A stretch of DNA of 64,000 bases from Norana najaformis (lineage: Eukaryota > Annelida > Clitellata > Crassiclitellata > Hormogastridae): the NCBI GenBank assembly GCA_964023275.1, contig OZ029920.1:5312014-5376013 (forward strand), read 5' to 3'. Below, one piece after another: positions 1-64,000 of this stretch. Each line of letters begins with the position of its first letter. Position 1 is the first letter of the stretch. The translations under genes were made by a program, and so were the position numbers. The notes below the pieces were generated by a model. That model saw only the letters and a program-made list of their open reading frames with translations, was not told the origin of the DNA and did not search any database.

Positions 1-1590
1 CTCGACTAAATCTAGAACCATTTGGCTGGCGAAGAGATTCTTTGACAGATACCTAAAAGGCGCTATATAAATTATTTAGTAACATTACATTACGTCTTCG
101 TATGGCCTTCGAAAACTGGGACGAAACCCTATTTCCAGATATCAGCTTTCTACTTCTAATCTAAGATTTTTTGTGTGGGATTATGTGTACTTGCATTAAA
201 AATAATAACAGCAGAAGTATGTACGTTTATTTCTGCTCAAAAGTGGTGGCTGCATTAATGGAAGTAGGGATAATAGTGAAGTAACACTTATAATATGTCG
301 ATTTTTGTACAATGGTAAAAACTTACCTGTCACAAATAAAGCACAAAGAAAGAACGCACGACATATGATTTTGTTCATTATAATCCGTTTCGTTGCACGA
401 GATGTAGGCTACTGCAATAGTTAGCCACTCTTGGCCTTATGGTGCTTGACTAAACGTAGGCATAGGCCTCTGTTGGTGTCAACATACCGCGCTGCTTCCT
501 TAATCATTATTACGATAAGACCCACAATGCGCCTCCAGCGAATATCATGTGCATTGTGGTCTATGATACCTAAATTTAGTCGCCGATTTCACGTAGATGT
601 CGGCAACAAATACATAAAGTCTTCAACAAGATGCAACATCAATGATGTCGTAGATTTAAGAGGTTTAACTAATAACCAGACAAACTCTATAAAAGGTTGC
701 TGGGGGAAAGGAGCTGTTACGATGGGTTCCCTATAATGAATGCAAACTACGTCTTGTTTCTTTCTGCTCCCATAGGCGTAGTCTTCTGCTGGAATTTCAC
801 TCAACACTCAAAACTAAACTCTTCAAACAAGAACTTCTTGCCCTGCCATGCGGTTTACTTTTGAAGAGGAGCGGGACTACAGGAGTCAACCAACGCAAGC
901 AAGCCTAGCAGGGCCAAATCAACGGACAGTGTGCAGTATTGATCGAACAGGTCATTCATCAGTACACCCACTTTACCTTGAGAGCCTCCACGGATTACAC
1001 TGGCCAACAGAAAATTTTTTTTTGTTGCCTTCGGTTTTAGACCTGTTCTTGGGGTAATTTTGGGCGCTGATTCAGTAAATGTCATTGGATTGAGTACATC
1101 AGGTCTAGTTTCTGAGATATCGTCGATTTTGTAAAGAAAACCCAGTCCACTCTTTAAACGATGTCTTTGGCAAAACTAAAATGTCATAATAAGCTTTATT
1201 TATGGCTAATTATAATTCTTGCTGATTCATATAATCCCTACATCCTTATAATGTAAAATCAGCATATCTTGCCGCGTGCTGAGATATTGCTGATTCAACG
1301 AAATAACTATTCCGTAGCCTACAGCTTACTCAGCACTAAATTCATGGCCTCATTTAGAATTTATTTGTGCTTATACAGCGTTTCATGGTTTCGAACTATG
1401 TAAATAGATTATGCTGAAGTCAGCATTTATAGCCTATATAAACCGCCTCCTGAAAGCTAGAGCAGCCGCAGTCGTCTTAGGGCATATTAAGAGTTGGTCG
1501 CAAGAACAATATGTGAATGTGAGCATTAAATAACTACATGTTCTTACTATTTTTTAGGTTAGTCATTTAATTCCTCAGATGCGAACATCC
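1..1590. other. Left flank without a recognised gene
   Basis: I see no supportable gene here; open frames are short, overlap on both strands and resemble no family I know. Bases about 20-100 end in a 'ggcgctatataaat' phrase like the 3' tails of short retroelements seen elsewhere in the window (near 11826, 17630 and 59820), so a retroelement tail is likely. A TATATAAA at 1435-1442 is followed by a GC-richer stretch and could be a core promoter, but no gene start can be tied to it. Confidence 0.4.
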
Positions 1591-1950
1591 TTAACCCATT
1601 AGCGCCCATTGATCCCATTTGGGAACACGCAGATGAATTCAAGTATAAAATAAGTGTGTTATTTTATTTAGTTGCTGTGGGTAGTTTTTAACTGTTAGAT
1701 AGTCCATATACTACTTTCTAGCCTAATCATGAGTTTGCAGTAATTTCTGTATGTGGTAGCCATCTTTGAATTTGCGTGTTTTTGTGAATATTCGGTTGCG
1801 TCCGGTTTCTCATCTGCATTTGAGGTAAGGAAATTTTAATTTGGAAAATGTATATGTGATGTAAGTGTAACATAGTGTAGCTATAGTTATGCCAGTGATG
1901 ATTGTAAAAAAGAAATGTATTGAGATAGAAATGTTTGATAAATCTTTGAT

Positions 1951-3300
1951 GTTCCCAAATGGGAACAATGAGCACAAGAGGTACTGTGTTCCCATTTGGG
2001 AACATCAAGAGGAAATGCATTGAGTGATTGAAAGCATCACACCAAGAGAATTACTGCTGTCCACATTTATAGAACAATATGAGACAAATCAGAATTTTTA
2101 GTTTAAGCAGTAATCGCGCTTTTTGTATGATTACGTTTTCAGATGTTGAAAAGAAAGTTCTCCTTGTCTGAGGCAATTGCTATGGTACAGCCTGATGCAG
2201 ATAGCGAAGATGATAACATTGAGCAGTTTGTTCACCCAACAGGGGCTTCAGATGCAATGTCTGCTATTGACAAAGATGTTGACATAGTTAATATGCCACC
2301 AGCGATAGTGGATGGTGTATCCAATGAAGAATTTGCGGATGAAGATGACATATTGCCTTCGATTCTTCCATCTGATGTTTCTGGCCCAGTTACTGTTTTT
2401 GTGCATAGAGGTGCAGACGATGAGAGTCAGGTACAAGAATCTCATGCACTCCAAAGTTAAAGAAACCGAAAGTGGACTTTATATCGCAACCCAAATGGGT
2501 CAAGAAAAGAGCAAATACGCATGAAATAGCCACTACTGACATTGAGAAGGTTAGCAATAAGCATCCTGAACTAATTGGCATGTCACCATATGAGCCGGAC
2601 CGCCTCATGTCTAACTATCGCCCAGTGTTTCGCTTAAGAAGTGGTGCTGGCGACTCTTTATCAGCGGTTTGAACAATGCCGTTGTTGCTGCTTGGCGTCT
2701 TCACGTTGAGGTCGTTGGATAGTTTGATCACCTGCAGTGCTGATGGCACATTGTCCGAACAATGCTACAATGGTCGTACAAGCCTCCTCCATCACTCTCA
2801 GGACCAGCTAGCCACCCAGTCAGTGACATTCGCTATGATGGAGCCGACCATCATCTGGTTCCGAATGCCAGGCAAGCAAGATATCGCTCGTGTAAGAAGA
2901 ACACAACGCTTCAACGCACAAAGTGCATGGCTCCACTTCACCTGCACTGCGAGCAGCAGTATCATACTCGCATTTGAGACAGACAATTTGCAGTCTGCAG
3001 CAGGTCACTGAGAAATATCCAGAATATGTTAAAGGTGTGATCATTGTGTTTAGTCGCAGGATTAGGCTGTCACAAATGACAAAGTTAACACTGACACTGC
3101 TTTATGATGTTTTAAAAACTAGTTACTTCAACGCTGATGTGTGGTTTTCATACTCTATCAAAGCAGCCAGTGCTGTGCATAAAATACACTGTGGTAGTAA
3201 CTGAAAACTGTCACTTTAATAGGTACTCTGCGATAATTTTGCATGTTGTTCCCAAATGGGAACACAGTACCATATGTGCCCATTGTTCCCAAATGGGAAC
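1951..3300. repeat. Palindrome gttcccaaatgggaac repeated near both piggyBac ends
   Basis: Near-perfect copies are at 1951-1966, 1988-2003, 3248-3263 and 3285-3300, with a partial copy at 1612-1625. They are arranged as pairs 37 bp apart near each end of the piggyBac element. Paired subterminal palindromes suit transposase binding sites, but that is inference. Confidence 0.75.
2143..2977 (+). pseudogene. piggyBac transposase remnant, frameshifted and internally deleted
   Basis: Piggybac transposases are DDE enzymes of about 600 residues with an acidic N-terminus and a C-terminal cysteine-rich domain. Here the first open part (2143-2460) begins MLKRKFSLSEA and is rich in Asp/Glu, as expected for the N-terminus. 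A second part in another frame (2472-2672) holds 'SNYRPVFRL'. The third part (2762-2977) matches the start of the cysteine-rich end: a 'DIRYDGADHH' stretch, then CKK, TKC and LHLHC around a 'PLHLHC' core. The catalytic middle is essentially absent, so no active enzyme can be made. The family call rests on the termini, TTAA sites and this C-terminal pattern. Confidence 0.65.
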
Positions 3301-3439
3301 AACACGCCACCTAGCAGCTGATCGCCAAATCACATAAATGTAAGTTCCTAGGACCTAACCTTTGCATCATTTGTCATATTCCGAAGTATCACAATGATTG
3401 GCATTTGGGGGAAAGCTTGGGCTTTAATGAGTTAAGGTT

Positions 3440-5143
3440 ATGGCTACTTCCAGACGGAGCTGCATTAACCATCCAGACATATTCTGCTACATTTGTGGGG
3501 AATACACACTAAAAGCAAACAGGAAACCGATTTCTGAGTTTGTAAAAAGAACATATGTAGGTTATTTTGGTGTCAAACTTGGAGATCAAGATAAGCAATG
3601 GGCTCCTCATACAGTATGCAAAACTTGTATTGAACAATTGCGCCACTGGACAATTGGAAAGAGAAGCTGCCTGAAATTTGGTGTACCGATGGTTTGGAGG
3701 GAACAGATAAACCACTTCGACGACTGTTACTTTTGTATGGTTAATATCATAGGCATCAATCGAAATAATCGTCACAAGTTGTCTTTCCCTGATATACCTT
3801 CAGCCAGGAGACCTGTTCCGCATTCGGATATTGTACCAGTTCCACCTTTTCGCGAACTACCTCAGCTCTCAGACGATGAGACTTGCATGTCCAATATCGG
3901 ACAAGATGACGAAAGTGAAGAAAGTGGGGGCAGTGACAGTGATTTCCAATCAACTTCACACAGTGAACGTTTTGACCAAAAAGAGTTGAGTGATCTGATC
4001 AGGGACTTAAATCTTTCCAAAGAGTCCTCTGAATTGCTTGCGTCCAGACTAAAGGAAAAGAATGCACTTCAGCCTGGAACGAAAATTACAATTTATAGAA
4101 ACAGAGAAAAGGATTTGCTGCCATTCTTTACCGAAGACAACAACCTAGTATTCTGTAATGACATCAGCAACTTATTGAAGAAAATTGGTCTGTCGGATTA
4201 CAGCCCAGATGAGTGGCGTCTTTTTATCGACAGTTCAAAACGTAGTCTGAAATGTGTGCTTTTAAATAACGGCAACAAATTTGGTTCTATTCCAATCGGT
4301 CACTCCACCAGGATGAAAGAAGAGTACAATGCCATCTCTTTAGTACTGGAAAAGATAAAATACAAAGAACATCAATGGGTAATTTGTGTAGACTTGAAGA
4401 TGGTAAATTTCCTCCTTGGTCAACAAAGTGGCTACACAAAGTATCCCTGCTTTTTGTGTCTTTGGGACAGTAGAGCCAAGCATGAACATTGGACAAGAAA
4501 AGATTGGCCTTCGAGGAAAGACATGGTGGTTGGAGCTCAAAATGTAATCAAGGAATCTTTGGTGGCACGAGATAGGATCATACTGCCACCACTACATATA
4601 AAGCTAGGCCTGATGAAACAATTTGTCAGGGCTTTGAATAAAGAAGGTTCATGCTTCGAATAGATAGTACACAAGTTACCAGGAATTACAATGGAAAAAT
4701 TGAAGGCTGGAATCTTCGATGGTCCACAGATCAGGCAACTTATGAATGACCCACTTTTCATACCATCAGTGAATGAAATCGAATCTTGTGCCTGGTCTTC
4801 CTTTGTTCTTGTAACTAAAAATTTTCTTGGCAACAAGAAGGCAGACAATTATGCACAACTAGTAGAGGATATGCTTCTTCATTTCAACAAGCTTGGCTGC
4901 AACATGAGCATTAAAGTCCATTATCTCCACAGTCACTTAGATCGCTTTCCAGAGAATCTTGGTGACTTCAGCGAAGAGCAAGGTGAAAGATTTCACGAAG
5001 ACATCAAAACAATGGAAAATCGATATCAAGGAAGATGGGATGCACACATGATGGCAGACTATTGCTGGAATATTATGCGCGATTGTTCCGGCAGATGCCA
5101 CACTCGGAAATCGTACAAAAGGAGCTTCTTCGGTGTCGAATGA
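3440..5143 (+). pseudogene. Transposon-like single-exon protein of unknown family, one premature stop
   Basis: One frame is open from the ATG at 3440 to a TGA after 5143, except for a TAG at 4661-4663; the frame is the same on both sides, so one base change split a protein of about 567 residues into 407 and roughly 150. The N-terminus carries a cysteine pattern (CYICG, then CKTCIEQLRHW) that could bind zinc, followed by an acidic Ser-rich linker around residues 155-180. The second half includes CFLCLWDSR, LPPLHIKLGLMKQFV and EEQGERFHEDI, motifs I recall from large families of uncharacterised, multi-copy proteins in cnidarians and insects. No introns are visible. A mobile-element origin is likely, but I cannot assign a superfamily. 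It starts five bases after the right TTAA of the piggyBac element. Confidence 0.6.
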
Positions 5144-6170
5144 CTTGAAATTTTTATAACAAACTTGTTCTGTTTGGTATCATATAAGTACAGTTTCAGG
5201 TACTACCATTTTCTTTTAAGTATTTGTATTATTATGTTTATTTAGTGTATCACATAATAAATTGAGCACTACATAATTATAGCTATAGCCTTATGTTTTA
5301 TGGGCGAGCAGAGGCAAGGACTGGTATATGGCATAATGTTCTATATCTCGAAAACTAGACCTGCTGGGAGAAAACTGGTGCCTTTTCTGGAATCAGCAGG
5401 TCAAATATACCCAGAAACAGTTCTAACATTTGAGGCAACAAATTATGTGTTGGCCAGTGTTATCGCACTGACGTTTGACCTGACTGATTTCAAATAAGTA
5501 ATGTAATGTACTGACGACAATTTATATATAGCATCCTAAGTAGTAGGTTACTTCTAGGGTGCTTTACAATGTCAAAACTCAGCCCAGGTACTAGGAGTTA
5601 TGCAATAAATAGAATTTCAGCTGTTTTTTTAAAGAGGCTGACCTTTTTGGACTTCTGAATGGATGCCGGAAGGCTGTTCCAGGCACGCGGGCCAGCAACC
5701 CAAAAGGCCTGATCACCCATTATAGTCTTAGTTGCCGGTACACATATATTGACGGACTTTGATGATAGCAGTCGTCGTCGGTTGGGGTCATTAGATAGCC
5801 GCCTGATGCTGTCTGTGCCCTGTATATGCCCTGTACATTATTGCAGATCTGATATGTTAGTATCCGAATTTGTTAGAATTCCGAGATTTACATGTAGATT
5901 AGATGACTGATAAATTCTATGTCAAAGAATGGTGACCACATTTTTTATGGCTTAATCCGTTGATGCAGTTAAATTAGAGGACCCAACAATCGATTTGCAA
6001 GTACTTGTAGTAGTCGCTGTTGACTTTCAAAGTTTCACCTTTGCTACTTCTACAACACAATACAATAAATTCAATACAATCACCTCTTTTATGAGTTACA
6101 TAAACTGCGCTATATTAAGTTTCTTCATACTTACGATACATTACAACTAAAATTTAATAAAGCTCCCTTA
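5144..6170. other. Intergenic, with a dispersed-repeat fragment at about 5540-5880
   Basis: No gene is supportable. The stretch around 5630-5830 ('ggctgttccaggcacgcgggcc...') has the GC-richer, patchwork look of a dispersed repeat in reverse orientation. A related type of sequence occurs in intron 2 of gene 3 near 52930-53160. I cannot name the family. Confidence 0.35.
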
Positions 6171-6179
6171 TCAATAATT

Positions 6180-7340
6180 CAGAGGTGTTCTTATGCCAAA
6201 CAACAACAGTTAAACTTTATGAGCAATAGGCAGAGTGACAGAGGTATGTTTTCAGCTTAGAGCGAAAGATAGGCTCAGTAGTAAAGTTGCAAATAGAAAA
6301 TATTGTGAATAACGCTGGTCAGTGACAAGATGTGTAACAAGAATAACGTATATTCCACAAGCTTTTGATCTTGGCGAGGATCATCTATTAATTGGGCTGC
6401 AAGGCATGACCAAGGAAGATAGATATTTAGTGTATTTCAAACATGTCAGTCCCGCTGACAAAAAGAAGCAACTTAATTATAGCAAGTTAGACTGTACATA
6501 ACGGCAACTTGAATCAGTGGTGGATGGAAAATTTATAAAGCGAAAGTCAAATAAGTAAGCCCGTATTCAACTTCGCCAACCGACCCTAACAAGCTGGAGG
6601 TTAAGTAAGACACGTTTTGACGACCTTTTGTCTCCGATAATTCTAAAATCCTTTTTTATGTTTCCATATGTCTGATGGCGTCTTTTGGTTCCCTGAATTT
6701 TCTTAAGAAACGCAGGAACTCGTCGAAGAGCTTACTTGCTCACAAAATTAAAGAACAACTGGTTTCCGAGATAAAAGGCTGTGTCCCAGAAGTAATTAGA
6801 TGCAGCTGCAACGAGGAAGTCTGTTACAAAGGAAGGCACACAAGAATGGAACATCTATTGCAAGTATGAGAATAAACCTATTATAGAAAAGGCCATTTGT
6901 TAGCTACATGAGTTAACGCGTACGTCAAGGCGCTTCTGTGCGTGAGGATGCCGGTTCGTATACCTATAGTGGCTATATTTCAGAGATTTAAATATCGGGC
7001 TACCACGGTCCTTGCACGGGGACCTTAAGTGGCATGGCACCGATTCAAACGGGCATCAGTGGTGAATGATCTCAACCGATTAATTCATTGAAAGATGAGC
7101 AAGGTCGAGGCCATACGGTCGCTATATAAAACCATGTACATTTACATTTATCCTTCTTGGCGCCGTGATTTGGGTTATCGTACCAATAAGTTTTGGATAA
7201 AGAACAAAGAATGCAACAGTTTGGTATCAGAAGTAAGTGACTAGTGGTTTTGTTTCTCCAAACAGAACAGCCATATTTGCTCTGGTTCCGCCCTTGACCC
7301 CTGTTACTATTACTGGTGCTCGACACTGCTTAATTTCACT
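6180..7340. other. Upstream flank of gene 1, interrupted relative to gene 3
   Basis: Bases about 6190-6290 match 49420-49490 upstream of gene 3 ('caataggcagagt' with flanks). The match resumes only at about 7345, so roughly 1 kb (6290-7340) is extra in this copy. The extra part has no recognisable coding content; 'ggttcgtatacc' near 6952 recalls a pol III B box, but no convincing A box accompanies it. Confidence 0.4.
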
Positions 7341-7344
7341 CTAT

Positions 7345-7753
7345 ATACCAGCCTTGGTATGTTATTTTGTGCAAGTCCAGCGCATGGACTTTTCAGGAAT
7401 CCTGTTTGCAGCGACGACTAGCGAACACAAAACAATATACTGCTAGGGAGCTCCCTTGTTTGCTCAATCTCTTCTTATTTCGTATGTATTGGTTCTATTA
7501 TCAACAGACAGATAAAGCTGCGCCAACAATTGTAGACGTAACTGAACAAAGTCCAGATCTTACGACTGCTTTGTCAACACGACGAATAATAGCGCCATAT
7601 TGCCTATAGATAGACGCACTAAATACAGATAAAGTTAGTGCATGTATTTGTAAGTGACAGTGGTAAGATTAGTTTCTGAGGCAATTCATTTATGTATACG
7701 ATATCAGTTTTGTGTATAGCACATGAAAAATTATTCTCACAGAAACTATATTT
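7345..7753 (+). promoter_or_regulatory. Conserved upstream block of gene 1 (promoter/5' UTR region)
   Basis: This region is repeated upstream of every 'atggcgaag' signal exon in the window (about 21840-22361, 33600-34130 and 49490-49912). Conservation in all four copies up to the start codon suggests that it holds the promoter and 5' untranslated region. No transcription start can be fixed from sequence. Confidence 0.5.
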
Positions 7754-7811
7754 ATGGCGAAGCAAACAGAGTTTATAAAATTTGGCAACCTGAGTATTTG
7801 TCTCTTAACAG
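7754..7811 (+). CDS. Gene 1 exon 1: signal peptide
   Basis: The exon encodes MAKQTEFIKFGNLSICLLT plus one base and ends at a gtagct donor. Joined in phase 1 to the D1 exon it yields a hydrophobic run (LSICLLTVVSGA) typical of a cleaved signal peptide. The start is supported by 'atggcgaag' being conserved in all four copies of this exon, each 58 bp long to its donor. Confidence 0.8.
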
Positions 7812-10800
7812 GTAGCTTACGTTCTTTACTGAATTTATTATTACTAACAGGCCTATGCTATACAGAAGTGTCGTACGTTTGTATGTTAAGACGCTACCGT
7901 TATTTTGAAATACATATCCATTGAAATCATTTTGGTTAATCATATCTAATGTAACCTAATACGGAAACTCTTTTGCGCCACTTCAGTAATACTTTAAATA
8001 ACCATCACTGGTATAGCTTCTAAGTGAAATCAGTGTGCATGCCAAAAGAGGATGAGTCTGGTCGAAACCTAGAAGCTAGAATGGCGATCCATGTACAGAG
8101 ATACAGAAACAGAGATTCATTCATTTCGATTCTTTGGAAGTCTCCAAGCCAATCCAGGTTCCACATGCTGCAGTCATGCATCAGACTTGACCGCTCATTG
8201 AGCTACTGACATGTACTCTAGCCTGAACGATGAACTCGTTGACGTTATGGATGTTCAGTTGCAGCGCGTTCTATAATAAACCCAGGTGTTAGTCGTTTGT
8301 GTAACCAAGTGCTGCGAATGCTTACTTGAGTTATCGTCATTTCTTCAGGAACTCTGAACCTATCAGCAGTCCTTTATGTGCAAAAATCCTTTGATTTTCT
8401 CTCTACTTGTGTATGGTTCTCTGCTAAGGTTCATCAGTCACTATAACTTGCCTATAGTAAAACAGGGAGGAGACCCGACCGACGTATCCTTTGATCGTAG
8501 ACTTGGAACCGACCTGGGCTGATGAATCAAAGTCCTCCGTGCCCACCTTCACGTGGTGCAGACTGTTAGTACCCTTTCCATTATGGGAAGGGGAACGAAC
8601 GGGCACGGCAGGCAAATCCAGGGGAAGGCAATGGCAAACCACCCCTGTGAAAGTGCCAAGAAAACCGTCATGAGAAAAGACAATCCATGCAAAACAATAG
8701 TCGCAGATGGTGAGACTCCCAGGCGGGAGAGCGACTTAACAGCTACTGGGAAAGAGCGAGATGGAGAGTCAAGAGCAATCCGGTCTAATGAAGCAACGGG
8801 ACCAAAGCCGAAAGGACGTCCAGAGGCGGATCGCACCAGAAAGCAAAGACTCAACCTGAGCTGCAAGAAGAAGATGAAGATAGGCACGTGGAATGTGCGT
8901 AGTATGCAGAGCGGAAAGATGGATGTCATACAGAGAGAGATGAAGCGACTCGAAATATCAGTCATGGGATTAAGCGAGACAAGGTGGAAAGGACAAGGAC
9001 ATTTTAATTGGAATGGCTATAAGATAATAATGTCAGGGCAGGAGGAAAAAGGAAGAAATGGGGTGGCAATCATGTGTGATCAGACAAGTGCAAATGCAAT
9101 AATGGGATATGACACGATGAGTGACAGAATACTGAGCGTAAGATTTCGGGGAAGGAAGGTTAACATAACAATTGTACATGTGTACGCACCAACATCGATA
9201 GCAAAAGAAGAAGAGCATGAAAAGTTCTACACTGAGCTGTAAAGTACAATAGATAGAATCTCTAAGGGAGATGTAATAATGGTCATTGGTGACTTCAATG
9301 CGAAGGTGGGAAAGCACGTCGGAGGAGCAGGGGACACGATTGGAGGTCATGGACTAGGAGAACAAAATGAGGCAGGAGAAAGATTAGTAGAGTTTTGCGA
9401 TGGGAACAACTTGGGAATAATGAATACTTGGTTTGAACAGCCAAAAAGAAGACTGTACACTTGGACGTCACCAGATGGGAAACATCGGAATCAGATAGAT
9501 TACATACTGATAAACAAAAGATGGAAAAGCACGATAAGGGATGTAAGAACGAGACCAGGCGCGGATTGTGGAACTGATCATGAATTATTAGTGGCAACAG
9601 TGCAAACGAAATTGAAGAAATTGAAAAAGGAGAAAGACTGAACACGTATGACTGCAAAGGAATTACACCGGAATACAGAACGGAAATAAGGAATAGGTTT
9701 GAAATATTAGAGAGGGACGAGACGATGATAGATGAGGACACGAACCACCTGTGGGAGAAGGTGAAGGGAATAATATTAGAAACTGCGAGAAACACATTCC
9801 GAAGAAAAAGAAAGTCACAACAACTCCGTGGCTCTCGAAGGATGCTATCAACATAGCTGTAGAAAGAAAGGAGGCAAAAAAAGAAAGAGACAAAAACAAG
9901 GTACGAGAAATGAATAGAGCATTCCAAAAGCAAGCACGTATAGACAAAGAAAAACATCTAAATGCAATGTGCAAGGAAATGGAGGAAGAGGGAAAGAAAG
10001 GAAGAACTAAAGAAATGTTTTCAAAAGTGAGGGAAATAACGAGAAAATTCACACCAAGAACGGGATCGATGAGGTCAAGGGATGGACACATAATCGCAGA
10101 CGAAGAGGAAATGAAGAACAGATGGAAAGAATACACAGAGGAGCTGTACAGTGAAGATAGGAGAGTAATGAAAGAACGAATCGATACATCAGAACATGAA
10201 AAGGAACCGGACGTTTTGGAAGCAGAGGTGGAATGGGCAATTAGACAACTGAAGGACAATAAAGCACCGGGTCCGGATGGGATACCCATAGAAATGGTAA
10301 AAGCAGGAGATGGCGCAATGACAAAGACAATAACAAAAATGTGCAATATCATATGGACAACCGGAAAATGGCCAGAGGATTGGAAGAGCTCAATCTTTAT
10401 CCCTATATTCAAAAAAGGAGATGCGAGAGAGTGTGAAAACTACAGGACCATAGCAATGATATCGCACATAAGTAAAATACTACTTAAAATAATACATAAA
10501 AGAATGGAGAACATAATAGAGAGGGAGCTTCCAGATAACCAAGCAGGATTTAGGAAATCCCGCGGAACTCGTGATCATATCGTCAACATGCGGTGGATAA
10601 TGGAGAGACAAAAGGAGTATGGACAAAAATTATACATATGCTTCATTGACTATAGTAAGGCATTCGATTGCATTGATCATGAGTTGATGTGGAAAACCTT
10701 AATAGAAATGGGAATACCAAGGCACTTGATACAACTTCTTAAGGGATTGTACGAAGAACAGACTGCGGTAATAAGAACTGAATTTGGAGATACTGAAAGA

Positions 10801-13800
10801 ATCAAAATAAAGAAAGGAGTGAGGCAGGGATGCATTCTGTCCCCATTCCTATTTAACCTATATGCAGAAAGAATAATGAGGATGGCGGAAATGGATGGAG
10901 CAAAAGAGGGAGTAAAGATAGCGGGAAAAACACTGAATAATCTGAGATACGCAGATGACACAACACTATTAGCAGGTAAAAAAACAGATCTGGTAGAACT
11001 GATAAGAAGGCTGAAGAGAGAGAGCGAGAAAGCAGGACTATACTTCAATATAAAGAAAACGAAGATCATGACAACAGCTGAGGAGGGCAGTTTTATGGTG
11101 GATGGAGAGGAATTAGAGACGGTAACAAGCTTTACATTCTTGGGATCAGTAGTAGAAAGAGAAGGAAAGTGCGATATGGAAATAAACCGAAGGGTGGCGA
11201 TTGGAAAAGCCGCAATGAATGGACTAGAAAAAATATGGAAAGACAAACATGTGAGCACAGACACGAAAAAAAGATTGGTGAGGGCCTTGATTATACCAAC
11301 AGTAACATACGGCAGTAAGACGTGGACAATGACCAAGAAAATAGAGAAAAAAATCAATGCTTGTGAAATGTGGATATGGAGGAAGATGCTGAGAACATCA
11401 TGGACGGAGAAAAGGACTAATGAATGGGTACGCAAGGCGATTGGAATTGAGCAAGATGAGACGTTACAACAAACAGTGCTAAAATCAAAGCTGAGGTTCT
11501 TTGGACATGTTATGAGATCAGATGGATTGGAAAAAGGAATGATGCTGGCTTGTGGAGAGGGAAAGAGAAAACAAGGGAGACCAAGGAAAAAATGGATGGA
11601 CAAGATACACGAAGCAACTGGAATGAACTTGGCACAACTAAGGGACGAGACATTGGAAAGAAAGAAATGGAGAAGATTGATCAGGACGGTCGCTAGAGCT
11701 CAAAGAGCTGACAGCACAAGGTGTGTATGGGAACCTACTGAAGGAGACTTCTGCTATTCGAGCATCATTTGTTTACAGACGAACTTTCCTATCCTGCTGA
11801 ATTATAACATCGTTTAGACCAATGATGAGCGCCTTCAAGAGATTCTTTGAAGATGCTCTATAAATGTCCAGGTAAATGCATGCATACATACATACATACG
11901 TACATACATACATGCATACATACATACATACATACATACATGCATACATACATACATGCATACATACATACAATACAATACATACATACAATACAATACA
12001 TACATACAATACATACATACATACACATACATGTACTCATATATAAACACATAGACCTATATACTTTAGAATGTGCGTGATAGACCTGTTTGAACCCTCA
12101 AGTTTAGTTGTTTTTACCTCTGTGATTCATTGTGAGAAGGACGTTGTAGACACATATTAACTTTTATTAGTAAACAATTCTTCACTTCATGCTTCATGAG
12201 TAATTTCATTCGAACTTGCTATGGTCTGTTATCACCCTTAAATACGTTTTATACCCTTAAATACGTTTTATAAGTATACATAAAAATCAGGCTTACATAA
12301 AGCCTACACATTTTGAAGTCTATTTTGCTGGTCGCTAGGTATGAATTTCTAGCCCAGATACCATGCAGCTATTATAGTCGTGTACCTGTGCTCGTTAAAT
12401 CCCGGCCCTCAATCTTCGCAATCGTAAGCTCGAGATTTCTGCAGTGCCCTATCAAAGTTAAGTCACGAGAACCAACTTCTTCACTGACGCGTAGTCAAAA
12501 CAAAAGCTATAGGCAGGAAAGGTTCGGTTCCAGGTCAAGGTCCAAGAGTCAGTCAGGCAGACAATCTTCACAAGAGATCGACGTCCCTGATCTTAAGCCA
12601 TATATGAATCTTGATGCGGCATGTGAAAATGACAAGTGCATATCGCCTCGTGTAGCACATGAACTATTTCACCGTTCTACGAATATTGTTGACGAATTTA
12701 TACTTCAGCAGAAGGATATGTCAAATCCTAGATCATTTCTGCGAGTACAGTTCATACGAAGGAGCAATAAATAGGACAACACGATTACTTCTTAACATAA
12801 TCTCCCATAGTTTTTAATTATATTGGCCAAAGAAATCATTCATTACTGTTTTATGCTGTATAACGCAGTTGCCGTTCATTGTTCGACAGTCGTCAGTGGA
12901 GCAATAATCCAGACACCGTGGAATATGGCTACGAATGTTGGTGGTGGAACTTTCTTCAACTGTTCTAGTAATACTACACTTGGCATTTCTTGGTTAAATA
13001 CAACTGACTGCAACATTGCCTCTGGTACCCCTTTAACTGTGAACAATTGCGAACTCAACAACAGCTTCGCGTCTCATTACAGAACAGAGAAACCAGGAGG
13101 ATTCGTGTGCAATTTAATCGTATTCGATGCAGTGCTATCTCTTGGGGGATGTTACGTTTGCACTGATGGCCAAGGAGCTGGAACAACATACTATGCTATG
13201 CTAATAATCGTTGGTAGGCAGTTTCAATAAATGTACTTTCATCAATTTGATAAATTTATTACGACATGTCGCTTGACAATATTTTGTCGTTAAGAAATGG
13301 TTGGTGTCTTCTTCTTATGTCAGAGAGCAATCTCAGCCAAAGTTTTGGTTGCATTTATAAAACTAAAGTCATGTTTCAGCTGAATTTATGCTAATGTTTA
13401 AATTTATAGCTTTTTAGTTTGAGTGTTCCAATGCTAGCTTACATCATAGTTCAAATGGTCTAACGTATTTTGCACGTGTCTATGGAAATTTAATTTATTC
13501 TGATTTTGCTAATATTGCCTTCTGCGAAGGGGCTGGTAAGGTTTTGAAGTTGTAAGGGAGTAGTGAATCCAAAATCCTTCGATGAACCAGTAGAGACAGA
13601 GACAGAATTTTTATAACCATTTAGTATCATCAACACTTCTTGGCCAGGCTTCTTCTTGTCCAAATTTATGATGACCTTTTTGCTCTCAGTGGTTCACTAA
13701 TATCCTAATAAAAATTAGGCACCAAATATTTCTTTTTAGGGTCAAAAGAAACAAGATCTCCTCTAGACCATCACAATTTTGAGTGGGAGCAATGGTCTTG

Positions 13801-16130
13801 GCCCCCTGGGCCGACATTAATACGTGTGACCAATACCATTTTAAAGAGCCCTACAAAGGCGTTTGAACATGGATATATAACACATCTAAGCGTCCGGATT
13901 TAATTAGGCTGAAAATGACCGAGGCGGAAAAGTAATAATTTTAATGGAAGAATGAGCTCTGCACTGCCTCATTAGACCATTCTTTCTCGTGCATTGGACC
14001 GTTCTTCTTGAAAACCACATTGCACGAGAAAACACGTCGTGCGTGAAACGATATCAACAAGTCTCCACAGATCATTCCAGTGCTGCCCACTAGCCTGAGA
14101 ATCACCGACGATCAGACTGTCCCCGTACTGTTGATCTATATTTTTAAGGAATGAATATTTCTTCCAAAAATATCAATGACATCTTCCACCCAGTCTTTTT
14201 ATAAAGTCAACCATCATAACTGATATTTGTATCATACAGAACGACCATCTGGGTAATAGTAAAATCAGTTTCTTTGGAAATGGAGCAAATTCGGCTGTCA
14301 GTTCAGAGAAAGCTTCTGTGTCAAGGAACTCCTACTTTCTGATTGTAACCTTTGTGACTAGTTGCGTGGAGAGTAAAAACTGACTGTAGTACAGTGTTAG
14401 ATAGCTGTTATCGGAGACGGATGGAGCCTACGAGGTGACTGCAATTGACTTGCATTCGTCCCGCATTACGGCTAGGTCAAGAGTCTATATATGCTGTAGT
14501 ACTTTATAGTCTGTGTGCCATGCAACCATTGATTTTGCTTTTGATGAGAAGCGAGATGGCTGACTTTTTTTTCTCTTCTGATAAGAACACCATCTGAACC
14601 AAGATCAGAGAGGTGATGCAAACGGAAGTTAGGTGGAACCTATCCAGCTATTTCGTGTTATTTTTTTCACGTGCTGGAGACAATCTACTATTTTGACAAG
14701 CTTTCTAAAGCAGCCAAATACTTTCATTCTCTTTGCAATTTTGTATGTATAATGGCATTTATTCTACGTTTACTTTAAATCTCTTTCTACTGCAATCAAG
14801 TAAATGCAAGGCAGCTTCTGATAAATTAAAATGTTAAAATATAAGCTTCTGAACTCGCAAATAAACAGGAGATAGCAGTAGAATCTTGACAGAATGCTTC
14901 GTTTTAGCATAAACTCTACATCTCTTTACACACAATATATCGATGTTAAAGAATAAGATGAAATAATATTCCTTAACTAACACATGGCATCTCTCACAAA
15001 AGTAGCAATTTCAGTCTAAGTATTTTATCTAACGAACACGGTTTCTATATTTAGATTCAAACTCCAACATTGCTACCAATTCAACAGAAATAATTTCTGG
15101 AGAAGACGTTATGATATCGAACAGCGTCTCCTACAGAGGACCTTCGCTACCAATACAATCTCCTCCGTCATTTTACTGGACGCTGAATTCGGATCCCAGT
15201 CAGAACATTACCACTTACCCAGGATCAACAACAGACACAAGTGCTTCGTCTTACATCGTTGTTACAGCCCAACCAAAAAATGTTCCTCCATATGTCTGCA
15301 ATCTTTTCTTCAATCCGCCAAGTAATGTTCCTCTAAGCTGTGCAACTAATGCCCCGACCTATCGCACTAGCTGGGAAACACCGTCTTACAATGTTTCGTG
15401 TAAGTTTTGATCATTTGTTAGTAGCTGAGATAGGTTTGTTAACATAAGACGAATATGGATGTAACTAATCGAGTGTCAACTCGACAGGTCTGAAACAAGT
15501 TAATTTACGAATGTAGAATGTAAAGCCGTGCATTATGAATTTTTGATTTCGTAACTTAGCATGTTTAAAACCTTTAATGACTTTCGTAATTTCTAAATAT
15601 TACACATTTATCAAGACGAGAAATAGCCTTCGTTAAACGCGCTGATCTTTCCATACGATCACGCTAATAGTAAGCCTAATATTGCACAGAGTGACATTCA
15701 CATTGATTAAATTGGGTTTTGTTTTTAAACCATTTAAATCGTGTTTCAGCATCATAGCCCCTTTACTAGTGTGCTAGTGAATTGTATAAATTGTCATTTT
15801 ATCCTATGTTAAAGATAACATTCCACCCAACATAACGGCGACTCCATATTTCGAATCCACTGTGTGTGAGGCCAAAATACTCTTCTGTAAACCGAATGCA
15901 TATCCTCATGCCGAAAAGTATTGGGTGGATTTACAACGGAATATAAATATCTACCAGCAAAACATAACAGCTGAGTATCTCGATGAATACTCATGTGTCG
16001 CCACCAACGTCTTCAGGAATACTTCGCACAAAGCTTCTTCAACGTATTCCCTCTCAGACCGAGGTCAATTTTTTGTCGTAAGTTGAAATCATGGCATTTT
16101 ACTAATTCAATTTGTGTCATTTTTAACTTT

Positions 16131-16204
<74 letters not shown>

Positions 16205-18649
16205 GCTCAACTTCATGGGCTTGGTGGCATAAGCTCGTTATATCGTCAGCCGAATTAATGCCAGTCGGTCTGGGTGACCTTTTGTTGCGGATCGCTAAGG
16301 GAACTTCAAATAACTAGAGAGCAGGCAAGATTGAAGCAAGAGGACGATTGGAGTAGCGAGGTCGTTGGATGATGACTTGCTGATGAACATTGTAGGTCAG
16401 TTAGAGAACTCTGAATTGAATGAGCCTTTGCATTGTTAGCTATGAGAAAGCAGCATATTGAGTCATATGTCAGTCTCGTATGCAGTTTATCCATCGTTAA
16501 GTAGTATTTCTTAATTTAATGATGAAACAGAATTTGCTGAAAGCGACAAGGTGGAGATCATCTTGCCAAGCGATGGTCGCTGCGACAACTTCACGTGCAC
16601 ATGTCCCTGTTGCACTGAAGCAATTCTCAAGTGCTATGCACCCACTCTACCTGAGGCCGAATACAAATGGTTGTTCGGAGATACGGAGACAGAAGGGCCA
16701 ACTATAAAGCCAGCGGCAGATGGCAATTACACCTGTATCGCTTACAATACCGTCAACAATCAACGATTTACTGGGGAAAAAAGCATCAGCATTTCACACT
16801 TTTATGGTAATAATATAATATGCCTTTGCTTGCTTTACTTTACTTTACTATCGATCTTAGAAATAATTACATTATCGGTATCAATAGAGATTACATTCAT
16901 AATTTTAACTGCCTCAACGATTTTGCTTTTGACTAAGCGCCTGTTTAATAAGTCAAATTTCGCCAATTAGTTTTTGGGTGTTGAACAAATCTGGAGATTA
17001 CAATTACGTTCTTTCAACAGGAGTTGTTTCAACGAATGCATTTCTCTATTCGTGCAGATTTAATGATCTTATCATTTTGGTGGCATAAGCATTATGGCAT
17101 TTACAGTATCTAAAGATCTCACTGTACCCTAAGATCTTTGGTGTATTTATGTCAAGTTTATTCTTTCGTATTGAAGATGTCAAATATCAAGGTCTATTGC
17201 TATGGAACTTTTTGTTTTGAAGAGTTTCCACGAAATTGTCCTGTTTGTCCTGCCTCTGATGAAACTGCGGTCATTGTACTCAGCGTTTTCCTGGCTATAT
17301 TCGTGGTAGTCGTAATTGGATTAGTCACTTGGATCGTCTTCTGGCTGCTCCCTATAATACGGGCAATTCCAGGTATTTTAATTTAACGGAGTCTTGTACT
17401 GCGTTGATTATAATCTTAGAAAAAATGTAATTGTTCCGGTTTGTCTGAAACTCAATCTGACATGCTGCAAGTCACGAACAACAGCATATGTTGCTCTTTC
17501 ATGAATTAAAGGGAAATGTTCATAATGGAAACTAAAATGTGATTCACATCGCTAATCCTATCATAATTACACATGAACATGTTATTACTAATGTTCTTTG
17601 ACACCATTTAGGCTGTCGATGAGCACCTTCGACGGGTACCTGGAAGGCTCCATAATAATTATTCAGGGTTGCGAAGTCCAGAACTGCTTGCCTGATATCA
17701 GCATATGCATCCGTACATATACACGCACAACGCGCCTTTCATGAACCTTTCACAAGTGAGACGTTTCCACGAGGCGCTACATAAATGCATTACAAAACTG
17801 AATTAATTCGAAGTTTCAAAGTAGCATTAACACTATCGATAAAACGACGAGAACAACATCCAAAGTCCCATTTTGCATATTTGCATGTAATTAACTTCAT
17901 TATCGATAAGTAAGTCAATTGCATGCCTTCGTATCAATATTCGCCCCTCACATTGAATGGACCATGGAATAATGACCACAATGCATTCTAGCTATAGCGC
18001 AATTGTTGAATGAGGCCCTGCGTTCAAGTTATTAACCTTCATATCAACATGGCTGAGCCATCTTAAGAATGCGATTTCAGCAATCTGTTTTATCAGCTAA
18101 TATTGTCTGAGACAATTGGTATGCGGCAGATATCGACTGGTCACGGTAAGCCCGACTTTCGATCTGCAAGCGAACACAGTAATAACAATCAGGTTATTTA
18201 GAAATTCAGAGAATAGGAATCACGATTTGGATTATTCCTATTGGGCGATCTATTAACTATCAAACTAACAATAAGCCCCATAGAAAGATACTTAATGGAG
18301 TAATTATAATTTTACCATTCTGCATGCAAGTGAATAGACCAACAAACAGGTGAACCATTTCAGTCGCTTGGCTATTGGTCACATTTTCTTTCTCAGTCAT
18401 AAGCATAGTCTATGCACTAGAATTTTGTAAACTTGTGGTTTACTAAGAACTATTGTTATCTTTGCTTGCATAGGGTCGACGTCAAGTCCAAACGAGAACA
18501 ATTTGCACCAAGATGTCTATGAAGATGTAGTGAAACCGGGTACGTCGCCTGAATCTTCGCCATACGAATCGCTGCAGCAACCCACAGCATCTGCCTATCA
18601 GGAACTCACACTGCGACATACGGCAAATGAAGATGCTAGTATAAGATAA
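7754..18649 (+). CDS. Gene 1: four-Ig-domain transmembrane receptor with ITAM-like tail
   Basis: Exons are 7754-7811 (signal peptide), 12890-13213 (D1), 15055-15399 (D2), 15815-16063 or 16077 (D3), 16531-16806 (D4), 17223-17372 (transmembrane) and 18474-18649 (cytoplasmic, stop TAA). All junctions are GT-AG and phase 1, the usual rule for shuffled extracellular Ig exons. The layout predicts a type I surface receptor with SH2-binding tyrosines. Compared with gene 3, the D3 exon lost 10 bp just before its donor. Using the homologous donor (16078) shifts the frame into stops in D4; a GT at 16064 would keep phase 1 and give about 525 residues. Whether the gene is functional therefore depends on splicing. 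Intron 1 contains an RTE retroelement. Ligand and partners are unknown; an allorecognition or immune role is inferred by analogy with Hydractinia Alr and vertebrate ITAM/ITIM receptors. Confidence 0.75.
8417..11721 (+). mobile_element. RTE-type non-LTR retrotransposon in intron 1 of gene 1
   Basis: The paralogous intron of gene 3 has an uninterrupted site at about 50550-50565, which defines the insertion directly. A 9-bp target duplication tgtgtatgg is at 8408-8416 and 11722-11730. The body encodes an apurinic-type endonuclease and reverse transcriptase of the RTE/BovB kind. No microsatellite tail is seen. It lies in the same orientation as gene 1. Confidence 0.88.
8553..11720 (+). pseudogene. 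RTE endonuclease-reverse transcriptase, disabled copy
   Basis: Endonuclease motifs are KIGTWNVRSM (from about 8878), GLSETRW, GDFNAKVG and the RTE-typical YTWTSPDGKHRNQIDYI. The reverse transcriptase follows, with NKAPGPDGIP, FIDYSKAFDCIDHE, GVRQGCILSPFLFNLY and the catalytic LRYADDTTLL. The reading frame is broken by an in-frame TAA at 9240-9242, a frame change near 9630 and another near 9800; from 9751 to the element's 3' end the frame is open. The last residues of the long open frame, after about 11721, are host intron sequence. RTE elements normally encode one protein of about 1000 residues, so this copy is nearly full length but inactive. Confidence 0.85.
11874..12032. repeat. (CATA)n-type microsatellite in intron 1 of gene 1
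   Basis: About 160 bp of catac/cata tetranucleotide units with interruptions. The paralogous position in gene 3 (50680-50850) carries a shorter and more degenerate version, so the repeat predates the duplication. Long frames here (runs of Tyr-Met-Cys-Val or His-Thr-Tyr-Ile) are artefacts. Confidence 0.92.
12480..12580 (-). repeat. Antisense fragment of an L2-like 3' untranslated region
   Basis: On the minus strand this matches the 3' untranslated part of the L2-like element at 49180-49260 (common phrases 'ggttcggttc', 'aggtcaaggtcc', 'gagtcaggcaggcaga'). Further copies are at about 30497-30575 and 51430-51540; the latter is the paralogous site in gene 3. Confidence 0.6.
12890..13213 (+). CDS. 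Gene 1 exon 2: Ig-like domain D1
   Basis: A 324-bp phase 1-1 exon. The acceptor is ttcgacag at 12882-12889 and the donor is at 13214. The domain has FFNCSS (B-strand-like), ISW (C strand) and FVCNL (F strand), plus extra cysteines in DCN, NCELN and GGCYVC, six or more in all. The first cysteine, tryptophan and later cysteine support a V-like fold; the GGCYxC end is unusual. The same exon is exactly 324 bp in genes 2 and 3. Confidence 0.75.
15055..15399 (+). CDS. Gene 1 exon 3: Ig-like domain D2 (atypical)
   Basis: A 345-bp phase 1-1 exon after the acceptor tatttag; donor gtaagt at 15400. It contains FYWTL and YVCNLFF, but no cysteine in the expected B-strand position (the stretch around VMISNSVSYRG). 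Its only other cysteine is downstream, in LSCATNAP. An Ig-like fold without the canonical disulfide is likely but not proven from sequence. Confidence 0.65.
15815..16077 (+). CDS. Gene 1 exon 4: Ig-like domain D3, damaged 3' end
   Basis: The acceptor follows gttaaag; the domain runs through PPNITATPYFES, ILFCKPNAYP, YWVDL and DEYSCVATN, a clear I-set-like C-W-C pattern. Compared with gene 3 the end of the exon lacks 10 net bases ('caatttttt' against 'caattttcacagactccat'). With the paralogous donor at 16078 the exon is 263 bp and shifts the frame. A GT at 16064-16065 (gag|gtcaat) gives 249 bp and keeps phase 1, but is a weaker donor. Confidence 0.65.
16136..16200. repeat. (TA)n microsatellite in intron 4 of gene 1
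   Basis: A pure run of about 65 bp of alternating T and A. The corresponding place in gene 3 lacks it and instead holds extra sequence with a SINE. Confidence 0.95.
16531..16806 (+). CDS. Gene 1 exon 5: Ig-like domain D4
   Basis: A 276-bp phase 1-1 exon: acceptor gatgaaacag, donor gtaata at 16807. It opens with a cysteine cluster (RCDNFTCTCPCC), then LKCYAP, YKWLFGD and DGNYTCIAYN, the classic C-W-DxxYxC pattern of a C2/I-set domain. The cysteine-rich N-terminal part is unusual and may form extra disulfides. Gene 3 has the same exon length. Confidence 0.78.
17223..17372 (+). CDS. Gene 1 exon 6: stalk and transmembrane helix
   Basis: Entry in phase 1 requires the acceptor ttttgttttgaag|ag at 17221-17222, which has a good pyrimidine tract; using the upstream 'atgtcaaat' would break the phase. 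The exon encodes a short Cys-Pro stalk (EFPRNCPVCPASDE) and a strongly hydrophobic stretch of about 25 residues (VIVLSVFLAIFVVVVIGL, continued), then RAIPG. Donor at 17373. Confidence 0.8.
17595..17660 (+). repeat. Short retroelement 3'-tail phrase shared by paralogous introns
   Basis: The 'gagcaccttcgacgggtacctggaaggc' segment followed by an A/T-rich tail also occurs at 59820-59870 in gene 3, and in related form at 11826 and 1-85. It resembles the 3' end of an L2-mobilised SINE. It predates the gene 1/gene 3 duplication. Confidence 0.4.
18474..18649 (+). CDS. Gene 1 exon 7: cytoplasmic tail with ITAM/ITIM-type tyrosines
   Basis: The last exon follows the acceptor cttgcatag and ends with TAA at 18647-18649. 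It encodes 57 residues with three tyrosines: VYEDVV, then SPYESLQQPTASAYQELTL. The last two form YxxL-x7-YxxL, the spacing of an ITAM, and each also fits the ITIM rule SxYxxL. Such motifs recruit SH2-domain kinases or phosphatases in vertebrate immune receptors; the same use here is inferred. Confidence 0.8.
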
Positions 18650-18882
18650 CACAGTGTATTGTAGAGCAACTATATCAATAGCGAATAATTATTCTCTTAC
18701 ATACTGTAGCATTCTTATAAGGACAAATCTTTCGAAAACCACACCACCTTCATAACATATGTGCCTGACACTAACCTAGTTAAAATGGATTTATTGCAAA
18801 CGTTAAGACTACTATCGTTTAATGTAGGTCCTAACGAATGTAAAGACACGCTGAATAAGTAAATCTTGATAAAGAAATCGGA

Positions 18883-18888
18883 AATAAA
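18883..18888 (+). terminator. Poly(A) signal AATAAA of gene 1
   Basis: AATAAA lies 234 bases after the stop. The same hexamer in the same context ('cggaaataaagttg') occurs 241 bases after the stop of gene 3 (61445-61450), which supports it as the shared poly(A) signal. Confidence 0.6.
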
Positions 18889-19589
18889 GTTGTTATCTAT
18901 GTGCAGTTGCAATCGATAGCAGTCGATCACAAATAGTAGTCGATCATAACTCACCCGAGTTAAGTATACCAGCTGTAACTCTTGTACAGGAAAGCACTGT
19001 CAAAGAGATCAGGAAAACAAGGTGACCTCAGTGAGATGGCTTCAGATGCAAAGCTATTCTTCGTCAAGGTAGATTTGATAAAGGTGTTTGGGAATCGTGC
19101 ATTAGTCCTATAGACCGGCCAGAAATTCAGGATTCGTAATCAGAGGCTGCACGCATGTCTAAACGAATGCTAATTGAGTGGCAGACACTGGAGTCGCCAC
19201 TACAAAAAGGTCCTTCAACCCTAGGTTAAGAGGTGCGAAAAATATTATATTGACACCTGCTAGTATCGCCCTCCAGAATGATGACTTGAGCACGTCATGC
19301 TTTCTATTGCTTCGGACAGTCTTTCTGAAATAACCCTCAGCTGAAAATCTCAACGATTCCGCCAGAAACAATTAAAATCTTAGTTCATTTAAAGTGGAAC
19401 CTTTGCTGAAGTCTCATCCATGTTCCAACGACTTCCAGATAAAGGGTTTATAGAAATATATGTATATGCCTGAGCTACAAACGTTTAAATAGGTTTGGGA
19501 TAGCTTATTACGCCACTGTTTCCATTTAAATTTGTCCATCTCATATATCTAAGCACATGAAATATATATCGTGACTTGGGCGTTGTTTT

Positions 19590-19800
19590 TATTCTAATAT
19601 GTCTCTCATTTGTACCGACTCTGTGAATGGTATTTGTAAGCCCTCATACATGTATATTCGTGACATACGCAGAATTAGGCGTTATGTACCCATGTCTTTC
19701 AGGATATGTCTAGCAAACGAAATTTTATCCAGTTTCCTTCTTTACTGTAACTCGTTTATTATCGACGTTAAAAAGTCAAACATGCTGCTTTTTTGGTGCG
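19590..19800 (+). pseudogene. L2-like reverse transcriptase C-terminal fragment
   Basis: The frame contains YIRDIRRIRRYVPMSF and CNSFIIDV, recognisable as the L2/CR1-type segment after the reverse transcriptase core. A paralogous fragment is at 62110-62400, so the insertion is older than the duplication. Confidence 0.55.
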
Positions 19801-20283
19801 CCATTAGTTGATATCTTATGCATTATGTACCGGTACTATAGAAGTTACAAATTAAAACTACAATTACAATAGAGAAAACGAAAGAAAGAAAGACTTTTCT
19901 ATCGCACACCTTCTTAAAGCTATTAACCTAGACTTCGAACATACAACTAAACTCACTCAACACCAAAATTAACAGCGTGCTTAACTTCGCAGTCAATATG
20001 CTTTTAGAAGTTGTTGTGTTCACTTCTTAAGATAGTACACTAGCTATTTATTTAGTCATAATTATGTTGGTCTCTAGTATACGTATATTGTGAAGTAGAT
20101 CTGTTGAGCTTATCGGTTATAGGGCCGCGTTAAAATATTCTGAAGTAAATCTTTTAGACTTGTCTGGGTGAAGTGCTGCACTTTTAATGACCTACGCGTT
20201 CGCTTACGACTGATACCAACTCTTAGGCCTAAGTTTAATTCGTGTATAGAGGAAGTAAATCGGTATTCATGCATGCAGGAAAC

Positions 20284-20338
20284 ATGGCGAATAAAGCAAT
20301 TCTAAAATCTGCTCGATTGAGTACTTTCATCATAACAG
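20284..20338 (+). CDS. Divergent signal-peptide exon (relic gene a)
   Basis: The exon begins atggcgaataaagc, encodes MANKAILKSARLSTFIIT plus one base, and ends at gtagga, in the same phase and context as the standard signal exons. A broken copy lies at about 30940-31035. It is followed 470 bp downstream by a ruined D1 exon, so it probably began a related receptor gene that has since died. Confidence 0.55.
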
Positions 20339-20808
20339 GTAGGATAACCATTTTGCTAATTACTATGTGGCACACTGTTTATAGTAGTCATGAGATAAAA
20401 GCCATGCAGGCATCGTTGGCCAATTTCGTCTTCTACAATCATGGATTTGAAAGCTTGTCAGAGCCTTCTTGACGACTACATAAACGTGTTACGCGTTTCT
20501 TGTTAGGTTTTGTTACGGCTAATTTGAGTTACGTCCTTCTTGTAGAATATGTCGTCGAAACACCTTCCTTACTGAGCTCGTTAAACTGGCTTCGGCTGAC
20601 TGCCATTTGAACGCACGAGCCTCTAATAAATTTCACAAGGGCAGCATAGTTACATACAAAATCAGAATACCTATAAACTGTTTTTCAGTTTCATGGTACA
20701 GAATGTAACATTGCAGTATTTGGTCCACCATTCAAGATCGGTCGCTTTTTTACTGAAAAGAACACACTGTTAAAATGGTGTAATTGAACCTCGTCATCTG
20801 TTTTGTAG

Positions 20809-21050
20809 GCATGAGGAGAGCCAAAATTCAGGGACCGTTGAATGTGGCTATAAGAGTTGGTGGCCAAGCTATTTTCAACCGTTCTAGTGATACTGATGAT
20901 GCTATAACATGATAGATTGCAACGTTTGCTGTGGCATCTGCACGACTGTGAACAAACGTAATCTCTTCGCATCTCATCACAAAACCAACAAAATCGGGCG
21001 GATTCGTGTGCAGTCTTATCGTATTCTAAATTTAGGAGCTGACCTCATGC
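20809..21050 (+). pseudogene. Pseudo-D1 exon of relic gene a
   Basis: After a ttttgtag acceptor the frame follows D1 (KIQGPLNVAIRVGGQAIFN) but the first domain cysteine codon is cgt (Arg). A deletion then yields two adjacent stops (tga, tag) near 20909, after which D1-like sequence continues out of frame. No D2-D4 or tail exons follow before gene 2. Confidence 0.75.
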
Positions 21051-21344
21051 AGGTATCGGCAAGGAATACCATTTGCCACACACATTTTGCACGTACTGAT
21101 GCACCAGCGTTGTCATTATTTAAGCGACCCATCCGTTAACCGCCCATCTAACTCTCAAGGATGCAGGACTGTCTGGTTGCTGGATTACTCCGATAGTCGC
21201 AAAAACATCCGTAAAGCGACTACATTTTCAGCCTTTCTAATAATTCGGATGCCATGGCTTGAACCACTTTAATAAGACTCGTCAGTTAACTCCATAAATT
21301 AGTGCATATGTGATTTCTGACTGCTACTCACCACTATTACTCGT

Positions 21345-21780
21345 TCTTTCTCATACTCTTCCCTCTTTCTTCCTCCAGTCACTTCCACTCTCAAATTTTG
21401 TAACCGTTCTTTAATCTACTATGGACCAACTCACTGGAACGAAATCCCAACACATCTCTTCTTTCACCTTATTTGGCCTGAAGTCTCTGTATTTCAACCA
21501 TGGTACTTAGCCATTGAAATTTACTAGTACTGTCTCACTAATTGGGATAAGTTTACGCCAGTGCTTACTCGGACGCTGCACTGCAACCTTGGGCGTCCAT
21601 GGGTGACGGTTAGTGAGAAGGTCTCTGGTCTGGAACTTAGCTGCGATGTGAGAAGGAACTCCCAAGGAAATAAGCAACTGCACACCAATATCAGCATCTC
21701 CATCAAGATCCGGATGAGTGACGAGGAGTGACAAGGTCACCCTATTAAATGCCGATGATAATCTGGGACGGAAATTAGGG
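21345..21780. repeat. Old L2-like 3' fragments upstream of gene 2
   Basis: Sequence such as 'cttcctccagtcacttcc...aaattttgtaaccg' corresponds to the L2-like ORF end at 48905-48990. The same fragment is at 31890-32000, showing that it is part of the duplicated unit. Confidence 0.5.
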
Positions 21781-21839
21781 AGTTTCCATTTATTTTATTA
21801 CAATTTGCGCTATAACAAAAACTAGGGCAAATGCGACAT

Positions 21840-22361
21840 AGGGTTCATAAACTAAGTCCTTCACCGCCGTTTAGTGGAGCGCTGCAATCAGCGGCATCTG
21901 GCGAACGCAAAGAAATATACATCTGGGGTAGCTTTCCTCGTGGCGATTGGTTAGTCTCTTCCTATTAGGCGTGTATCGCTTCTAATTATAGGCACATGGG
22001 GAATTCTCAACGAACTACGTCAACATTTGTAAATATAGTTGCTATTATAGGCCTATTTGATCAAAGTCCAGACCTTACGACTGCTTCTCGTCACTGCTGC
22101 GATGAGTAACGGCCATATCTAATCTGTCTATGCCTATTATATTTGAAAGTAGCTATTGTTTGATAATTAATATTGATATTATTTATACTATATATGTAAT
22201 GCATATATATACTATATTATATGTAGTGCGTGTGTTTGTGCGTGACTGTGGTAAAATTATTAGTTGAAGCACATCATTTTATATGCGCGATATATGTACA
22301 GGTTTTGTGCTATCAGTTTTGCGTACAGCATGTGAAAGGTATTCGAACAGAAACTACAGTT
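21840..22361 (+). promoter_or_regulatory. Conserved upstream block of gene 2
   Basis: Homologous to the blocks before the signal exons at 7754, 34131 and 49913. It contains a TA-rich stretch (22195-22225, 'tatatatactatattatatg') and a 'gtgcgtgtgt.tgtgcgtgactgtgg' segment shared with the block before 34131. It is probably the promoter and 5' untranslated region. Confidence 0.5.
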
Positions 22362-22419
22362 ATGGCGAAGCTAAATCAATTTAGAGAATTAGCTAGCGTT
22401 AGTATTTTTCTGTTTACAG
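22362..22419 (+). CDS. Gene 2 exon 1: signal peptide
   Basis: Encodes MAKLNQFRELASVSIFLFT plus one base, with the donor gtgggc. Same length and phase as the other copies. Confidence 0.75.
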
Positions 22420-25400
22420 GTGGGCTACGTTCTTTACTGAAATTATTATTATTTTAACTAGGCCTCCGTTATTCAGAAGAGGTGTCATCAAATTGGTTTC
22501 TATTTGAATGCCACAAAATCTCTTGCTTCTCCTAATGGCAATCTTGTAATTCTACATCTTTTTTCTAACATGCCTTGTTAAGACAAGAACTTGTGTGTAC
22601 AATTGTTGTTCGCCGTTCAAGCTGATATCTTATAAAATCGTGTAACTTTTGTCAGATTGGATGTGGTTGTCTGTCGCGTATGACCTTTTGCCAATCTCTT
22701 CACTAGTCTTGTTAGTCTCTATATGCGGATAACTGCTTCGACTTTTCTGGACTGTTTTGTTTGTCACCATCGGGAATCTGCGTTTGTTTACTCTTTTGTG
22801 AGATGTCCGTTTTATTCTTGTCCTTTTGGATATTCTTAGGAGTAACCTGTAACCATATTATTGTAGCAATGTATATGTATGTATATGTATATACATATAT
22901 ATCGGCTTATCATTTGTTGCCTTGGATCCTCTGACTGAATCATTGCTCCATTAGCTGGTAGCCCTGGCCCTGAATTGATTCCTGCAGCGTCATTTGAACT
23001 GCTCAATTAAATGTTGCGTCATGTAGCATGAAAAATATTTCAGTTATTCGACTGTTGCTATTTGTACTTCAACATCAGAATCAGAGGCGGATTTAGCTAT
23101 ATGCATGGGGGCAGTTCACCCTCTGCGCCCTTGTTGGTTATGTGCCGGCGCCCCACACACCAGTTGCGTGCATGGTGGACCGCCAGACTATGGCACGCTT
23201 CTGGAAATGCCCTTGCCGCTTCCGCAAGCAATCATGGATCTGCCACTGATGGGAATCCGTCAAATCGTAGATGATCTCTGCGAGTACTGCTGAAAGAAAG
23301 GAGCAATAAGCATATGATTATTTTTTTAGCATTCATTCATCTCACTTTTCTTTTCGATATATTTGCCAAGCAGAGTCTATCATTATTATTCTAACTGCTG
23401 TAATACATTAATCGTTCATTGTCTGGCAGTCGTCAGTGGAGCAATAATTCAGAGACCGTTGAATGTGGCTACAAAAGTTGGTGGTGGAACCTCCTTCAAC
23501 TGTTCTAGTGATAGAACTAGTGCTATTACGTGGTTATACACAACTGATTGCAACACTGCCGCTGGTATCTCTTTAACCGAAAACAATTGCAACCTCATCA
23601 GCAGCTACGCATCTCATTACAGAACAGAGAAACCTGGCGAATTCGTGTGCAACTTAATCGTGTTCGAAGCTGCGCTGTCTCTTGGTGGATGTTACGCCTG
23701 CGCTGATGGCTATGGAACTGGAACAACATACTATGCAATGCTAATAATCGTTGGTAGGCAGCTCCCCAGATGATTTTGGTCTCATCTTTGTCAGTGACTG
23801 AGATTAAAAGAGCAAATATGTTTTTCAAAGCCGTTAGAATTTAATGAGGTAGAAATGGTGGTAATAGCGCATCTCGCCAAACAGGGTTTGTATTTTCAAC
23901 AATTTTAAAGACCGACCCCATTCGAAGTTCACTGTGCTTTTCTAGACTGAGGTAAAGGTAGACTTAAAGTTTTCCTTTCAATATTTGTTAGTTGTAGTGT
24001 TGCTTGTCTGCACTTAATAGTGCGGTCTGGTTTGTTTTGCTTTCTGCGATTAAAATCGGTTAAAGCTTCGCCAATACTAGATTTTGAGCCTTGCTTCTAC
24101 AAATTGAACTGCGTTTGCTCATGACTATAGCATATTTATGCCATTATGAATATAGAACAACTGTTGCGCAAAGTACAAGATAAAGCTGTATTTCTTTGCC
24201 AATACAGAGTCTTAACTCCAATTTTCCATTTCAATAAAGTAACAACGGTTTATTCCTTAGAATCAAACGCCAACTTCAATTACAATTCGACGGATGTAAT
24301 AGCTGGTGAAGACCTTATGATATCGAGCAGCGTCTCCTACAGAGGACCCTTGATCCCGCTACAACCTCCTCCGTTGTCTCCCTTGTTTTATTGGACGCTG
24401 CAGTCGGATCCCAGTCAGAACGTAACTAGTTACCCAGGATCAATAACGGACACAAGTGCATCGTCGTACATCATTGTTACAGCCCAACAGCCAAATGTTC
24501 CTCCATATCTCTGCAATCTTTTCTTCGACTTACCAGCAATTATCCCACCAAGCTGTGCAGTTAATGCTCCGACCTTTCGCACCAGCTGGGCGACATCGGC
24601 TTACAATGTTTCATGTGAGCATTTGACATATTTTATAGATTATGTTCATTTTATCACTTTAAAAATTACTTATTTCTTAGTTCATCACTACCTGTAAACA
24701 AACAAGCTTACAGTATAATATGTTTGAGTCGACGACTTGATTGCATGACATAAAATTTAGAATATAATTTGCAACCTGGAACAAAATACTCTGTCATAGT
24801 AAACCAGATTATATATCAAATTTTTTAATCAATAAGCTCATTAATGTTTCTAATTTATGTTTTCCCTCAAAGTTAGAAAAAGTTTGATATATAAAACAAA
24901 GCCATGGTTGACACCATTCCTATTACAAAGTTGTGAGAAAGAAATTTGCTGTATAAATTCTGCTTGAAGAAAAGAACTGTTGAGTCATTTGATAAATATA
25001 AGTTTTATAAAAAGAAACTTCCAACCATTCTATGAATAACAATATTACATAAATAAGTTGGAATTGCATAATGATGATCGCAAGAAAGTATGGAGGACTA
25101 TCAAAGAGGTAATGCATCAGAATGATATCCAGCAGAGTAAAATTGACATACGTATCCATGAATGATCCGACTATACTGCCTAATACCTCTAATATTTATT
25201 ATGTTAATATTGATCCTAAAATGGCTTATAAGATTCCTTCATGTAATAACTCTTATTCCAAATATTTGTAAAAGGCCAATTTGAATTCCTTTATTTTTAT
25301 TCATACAGATGGAAATAAAATCTAAACATCAATCTTAAATTTGAAGAATAATAAAGTCAGTGGCTCTCCTGATCTTCAGCTTGATATTATAAAACGCGTT

Positions 25401-28394
25401 GCTCATTTATGACATGTTTAATTATCGGCCTATTTTGAAATTAACTTGATTTTCCAAGTTTTTGGGAAGTCACCTAGTAAAGTAAAACCTTCTGTTAGGT
25501 TTCCTAATGTGTAGTAAATATTCAATATGATAAACGATTTGGCTTTGAAAAGAATCATTCTACTTATTTAGCTATCTTAGAAGTAGTTGACAATATCATT
25601 AAAATGATAGATAATGGCAATTACACGCTTGGAGTTTTTGGTGATTTATCTTAATCTTTCTCTATCATAAATAACGGTACACTATTTTTCCAAAGTATAT
25701 CAGTATGGCATTCGAGGCAATGACTTAGACTGGCTCAAATTTTACCTATACGAGCCCGATCAGCAAGTGTCTGTTGCTGATGTTCTCTATAGAATAGCAC
25801 CCATTTCATGCTGTGATTCTCAAGACTCCAATTTAGGACTTTTACTATTTTTAATTTATAGATTTAGTGTTTAAAACTGTTCAAAAATCTCGCGTTTTAT
25901 ACTATTTTCAAATTATACATCTGTTTTTATTTCGGGTAACGTATATCTTGACCTTACCAATCACATGAATTTTGAATCATCTAAGTTATGTGTGGTATAA
26001 TGAAATCTAATTATGTAATATACACAAGTCACAATAAATGTGAACGAAAGACTGTTGCTTTTAACATATTAGTGATAATATTCAGCTGCCTATAGAGTAA
26101 AATTATTGGTTTTTATCCTTGTATTATCAATATGTGTTCAATTAGCTAACACATATTGATCATGTAGCAAGCACAGTTTCTAAAACTGTAGGTATTATCC
26201 GCAAACTTAATTGGTCCGTTTCAACTAGTATCTACATATCAAATCTGCTCACGGGTGTTCTGCTTTTCCAGCTCAACAACATCTCTTGATTTTTAAATTT
26301 TCAATCTCTGCAGGTGACGACCGTATTTTTATGCCATGCTTTCCTAAAAAAACTTACCATTGTTGTTGCGCGAATTTTTTTCTGGATCTGGTACCATAAC
26401 AAGTCTGTTATTCTGTATATATCACAAGCTATGCATTTAGGTGCTTAAAATACCCGCTTGAAAAAAGAGGCTTTATAAAATATCTGAGGGAAAGATATGA
26501 GGCATCGCAGGCGATATTTTTGGTCATTTACCAGCTCATTTTACATAATATATTCAATATGCTGCCTTTCAATTCAAGTGCTTGGATATATATGTTTCGG
26601 CAACTTTTCATCGTATCTTATACAGTTTTCCTTTTTAACAACAGATCCGCCTGAGAATCTAATTATCTCGGGAGACCCGGATCCATGCCTGTATGAACCA
26701 GTAATACTGACATGCAGTGCATCTGCTTATCCACCACCGACTTATAAATGGTACAACTTAACCAGCGGCGAGGTCCTATCAGAAAGCAACACAGTTACAA
26801 TTCAACGGGGTGGATCCTACCAATGCATTGCATCGAATACAATCAGAAATGCGACTTACAATACGTCCAAAGCTGTCGCCGTTTTAGATTGCCGTAAGTG
26901 GAATAACTTTTACAGTCCAGTCATGAAGAAAAACACGAAGAAATAAGAGAAATATTTTGCCAATTGTCTATTTATCTTTCCTTCTCGTTTGCTACAACCC
27001 TATCCCAAACTGTTAAGAAGTTCTTTCTGTTATATAGATAGCACTTATACTTTGAAACAAGTTGCAAGTAAATATCTCACATTCCTCATTTTCGTTAAAT
27101 GATTCTCAAGGTTTAAAAATTATCAAGCACATTTTCTCAATCAAAATTTTTCTGTTCATAACAATTTTCCTTCTTAGTTTTTAGTCCATTTTTGTTGTGT
27201 TGGTTATCTAAGTCTTGGCATGGCTCTCGCCTTCACTTAATCCCCCTTGCCTGATTAGGCTGTATAGAATAAATTAAGCGCCTTGTTTGTTCTGATAAGG
27301 CGGCATGAAATTTGAATGTAGATGATTTGGTTTGAATTTTTTTATTTTTAATTCAGCGCTTTTTATGACAATAATTTTCACACTAATTCAACCTTCATTC
27401 ACTGTTGTAAACAAGTGATCATTATCTTTGCTTTAGAATAACCGCAAAATGTCAGCATAACTGCTTGAAATGGTCCTTGTGCAAACAGTGCTGATTCCTG
27501 TAATGGACTATTTTCCGACTCTTTGACTTGCGAAGCTTCAGCCTATCCTGCACCAGAATATGAATGGTCATATTCTGGAGTTAGACAAGTTGGACTTACA
27601 GTTGTTGCCAAGAAAAAACGTGGTATATAAATGCACTGCAACAAACTATTATGGTGACAAACCACATTCTGCTTCTTTTACATTAACAGTGTACTGGTTA
27701 AGTAAGTAGTTTGATGATCAGTTTCAATCTAACATCATCCGGTACTGTATTAGACAACAACCGGGCACTATTGGGAAGGTTTTGAGCTATAAAAGCTTGG
27801 CCAACGATAACCCAATTTTACATATCATCACTCTTCTTTTCAGCAAAATTTAAACACAAAGCAGAACTAAACGTAAAACTTTTCTCGGCAGTGTAAACTA
27901 GAATATATCAGTGTATATTGATTGGCGCGTATTGATAATTTATGCTAAAATTTGAGGAGTAGTTTCTTTTGGTTTCTTTGAGTTTCCTAATTCACACTAA
28001 AATATGCCTGTGTGGTGTGATCGTATGCAACGACCGAAGTAAGTGATCAGTAAAACTCGTTCCAGATTGAGTTTACTTTGATAATTAGTGTTTTTCTGTT
28101 AGGGTATTTTAAACTTCTAAGTAAAGATTCTTTAAAAATTTTATGATGATTAATACGCAATGTATGTTCCCATACATATACATAATTACAATTAAGTCCT
28201 ACCAGTTGTGTTTGGACTCATAAATTTTATTGACGGACCTCGGTTCTACAGGTTGCGCATGTTCCTTTGAGATTTTCCATTTCGTCATCTTATTCATATT
28301 TATTGCAATCGTTTTCTTTCTAACAATAGTAATTATGACCAACTGTTGCGAGAAAAGCAAGAACACATCTCAATGCACGATTATATTGTATTAG
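22362..28394 (+). CDS. Gene 2: short-tailed Ig-domain receptor, D4 lost
   Basis: Usable exons are 22362-22419 (signal peptide), 23430-23753 (D1), 24261-24614 (D2), 26645-26893 (D3-like) and 28252-28394 (transmembrane and stop). All join in phase 1 and sum to 1128 bp, or 375 residues. The exon between D3 and the membrane (about 27437-27706) carries stops and a frameshift and would have to be skipped. The final exon is not homologous in protein to the membrane exon of genes 1 and 3; its tail after the helix is about 17 residues with no YxxL pair. A degenerate signalling exon remains at 29833-30008. As a surface protein it could act without signalling, as a ligand, decoy or partner; that is inference. 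It is also possible that the whole gene is a pseudogene. Confidence 0.6.
23430..23753 (+). CDS. Gene 2 exon 2: Ig-like domain D1
   Basis: 324 bp, intact, acceptor gtctggcag, donor at 23754. It keeps SFNCSS, ITWLYTTDCN, NNCNL, FVCNL and GGCYAC. Sequence differences from genes 1 and 3 are moderate and the cysteine pattern is unchanged. Confidence 0.75.
24261..24614 (+). CDS. Gene 2 exon 3: Ig-like domain D2
   Basis: 354 bp (three codons longer than in genes 1 and 3, partly in a proline-rich loop around LQPPPLSPLFYW), phase 1-1, donor gtgagc at 24615. It has YLCNLFF and PSCAVNAP and again lacks a B-strand cysteine. Confidence 0.72.
25280..26330 (+). pseudogene. Heavily decayed non-LTR reverse transcriptase in intron 3 of gene 2
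   Basis: Fragments in several frames follow reverse transcriptase order: 'NKVSGSPD' near 25355, 'RFGFEKNHSTYLAILEVVDN' near 25525, 'WLKFYLYEPDQQVSVADV' near 25730, 'LGLLLF' near 25835 and an 'FISGNVYLD' relic near 25925. The region is AT-rich with many stops and is much older than the other elements in the window. Clade not assignable. Confidence 0.6.
26645..26893 (+). CDS. Gene 2 exon 4: I-set-like domain (D3 position)
   Basis: 249 bp, phase 1-1, after acceptor ttttaacaacag; donor gtaagt at 26894. A textbook pattern: PVILTCSASAYPPPTYKWY, then GGSYQCIASN, with an NATYNTS glycosylation-rich end and a terminal LDC that parallels the TPC end of D3 in gene 3. Confidence 0.75.
27437..27706 (+). 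pseudogene. Gene 2 dead fourth Ig exon
   Basis: Located between a ctttag acceptor and a gtaagt donor. It reads NVSITA, a TGA stop, then NGPCANSADSCNGLF and LTCEASAYPAPEYEW; an extra A near 27625 then shifts the frame before a YKCTATNYYGDKPHSA-like F strand. At least one stop and one frameshift make it unusable as an exon. Confidence 0.7.
28252..28394 (+). CDS. Gene 2 last exon: transmembrane helix and short tail
   Basis: After the acceptor cggttctacag the phase 1 frame reads CACSFEIF, then a strongly hydrophobic helix (FVILFIFIAIVFFLTIVIM) and a short Cys/Lys tail (TNCCEKSKNTSQCTIILY) ending in TAG at 28392-28394. There are no tyrosine motifs of YxxL type. It differs from the membrane exon of genes 1 and 3. 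Confidence 0.65.
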
Positions 28395-29016
28395 CCTATT
28401 TACCTGATAGTCGAACTGTGACAAAGTTGCAATACAATAACTGTTAATAGAGAAAGACGAAACTTGTCATGTTTTCTTAACGTTTTTGTCATGTTTTAAA
28501 TGACTTGCAGAAATGAAATGCATATTTCTTCGATAAAGACGTGTGCTATTGCATAAGACAAAGTGACTAAACGAATAATATTTTTGTGAGAAAGTTGGAG
28601 AAGTGTAACCAAGGGATTCGGACGCATTAAACTTGAAAGACTGTTGTACAGCTCTGCTATGCGATTCCTACCTCAAAAAATGATAAATACTTCGGCTTTT
28701 GGGTCCAGATGTTTTACCCAGTCACTCTTTATTGAATCCAGGATTTGACTGATAAGGAAGTATTTGAACATTGAGTCTGATTATCTAGCTAGGCCTGTAC
28801 GAGTCTGTGCTCGTCTTTCAGACTAGACTACCAATACTTGTTTTCGAGTAGTATCTGAATTCATGCTGAACAAGGCCTACGGCTCATATTTATAATAGAG
28901 TTACTTACACAGGCATTCTGAAGAATGGAAATTCCCTTATCTAGTGTAATGCTTATTATAGCTAGAGTCAATAGATAGATAATACAAAGTTTCTGCTGCA
29001 GCGCCAGTTACTATAT

Positions 29017-29679
29017 TGTAACCAGGTTTCACGTCCGGAGCGCATTGTTCAGTTTTTCATCGTTTATTCGGTTACCATGTTTCACACGAATATCTTTCAG
29101 TCAATGTCTGACTACGCGAGCGTGATTCTCTAGTTCAATCAGTGTTACACTACGGAGCGAGCGAAGGACATAGCCTACGACGAACCTTAATCTACCCATA
29201 ACGATTGTTATAACGTCGTAAGACGCCGGACTCTTTTAGAGACTACATTTCCAACTGCGCACTATCTCCGACAGTGGAACCTCTCAGAGCTATTCGACTG
29301 TGTTCTGTAACGCCTAACTTTCGACTCCTTTCTCTCGCGTCTAAGCGGACTCTTTACTCAGCATGGTCTGTCTGCGTATTTCTCCCTGTATCTGTACCCG
29401 TCTGTCTTCCTTTCTCTCTTGCATCTGATTGTGCAATCGCTTTCTGTGTGGACCGGTTGACTCACTTCCAGTTATCAGATCCTATCTCTCTGTCTGAACA
29501 AAACAATTAATCAGGCGTCCTACCTCTACTTCGCTGGCAGGTCCAGTCGTTGATATCAGTTGATGTTTCTGGACTAGCTGTCCCCTAAATTCATCCTAAA
29601 CTCCAACAAACTTCAACAACTACTAAACTGAGTGAGTCTGGTAATACTTTCATACGTACTCAAATTAACTTGGTGATAG
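29017..29679 (+). mobile_element. Solo LTR related to the LTRs at 35.9 and 46.3 kb
   Basis: It aligns in order with the 0.84-kb LTRs: 'gcattgttcagtttttcatcgtttatt', 'acgcgagcgtgattct', 'ggagcgagcgaaggacatagcctacgacgaacctt', 'gactacatttccaactgcg', 'aatcaggcgtcctac' and the end 'caaattaacttgg'. It starts TGT, and atat at 29013-29016 and 29680-29683 could be a 4-bp target duplication. It is clearly older and shorter than the paired LTRs. Confidence 0.65.
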
Positions 29680-29832
29680 ATATACGACCAAGGTTGCTTT
29701 TTCTGTGCATTACTAACTCTTGGTTTGGAGAAAAGGTCACAAACGCCAGTTCAGAACCGTGCATGTGTATGACTACTTATATTGTGGACACCTGGATGTC
29801 AATGCTCTTTTATGTTGTCCTTATTCTTCCAG

Positions 29833-30008
29833 GTGTGCATACAGACAACATAAATCAGCGATAAGAAGTCCATGTCTATGAAAAAATAGTGAAGCCGAAG
29901 AATTTGCCTGAAACTTAGTCATACGAATCGGTGCAAAAAACACAGCAGAATCGGCAATATCTGTTTACAAAGAACTCAGAGACATTAAATGAAACTCCCC
30001 TCACATAA
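29833..30008 (+). pseudogene. Degenerate signalling-tail exon behind gene 2
   Basis: It aligns with exon 7 of genes 1 and 3 ('gtctatgaaaaaatagtgaagccg' and 'catacgaatcggtgcaa' are recognisable) but has early stops and a shifted reading frame. The first tyrosine block and the SYESV relic of the ITAM remain visible. Confidence 0.7.
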
Positions 30009-30496
30009 CAACAAATAGTATATCAACCTATCTAAACAGGCCTATTAACCTTCCGGGTTAGAAGTTTGTAGTCGACTTCTGTTGCCTATCGATCAATAAA
30101 TAAGTTTCCAATCACAACCCAGATTTGATCTAGCTGCATAATACAGAAACACATGGCCGCTCTAAAGATCCGCGACGAACAAATCGAGTATTCTACCTAA
30201 ATGATCACCTTGGCTGACTTTTCAGGTATTGACGTATGTTACTTGATTTTTGTGCGCCATTTGTTGATGCCTGATAAATTATTTACCGGTACTATGGAAG
30301 CTGCAAACTACAGCTACAATTACAATAGAGAGAGAGAAGAAAGAATGAAAGAAAGAAAGAAAAACAGAAAGAAAGAGTTAATGATTTTTTTCGAAACCTG
30401 CTTAAATCTTTTACCTTCACTCTGAACGTAATCGTAATGGTAATCATAATTCCGAGATCTCTACAACGCTCAATGATAGCCACATCAAGGGAACCA

Positions 30497-30580
30497 GCTT
30501 ATTCGCAGACGCTCAGTGAAAAGAAAATCGATAGGCAAAAGGGTTCGATTCCAGGTCAAGATCCAAAAGTCAGGCAGAGC
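30497..30580 (-). repeat. Antisense L2-like 3' fragment
   Basis: The minus strand matches the 3' untranslated part of the L2-like element at 49170-49265 ('accagcttattc', 'cgataggcaaaagggttcg', 'aggtcaagatccaaaagtcaggcag'). Confidence 0.55.
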
Positions 30581-30939
30581 GACAGCATGGCAGCAACGGT
30601 GGATGGTGTTTGGGATTGGAGCAGAGAGAGAAAGAGAGATTAAAGAAAGAAGGGTCGAACGCATTGACCACCAACATTCACAGCGTGCTTAACTTCGCGA
30701 CCTATATGCTTTTAGAACTCATGTTGCTCATTACTTAACAAAGCACACTAGCTATTTATTTAGTCATTGGAAGCCAGCTAGCCTAGATATGTTGCGAAGT
30801 AGATCGGTTGAACTTTTGGGGTATAATACCGCGTTATTTATGACCTACACGTTGAACTACCATTAGTACCGACACTTAGCCCTGTTTGTTTTAGTCGTGT
30901 TTATAGGAAGTAAATCGGTATTTGTGCACGAAATTTGGC

Positions 30940-31850
30940 GAATAAAATATTTCTAAAAAATGTTCTCGGATGCCTATTTTCATCATAACAGGAAGCAAAC
31001 ACCTAATTGTTGCGTATTTTCATCATGACAGGTAGGCTAATTATTTTACTAATTACTATGTGGAACATTTTGTCAAAGGCATGACATCACAATTGGTTTA
31101 GGCTGTGTGCATGTAGTTTTTGAAACAAAATTAATCCAGATATCGTTGGCTAATCCTGTCCTCTTCAATAATGGATCCTTTTGCCTGTCAGAACCTTCTG
31201 GATGACTTCACAAACGTGTTACGAGTTTCTGTTCAGGTTTTGTCGGCGGTCGCTCGAATGGCTCATATGGCTAATTTACCATTCAGAATCACATAATTGA
31301 ACTAGTAGAACTATACTACAGCTAATTTGAATCTCGCTTTTCGTTTTTGCTTTAGTCAATAAGTCACTGAAACATCTTTCTACAATGTTAGTTAAATTGG
31401 CTAGGACTGACTACCATATGAACGCACGAGCCACTAATAAATTTCACCAGAGGACAAGCAGCGTAGCAGAATACAAACTCATAATATTCATAGATATAGA
31501 TTGTTAGCGTTTCTTTCACTGGTCCACCATTTAAGATCAGTCGTACTTGAAACTAAGGCAGACACTGTTAAAATGTTGTTATTAAACTCGTTGTCTGTTT
31601 CATAGCCGTAGGCGGAGCCATAATACAGAGACCTTTGAAAGTGGCTACAAGTGTCGGTGGCTATGTTCAACTGTTCTGATAATACTAATGATATTAAACA
31701 TGCTTATATGCAGCTGACTGTAAAGTTGCGGTGGTACTTACTGTACTATAAATAATTGTGATCTCAACATCAGCTACGCATATCATTACATAACCGAAAA
31801 CATCAGGCGGAATCGTGTGAAATTTAATCGTATTCTAAATTTACAAGCTG
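30940..31850 (+). pseudogene. Relic gene b: broken signal exon and pseudo-D1
   Basis: At 30940-31035 the divergent signal exon is recognisable (tggcgaataaaat...tttcatcataacag), but its ATG is changed and its first donor reads gaagc; a second 'catcatgacag|gtaggc' follows. At 31606-31850 a D1 copy starts GGAIIQRPLKVATSVGG and then runs into a frameshift and TGA. It corresponds to relic gene a (20284-21050), so the pair was duplicated with the array unit. Confidence 0.65.
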
Positions 31851-32099
31851 ACCCCACGCACCAATAAGTGGATATGTGACTTCTGACTGCTACTCACTAC
31901 TATTACTCATTCTTCCTTATAACATTCCCGCTCTCGTCCTCCAGTCACTTCCTGTCTCAAATTCTGTAATAGATCTTAAGTCTATGCTTCACCCATTCTA
32001 TGGATCGAAATCCCAACACACTTCTTACAATTTGCTCATCATCCGTGTGTTGGTTTTTTAAAACTGTTTTCATCTGGTGCTTTCTTCAGAAACATTTCA

Positions 32100-32760
32100 T
32101 TGAAGCTCAGAAGTTAGCTCTTCAATCTGTCTTATCCGGATTTCTGGATTCTTTTACCATTCTTCTACCTCATTAGGCCTGAAGTTTCTGTATTTCGACC
32201 ATGGCACTAAAATCATTGGAGGACGAGAAATTTACTCGTACCGTTCCAATACTTGCGAGAAGTTGATGACAGTGGTTACTCAAGAGTTGCATTGCAACCG
32301 TGCGTGTACATACTTGTCTCATTTGGTCTCTGTTTGCTTCTCTTCTCCTAAGTTGTTATGACAGGCGATAAACAGGATTCTACACCCAGATAAATGCAAT
32401 GTATTGTCAGCGTACAAGTGGTTATAATGAGAGCTATCAGTAAATGCGACGAGTGGAGTCATGTACAATGTGAACAGGAGCGGGTCCAGTACAAAACATT
32501 GCGGAACTGCACAATTCAAGACAGTAGTAGCAGAAGTGACTTGGTTGATACGGACTGACTGAGTACTTGGGTGCAGGTAATACGCAAACCAACTGAAAGC
32601 AGGACCAGAACGACCAAACCAATGTTCGAGGCGTCGAAGCGGTATTCCATGATCAATAGTATCAAAAGCGGCATATAGGTCAAGCAGAATGAGAACAGTT
32701 ACTTTTCCTTGATTTATAGAGTTTGTTATTATTAACGACTCATAGTGCGATTTCAAAGGA
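32100..32760 (-). pseudogene. L2-like reverse transcriptase fragment, minus strand
   Basis: The minus-strand frame 32756-32319 contains LDLYAAFDTIDHGI, RRLEHWFG, NCAVPQCFVLDPLLFTLY and YADNTLHL, the L2/CR1 reverse transcriptase core with the catalytic YADD changed to YADN. The stretch 32085-32215 is a plus-strand L2 end fragment abutting it. A paralogous arrangement is at 62590-63270. Confidence 0.65.
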
Positions 32761-33599
32761 GTGGTTTAAATAGCAATTAGAAAGTAGTAAACTAATTTTT
32801 AAACTACGCTTGTTACTACCTTAGGTCGTGCCGTAAGATAGGAAAAGAGTTGTCACAGAATATACAGGATATACAGGACAGAAATAAAGGATATACAAAA
32901 CGGATATACAAATACAAAACAGTATTCATTCAGATCAATGATGGAAACAGTGATTTGCCTCTATTTGCATTTTGCTCTTTCTAGACATCTTTACAATTTA
33001 ATCAAAATTATTCTAACCAATGTTCCAATGCCATATGCGTTTGTGATTATTAATCGAACTTCAGTTCGCTTCATCAGTTTAAATTTGTAGGCTTAGGTTA
33101 GTAACTACTAAGGTAGCATAAATAACCCTTTCAGAGCGTGCTTTAAAAACTTGGAAGAGTTTGAGAGATTACAGAAATTTCTTGCAACAGTAAAAGCACA
33201 CAGATGCAAAATGTGAATTTTACTTTTTAGCTGCATTTTGGTAACAATTATGAACAATTAAACTATACAATTTATACATAACCAATTTATTAATTCATTA
33301 TCAGACCGTATTTCTATAACTGGAAATATGGTCTAAAAGTATGCAATTTAAAACTCTCTTTCTGGAAAATAGTTTTTAAAATAATTAACTATAAATCAAA
33401 ATAATGCAAAATTTTCAAAATAAAAACTTCAAATTAACTAAAAAATGAGATTTTGCAGTTCACTGCTAGTTACAAAACGTTTTTAAAGTAGATAATAGAT
33501 AATTACTTTGTAACTACTTGGAAAGTAGTTTAACTGCAAGTTGCTAACTAAAGTGGTCAACTACTCCTACCACTGCTAATCCTGTTCAGTATCTATAGC

Positions 33600-34130
33600 C
33601 TTGTAACCAAAGACGTCATGCATAGCTCCAGAGGCCTATAACGAGCGGTCAATTAGCGGCAACTGGCGTACGCAAAGCAAATATGCCTATAATAGTTCCC
33701 TTTGTGGAGTTTACATAGTCTCTTCCTAAATGGTGTGTATCGCTTCTAATTACAGGCCCATGAAGAATTTTCAATGATCTACATCAGCGTGTTTAAATAT
33801 ACTTGCAGTTGTAGCCCTAGATGATGAAAATTCAAACATATCAACTGCTTCCTCAATGCTCCGACGAGCAATGCCTTAATATGCATTGTGTCTCTGCCTA
33901 TTTTATTTGAAAGTAGATATTGTTTTGATGCATAATTTATACTGGGTGTACTACTTATATCGTTAGCAAATATATGTGATTACACATAGTGCGTGTGTCT
34001 GTGCGTGACTGTGGCCAGATCAGTTGTTGGAGCATATCATTTTGCATGTGCAATACAGATAGAGGACCTAATTAACTGTCACCAGTTTTGTGTACAGCAT
34101 GTAAAGGGTATTCGCTCAGAAGCTATATCT
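33600..34130 (+). promoter_or_regulatory. Conserved upstream block of the orphan signal exon
   Basis: Homologous to 21840-22361 and to the blocks before genes 1 and 3. It is probably a promoter copy, now without its own gene body. Confidence 0.45.
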
Positions 34131-34188
34131 ATGGCGAAGCACACGGAATTTAGAGAATTTGCTTACTTTATTATTTTTATGTTAACGG
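34131..34188 (+). CDS. Orphan signal-peptide exon of a fourth receptor
   Basis: Encodes MAKHTEFREFAYFIIFMLT plus one base with the donor gtaggc, exactly 58 bp as in genes 1-3. No D1 exon follows until gene 3 at 51852; between them lie the nested retroelements and gene 3's own first exon. It may be the remnant of a deleted gene or an alternative first exon for gene 3. Confidence 0.6.
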
Positions 34189-34750
34189 GTAGGCTACGTT
34201 CTGTATTAAGATTATTTTTATTAACTATGCATATTATATAATTCATGAGATATTTGGTATTTTCATTTTGTGTGATATTTTCGTATTGCGTAGATCAGAA
34301 TCTAAACCATCCAATGACTGCCATCAACTAAGCTAGCTGTTAGGACAGGACTGGTAGGGGGCCAGCGGTCGCGCAGCACGCTCAGTTTTCTTAATCTATA
34401 TTTTCTAACTTTTCAACGTCTCCTCTGAAACGATTACTTCATCTCTGCGCATGGATTATAGGTCTCTGCCGGTGAGTCCGTTCCATATCTATTTCGCAAA
34501 TTCAAACTGTTTTATCGCCTAATATTTGCCGTCATCATGTACCATTTCTTCTTTTTCGATATCTGCCTTCCGCCATGCTCAATCCATCCAAAGCACATTC
34601 CATCCTAAACTCCTCCCACAATGTATCTCTCAATCATTCTTCTCATCCTTAACATGCGCTATATGACTACTTTCCATATCAGGCACCAACCCTCTCAGCC
34701 CGGCTTGACCTACATAATTCCAATGGCCAAACATTCCAACTCCGCCATAT

Positions 34751-35904
34751 TTGGCACTGCCACCACGCAGTATGGACATCTACTCTGTATTCCTTTACCG
34801 TTCTTCCTTACCTCCTCCCTCCGACGACCACGGCAATACCCCATCCGGCATACACTCTAGCATATTAATCCTGCTCTCCGGAGACATCCATCCAAATCCC
34901 GGTCCCAAAGATCTACATTCTTCTCCTTCTCCTCGTCCACCTCATCCACATCAACCGCCTCCTCCTCCTCCCCCTAATTCACACTCCAATAGCGCTGACA
35001 ATCATCCAATTACAAGCAACAACAGCTTCCGAATCTGCACGCTTAACATGCGTTCACTTCTACATCCTGTACACTCCCAAGAAATCAAAGATATTGCCAG
35101 TTCTTCCCACCCGCCTGATATATTTGCCCTATCTGAAACCTGGCTCAGTTTAAACACAACTCTCGCTGAATATCAAAACTGTATTCCTCCTGGCTACCAT
35201 CTTTACAGTACGCCTCGACCCACTAAATCATCAACCTCTTCCAACATTACTGGCGGGGGCATTGCCTTCCTTACCCGAGAACCTGCTACAGTCCTAGACT
35301 CACCTGGTTACTGTTTTCACTCTTTCGAATGTGCATCAATAACACTCAAACTTCCTCACACAAATTTTACAATCTTTACCTTATATCGCCCTCCTTCCTC
35401 CTCTTCATATTCAAGTCCTCCATCGGTTTTTCTGAAAGAATTTACAACCCTTCTTTCGACTGCAGCCACTACACCTCACGAATTCCTGATTACAGGTGAC
35501 TTTAATATACATGTTGATAATCCCTCTGACACATTCGCTTCAGAATTCCTCACCCTATTATCATCAACTAACTTGGTCCAGCATGTCAATTTTCCCACCC
35601 ACATTCACAATCACACACTTGATCTCATTATCACTTCATCATCATCCAGTTTATCACCTGAAATATCTTTTTCTTTCGACAAGCCATCTGATCATTACCC
35701 CATCTTTACACGCCTTAACATCCAACCTAATCCACGTCCTGATCCTGTCTTTCGTTCATTTCTTCGCATTAGTGCAATAAATACTGAAGCCTTCATACAA
35801 GATATATCCTGTTCAAACCTTGTCTTAAATCCACCTGCATCCCTTGATGAACTTCTGTCTTGCTACAACACCACTCTGTCCATGACTCTTGACAAACATG
35901 CACC
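34751..35904 (+). pseudogene. L2-like endonuclease half with a 2A-like peptide
   Basis: An AP-type endonuclease: ICTLNMRSLLHP, IFALSETWL, ITGDFNIHVDNP and the SDHYPIF end. Residues 41-52 from the ATG at 34751 read LLSGDIHPNPGP, like the 2A ribosome-skipping peptides known in some APE-type retroelements, but with His where the 2A consensus has Glu. The frame is open to the LTR insertion at 35905, after which the translated residues are LTR sequence. Confidence 0.75.
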
Positions 35905-36745
35905 TGTGGTAGAGTTCATTTCTACCGATTGTGATGAGGATTCTCGTCCAGTTCGCATTGTACAGTTTTCATCTTTTATTCTTGAAATGTCATTCAGCAC
36001 TTGAATGTTCTTCGAATGATTGTTTGACATAACGCGAGCGCGATTCTAGTTCGATTGTGGAGCGAAGCAGAAGCCTAAGACAAACCTTTACTCTATTTTA
36101 CCTGGTAGTGTCGATAAGACACTAGACACTACTCCGACTACATTTCTAACTGCGTTCTATCTCCGAGAGTAGAATCTCAGAGCTAATCGACTGATCTGTA
36201 TGGTATCTCAAACCAGACTCACTTAGTATAGATCCTGTCTGAGGTTCTCTCGTCCGGCGATCTGTGTCGGACTCCCATTGGTCAATAGTTATGGAGTTAC
36301 TCCGGATAGTCTATTTGATTGGACGTTAGGATTCTCTTTGTCTGAAATCTACAGCTTGGTTTGTCTGCGTACTTCTCTCAGACTGGTTCCGTGTTGCTCT
36401 GTTGATCTTGGCGTGTCCGTTGGCTTGACTCCGTTTCGATCTGCGCCTGTATCTGTACAGGTTTGGCCTTATGTATTCTTGCCTGTCTCTGCACAGCTCT
36501 CTGATTGGGCTGGTGAGTCAGTTGTATGAAATCTAAGATTCCTCTACCTGTCTGGACCAAGTAATAAATCAGACACCCTACTGACTACTCGCTGACCGGG
36601 GCCGCTGATGTAAACCAGGTGTTGGTATCACTTCTCTGCGATTAGCTGTCCACTCTCTTCCTAACCTCCAATAACTTCTATAGTGGCTAGACTTACTGTG
36701 TAGTGTAATATACTACAATAGCCTACTTAGATTAACTTGGCTATA
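35905..36745 (+). repeat. Left LTR
   Basis: From 35940 onward it aligns without gaps to 46311-47116, and the parts I compared looked identical, so the insertion is young. Its first 35 bases differ from the right copy at several positions. A short open frame (36278-36529) is identical in both LTRs and is not taken as a gene. Confidence 0.85.
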
Positions 36746-38430
36746 CCCCCTCCTGCTCTGAAAAATTCGAACGTCTCGTTCGACAGCAAGAGCGCTTTAG
36801 AAATACGCAATAAAGCTAATGGGACATGGTGATATGCAAATGAGAATGTGCGATAATAGTCATGGATGAAATGAGAATGAAAAGGCATCTAGATTGTCCT
36901 AGACTTTCGCTGAAGCGGCCGGCTTGCTCCAGGGAATGAAAGGGTCTAAGTGCACAATTAGTCTCATTACGTTATGTGAGTCCTAAGATCTAAGAACAGT
37001 TATACAAATGAAACACAAATAAAATAGGATGGAAGGATCAGATGGAATCAGTTCTGAGGACGACATTGTTCTTGATGAGAATTCTGAATGTGTCCTTGAC
37101 AAAAGTCTGATCCGATATGACCCATGGCTGAGATAATAACGCTGTGCTTGTGTAACTTGACAGCGTCGAAGGCGAAGACAGTTGAATGCCTTGTGTTCTC
37201 AGCTCGTTCGGTCATTCCATCATAACGTTACATGAAATATAGCAGAAAAATACACACAAATATAGTTGCATGCACTAACAGAAATATAATTATAATCTAA
37301 CGTGAAAGTTAAACACACAACGAAAGCAAAAATTATAGTATAATGATATAGCTGAAAAGCTGAATGATCCTTGCACTTGATCACAATCTTAAATGAAGAT
37401 TCAAATCTCGTATAGGCTGACTGGATGAATTGCAGAAGAATTCTTAAACTGTTTACATTACTGGAATTTGCTGAAATGCGACTGCAGTTGATCTTCCTTA
37501 CTTGATTACATTACTTGGCTTGTGCAACTGAGGCCTATAATAATCTGATCTTAGCGTAAACTTGCTGATGCATACTATGTGCATTTTTAGATCTGACACG
37601 ATCTTTTACTCTTATCACGAACTATCCGACGTAACATTTGCTGCAATTCTACATGAGTGACTCGTAAATAACATAAAATAATAATTCACATAAAATCGTA
37701 AGAAAATGCTCAGCGTGCTTGTAGGCACGGGCTTAACTTAACTCTGCGTGTGCGTCTCTGCGCGAACTCAACTTCATTCTTCGTATCGCTGCAATGAGGG
37801 AATTTACACTTCCTGCGATTGCGCTATATAAATCTGGCGTTACTCATGTTAAACTGATACAGACTTCGTGTTCAATCAGACGTATGACACTTGCAAATAT
37901 ATCGTGATCAAAATCGACATTGCACAGTTAGGCTTTACTTTCAGCATACAGATCTATAGTCTGCTTATAAGATTATAATGCACAATGTAGTCCTATCGCT
38001 CATATTGCGTTAAAATTCGGTCGCAATCAAGATTTTACAGTTCTTAAATGCAGCGTATGATTATAATTGTCCAATCTGATGAATGCTGAACTGTGTCGTT
38101 ATAGTAAAAGTCAGCGTTAAGTGATCTGGCTCGTAAGTTGTTGTTGTCCATGGGTTTAACGACATCTTATGGCAACTAAGGCCGTTGACGTCTTCGACAT
38201 GAAAATGTTGTTGACATTGTCCATAAGTTCATTTCTTTCTTCTTATCGTTTCCTTTAAGATTTTTGTTTCCGTAGGTAATGTATGTATTTTTTTAAACTG
38301 ATTGCAGCACGACATGGAAGAGAGACCAAATGCAGGCGAAGGGGGGTTTTGTTGACTGGTTGATGGCACCTTTGTCGACTTCTTGTTGGTTTTCTTCTTG
38401 TTGGAAGACTGTCCACTGTCCATTACGGCT
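36746..38430. other. LTR-element interior, left, noncoding
   Basis: About 1.7 kb with no long open frame on either strand and no recognisable retroviral-type protein. The base right after the LTR (cccccctcctgc) does not look like a tRNA primer-binding site. Confidence 0.5.
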
Positions 38431-38745
38431 CTTTTGTGTCCATTAAGGGTCTTCTCAGTTGTTATAAAGCCATTTAAGGCTCTTTTGTGGCCATCAGGCT
38501 CTTTTGTGGCCATCTGGTTTTTTTGCCATCAGGCTCTTTTGTGGCCATTTAAGGCTCTTTTGTAGCCATCAGCCTCTTTTGTGGCCATTCAAGGCTCTTT
38601 TGTAGCCGTCAGGCTGTTTTGTGGCCATTTAAGGCTCTTTTGTGGCCATCAGGCTCTTTTGTGGCCATCTGGTTTTTTTGCCATCAGGCTCTTTTGTGGC
38701 CATCAGGCTCTTTTTTGGCCATCAGGCTCTTTTCTTTAACGAAAT
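38430..38745. repeat. Minisatellite of a 19-21 bp unit
   Basis: About a dozen copies of 'ggccatcaggctcttttgt' and variants (ccatttaaggctcttttgt, ccatctggtttttttg). On the minus strand it can be read as repeated Gly-His-Lys-Arg-Ala / Lys-Glu-Pro-Asp. It adjoins the 3' side of the nested LINE and could be its 3' end or target. Confidence 0.85.
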
Positions 38746-39019
38746 CAACAAAGACTATATACAAATTAGGTAGGTGTAACAATTACAAGGAGCAAGTTCT
38801 AGGCCCATATAACAGATTATTTCACTCTTAAAAACAGAACAATATATTTTTACATATTTACATATAGAAAATTTTCAGATAAAATTTTTAAACAGGCTAA
38901 AACATATTAATTACAGATTCAGTTTTATTTACATCACAAATGTTTTGTCAGGGAGAATATCACACATACAATCGAAAAATATTTACAGATTATATTTACA
39001 TTGGCATAATCCATTTTAT

Positions 39020-42000
39020 TTAAATGACTCTATCTTTGTTGATGCTCATCAAGATTTTATAAACCTCTAGGTAAAGATAACGGTTACACAGTATGTTTTT
39101 TACAGTAAAGTCTAGTTTCTTTTCCTGGCATTTTTGTTTTAGTATATATGAAATATTCTGTTTTTTACAGTTTAATAATACATGTTCAATTGTATCAGGT
39201 ACCTGACATTGTATACATAAGTCTGTTAGGCTCTTTTTAATTTTCTTAAGCCAAGTGTTAGTTAGGATATGTCCTAAACGCAGCCTAGTAATTTGAACTT
39301 CCTGTTTCCTAGGACAGTCCATATACTTAATGTCAGTGGAAACCAGAGGCTGGATGGTTTTATAAAAACTCCCTCTAGTGTCTTTATCATATTCATTTTG
39401 CCACTTAATTAAAATATGATTTTTAATTAAAGCAAAAACTTCACTCAATTCTATATATTGAGTTGAACTGATTTCTGAAAGTTCTAGGCCTTCCTTTGCC
39501 AGTGAGTCTGCCACCTCATTACCAGAAAGCCCAATGTGGCTAGGAATCCATGCTATTACTATTTTACTGTGCTTCAATAAATTAATTTTTTCATACAACT
39601 GCATTACAAGATTTGGTCTAGACTCAGATTTATTTTCTTTTATAGAGGTGGCTGCACTTAATGAGTCAGTAAAGATAACAAATTTTTGCAATATGAGGTT
39701 TTCATTGGTCAAAATCCAGTTAAGCGTTTCAATAATTGCAGACAGTTCAGCAGAGTACACTGACGAGCTATTGACTAGTCTAAAAATTTTATGAATTTTG
39801 AAGGATGGGATATAATAAGCTGCAGCCACCTTATCTTCAAGCTTTGATCCATCAGTATAGATAGAAATATAATCATTATATTTATTAATAATTTCTAAGG
39901 ATAAGTATTTCATATAATCTTGTAGATCAGTTTGTTTATTTATTTGTTTCTTTAACGAAATGTCTACTTTTATAATTTTATTAAGCCAAGGTGGTGTATT
40001 TGAATTAATGGGAGATTTAAAAGGCTGATGCAATGCAGAAAAGAATTCCTCTGTTCTTTTAAATAAAGACTGTTGTTCCCTATGCCATTTGCACTTTCCA
40101 TAATAATTTGCCCAGTGATCTTTCATGGTCTTCATTGCTGGGTGGTCTTCAGAACCGAGTATCTTAGACCCAACCTTGAGCGAGTTGTGCAGCCGACGGA
40201 GGTGAAGGGGCATCTCACCACACTCGTTCTGTAGGGCCAAAATCGGTGTACCCTTGGCAGAACCACAGGCGATTCTTAAGGCCTCAGACTGAATATTTTG
40301 TAATTTTTTAATTTGAGAATTACTAGCGATGGTATAAGCTACATCTCCATAGTCAAGTATAGATCTTATTAAGGCTCTATATATGGCCAAAAGGGCTTTT
40401 TTAGATGCCCCCCATTTATAACCAGCCACAGCTCTCATAAGGCTAATTCTTTTCTTACATTTGGTTAAGATATATTCAATATGGGGTTTCCATTTTAATC
40501 TTGAATCAAAAATAACTCCAAGAAATTTAGCTGTTGTTTCTACTTTAATTGAATTATTGTTTAATTTAATAGATAATTTCGGTTTTTTTAACTTTTTGGT
40601 AAATAGGACTGCAGTAGTTTTACTGATAGATATTTTGAAACCATTTTTATTACACCAAGTGTCGATAATGTTTATGGCGTTTTGCATTTTTTCTTCTATT
40701 AATTTAATATTTTTATTTGCATAAAAAATAGCACTATCATCTGCAAAAAGTGTTATTTCTATATTATCATTACCCGGGTTAATATCATTGATCATTAATA
40801 GAAATAACAGAGGAGATATTATTGATCCCTGAGGTGTCCCATTTTCTTGTAGAAAAATGTTTGAAAATTCAGACCCCACTTTCACTTGAAAGGAGCGATT
40901 TGTAAGAAATTTTAAAATCCAATTAAACATTTTGCCTTCAATTCCTATATTTTTTAATTTACTTAATAATGTGGGCACATGGAGCATATCATATGCCCGT
41001 TCAAAATCAATGAATATAGCCAACACATTTTGTTTAATTTTAAGTTTTTTAAGAATAAATTCTTGTAATCGCAAAATATGATCTGTAGTACTTCTATTTT
41101 TTCTAAATCCACTTTGGTTTTTTGATAAAATGTTGTTTTTTTCAGTGAACCACTGGAGCCGTGTATTAATCATTTTCTCCATTACTTTGCAAATGGTGGA
41201 AGTCAGTGATATAGGTCTGTAGGACTCAGGGGATGTAGGATCTTTATTTGGTTTCAAGATAGGTGTTATTATTGCATGAGTCCAATCATTTGGAAGGGTT
41301 CCCTCGTTCCAAATTTTATTGTAAAATTTCAAAAGAACTTTTAAAGCGTATTTATGAAGATTTTTAAGAAGGTCATATGGAATCCTATCTTCTCCTGGTG
41401 ACTTGTTCTTTTTGACGCTGTCAATTGCCTCTTTTAATTCTCTCAGGTTAAAAACAGTATTTAATGCATCTAATTCATCATCTTTTATTGCATAATTTGA
41501 AATTTGTATAGTTTCATTTTCATTTTGCATATTTTGTAAATGATCCAGAAATTCTTTCTTGTAATTAGCACTACTGCTGGTATCTGCATATGTCTGGCCC
41601 AGTAGGTTAGCTTTTTCTAAATTCGTTTCAGCTACAGTACTTTTATATTTGAGGGTAGGGATGGAAGTTTTGGAAGCTGTCCCATTCATTCTTCGGGCCA
41701 TATTCCATACAGCTCCCAACTTCGACTGGTTGGTTAGTTCATTGCAGTAGGCTTCCCAGCTCCCTCTAGATTCCGTAGCAATAGTTCTCTTAGATAATGC
41801 ATTCAGTCGCTTATATTCAATATAATCATTTAGATCCTTTGACTTAGCCATTTTATTCCTGACCCTATTTCTTTCATAGATAGCATTATCACATTTGTCA
41901 TTCCAAAATGGTAGGGGACGATGTCTTTGATTTTTGCTTTTAATGTACTTTTTAGCTGGAATTGAAGAATTTGCTATAGAAGCAATTTCATTAGTTAAAT

Positions 42001-42802
42001 TTGTAAAAGTTTGATTTATATCATCAACCAGGAGGGCTTCTGATATAACAAATTTACTCTCTGATTTAAAGTTTTTCCAATTTGCTTTATCTAGTTTCCA
42101 GAGGTTCATCCCTATTTCATCTTCCAAAACTATTTCTTCATTTACCCTGGTAGTAGTAACTAAATGATCAGATCCTAAAGTTGTGTTTTCAACATAGTGA
42201 TAACAGTTAAGGGCTAAATTTTGCGTTACAATTGATAAATCAATTACAGAATTAGTGCTGGATTGATTTGATATGACATGTGTGGCCTGTCCTGTATTTA
42301 AAACAGTTAAGTTATTTTCATTTAAAATTTCTTCTAAAACATTTCCATTTTTATTGTTTGTACTGCTTCCCCACAATTTATTTTGGGAATTATAATCCCC
42401 CGTTGCAATAGTTCTTTTGTTTTGGAAAATTGTTTTGAAAGATTCTTTATTAATTTCAGTTTTTGGTGAAATATATAGATTAATAATTTGAAGAGGCCCT
42501 GTATTTGTCTTAATTTCTATAGCTTGAATTTCAATACCAGGAATTTCAGTTACGTTTTTAAAAGTAAAGTTCAGACCGACTTTGACCAATATCATTAATC
42601 CTCCTGTAGCTGTAGTACCATTTTTATCTTTTCTAACCATAGCATATCCTTCAATTACTGGATTTTTGCTTTTTTCTCTTAAAAAGGTTTCTTGGATACA
42701 AATTACTTCTGGAGGTCTTTTAGTTTTCCCTAAGAAATTTTTTAGTTGATCTTTATTTTTCATAATGCCTCTGGCATTCCACTGCATAATGCAAATATCC
42801 AT
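39020..42802 (-). CDS. I-like LINE ORF2: endonuclease, reverse transcriptase, RNase H
   Basis: An intact 1260-residue protein. Residues 1-230 are an AP endonuclease (MQWNARG, IQETFLR, GDYNSQ at 135-140, SDH at 211-213). The reverse transcriptase spans about 465-780 (FIDFERAYD at 597-605, FADD at 686-689). An RNase H domain follows (TDGSK at 983-987, AELSA near 1018, TDS at 1045-1047, GNEVADSLA at 1094-1102). A CCHC-type C-terminal zinc motif lies at about 1196-1212. RNase H after the reverse transcriptase is typical of I-clade and some Jockey-group elements. All catalytic residues that I can check are present. It copies element RNA into genomic DNA by target-primed reverse transcription. Confidence 0.9.
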   Translation of the reverse strand: MDICIMQWNARGIMKNKDQLKNFLGKTKRPPEVICIQETFLREKSKNPVIEGYAMVRKDKNGTTATGGLMILVKVGLNFTFKNVTEIPGIEIQAIEIKTNTGPLQIINLYISPKTEINKESFKTIFQNKRTIATGDYNSQNKLWGSSTNNKNGNVLEEILNENNLTVLNTGQATHVISNQSSTNSVIDLSIVTQNLALNCYHYVENTTLGSDHLVTTTRVNEEIVLEDEIGMNLWKLDKANWKNFKSESKFVISEALLVDDINQTFTNLTNEIASIANSSIPAKKYIKSKNQRHRPLPFWNDKCDNAIYERNRVRNKMAKSKDLNDYIEYKRLNALSKRTIATESRGSWEAYCNELTNQSKLGAVWNMARRMNGTASKTSIPTLKYKSTVAETNLEKANLLGQTYADTSSSANYKKEFLDHLQNMQNENETIQISNYAIKDDELDALNTVFNLRELKEAIDSVKKNKSPGEDRIPYDLLKNLHKYALKVLLKFYNKIWNEGTLPNDWTHAIITPILKPNKDPTSPESYRPISLTSTICKVMEKMINTRLQWFTEKNNILSKNQSGFRKNRSTTDHILRLQEFILKKLKIKQNVLAIFIDFERAYDMLHVPTLLSKLKNIGIEGKMFNWILKFLTNRSFQVKVGSEFSNIFLQENGTPQGSIISPLLFLLMINDINPGNDNIEITLFADDSAIFYANKNIKLIEEKMQNAINIIDTWCNKNGFKISISKTTAVLFTKKLKKPKLSIKLNNNSIKVETTAKFLGVIFDSRLKWKPHIEYILTKCKKRISLMRAVAGYKWGASKKALLAIYRALIRSILDYGDVAYTIASNSQIKKLQNIQSEALRIACGSAKGTPILALQNECGEMPLHLRRLHNSLKVGSKILGSEDHPAMKTMKDHWANYYGKCKWHREQQSLFKRTEEFFSALHQPFKSPINSNTPPWLNKIIKVDISLKKQINKQTDLQDYMKYLSLEIINKYNDYISIYTDGSKLEDKVAAAYYIPSFKIHKIFRLVNSSSVYSAELSAIIETLNWILTNENLILQKFVIFTDSLSAATSIKENKSESRPNLVMQLYEKINLLKHSKIVIAWIPSHIGLSGNEVADSLAKEGLELSEISSTQYIELSEVFALIKNHILIKWQNEYDKDTRGSFYKTIQPLVSTDIKYMDCPRKQEVQITRLRLGHILTNTWLKKIKKSLTDLCIQCQVPDTIEHVLLNCKKQNISYILKQKCQEKKLDFTVKNILCNRYLYLEVYKILMSINKDRVI

Positions 42803-42875
42803 ATTAGAGTAAAAATTTAAACAAATAGTGTTAATGAAATTTATTTAATTTTCTTATCAAATTGAACTTTGTAAC

Positions 42876-44888
42876 TTAGTATTTAAAAATAATTCTGTTA
42901 TTAAAAAGAATCTGACTGGCTGAGGTGGAAAACGTATCTCTAATTTCAGAGACGGATTTCTTTGAGTCAAATAGAGCAAGGCAGCCCAGAATGAATGAAG
43001 TGATTTTAAGTTCAGTTAATTTTGGGTGTTCTGGTAAACCCTTCTGTTCAAAGGTTACGACTGTTTTGTATTTAGATTTATCAAAATCTAGGAAGTCTTT
43101 AGTGTTCTCATCTTGATATTCATGAAGGTTAACTTCTAAGGGTTCTTGGTAGTGATTTGGTGTTTTTCTTTGACTATTTATTTCAGATGTATTTGGGTTT
43201 TTTCCTCTTACTATATCCGAGTAAAGAATTCTTTCTTGAGCTTTCTTTTTTAAAAACTCTTTGATTTCCAAAAATCGAGGACACTGTTTATAAGCAGCAC
43301 TATGTGCCTGCTTACAATTGGCACATTTAGGTGTATCTGTATTAGGGCACTCAAGAAAAGAATGAGGGCCACTACATTTGCTGCAAGTAGTTTGTCCCTG
43401 ACAGGTTATTTTGGTATGACCGAACTCTTGACAATTGTCGCATCGTTTTGGTTTGGGCACATAGGGCCAAACCTTAAAAAATCGTCCAGCAATATTTATT
43501 GAAGGTGGAATTAAGGTACCTTTGTTAAAAGTAACTAATGTTGTCATACTTGTATCTGGATTTCCTATTTTTTTCATTTGTTTCAGGCCTAAAGATAGGG
43601 CTATCTCTGTGAGATTTTCTTCATTTTCCTGTAAGCCATATATGACCCCCTTAGGTTCAAATTCTCTTACAGGCTTATTTAAACTGATATACTGGTTTGA
43701 TGGTAGTTTGCTTTTCTTAGTAAGGGCAAAGGGTAAAGTAGCAACTACTGCTTTGCCGTCTATTTGTTTAATGTTTAAAACCTTTTCCTTCTGTAGTTCT
43801 GTGAAGGCAATTATTCTGAGGCCTTCACCAGCCATTTGGATTTTTTCAACATCACCTCCAATTTGTTTTATCAGCTCTTTTTTAAGTTGATAAGGCTTCT
43901 GCTTAAAGTAATTTTGTAATTCCCGTTTACAGCTTGAGAGGTAAACTGTTCTAGTCATTAGATCATCTATTTCTTTTTGTTTTTCAGGACTGATGTTTTT
44001 AGTCTTCTTATTTTTAGAATTTTCAAATATAATCAAAGTATTTTGCTTAAGATTTTCAATAGGTTTCCCTTGATTCAATGGTTTACGTCCATTATTTAAG
44101 CTCATTTGGGTAAAACTGGAACCAGACTGCTTACATACAGAAATTCCACTATCAGCCTCACTAGTCAAAGGAGCAATGCTATGTGCAATTTTTTCAGGGA
44201 CAATTTGCCCTGCACCATGACAAACATCATTTAACTTAATCACATCATTTACACCAATTACAGGTGATTCAGTTTCCATTTCAATTTGTTCTCCAATGGC
44301 CGAGATATTTTTACCTTGCCCTTGAAGTGCACATGCATCACGGGCATCATTTATAGTAACCACATTGTTTTCACAAACATTTTCTTTTGTTTCCATTCTA
44401 GTTTTTTGGGAGAGATTTTTGACAGAATCAGAGATGGAAGAGGTTTCCCCCTTCTTACCCAACATGGTGTCGTTTGATTCTGAAGGCGATTGACGTCGGA
44501 AGTCGTCTTTTGTCATCACCTTCGTCTTCTTCTGTTCCTTCGTCTTCTCCGTTTCAGGGTCGTTGTCTTTTTCATGGTCGTTTTCATATTTAGTTTTGCA
44601 GAAAATTTCTTTCGTCACCTGTTTTCGTGTTTCAGTTGTAGTTTCCGAGTATGTCTTATTTTCAAGTTCTACCTCATTGTCAACATTTGATTCTGGGTCA
44701 CTCCTTGTGTCGTAATTGTCCTTGTCATTGTCGTCCATTTTGAATTTTCCAGTCGCACACTGGTAATTTACAAGAGTTTCTTTCACAGAAGTAGAAGAAG
44801 AGATTTCCGCTTTGTCATCTGTGGGAACATTTCCAACCCTGAGCGCCGTCTTCTTTTTTGTATTTCTCGGCGTTTGCTTAAAAGGCAT
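42876..44888 (-). CDS. I-like LINE ORF1: RNA-binding Gag-like protein
   Basis: An intact 670-residue protein, 73 bp upstream of ORF2 on the same strand. The N-terminal 300 residues are low-complexity and charged. Then comes a central fold that may be RNA-recognition-like, followed by three zinc knuckles at residues 483-496, 502-514 and 522-536 (CDNCQEFGHTKITC is the first). Gag-like ORF1 proteins coat LINE RNA. With ORF2 intact too, this is the best-preserved element in the window. Confidence 0.87.
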   Translation of the reverse strand: MPFKQTPRNTKKKTALRVGNVPTDDKAEISSSTSVKETLVNYQCATGKFKMDDNDKDNYDTRSDPESNVDNEVELENKTYSETTTETRKQVTKEIFCKTKYENDHEKDNDPETEKTKEQKKTKVMTKDDFRRQSPSESNDTMLGKKGETSSISDSVKNLSQKTRMETKENVCENNVVTINDARDACALQGQGKNISAIGEQIEMETESPVIGVNDVIKLNDVCHGAGQIVPEKIAHSIAPLTSEADSGISVCKQSGSSFTQMSLNNGRKPLNQGKPIENLKQNTLIIFENSKNKKTKNISPEKQKEIDDLMTRTVYLSSCKRELQNYFKQKPYQLKKELIKQIGGDVEKIQMAGEGLRIIAFTELQKEKVLNIKQIDGKAVVATLPFALTKKSKLPSNQYISLNKPVREFEPKGVIYGLQENEENLTEIALSLGLKQMKKIGNPDTSMTTLVTFNKGTLIPPSINIAGRFFKVWPYVPKPKRCDNCQEFGHTKITCQGQTTCSKCSGPHSFLECPNTDTPKCANCKQAHSAAYKQCPRFLEIKEFLKKKAQERILYSDIVRGKNPNTSEINSQRKTPNHYQEPLEVNLHEYQDENTKDFLDFDKSKYKTVVTFEQKGLPEHPKLTELKITSFILGCLALFDSKKSVSEIRDTFSTSASQILFNNRIIFKY

Positions 44889-46276
44889 GACGATTTGGGT
44901 CGATAACGTCTTTTAAACTTTCAACTTTCAACTTTTCAACCGTAAACCTCAACAACGTTTATGTGATTGTTAAAAGACTCAGATCTCAGTTCTGGTCTTT
45001 CAAGTTTTCTGAATGAGCGCAATTTATTTATTTACATACGTAAAAGTATTTACGAACATCCGCCATTATGACCTTGAATCAGCCAAAGACGCGGTGTATG
45101 AGTCTTACAAGCATCAATGATACGAACCTTCTGCTTCCAGCTATATTTCCGCCGTTTCTGCCGATTTAGTCCATGTAAAGATCGTTTAAAGATCGTTTTG
45201 AGTTTTACACTCCAATCGGCAGGTTCTAATCGCGATAAGAACTAAGAATTAATCGCAACAACGGGTCGCTCGACACGACGTCGGCCATAGCGTCACTTTC
45301 GTCACACCTCGTAAGTGAAATGAGATTTCTACTAAGTGCACATGCGTACTGCTTTTTTACAGTGTATAAAATCCTCTGCTGAAAGCTAATGCGAAATATG
45401 ATACGCTTAGCGTTCACACATAATAAGCACAAGAGATTAATATATATATATAAGCTACGCCAATTGTAGGCCTAATGTTAAAAACTCAATGTAAGAAGCA
45501 CTTCGTTAAAGACTACTACTATATGTACAAAGACTGACTGACAACAAGACTTGACTCTATCGTAAGTATTCTCTTTTCTGGTTAAACCTTGCTTGATGGA
45601 CATTGTTACGTTACAAAATTGTTCGAAACTTACTTAGTTACAATTCGAAAGTTGCGAAATTAACATGAAGTTGATGAACGGCGAATATGTCGAAAAAACT
45701 GATGAAGTAGCGCTACGTAGCTATGTAATAACAAATGATTCCATGAATGAATATGATTATATGAATGATTATATGACGCCATGTGTTACCCTTATTATGC
45801 AATAGAAGACTCGGCGACGACTCTTTGAATAGGCGACAGCGTTGCATGACGATTGTGGGCCCTTGACGTCGTGCAGGCAGCGTCTGCTCATTTGATGGAA
45901 GAAGGAAAGAATTGGTTGAGTCGATGAGTCCGGAGTCGGGATGACGCATCCAGACATCTTGACGGTGATCTGGCTAGTACGGATGAAGGTTGACGGAATG
46001 GCGGTCGTCTGGCAAAGGTGGAAATTCACAGCGAAAGTAGAACAGAAGACGTGGTGGTTATGATGATGTCGGTCTTCCCAGAACTTCAGTTGAATGCATC
46101 GGCTATCGGTAAAAGATGAAGAGTTTCGTCAGGCTTTAATGTCGGCTTTGGAGCTCCATCGATTTCTTCTCTCGTTGACATAGGGAACGTGGCCTATATG
46201 ATGATTTAGGCCTAGCTTCACATGGAGAAAGGCAGAGGCAGGGGCAGGGGGAGATCGAACCAAGTTCTCCACCAGC
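44889..46276. other. LINE 5' region and right interior of the LTR element
   Basis: It holds the LINE 5' untranslated region (extent unknown) and about 1 kb of LTR-element interior. A purine-rich stretch 'aaaggcagaggcaggggcagggggagatcg' at 46229-46258 resembles a polypurine tract but ends about 20 bp before the LTR. I see no gene. Confidence 0.45.
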
Positions 46277-47116
46277 TGTGGTAGAGTTCCTTTCTCCCGA
46301 TTAAGATGAGATTCTCGTCCAGTTCGCATTGTACAGTTTTCATCTTTTATTCTTGAAATGTCATTCAGCACTTGAATGTTCTTCGAATGATTGTTTGACA
46401 TAACGCGAGCGCGATTCTAGTTCGATTGTGGAGCGAAGCAGAAGCCTAAGACAAACCTTTACTCTATTTTACCTGGTAGTGTCGATAAGACACTAGACAC
46501 TACTCCGACTACATTTCTAACTGCGTTCTATCTCCGAGAGTAGAATCTCAGAGCTAATCGACTGATCTGTATGGTATCTCAAACCAGACTCACTTAGTAT
46601 AGATCCTGTCTGAGGTTCTCTCGTCCGGCGATCTGTGTCGGACTCCCATTGGTCAATAGTTATGGAGTTACTCCGGATAGTCTATTTGATTGGACGTTAG
46701 GATTCTCTTTGTCTGAAATCTACAGCTTGGTTTGTCTGCGTACTTCTCTCAGACTGGTTCCGTGTTGCTCTGTTGATCTTGGCGTGTCCGTTGGCTTGAC
46801 TCCGTTTCGATCTGCGCCTGTATCTGTACAGGTTTGGCCTTATGTATTCTTGCCTGTCTCTGCACAGCTCTCTGATTGGGCTGGTGAGTCAGTTGTATGA
46901 AATCTAAGATTCCTCTACCTGTCTGGACCAAGTAATAAATCAGACACCCTACTGACTACTCGCTGACCGGGGCCGCTGATGTAAACCAGGTGTTGGTATC
47001 ACTTCTCTGCGATTAGCTGTCCACTCTCTTCCTAACCTCCAATAACTTCTATAGTGGCTAGACTTACTGTGTAGTGTAATATACTACAATAGCCTACTTA
47101 GATTAACTTGGCTATA
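46277..47116 (+). repeat. Right LTR
   Basis: The partner of 35905-36745. It is followed directly by cacc and the resumed L2 reading frame. Confidence 0.85.
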
Positions 47117-47120
47117 CACC

Positions 47121-49166
47121 TATTATTACCAAATCCAGCTGTCACACTAACACTCCTTGGTACAGTTCCTATCTCCAAGCCTTCAAATCTTTCCGGCGAC
47201 GCCTTGAGCGCGCTTACAAGCGCACCTGTGATCCTCAACTTCTCTCTACCTTTAAATCTGCTACCAATAAATACCATCATCTCCTAGCTACAGCTAAAAA
47301 GACATTTTACTCATCACTAGTCCGCTCCCGATCCTCTAGCCCTCGTCTTCTCTGGAAAACCATTAATCAACTCCTCCAGCGGAGCTCCCCCAGCCCGCTT
47401 CCAAATTATCTTCTTTCCCAAACCTCCAACAATCCAGCTGCTGATGCTCCCTCTCCCATCTATGACCGCCCACCTTCCCCATCTCGATCCTCACTATCTG
47501 CTTTCCAGCCCACATCAGAGACCGAAATACTAAATCTGCTAAAATCTCTCCCAGACAAAGTGTGAACTTGACCCAATACCTACCTCCTTATTGAAAGACT
47601 GTGCATCTGTCCTTGTTCCAATCATTGCCAAAATAGTTAACCTCCCCTCTCCACTGGTAATTTTCTCCTTCTTTTTAAACACTCTCTTGTTACCCCTCTT
47701 CTCAAGAAATCATCACTTGACAAAGAAATCCTTTCAAACTACCGGCCTGTTTCGAGCCTGTCTTTCATCTCCAAATTAACTGAAAGGATTCTACTCTCTC
47801 GGATCAATGACTATCTAGCTTCAAATTCACTCCTAAATCCGTGCCAGTCCGGTTTCATTAAACGCCACTCAACTGAAACCCTACTCACTTCCCTCTACAA
47901 CAAGCTTGTTTCTGCCATCTCTCACCAACAAGTCTCCTGTCTCTGCCTCCTTGATATTTCAGCAGCCTTTGACACCATCGACCACAACATCTTGCTCCAA
48001 AGACTTTCAACCTGGTTCGGTTTTACTGACACTGCTCTAACCTGGGTACAATCTTATCTCTCCTCCCACTCTTTCTCTGTTAAAACTTCGGAAGCCTCTT
48101 CTCAGTCATGCCCTCTCACTTGTGGAATTCCACAAGGCTCCGTTCTTGGACCTCTTCTGTTTATCCTCTACACTACCCCACTCAGTTCACTCATTAAAGC
48201 ATCCTCCGTTGACCATCGGCTCTATGCTGATGACACCCAACTATTCATCTCTTTCTCTCCAAATTGTTTCAATGGGTCTATAGATCATCTTCTTTGTGTG
48301 GTTAAACAAATTTCCTCTTGGATGACATCTAATCTCTTATGCCTGAACCCATCTAAAACTGAATTCGTACTTATTGGCCTACGCGACCAGCTCAAGAAAA
48401 TTTCTGATTCCTCTATCTCTCTCAGCCTGGATTCTGCCTGCACCCACACCTTTAACGCTAACTCTTCTGTCCGTAACCTAGGTGTGATCTTCGACCAAAA
48501 CCTCATACCCATCTCCCCCGCTCTTGCTTTATGCATATCTGTGACCTTCGCAGAATCAGCCCTATGCTTGACTTTAAAACTGCATCAACCATCGCCACAT
48601 CCATAGTCCATGCTAAATTAGACTATTGCAATTCACTGTTCCTGAACATAGGCTCCACCCAAATAAGCCGCCTTCAAGCCCTACAGAATGCTCTTGCTCT
48701 TATTGTCACCAAAACCCCCAAACACCATCACATAACTCCTGTTCTGAAATCACTACACTGGCTTAAAATACCTGAACGAATCGAGTTCAAAGTCCTGTCA
48801 CTTACCTACAACACACTTCGATCTTCCCTACCATCCTATCTTCGTCAGTTATTTACAATACAACCGCTTCGCTCAATCCGCTCTTCTTCTGCCCTAACAC
48901 TTCTCCGCCCTCCAGTCACCTTATCCTTAAAATTTGGTAATCGCTCCACAGCCATAGCTGCCCCACCACTCTGGAATAAACTCCCCCCAGAACTGCGACA
49001 GTTTTCTGACCCATCATACAAACTCACCGATGCTCCACGGCTTGCAATTTCTGCTTCGGCTTTTCTCTCCAAACTGAAAACATTGCTCTTCCACAGATCC
49101 TATCCTGACAGCCCTTCTTCCTCTTATCTGCCTCTGCTCTCCAGCCCCAAACATCACCCAACGTAG
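47121..49166 (+). pseudogene. L2-like reverse transcriptase half
   Basis: It continues the frame cut at 35904. Motifs are LLDISAAFDTIDHNILLQRL, CGIPQGSVLGPLLFILYTTP and the catalytic RLYADDTQLFISF (around 48220). After a frame change at about 48530 come KLDYCNSLF, LKSLHWLKIPERIEFK and the C-terminal FGNRSTAIAAPPLWNKLPPE. There is another frame change near 47560-47590. The element is therefore broken in several places besides the LTR insertion. Confidence 0.8.
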
Positions 49167-49409
49167 CTGCCAAGCTGTCTCTCTGCCTGACTCTTGGATC
49201 TTGACCTAGAACCGAACCCTTTTGTCTATCAATTTTGTTTTGACTGAGCGCCTGTGAATAAGCTGGTCCCCGCGGCGCTGCTTTCGTTGGGCGCTGTAAA
49301 AATCTTGGAATTACGATTACGATTGTTGTTAACCGCTTGTAAGTTGACCTTACACATAACCTTACAAGGTTATGCGTGCAACATTTGTCAGACTAATTCA
49401 AGTTGTTCT

Positions 49410-49912
49410 TAAAGCCCGACGATAGGTAAACTTCACGAACAATAGGCAGAGTTGACAGAAGTACGTTTCTGCTTAAAGCAAAGCCGCGATATGTTAATTT
49501 GTACTGCTCCAGTGCATAGGCTTGTCAGGAACCCTGTTTTGCAGCGACGATTAGCGAAGGCAAAGTAATATACTGATTGGGGAGCTCTCCTTGCGTATGC
49601 TCAATCTCTCCTTATATCTTATTGATTGCTTCTAATTATAGACATACGGAGAATCCTTCGTAAACTACACCAACATTTTAAAATGCACTAGCAATTGTAG
49701 AACTAACTGATCAAAGTCCAGATCTTACAACTGCCTTTTCACTACAACGAATAATAGCGGCACATATGCGCTATAGATATACGCACTAGATATACATATT
49801 GCATGTGCCAGTAAGTGACCGACAAGATTACTTGTTGAGGCACTTCATTTATGTGTGCGATATCAGTTTTACGTGTAGCAAATTTGAACGTATTCTAACA
49901 GAAAGTAAATTT
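49410..49912 (+). promoter_or_regulatory. Conserved upstream block of gene 3
   Basis: Homologous to 6190-6290 plus 7345-7753 before gene 1. It includes 'ggagctctcc...tgctcaatctct' and 'atcaaagtccagatcttac', present before all receptor copies in varied form. Confidence 0.5.
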
Positions 49913-49970
49913 ATGGCGAAGCAAACAGAATTTTTAAAATTTGCCAAACTGAGTATTTGTCTCTTAACAG
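49913..49970 (+). CDS. Gene 3 exon 1: signal peptide
   Basis: Encodes MAKQTEFLKFAKLSICLLT plus one base, with donor gtagtc. With the next exon it forms the hydrophobic core LSICLLTVVSGA. Confidence 0.82.
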
Positions 49971-52900
49971 GTAGTCTACGTTCTTTACTGAAGTTATTAT
50001 TATTAATAGGCTATGCCATCCATAAGAGGTGTAATGTATTTGTATGTTTAGACTATACGGTGATTTTGAGAGAATTAAAAATCGGTTGAAATAATTTTAC
50101 ATTATCATATCTAATTTGATCTAATCTGGAAATTTGTATATGGCCATTATTCTAATGATAAAATCCATCATTGGTACCTTCTAAGTGAAATCGATGTGCG
50201 TGTTAAAATCTAGGGCCAATCTGGTCGACTCCCAGAAATCAGAATGGCGATCCATGTAAACAAAGATCTGGAAAAACTTTCTTCGGAGAAAAGAGATTTG
50301 TTTGGAAGCCTTTAAGCAAATCCAGGTTCCTCAGAGCAGTCATGCATCGGAAGAGACCCCGCATTGGGCTATTCTCAAGTGCTCTAGTCTGCACGACGAA
50401 TGAGATACTCGGTTGTTCTATCATAAACACACATGTTAGCCGTTAGTGTAACCGTGTGCTGCTAATGCTTACTTGAGTTATCGTCATTTTCTCAGAAACT
50501 CTGAACCTACCACTAGTCCTTTATATGGAAAAATCCTGAGATTTTCTTTCTACTTGTATGCGAAAGCCTACTGAAGGAGACTTCTATTATTCGAGCATCA
50601 TTTGTTTACAGACAAATTTTTCAATCTGACGGAATTATAACATCGTTTAGACTAACGATCAGCCCAAGTACAATGTACATTCATGACTGCATGCATGCAT
50701 ACATACATACTTACATACACGCAGGCATACATACAAATTTACATACACACATACATACTTATGCATATACATACATGCATATACACATACATTCATACAC
50801 TCATGCATACATACATACACATACATGAACACATACATAAATACACAGATCTATGTACTTTAGAATGTGCGTAATACACCTGTTTTGAACTCTGAAGTTT
50901 TGTTGTGTTTACGTACCTCTGCGAATACGTATGAGAAGGACTTTGTAGATACATAGTTAACCTATAAACAAAATGCTATCGACGATTGACAGTTGATCCC
51001 TATTCGGTGTCACCAATCAATCCAGAAACCTGGGAATGACCTTCATAAGGCGGCTAGCTATCGTCCAATTTTCTTGCTCTCCGTAAGTTTTAAGCTTCTC
51101 GAACGGCATTCTGAAAACTAGGCATTCAGTTCACTACTTTAATGGTGCCGAGTGGCTTAATACTAAAACGACATTTTAGACTTGTGTCTTAATCTATTTT
51201 AAAATCCTTTAATTTTCAATTTCAGCCTCATATATATATATATATATAAATCAGGCTTACATATAGCCTACGAATTTTGAAGGCTATTTTCTGGCCGCTA
51301 GGTGTGAATCTCCCGCCCAGATACCATGCAGTTATTATAGGTCTGTACCTGTGCTCGTTAAATCCCGCCCTCAATCTTCGCAATCGTAAGCTCGAGATTT
51401 CTGCAGTGCCATATCAATGCTAAGTGGCGAGAACCAGTTTCTTCACAGACGCGCACTCAAAACAAAATCGATAGGCAGGAAAGGTTCGGTTTTAGGTCAA
51501 GGTCGAAGAGTCAGGCAGGCAGACAGTCTTCACAAGAGATCGACGTCCCTGATCCTAAGCCATATATGAACCTTGATGTGGCATGTGAAATTGACAAGTG
51601 CTTATCGCCTCGTGTAGCATATGAAATATTTCACAGTTCCATGAATATTGTTGGCTCATTCACGCTTCAGTAGAAGGATATGTCAAATCTTAGATCAACT
51701 CTTCTAGTAATATTAATCGGATAGAGCAATAAATAGGACAACGCGGTTACTTCTTAACATAATTTTAAATCGGTTTTAAATATCTTTGCCGAAGAAGTCA
51801 TTCATTACAGTTTTATGCAATATGATGCAGTTGCTGTTCATTGTTCGACAGTCGTCAGCGGAGCAATAATTCAGAGACCGTTGAATGTCGCTACGAATGT
51901 TGGTGGTGGAACTTTCTTCAACTGTTCTAGTAATAATACAATTGGTATTACGTGGTTACATACAACTGATTGCAACACTGCCACTGGTATCCCTTTAACT
52001 GTGAGCAATTGCGAACTCAGCAACAGCTACGCATCTAATTACAGAACAGAGAAACCCGGTGGATTTGTGTGCAATTTGGTCGTATTTAATGCAACGTTGT
52101 CTCTTGGTGGATGTTACGCCTGTACTGATGGCTTCGGACCTGGAACGTTATCCTATGCAATGCTAGTCACCGTCGGTAGGCAGTGCAATAAATGTCTTAC
52201 GATATGCCTCTTGACAATATTTTGTCGATAACACATGGTTGTTTTCTTCATATGTCGGAGAGCAATGTTAGCTAAAGTTTGGCTTGCATTTATAAAACTA
52301 AAGTCATGTTCCCGCTTAATTTATGGTAATGTTTAAATTTATAACCTTTTAGTTTGAGTGTTTCGATGATAGCTTACATCTAAGTTCAAATGACCTATCT
52401 TGTTTTGTACGTATTTATGGAAATTTATTTTATCCTGGTTTGCTAACATTGCCCTGTGCAAAGGTGCTGGCACGGTTTTGAAAGTGTAGGCAGTAGTGTA
52501 TCCAATAATTCTTCGCTGGTCCAGTTGAGAAGAGCAAAAATTTTTATTGCCTTTAACTATCATCAACACTTCTTGGCAAGTCTTCTCCTTGTCCAAATTT
52601 TTGACTTGACCTTTATTGCTCTCAGTGGTTTACTGATATCCTAATAAAAATTAGGCACCAAATATTTCTTTTTACAGTCAAAAAGAAACAAGATCTCCCC
52701 TAAACCATCACAATTTTGAGTAGAAGCCAGGGTCTTGGCCCTCCTGTGACGACATTATTACATGTGACTAATAGCATTTTAAAGAGCCCTACAAAGGCGT
52801 TTTGAAAATGGCTATCTAACACATCTAAAAGTTACGACTTTAAATAGGGTGAAAATGACTGCGGTGGAAAATTAAGAATTTTAATGGAAGAAAAAGCTCT

Positions 52901-55900
52901 GCATGCCTCATTGTACCAATTATCGACACTGGTCCTATAAAGAAGGATTTTAAATAATAGTCTGTCCTCAATCGGAAGCCAATGTAGTGTCTCTCATATG
53001 TAGCTCGAAACATGCGATAAATTTAGCTGGTTAGCGACAATTTGGGAGGCGCAGTTGTGGATGGACTGACCCTGTCTTATCCGGAACTTCGGCAGGTTCG
53101 CCAGCACAGCCTTCCAATAATCCAGGCTCGTCAGATTGATGAATGGACAAGAGTCGCTTAGTAGCTAACAGATAATTCCAGTTCTGCCCAATATCCTGAG
53201 AGTCACGGACAATCAGACTGTCCCAGTACTGTTGATCTATATTTTTAAGGGATGAGTATTTCTTCCAAAGAAATCAGTGAGATCTTCTTCCAGCCAGTCT
53301 TTTTATAAAATCAATCATTATACCTGACATTTAACGCATCGCTGTACACATCGATTCACATCATCAAGTGAGAAGATTACTTCTTTTGCGATCTAACCGT
53401 TACAGAACTAGATCGTCGATTACAAAGTCTAGAGTAGTATCATACAGAATGACCATCTGGGCAATAGAAATAGTGAGATCAGTTTCTTTGGAAATGGGAC
53501 AATTTCGGCTGTCAGTTGACGAAAAGCTTCTGTGTCAAGGGAATTCTACACTCTGATGGTAACCTCTGTGACTAGTTGCGTGAAGTGTAAAAACCGTATG
53601 TAGTACAGTGTTAGCTAGCTGTGATCGTAGATGGATGGAGGCTACGAGGTGACTGCGATTGACCTGCATTCGCCCCACATTATGACTATTTCTAGAGTCT
53701 ATGCTGTAGTCCTTTATGGTCGGCGCGCCATGCAACCATTGATTTTGCTTTTGATGAGGAGCGAGATGGCTGACTTTTTCTCTTCTGAGAAGAGCAGATC
53801 AGACAGATAAGGAGCCAATCTACTGATTTCAGGAGGGCTTTAAAGTAGCCAAATACTTTTATCCCCTTGTAATTTTGTTTGTATAATGGCATTTGTTCTG
53901 CGTTAACTGTAGTTCTCATTCTGCTGCAATCCAGAAAATGCAACTCAGCTTCTCTTAAATTAAAATGTTAAAAAACAAGCTTCTGAGCTCGCAAATAAAT
54001 AGAAGATAGCAGTAGAATCTTGACAGAATGCTTCTTATAGCATAATCTCTCCATCTCTTTATATACAGTATATCGACGTTAAAGAATAAGATGAAACAAT
54101 ATTCCTCAACTGACACATGGCATCTATTACAAAAGTAGTACTTTCATTCCAAGTATTTTATCTAACGAACACGGTTCCTATTTTTAGAATCAAACGCCGG
54201 CATTACTACCAATGCAACTGAGTTAGTTCCTGGAGAAGACGTCATGATATCGAACAGCGTCTCCTACAGAGGACCCTCAATGCCAATACAATCTCCTCCA
54301 TCGTTTTACTGGACGCTGAAGTCGGATCCGAGTCAGAATATTACCAGTTATCCAGGATCAACAACAGACACAAGTGCATCGTCGTACATCGTTGTTACAG
54401 CCCAAACGCCATATGTTCCTCCATATCTCTGCAATCTTTTCTTCAATTCGCCAAGTAATGTTCCTCTAAGCTGTGCAACTAATGCTCCGACCTATCGCAC
54501 TAGCTGGGAAACACCGCCTTACAATGTTTTGTGTAAGTTTGGTCCTCTGTTAGTAGCTGAGATAGGTTTGCTAACATACGATGAACATGGATATAATTAT
54601 TAGAGTGTCAACTTGACAGGTTTGAAACATATCAATTTACGAATGTAGAGTGTAAACGCGTGCATTTTGGATTTTTGCATTCGTAATTTAGCATGTTTAA
54701 ATCCTTTATTGGCTTTCGTCTCTCTAAAACAATACACATTTATCAAGACGAGAAAATTGCTTTCATTAAATGCGCTGTTCTTTCCATACCATCACGCTAA
54801 GGATAAGCCTAATATTGCAAAGAGTGAGATTCACATTGATTTAATTGGGTTTTGTTTTTAAACCATTTAAATCGTGTGTCAACATCATAGCCACTTTAAT
54901 AATGTGCTAATGAATTGTATAAATTGTCATTTTATCCCATGTGAAAGATAACATTCCACCCAATATAACGGCGACTCCATATTTCGAATCTTCTGTGTGT
55001 GAGGCCAAAATACTCTTCTGTCAACCGAATGCATATCCTCATGCCGAAACGTATTGGGTGGATTTACAACAGAATATAAATATCTACCAGCAAAACATAA
55101 CAGCTGAATATCTCGATGAATACTCATGTTTCGCCACCAACGTCTACAGGAATACTACGCACAAAGTATCTTCAACGTATTCCCTCTCAGACGCAGGTCA
55201 ATTTTCACAGACTCCATGTCGTAAGTTGAAGTCATGAAATTTTAATTATTGAAATTGTGTCATTTTTACCTAAAGTGGCGCTGATATTTCAATGTAGTGA
55301 CCATGCCGACTCTATATGTAGGTCGTGCTATTAATATGTAAAGATTTCGGCAGTCCTTGTGTGCGGTGATGCATGGAGAGCTAAATAAGAGAATGTGATG
55401 AGCTAAATGTTAGTCAGCTTTGACGATTGGAAGATTGCAGGGGATAGGGACTGCTGCATTGATAAACACTGTATAGTACGGCTTATATATCGGCTCCAAA
55501 GCTACAAAATGAAAGTTTTAACTATACAATTTTAAAGAATGGTGGGACATGATAGTGTAGTGGTATAGTCGGTGCTTCGTAACCGGAGGGTCGCTGGGTC
55601 CAATCTGCCTCAAGCCACTGCGTAGCGACCGTGGACAAGTTGCTCACCGACAGTTGTCTGTGAGGAAGGCAACGGAAACTACCTCACTCATCTCATCCCC
55701 GGGTGGCATAAAGCCAATGGACCAGCCTTTGGGTAGAGAATTCATCATCATCATCATCATTAAAGAATGACGAAATATACGAATAAATACATATATGTAC
55801 CTAGGCGCTCAAATGATGGACCTGGTGGCATATGCTCATTACATCATCAGCCTAATGATTGCCATTCGGTCTGCTCCATATTTTCTTGCGGATGGGTTAG

Positions 55901-58900
55901 GGAACTTCAGATAAGTAGAGAGCAGGTATCATTGAAGCAAGAAGACGATTGGAGTAGCTGGGTTGTTGGATGGTGACATGTTGATGAACATAGCAGATCA
56001 GTTAGAGAACTTTGAATTGAATGAGCCTTTGCATTGTTAGTGACGAGAAAACAACATAATGATGCATACATGTATGTCAGTCTCGTATACATTTCATCCA
56101 TCGTCAAGCAGTTTTTCTTAATTTAATGATGAAACAGAATTTGCTGAAAACGACAAGGTGGAGATCATCTTGCCAAGCGAGGCTCGCTGCGACAACTTCA
56201 CGTGCACCTGTCCCTGTTGCACGGAAGCAGTTCTCAAATGCTATGCACCGACTTTACCTGAGGCCGAATACAAATGGTTTTTCGGAGATACGGAGACAGA
56301 AGGACCAACTATAAAGCCAGCGGCAGATGGCAATTACACCTGTATCGCTTACAATACTGTCAACAATCAACGATTTACTGGAAACAAAAGCATCAGCATT
56401 TCACACTTTTATGGTAATGATATAACATGCGTTTACTTACTCTCGATCTTAGAAATATATACATTATCGCTTTCAATAGAGATTACGTTCTTAACTTTAA
56501 CTGCCTCAATTATTTTGTTTTTGATGGAGCGCCTGTTTAATAAGCCAAATTTCGCCAATTGGTTTTTTGGGCGTTGAACAATTCTGGACATTACAATTAC
56601 GTTATTTCAACAGAAAGATTGGAGTTGTTTCAAAGAATGCATTTCTCTGTTCGTGCAGATTTAATGACCTTACCAGTTTTTGGCATAAGCGTTATGGCGT
56701 ATCTAAAGATCTCACTGTACTCTAAGGCCTTTTGCGCATTTATGTCAAGTTTTTTCTTTCTGATTGAAGATGTCAAATGTCAAGGTATATAGCTACGGAA
56801 CTTTTTGTTTTGAAGAGTTTCCACCAAATTGTCCTGCCTGTGATGAAACTGCTGTCATTGTGCTCAGTGTTTTCCTCGCTATCTTCGTGATAGTCGTCAT
56901 TGGATTAGTCACTTGGATCGTCTTCTGGCTGCTCCCTAAAATACGAGCATTTCCAGGTATTTTAATTTAACGGATTCTTGTACTGCGTTGATTATAATCT
57001 TAGAAAAAATGTACTTGTTCCGGTCTGCCTGAAACGTAACATGACATGCTGCAAGTCACGAACAACAACAAATCTTGGTCTTTCGTAAATTAAAGGGAAA
57101 TGTTCATAATGGAAACTGAAAAGTGATTCACATCGCTAATCCTGTCATAATTACATATGAACATTAGGGTGTTTTTATGTACTACATGATATTTTCAACT
57201 CAAAGATATTTTACCGAATTATCATGCCAATTTATGTATAAACTCAATATCGGAAATTATATCTTGATAGCTGAACATTTAGGACTTGCGCAAATTAGGA
57301 ACCCAGTGATCTTCCTCGTTTGGCCAAAATTTGCGACATCACGATTTCTGTTCTTCGTGTTTTCGATTTTATTCTTATAGTAATTAATTATTATGTTAAA
57401 TTAATGTGTCATATCGCAGGTGAATGGCAAATTTGACTAGAAAAAGATTTATATTTGGTTGATTGGTTACTCCGGTTACGTGAAGCTAACTACACGAGGA
57501 GAGGTTCTCAACGTGTTGTTTAATTTCCATACACAATGGAATCAGAGTCTGGATGACAGTATGACATAAACCGTCGCTATGATACTTCCATTTTGGGAAA
57601 GTGCACGGATTCCAACGAAGGCTAAGAATCGTGTTTTGGAACAGCTAAGACGTATTCACAAGGAGTGGCAAAAAATCAAAAATGTATTTCGAGGAAGTCT
57701 GACACCGAAGAGGGAAAGCGCGATGCTTTGAGGGATTCCTTGCAGGATCTCTTTGATCCCGCGCATCAAGATGCCATGACTACAACAAGAAAGAAGAGGA
57801 TCGGCAGTTTTTGAAAGCACAGCATGAGAAAGGTCGACTTGGTTCCATGGCAGGCATTGATGTCGAACTTGCAAAGCAAGAAGAGAGAGCGCTGGCAAGA
57901 TCAGCAGCGGCTTCACAGCGTGAGGAACGATATCGTGCAGCAATCACAGCTGTAGCGACGGAGGTGTCTCTGTGGGAAACGTCATATGAGAAAGAGGCGT
58001 CATTAAATAGTAACTGTTTTTAAAAAAAGAGCCAGAAAGATAATAACTGTTCAGAAAAAGACCCAGAACCTTCAACGTCTGCTGAACCACCAAAGCAGCA
58101 AAGGGGAACAATGTGTAGTTACTCGTGATGTTGCAGCAGCTCTGGATATAACCAAAACAAGCAGTAGGAAGGCCTCTCGCATTTTTCTGCTCTCGCTGCA
58201 TCCAATCTATACGCAGCACCAGCTGATGAGCTGATCATCAGTCCATCTGCAATCCATCGAGCAAGGTAAGATAACAGTGCAGCCCTAGCAGCTGATTTTC
58301 GTGAATCGTTCGATCCAAAGGTCCCCCTACTATCCACTGGGACGGCAAGATCATGTCGGATTTTACAAGAACTGGATGAGGTTGTGTTGATCGCCTTCCA
58401 ATAATGGTATCTGGTAAATATGTGGCCAAGCTATTGGCCATCCCCAAACTCTAATCCGGGACTGGATGCGTGTTTGGCCGAGATCAGAAGTTGGGGATTG
58501 GAAGACAGAATCGTGGCCATGTGTTTCGTCACAGCGGCGAGTAGCACGAGTTGCAAGGTCAAGCTGGAAACGGAATTAGGAAAGTACCTCTTGAACCTTG
58601 CGTGTCGACATCATGTTTCAGAAATTGTTCTCGAAAAGGTGTTTTCACTTCATGATTATGCAAGGTCTGCAAACTTGGAACCCTTCAGTCATTGCCGTGA
58701 CTTCTGGCCTCAAATCGATCAGGCCAAGTATCGCACAGCAATGGAGGATAAAGACGCAGAACAGCGTGTCAAAGAAATTCGAGAAAATGTCATCACCTTC
58801 GCATTGCAGCAACTGAGTACTGAACACCACAGAGACGACTACGAAGAGCTACTAGAGCTGACAGTCATCTTCCTAGGAGGAATTCTACCGAAAAGGAGTA

Positions 58901-61204
58901 AAGTTCAGGTACACAGAGGTATTTCACCGGGCGCGTTGGATGGCGCGTGCGATCTATGCGATCAAGATGTGGCTTTTCAGAGAGCATTTTCCCATTCAAC
59001 AACGCCGGAGCATAGAGAGGGCATCTCGACAGATGTGGAATCATTTACTTTGAGTATCACTTTTAGTGACCACAACCTACGTGAAGTACTGGTTACTGTA
59101 CATCACCCACTGAAGCCCCAAGGAGCGATCTTCAATTCTTGAAGGCAATCCATACTTACCCAGACAAGGAACTCTCACAGGTCGCCGTAACAGCATTTTC
59201 CGACACCTTTAGTGTTTGATCCAACTACAAAAGCACTACCCGATTTCTTCACCACTTCCACTACCAAACTTTTTCAGATCCTTAGACTGGATGACGCTTT
59301 TCTTGATCGAGACCCGCAACAATGGGAGTCAGAACAATCATACAATGAGGCAAAATACATCACATCCGCCTTAAGAGTGGCGAAGGATTTGGTGGAGAGA
59401 ACAGAGGCTCTCATGCAGTCTTTCTATAAAGCCCTGGTCCGCAACGAGGAAGAGAAACAATTTGTTCTGCAAATGGTCGAGTACCATCGAAACAAATTTC
59501 CAAATGCACTGAAGTGAATGAATAAAGGACAAATAACTGACTGTTCTTCTTTTGACTTAGATTTATTTTCTACATTTAATTGTTGAAATTGTTTGGATCT
59601 TTGAAAATTAAGACGTATCACGTTGCTTTCTAAGTGATAATTCTTCTGGGGCTTTGCGCAAGTTCTAAATCTATTCTGGTTTTCATATAATTTGGCAAAT
59701 AACAATCTTTCTCAAGGTGGAACACAAAAACAACTTGGCAGATATTAATTTTGAAACTTGAAATTTAAGCCACACCTTAATGAACATGTTGTTACTAATG
59801 CACTTTTACATCATTTAGGCTGCCGAGGAGCGCCTCCGACATGTACTTGTAAGGCTGCATAATAATCGATCGTTGTCCCGAAGTCCAGAACTGCATGCAT
59901 GATATCAACGTATGCATCCGTACATATACACGTACAATGCGCCTTTTTGAACCTAACACAAGCTATACGTTTCCAAGAGGCGCTACATAAATGCATTAGA
60001 AAACTGAATTAATACGAAATTTCAAAGTAGCGTTAAAATTATCAATAAAACGACGATAGCAATATACAAAGTTCATTTTTGTATATAATTAACTTCTTTA
60101 TCAATAAAGAAGACAATTGTTTCAATAATAGGACCCTCGCATTGAAAATAGACTATGAATCAATCGCCATAATGCGCTCTAGGCATAGTGTTAGTGTTGA
60201 ATGAGGCCCTGTGTTCAAGTTATTAACCTTCATATCAACATGGCTGAGCCTTCTAAAGAATGTGATTTCGGCAATCTCTTTATCAGCTAATATTGTCTGA
60301 GACGATTAGTATGCGGCAGATATTTACTTGTCAAGACAAGCCCGACTTCCGATCTGTAAGCGAACATATAGTAATAACATGTTGGCTCTGCTCCATCATA
60401 TCTTAGCGACTTCTGCATTTCGGTCTCCTTGGTTCCAGGCCGTAGCACTCTCCGGTCGGCCTCCCTTGGACTTCTGACTGTCCCTCGTATGCGCACTGCT
60501 ACAGCGCAGTCTAGAAGCTTTGCTTATGTTGGACCCAATAGCTGGAATTGCCTTTCCCGAGAGCTTCGGCTAATATTCCTCAGTTTGTCTCTTCCGCAGT
60601 TTCGCAAGCGCCTGAAGTCTGTATTATTTGCCAGTGGTCTCACTGGTTCGGGTCGGGAGCGCTTCTGATGAGTCTATTCTTGAAGTGGCGCTTTATAAAT
60701 GTCAGATTACAATTACAATTACAATTACAACAATCAGGTTATTTAGAAATTCAGAGAATTAGAATCACGATTGGGCGAGATTCCTATTGTGCGATCTATT
60801 ATCAAACAAACAATAGGCCCTACATAACGAAAACTAATGGAGTAATTGCATTTTTAGCAATCTGCATGCAAGTGACTGGATCAACAAATAAGTGAACCAT
60901 TTCAGTCGCTGTAATTACTAATGCTTGGTTGATGGTCACATTCTCTTTCTCAGTCATAAGCATAGACAGGCACTAAAATTTGAAAACCTGTGGTTCACTA
61001 AGCACTTTTATTATCTTTGTTCGCACAGTGTCTACGTCAAGTCCAAACGATAACAATTTGCGCCAAGATATCTATGACGATGTGGTGAAACCGGGTACTT
61101 CGCCTGAACTCTCGCCATACGAATCGCTGCAGCAACCCACAGTGTCTGCCTACCAGGAACTCACACTGCGACAAAGGCCAGAAGAAGGTGCTAGTATAAG
61201 ATAA
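49913..61204 (+). CDS. Gene 3: intact four-Ig-domain receptor with ITAM-like tail
   Basis: Exons are 49913-49970, 51852-52175, 54188-54532, 54948-55220, 56138-56413, 56816-56956 and 61029-61204. All are phase 1, total 1593 bp and encode 530 residues, with no stop or frameshift. Order: signal peptide, D1, D2 (no B-strand cysteine), D3, D4 (cysteine-rich start), Cys-Pro stalk and transmembrane helix, cytoplasmic tail with YESL-x7-YQEL. Gene 1 is its close paralog along the full length, introns included. Intron 1 has no RTE; intron 4 has a SINE; intron 6 has a hAT element and a truncated L2-like element. Expected at the cell surface; ligand unknown. A homophilic or allorecognition role is an analogy with Hydractinia Alr and not shown. 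Confidence 0.82.
50680..50850. repeat. Degenerate (CATA)n microsatellite in intron 1 of gene 3
   Basis: The counterpart of 11874-12032 with more interruptions. Confidence 0.9.
51852..52175 (+). CDS. Gene 3 exon 2: Ig-like domain D1
   Basis: 324 bp, acceptor ttgttcgacag, donor at 52176. It has FFNCSS, ITWLHTTDCN, SNCELS, FVCNLV and GGCYACTDG. N-glycosylation sites (NCS, NNT, NAT) are present. Confidence 0.8.
54188..54532 (+). CDS. Gene 3 exon 3: Ig-like domain D2
   Basis: 345 bp as in gene 1, acceptor tatttttag, donor gtaagt at 54533. Contains FYWTLKSDPSQNIT, YLCNLFF and LSCATNAP. The B-strand cysteine is absent. Confidence 0.75.
54948..55220 (+). CDS. Gene 3 exon 4: Ig-like domain D3
   Basis: 273 bp, phase 1-1, donor gtaagt at 55221. 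Contains SVCEAKILFCQPNAYP, YWVDLQ and DEYSCFATNVY, ending SQTPC. The full 3' end here shows that gene 1 has the deletion. Confidence 0.8.
55542..55759 (+). mobile_element. tRNA-derived SINE in intron 4 of gene 3
   Basis: A pol III-type head has an A-box-like tagtgtagtgg and a B-box-like gggtccaatctg. The element ends in (atc)n and is flanked by a 10-bp target duplication ttaaagaatg at 55532-55541 and 55760-55769. The length is about 218 bp. Confidence 0.8.
56138..56413 (+). CDS. Gene 3 exon 5: Ig-like domain D4
   Basis: 276 bp, acceptor gatgaaacag, donor gtaatg at 56414. Contains RCDNFTCTCPCC, LKCYAP, YKWFFGD and DGNYTCIAYN. Nearly identical to gene 1. Confidence 0.82.
56816..56956 (+). CDS. 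Gene 3 exon 6: stalk and transmembrane helix
   Basis: 141 bp after acceptor ttttgttttgaag, donor gtattt at 56957. It is three codons shorter than in gene 1 in the stalk (NCPACDE against NCPVCPASDE). The helix and its flanks (WIVFWLLP) are conserved. Confidence 0.82.
57165..59779 (+). mobile_element. hAT-type DNA transposon in the last intron of gene 3
   Basis: The paralogous intron of gene 1 (near 17570-17590) has the empty site. An 8-bp duplication atgaacat is at 57157-57164 and 59780-59787. The termini tagggtgt... and, on the other strand, taaggtgt... form a short inverted repeat fitting the hAT pattern (TARGG). The length is 2615 bp. Confidence 0.82.
57600..59517 (+). pseudogene. Transposase-like gene of the hAT element, broken
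   Basis: Open parts are 57811-58023 (basic and coiled, ELAKQEERALARS), 58420-59142 and 59212-59517, in different frames with frameshifts between them. The middle part has LACRHHVSEIVLEKVF and FSHCRDFWPQID; the last part has DPQQWESEQS and EEEKQFVLQMVEYHRNKFP. I recall these from widespread uncharacterised transposase-like proteins of cnidarians and arthropods. The hAT label comes from the target duplication and termini; the protein alone would not settle it. Confidence 0.6.
60380..60728 (+). mobile_element. 5'-truncated L2-like element in the last intron of gene 3
   Basis: Gene 1 has the empty site 'agtaataacaatcagg' near 18178-18193. The fragment encodes the usual L2 end (LRSASLGLLTVPRMRTATAQ, FAYVGPNSWNCLSREL, then FRKRLKSVLF and a stop). 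It ends with 'ggcgctttataaatgtcagattacaattac' and an (attaca)n tail. A short aaca duplication is possible. Confidence 0.82.
61029..61204 (+). CDS. Gene 3 exon 7: cytoplasmic tail with ITAM/ITIM-type tyrosines
   Basis: Acceptor ttcgcacag, stop TAA at 61202-61204, 57 residues. Contains IYDDVV and SPYESLQQPTVSAYQELTL. All three tyrosines and their hydrophobic +3 residues are kept relative to gene 1, while the residues around them vary, which suggests selection on the motifs. Confidence 0.82.
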
Positions 61205-61444
61205 CACAATGCATTGCAAAGCAACTATATCAACAGTAAATAGTTGTTCTCTTACGTAGGCCTACTGTAGCATTTTTACAAAAACAAATCTTTCGAAAAC
61301 AATAACACCGTCATATGCTATGTGCTTGACTCCAAATGTAGTTAAAATGGAATCATTGTAAATGTAAAGACTACTGTTCGTTAAAGTAGGCCCTAACGAA
61401 TGTGAAGACACGCTGAATAAGTAAATCTTGGCAAAGACATCGGA

Positions 61445-61450
61445 AATAAA
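61445..61450 (+). terminator. Poly(A) signal AATAAA of gene 3
   Basis: Same context and distance from the stop as in gene 1 (18883-18888). Confidence 0.6.
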
Positions 61451-62109
61451 GTTGCTATCTTTGTACAATTATAATTGATAGCAGTCGATCATAACCCATC
61501 CGGCTTAAGTATACAAGCTGTAACCGTTGTGCAGAAAGGCAATGTTAAAGAGAACAGGGATGTAAGATGGCCTCAGGAAGATGGCTTCAGATGCGAAGCT
61601 ATTCTTTGTCAATGCAGATGTGACATAGGCGTTTGGGGATTATGCAATAGTCCTCACTATTTGGAATCAGAAGCTTGAACGGATGTTAAAATGAATGTTG
61701 ATTGAGTGGCAGACACTGGCGTCGCCACTACGAAAAGGTCCTACTACTTCAGGTCGAGCGTTGTCAAATATTATATCGACACCTGTCAGTCTCGCCCTCC
61801 ATTACGACGATTCGAGTATAACATGTTTTCTCTTGCTTCGGAACGTCCTTCTGAAATAACCCTAAGCAGATTATCTCAACTGTTCCTCTAGAAACAGTTG
61901 AAAATATCATTAATTTAATTAAAGTGGAAACCTGTGTAAATGTCTCAGCCATGTCATAAGCAAATTCGAGATGGCTGTAGAAATGTGCAAGTGTGAATGT
62001 CTAGAGTACAAACATTTGAATAAGTTTAGGCTAGCTTATTACGTCATTGTTCACCTTTAAACGAATCCATCTTGTATTTATAGGCATATGAATATATATA
62101 TATTGTAAC

Positions 62110-62400
62110 CTGGACTTTGTTTCTGATTCTGATACGTCTCTCACCGACAAGTTACATTATATTTGGAAGTCATCAAACATGTATATTCGTGACATACACA
62201 GAATTATGCGTTATGGTCCCATGTCTTCAAACACAATGGTCTCCAGTCGCCTTGATTACTGTAAATCGTTTATTACAGATGTCACTGAGTCAAACATGCA
62301 GAAATTCCAAATAGTTCAGCATTATTCAGATAGAGCCATTACTTTTAGTCCAAATATGAGCACATGACTGTCTCCTTAAATCTCCGCATTGGTTTTATGC
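62110..62400 (+). pseudogene. L2-like reverse transcriptase C-terminal fragment
   Basis: The frames contain YIRDIHRIMRYGPM and SSRLDYCKSFI. Paralogous to 19590-19800 behind gene 1. Confidence 0.6.
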
Positions 62401-62589
62401 TCAGCAACATATTTATTTCAAATTGGAACATAGATAATACAGTAAAACATTACACTATGGTCAACTGCAATAATTAAATTAGACTTATCAGTTAACCAAA
62501 TCATATGATTGTCTTTCTCTGGTTGTGCCAAAAACTAGAACTGTTCTTTGTGGATGATCTGTTTTGGAGGGTTTGCCTAAAGTGTTGGT

Positions 62590-63270
62590 TTTCTTTGGAC
62601 TTTTTCCTCCTCTTGTACTTTCTCCAGGAACACTTCATTCAAAGTTCAAAAGTGAACTCTTGGATCTATCTTATCCAGATTCACGGATTCTTTCACCAGC
62701 CTTTCGTCCCATTTGGCCTGAAGTCTCTTTATTTTGACCATGGCACTGAATCCATTAGAAGGACAATAAATCTGCAGAACCGTCTCAATAATTGAAATAA
62801 GTTTATGATAGTGTACTGCAGTGCAATCTTACTCGTACATACTTGTCTCATTTGGTCTCTGTTTGCTTCTCTTCTCCTGAGTTGTTATGGTAGGTGATAA
62901 ACAGGATTCTACACCGTGATAAATGAAATATATTGTCAGCGTAAAACTGAGAGTCAAGAGAGCTACCAGTAAGTACTGAACTGAGTTGTGTCGTGTACAA
63001 TGTGAACAGGAGCGGTCCCAGTTCAGAACCCCGTTGAACTCCACAATTCAAGACAGTAGGCGCAGAAGTGAGCTGGTTAATACGGATTTGGAGAGCACAA
63101 GGGTGTAAGTAAGTTGCAAACCAACGGAGAGCGGGACCGGAAACACCAAACCAATGTTTAAGGCGGCAAAGGAGTATGCCGTGATCAACTGTATCAAAAG
63201 TGGCAGAGAGGTCAAGCAGAAAGAGCAGTTACTTTTTCTTCATTTTTTTGATGGTTAACGGCAAGTAGTG
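62590..63270 (-). pseudogene. L2-like fragments, mainly minus-strand reverse transcriptase
   Basis: The minus-strand frame holds NCGVQRGSELGPLLFTLYTT and a decayed YADN. A plus-strand L2 end fragment (62630-62760) abuts it. The whole arrangement repeats 32085-32760. Confidence 0.6.
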
Positions 63271-63289
63271 CGATTTCAATGGAGTGGTT

Positions 63290-64000
63290 TAAATAGTTGC
63301 TAGTAACTACTTTTAGAAAAGTGAACTACTTTTCAATTACTTTTGCTACTACCTTTAACCGGGCCGTAAGATAGGAACCGATTTGGTATGACAGACAACA
63401 AGTAGAACATACAATACGTTATGTCATAGTTTGCATTCAGAGAAATGATGGCAGCAGTGATTTGCAAATATTACATTATAGCTCTTTCTAGACATCTTTA
63501 CAAGTTGATCAAAATTATTCACACCAATGTTCCAATGCCGTATGTGTCTGTGATCACGATAATCGAAATTCAGTTCACTTCATCGGTTTTAATTTGTAGG
63601 GTTAGGTCGGTAACTAGTGATGTAGCGTAAATTACCCTTTCAGAATGTGCTTTAAAAAATTGGAAAAGTTTGAGAGCTTACAGAAGATTTCTTGGAGCAG
63701 TAATAGCATACGGCTGTAAAATTTGCATTTTTATTTTTTTCCAGCATCTTGGCATCAATGATGAACAAATAAAGTATACATTATCGATTTATTATTTCAA
63801 TGTATTATCGCACTTGTATTCTATAGCTGGAAATACGGTCTAAAAGCATACAATTTAAAACTCTCCTTCTGACAAATTGTTTCAAATTAACTAAAAACTG
63901 AGATTTTACCGTTCAACTGCTAGTTCAACAATTTTTAAAAGTAGTTTACTACTTTGTAACTACTGGGAAAGTAGTTTAACTGCCAGTTGTTAACTTCAGT
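63290..64000. repeat. Right edge: copy of 32.76-33.57 kb
   Basis: It shares phrases in order with 32760-33570 ('gccgtaagatagga', 'ccaatgttccaatgcc', 'cagttaacttc'-type end, 'gaaagtagtttaactgc'). No gene inside. In the other copy a promoter block and signal exon begin shortly after this point. Confidence 0.7.

Follow-up and report, generated by a model that had tools for sequence, protein, structure and literature searches.

The FcoR proteins of Botryllus schlosseri are described in PMC12065747 as receptors of 520-610 amino acid residues, consisting of a variable Ig domain, a sushi second domain, two C2 Ig domains, a transmembrane (TM) segment and a tail with the motif Yxx[ILV]; one FcoR haplotype in that description carries FcoR genes only. 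The Alr genes of Hydractinia are characterized in PMC11067881 as clustered, with many pseudogenes. V-set and I-set domains are given for Alr in PMC11999971, and ITAM/ITIM motifs are reported for it in the account of PMC12065747. Clustering of the Alr type, together with pseudogenes, is also described for Podocoryna (PMC13119343). For the ceacam genes of Xenopus, the description in PMC5112662 gives a conserved exon phasing and gene conversion only in the N-domain exon. Convergence of clustered Ig receptors with ITAM/ITIM-type tails is argued in PMC12065747.

The locus presented here is located in the annelid Norana najaformis on contig OZ029920.1. The window, that is, the whole stretch of 64,000 nucleotides analysed, covers contig positions 5312014-5376013; 250 kb of flank was added, so that 314 kb were searched in total. 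The whole genome comprises 608,420,607 bases in 17 contigs. Judged from its sequence, the locus is probably a birth-and-death cluster of putative type I surface recognition receptors.

Results and Discussion

Gene structures

The borders of the exons were set by comparing the copies and checking the splice sites. Genes A (window positions 7754-18649, with the leader ATG at 7754) and C (49913-61204, the stop codon ending at 61204) are both located on the plus strand and consist of seven exons each: leader, D1, D2, D3, D4, transmembrane and tail. All ten internal exons of the two genes have a length that is a multiple of 3, AG/GT borders and phase 1. The spliced products of 525 (A) and 530 (C) amino acid residues contain zero internal stops and are 85% identical to each other. 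The modular phase-1 plan proposed in an earlier note on the window (signal peptide, D1-D4, TM, tail) is borne out by these splice borders and open models. That note's three gene bodies are present too, at exactly the coordinates claimed, 7754..61204, and so are its relics, at least three in number.

In gene A, the leader exon (7754..7811) ends with a phase-1 donor, and the region upstream of it is common to A, B, R3 and C. The following exons are D1 (12890..13213), Ig V-like by the family profile; D2 (15055..15399), placed by the comparison of copies and the splice borders; D3 (15815..16063); D4 (16531..16806); TM (17223..17372), with a hydropathy of 3.41; and the tail (18474..18649), with three Yxx[LIV] motifs and the stop codon. 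In A, D3 must be spliced at the weak donor gtcaat (16064), since use of the strong gtaagt (16078) would break the frame; a D3 ending at the latter would be 10 bp shorter than that of C. The weak donor counts against the receptor-cluster reading given above. The corresponding exons of gene C are the leader (49913..49970), D1 (51852..52175), Ig V-like by the 10-sequence D1 profile, D2 (54188..54532), D3 (54948..55220) with a strong donor gtaagt, D4 (56138..56413), TM (56816..56956) and the tail (61029..61204), again with three Yxx[LIV] motifs and the stop codon. The open reading frame 12301-12774 was considered as an exon and rejected by the A-C exon and codon comparison.

Gene B (22362-28394, plus strand) has a leader (22362..22419), D1 (23430..23753), D2 (24261..24614) and an Ig D3 of its own B-type (26645..26893). 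Its B-type D4 (27436..27691) is broken by stops and a frame change, its TM exon (28252..28394) reads into a stop, and its tail is lost, the tail exon (29847..29939) being dead. In the flanking genes G4 and X1, the TM exon retains a phase-1 donor, CAAG/gt. The earlier note had seen intact, tail-less and dead copies side by side with rearrangement; decay and shuffling hold, but the better reading of B is that of a decayed copy, not of a tail-less form, because the donor kept in G4 and X1 is missing in B and the B tail exon is dead. The TM exon of G4 and X1 reads on to a stop if this donor is unused, and it is conceivable from the sequence that the choice of donor there could give both tailed and tail-less forms.

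The relics of the window are located on the plus strand as well. R1 consists of a leader relic (20284..20338) and a D1 relic with stops (20820..21026; tblastn E 3e-9 to B D1). R2 consists of a leader relic whose start codon is lost (30935..30991), recognized by homology to R1, and a disrupted D1 (31608..31843). R3 consists of an intact-looking leader exon (34131..34188) and its upstream region, which share 91% identity with the leader region of G4; the body of the gene is missing. Seven pieces of the R1 and R2 regions can be aligned, at 66-81% identity; they include the region upstream of the next leader.

Extent of the cluster

The family search of the 314 kb (E<=1e-4, the best among overlapping matches retained) gave 12 D1 copies, ten of them without stops. 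In contig coordinates the open copies are O at 5255528, X1 at 5308222 on the minus strand, A, B and C in the window, G4 at 5378498, G5 at 5388514, G6 at 5395553, G7 at 5406083 and G8 at 5413063. Family matches span 5255528-5418392, or 163 kb, so that the tandem cluster reported for the window is confirmed and extended; counted from X1 on, without the outlier O, the span is about 132 kb. The outermost parts of the 314-kb region, 64 kb at the left end and 88 kb at the right end, gave no family match. Kelch and RING/B-box frames are located between O and X1; beyond the right end of the cluster, the frames are of the zinc-finger, PRDM-like and sugar-transporter types.

The exons of G4, and the six exons of G8 that were found, are open when read singly; the 314-kb search gave no G8 leader. 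G5 represents broken A-type remains and the tail of G7 contains a stop; together with B and R1-R3, these copies are the damaged or incomplete ones.

Domain identity

A joint profile of D3, D4 and the D3 of gene B matches Ig domains with E 6e-13 (191 sequences at E<=1), a significant similarity that places D3 and D4 in the Ig superfamily. The closest PDB relatives of this profile are axonin-1, CEA, contactins and neurofascin. B D3 passes Pfam Ig_3 by itself (37.6 bits, cut-off 30). A D3 and C D3 taken singly have no Ig Pfam match, and their assignment comes from aligning and profiling them together with D4 and B D3. A D4 falls under the Ig_3 cut-off and was assigned by the joint profile, and C D4 by the Pfam scan together with that profile.

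The D1 copies of the window have no Pfam Ig match on their own, and their similarity to V domains is weak (E 0.09; 10 of 13 rows named TCR and one more 'Beta-chain'). Among the reversed controls, a single D1 sequence reached a Fab at E 0.25, and the 3-sequence profile found no Ig, its best match being at 0.88. The D1 of O, 37% identical to that of C, passes Pfam ig (22.7 against 21.8); its V-set score of 21.9 is below the cut-off of 26. A 10-sequence D1 profile, used without a reversed control, matches TCR V domains with E 1.6e-4 (149 sequences at E<=1), and 51 of the 60 matches listed are TCR or antibody chains, the other nine being other Ig proteins. On this similarity D1 is a V-like Ig domain, an assignment made because its relative O passes Pfam ig. 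The initial reading of D1, which gave it no Ig assignment, was overturned by the flanking copies.

For D2, the 3-sequence profile reaches Ig domains at E 0.012 (reversed best 1.2) and the 10-sequence profile only at 0.23; O D2 scores 14.3 against Pfam Ig_3, with its cut-off of 30. Two cysteines, counted by eye, are present in each of the nine close D2 domains. Pfam gave no sushi match for any of the six D2 examined, those of A, B, C, G4, G5 and O. The Ig fold that the earlier note expected throughout D1-D4 is therefore supported for D1, D3 and D4, and for D2 it is a possibility only. Structure prediction, which that note had suggested as a check, gave poor AlphaFold models of D1 (pLDDT 41) and D2 (pLDDT 31), too poor for a fold search. 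A weak match to SCIMP (13.6 against 27 bits) was set aside.

No homologue was found in the protein search with C alone (5233 candidates, E<=1) or with A, B and C aligned (5718 candidates, E<=10). By comparison, a LINE gave 652 relatives among 7985 scored in the same protein database. Neither D1 nor the LINE had a relative among viral contigs, and the LINE had none among genome contigs; both sets of contigs may omit entries from the source genome itself. Rfam gave 0 matches.

Tails

The consensus of an ITAM is Yxx[LI]-x6-8-Yxx[LI] and that of an ITIM is [VILS]xYxx[LIV]. Each of the three tyrosines in the A and C tails is located within Yxx[LIV], an outcome that arose by chance in 0.15% of 100,000 shuffles for A and in 0.49% for C. 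The pair YESL-x7-YQEL has ITAM spacing in both tails (0.15% of shuffles for A, 0.34% for C), and in A, C and G8 its tyrosines lie at a distance of 11 residues from each other. The ITIM pattern occurs twice per tail in A and C, where both YESL and YQEL fit it. The tail of G8 contains SPYESL and SVYQEL spaced as in A and C, its first site being occupied by phenylalanine, and that of G4 contains YENV, YESL and YEEL. The paired motifs pointed out in the earlier note are supported: YESL with Y[QE]EL is kept in all four full open tails read (A, C, G4 and G8), three of them with ITAM-like spacing. A further tail match, a piece of 37 residues, is located at 5418282; no tail of X1 was found in the 314-kb search.

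Three features of the tails count against our preferred reading, that of a cluster of recognition receptors. The last two motifs of G4 are 15 residues apart (x11), the open tail of G6 has lost two tyrosines, and the ITAM consensus has an acidic residue at position -3 that is missing here.

Coding constraint

Mismatches between A and C are distributed over the three codon positions as 41/31/67 of 497/496/497 (p 0.0006; leader excluded, and a 9-nt difference in TM length may blur the codon phase of that exon). In a long intronic frame used as a control, the numbers are 13/20/14 of 118/117/117 (p 0.40). Alignable A-C sites are 90.75% identical in exons and 86.41% in introns, the BLAST pieces starting at 11870-11940 being left out of the comparison. 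The identity is above that of both flanks for five of the seven exons (leader, D2, D3, D4 and tail), but not for D1 and TM. Between A and B, blastn (word 11, E 1e-5, pieces >60 nt) detects only three islands, each an exon with some tens of bases.

The A-C dN/dS value is 0.39 (95% interval 0.26-0.56; 450 codons, leader and TM left out). For the tail alone it is 0.65 with an interval of 0.26-2.04, which counts against the receptor reading. Among pairs of the nine paralogous genes, the outlier O excluded, the mean dN/dS is 0.39 for D1 and 0.36 for D2, and dN exceeds dS in none of the 36 pairs for either domain, which indicates no diversifying selection at the level of paralogue pairs. Diversifying selection among alleles or at single sites may still occur, but this pairwise purifying selection does not favour it; its lack between paralogues is a further point against the preferred reading.

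Signs of module shuffling

Two membrane halves are found in the cluster: an A-type in A, C, G8 and the broken G5, and a B-type in X1, G4 and the broken B. The D3 domains of the two types are about 26% identical (A compared with B). In the other eight close genes, whichever half they carry, D1 is 64-85% and D2 64-86% identical to that of C. X1 and A are 91% identical in D1 and 94% in D2, with a dS of 0.06 in each, and yet the D3, D4 and TM of X1 are B-type, its D3 being 80% identical to that of B. G4 and G5 have a dS of 0.10 in D1 and 0.27 in D2, and their halves differ, G4 being B-type and G5 broken A-type.

The trees of D1 and D2 for nine genes, again without O, reject each other (AU p 0.004 and 0.005), although nine short sequences with several weak nodes count against the weight of this result. 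Between A and C, dS is 0.346 in D1; four other exons taken together give 0.155 (p 0.01), or 0.166 once leader and TM are included (p 0.014). The TM exon alone also has a high dS, 0.27, which counts against the preferred reading. A three-gene mosaic test (D1 p 0.002, and 0.017 merged; D2 0.13 and 0.93) is superseded by the nine-gene trees. The early reading, in which exchange was limited to D1, was overturned by the flanking copies. Exchange of exons and of half-genes is the simplest account of the D1/D2 and membrane-half pattern, which is read from one assembly in which X1, G4 and G5 could be assembly errors.

Proposed function and alternatives

Recognition is the likely role of the cluster, as far as its sequence indicates. 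D1, together with D2, may represent the part in contact with the ligand, which could be another cell or a microbe. Clustering by the ligand would allow Src-family kinases to phosphorylate the tail, and the YESL/YQEL pair could then recruit a Syk-type kinase, as its ITAM spacing suggests. On account of the ITAM-spaced pair, an activating output is favoured over an inhibitory one, although the ITIM pattern is likewise matched by each motif. With symmetrical phase-1 exons, unequal crossing-over or conversion could carry D1, D2 and the membrane half from one gene to another, and such movement may create new combinations of receptor and output.

A true allorecognition locus, like fuhc/FcoR of Botryllus or Alr of Hydractinia, would use outer polymorphism and the tail to set fusion or rejection. 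The FcoR layout is near (variable Ig, second domain, two C2 Ig, TM and Yxx[ILV] tail), the Alr genes described in PMC11067881 are likewise clustered with many pseudogenes, and the size of the cluster and the shuffling of modules agree with such a role. However, the six D2 searched lack a sushi match, the protein searches gave no homologue of a known allorecognition gene, and selection between paralogues is purifying, so we regard this explanation as unlikely. YxxL/V motifs also serve as endocytic sorting signals that bind AP-2, and the genes might be ordinary adhesion Ig proteins in a young expansion, with tails of this kind. The PDB relatives of D3 and D4 and the purifying selection are in agreement with this, and the motif patterns for sorting and signalling overlap; the paired motif kept in four full tails, the high turnover and the exchange of modules argue against it, and we consider it slightly less probable than allorecognition.

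A decaying cluster that contains no working copy would explain the damaged or partial state of B, G5, G7 and R1-R3 and the weak D3 donor of A. It is very improbable, however, as C is open across seven exons, constraint is found between A and C, and the exons of G4 and six of G8 are open singly. The recognition-receptor cluster is thus the reading that we retain. Its likeness to known clusters of recognition receptors, noticed earlier from the window, has become stronger because the flanks show many more copies as well as module shuffling.

A further proposal, held only tentatively, is that this may be a separate animal recognition system, in which the germline mixes D1 and D2 onto two membrane halves with tyrosine-motif tails, independent of Alr, FcoR and the vertebrate paired receptors. 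If true, binding and signalling parts would recombine in the germline. If the recognition role holds, the exact exons of the locus would make swaps of recognition and signalling modules directly testable.

Comparison with known systems

The contactin and neurofascin type of adhesion IgSF proteins is similar in its Ig domains, which the D3/D4 profile matches. It differs from the present family, in which no fibronectin domain is found (C, by Pfam) and which has a tyrosine-motif tail and a tandem array. Vertebrate CEACAM, KIR and LILR are, like the genes described here, tandem receptors with ITIM/ITAM-like tails; their sequence likeness to this family is only generic Ig, and no clear inhibitory/activating pair is seen here. 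Hydractinia Alr, compared by description only, shares the clustered Ig-type transmembrane genes with pseudogenes, a feature found here that is not specific to Alr.

Botryllus schlosseri FcoR differs in its second domain, which is sushi; with no sushi match in six D2, the present genes do not fit the FcoR family in this feature. The FcoR genes, also compared by description only, form a multigene set of type I receptors that resemble A and C in length and layout, and among the systems compared theirs is the nearest layout. If the role in recognition holds, the cluster would represent a further animal lineage in which clustered, fast-turnover Ig receptors are joined to ITAM/ITIM-type tails.

Gene O and the R3 leader

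A D1-bearing copy to the left of the window, gene O (5255528-5259811 in whole-contig numbering, 3515-7798 in the numbering of the left-flank piece), has matches to D1, D2, D4 and the transmembrane exon. It is a distant relative of the receptor family, placed at the edge of the cluster, and its D2 has a cysteine at a position where the D2 of the nine close cluster genes has none. Gene O is possibly nearer to the ancestral form of the family.

In the relic R3, the leader (34131-34188) and the region upstream of it look intact, while the body is absent. The leader region has 91% identity with that of G4, a cluster gene copy to the right of the window. The R3 leader could serve as an alternative first exon of the seven-exon receptor gene C, lying 17.7 kb further downstream.

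LINEs and transposon-like frames

The LINE piece at 10000-10300, in the first intron of receptor gene A, is recently expanded, because it has at least 40 genomic copies and those listed are 99-100% identical. The last intron of C holds an insertion (57165-59779) with transposon-like frames, which is absent from A; a Pfam scan of 58405-59142 within it gave no match. Two neighbouring frames of a transposon-like protein (410 and 159 amino acids) are found at 3431-5143, with a zf-AD match under the cut-off.

Between the relics and C, a LINE with RNase H occupies 39020-44912 on the minus strand, with 1274 codons open in the ORF2 frame and 678 in the adjoining ORF1 frame. An 800-bp direct repeat (35901-36700 and 46273-47071, 99.25% identical) has one copy on each side of this block, and represents either a recent duplication or an assembly effect. 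The L2/CR1-like LINE frame at 34718-36004 contains the stretch GDIHPNPGP, which is 2A-peptide-like. Relatives of the LINE at 39020-44912 comprise 652 proteins (protein search, E≤1e-20), the top match having 66% identity.
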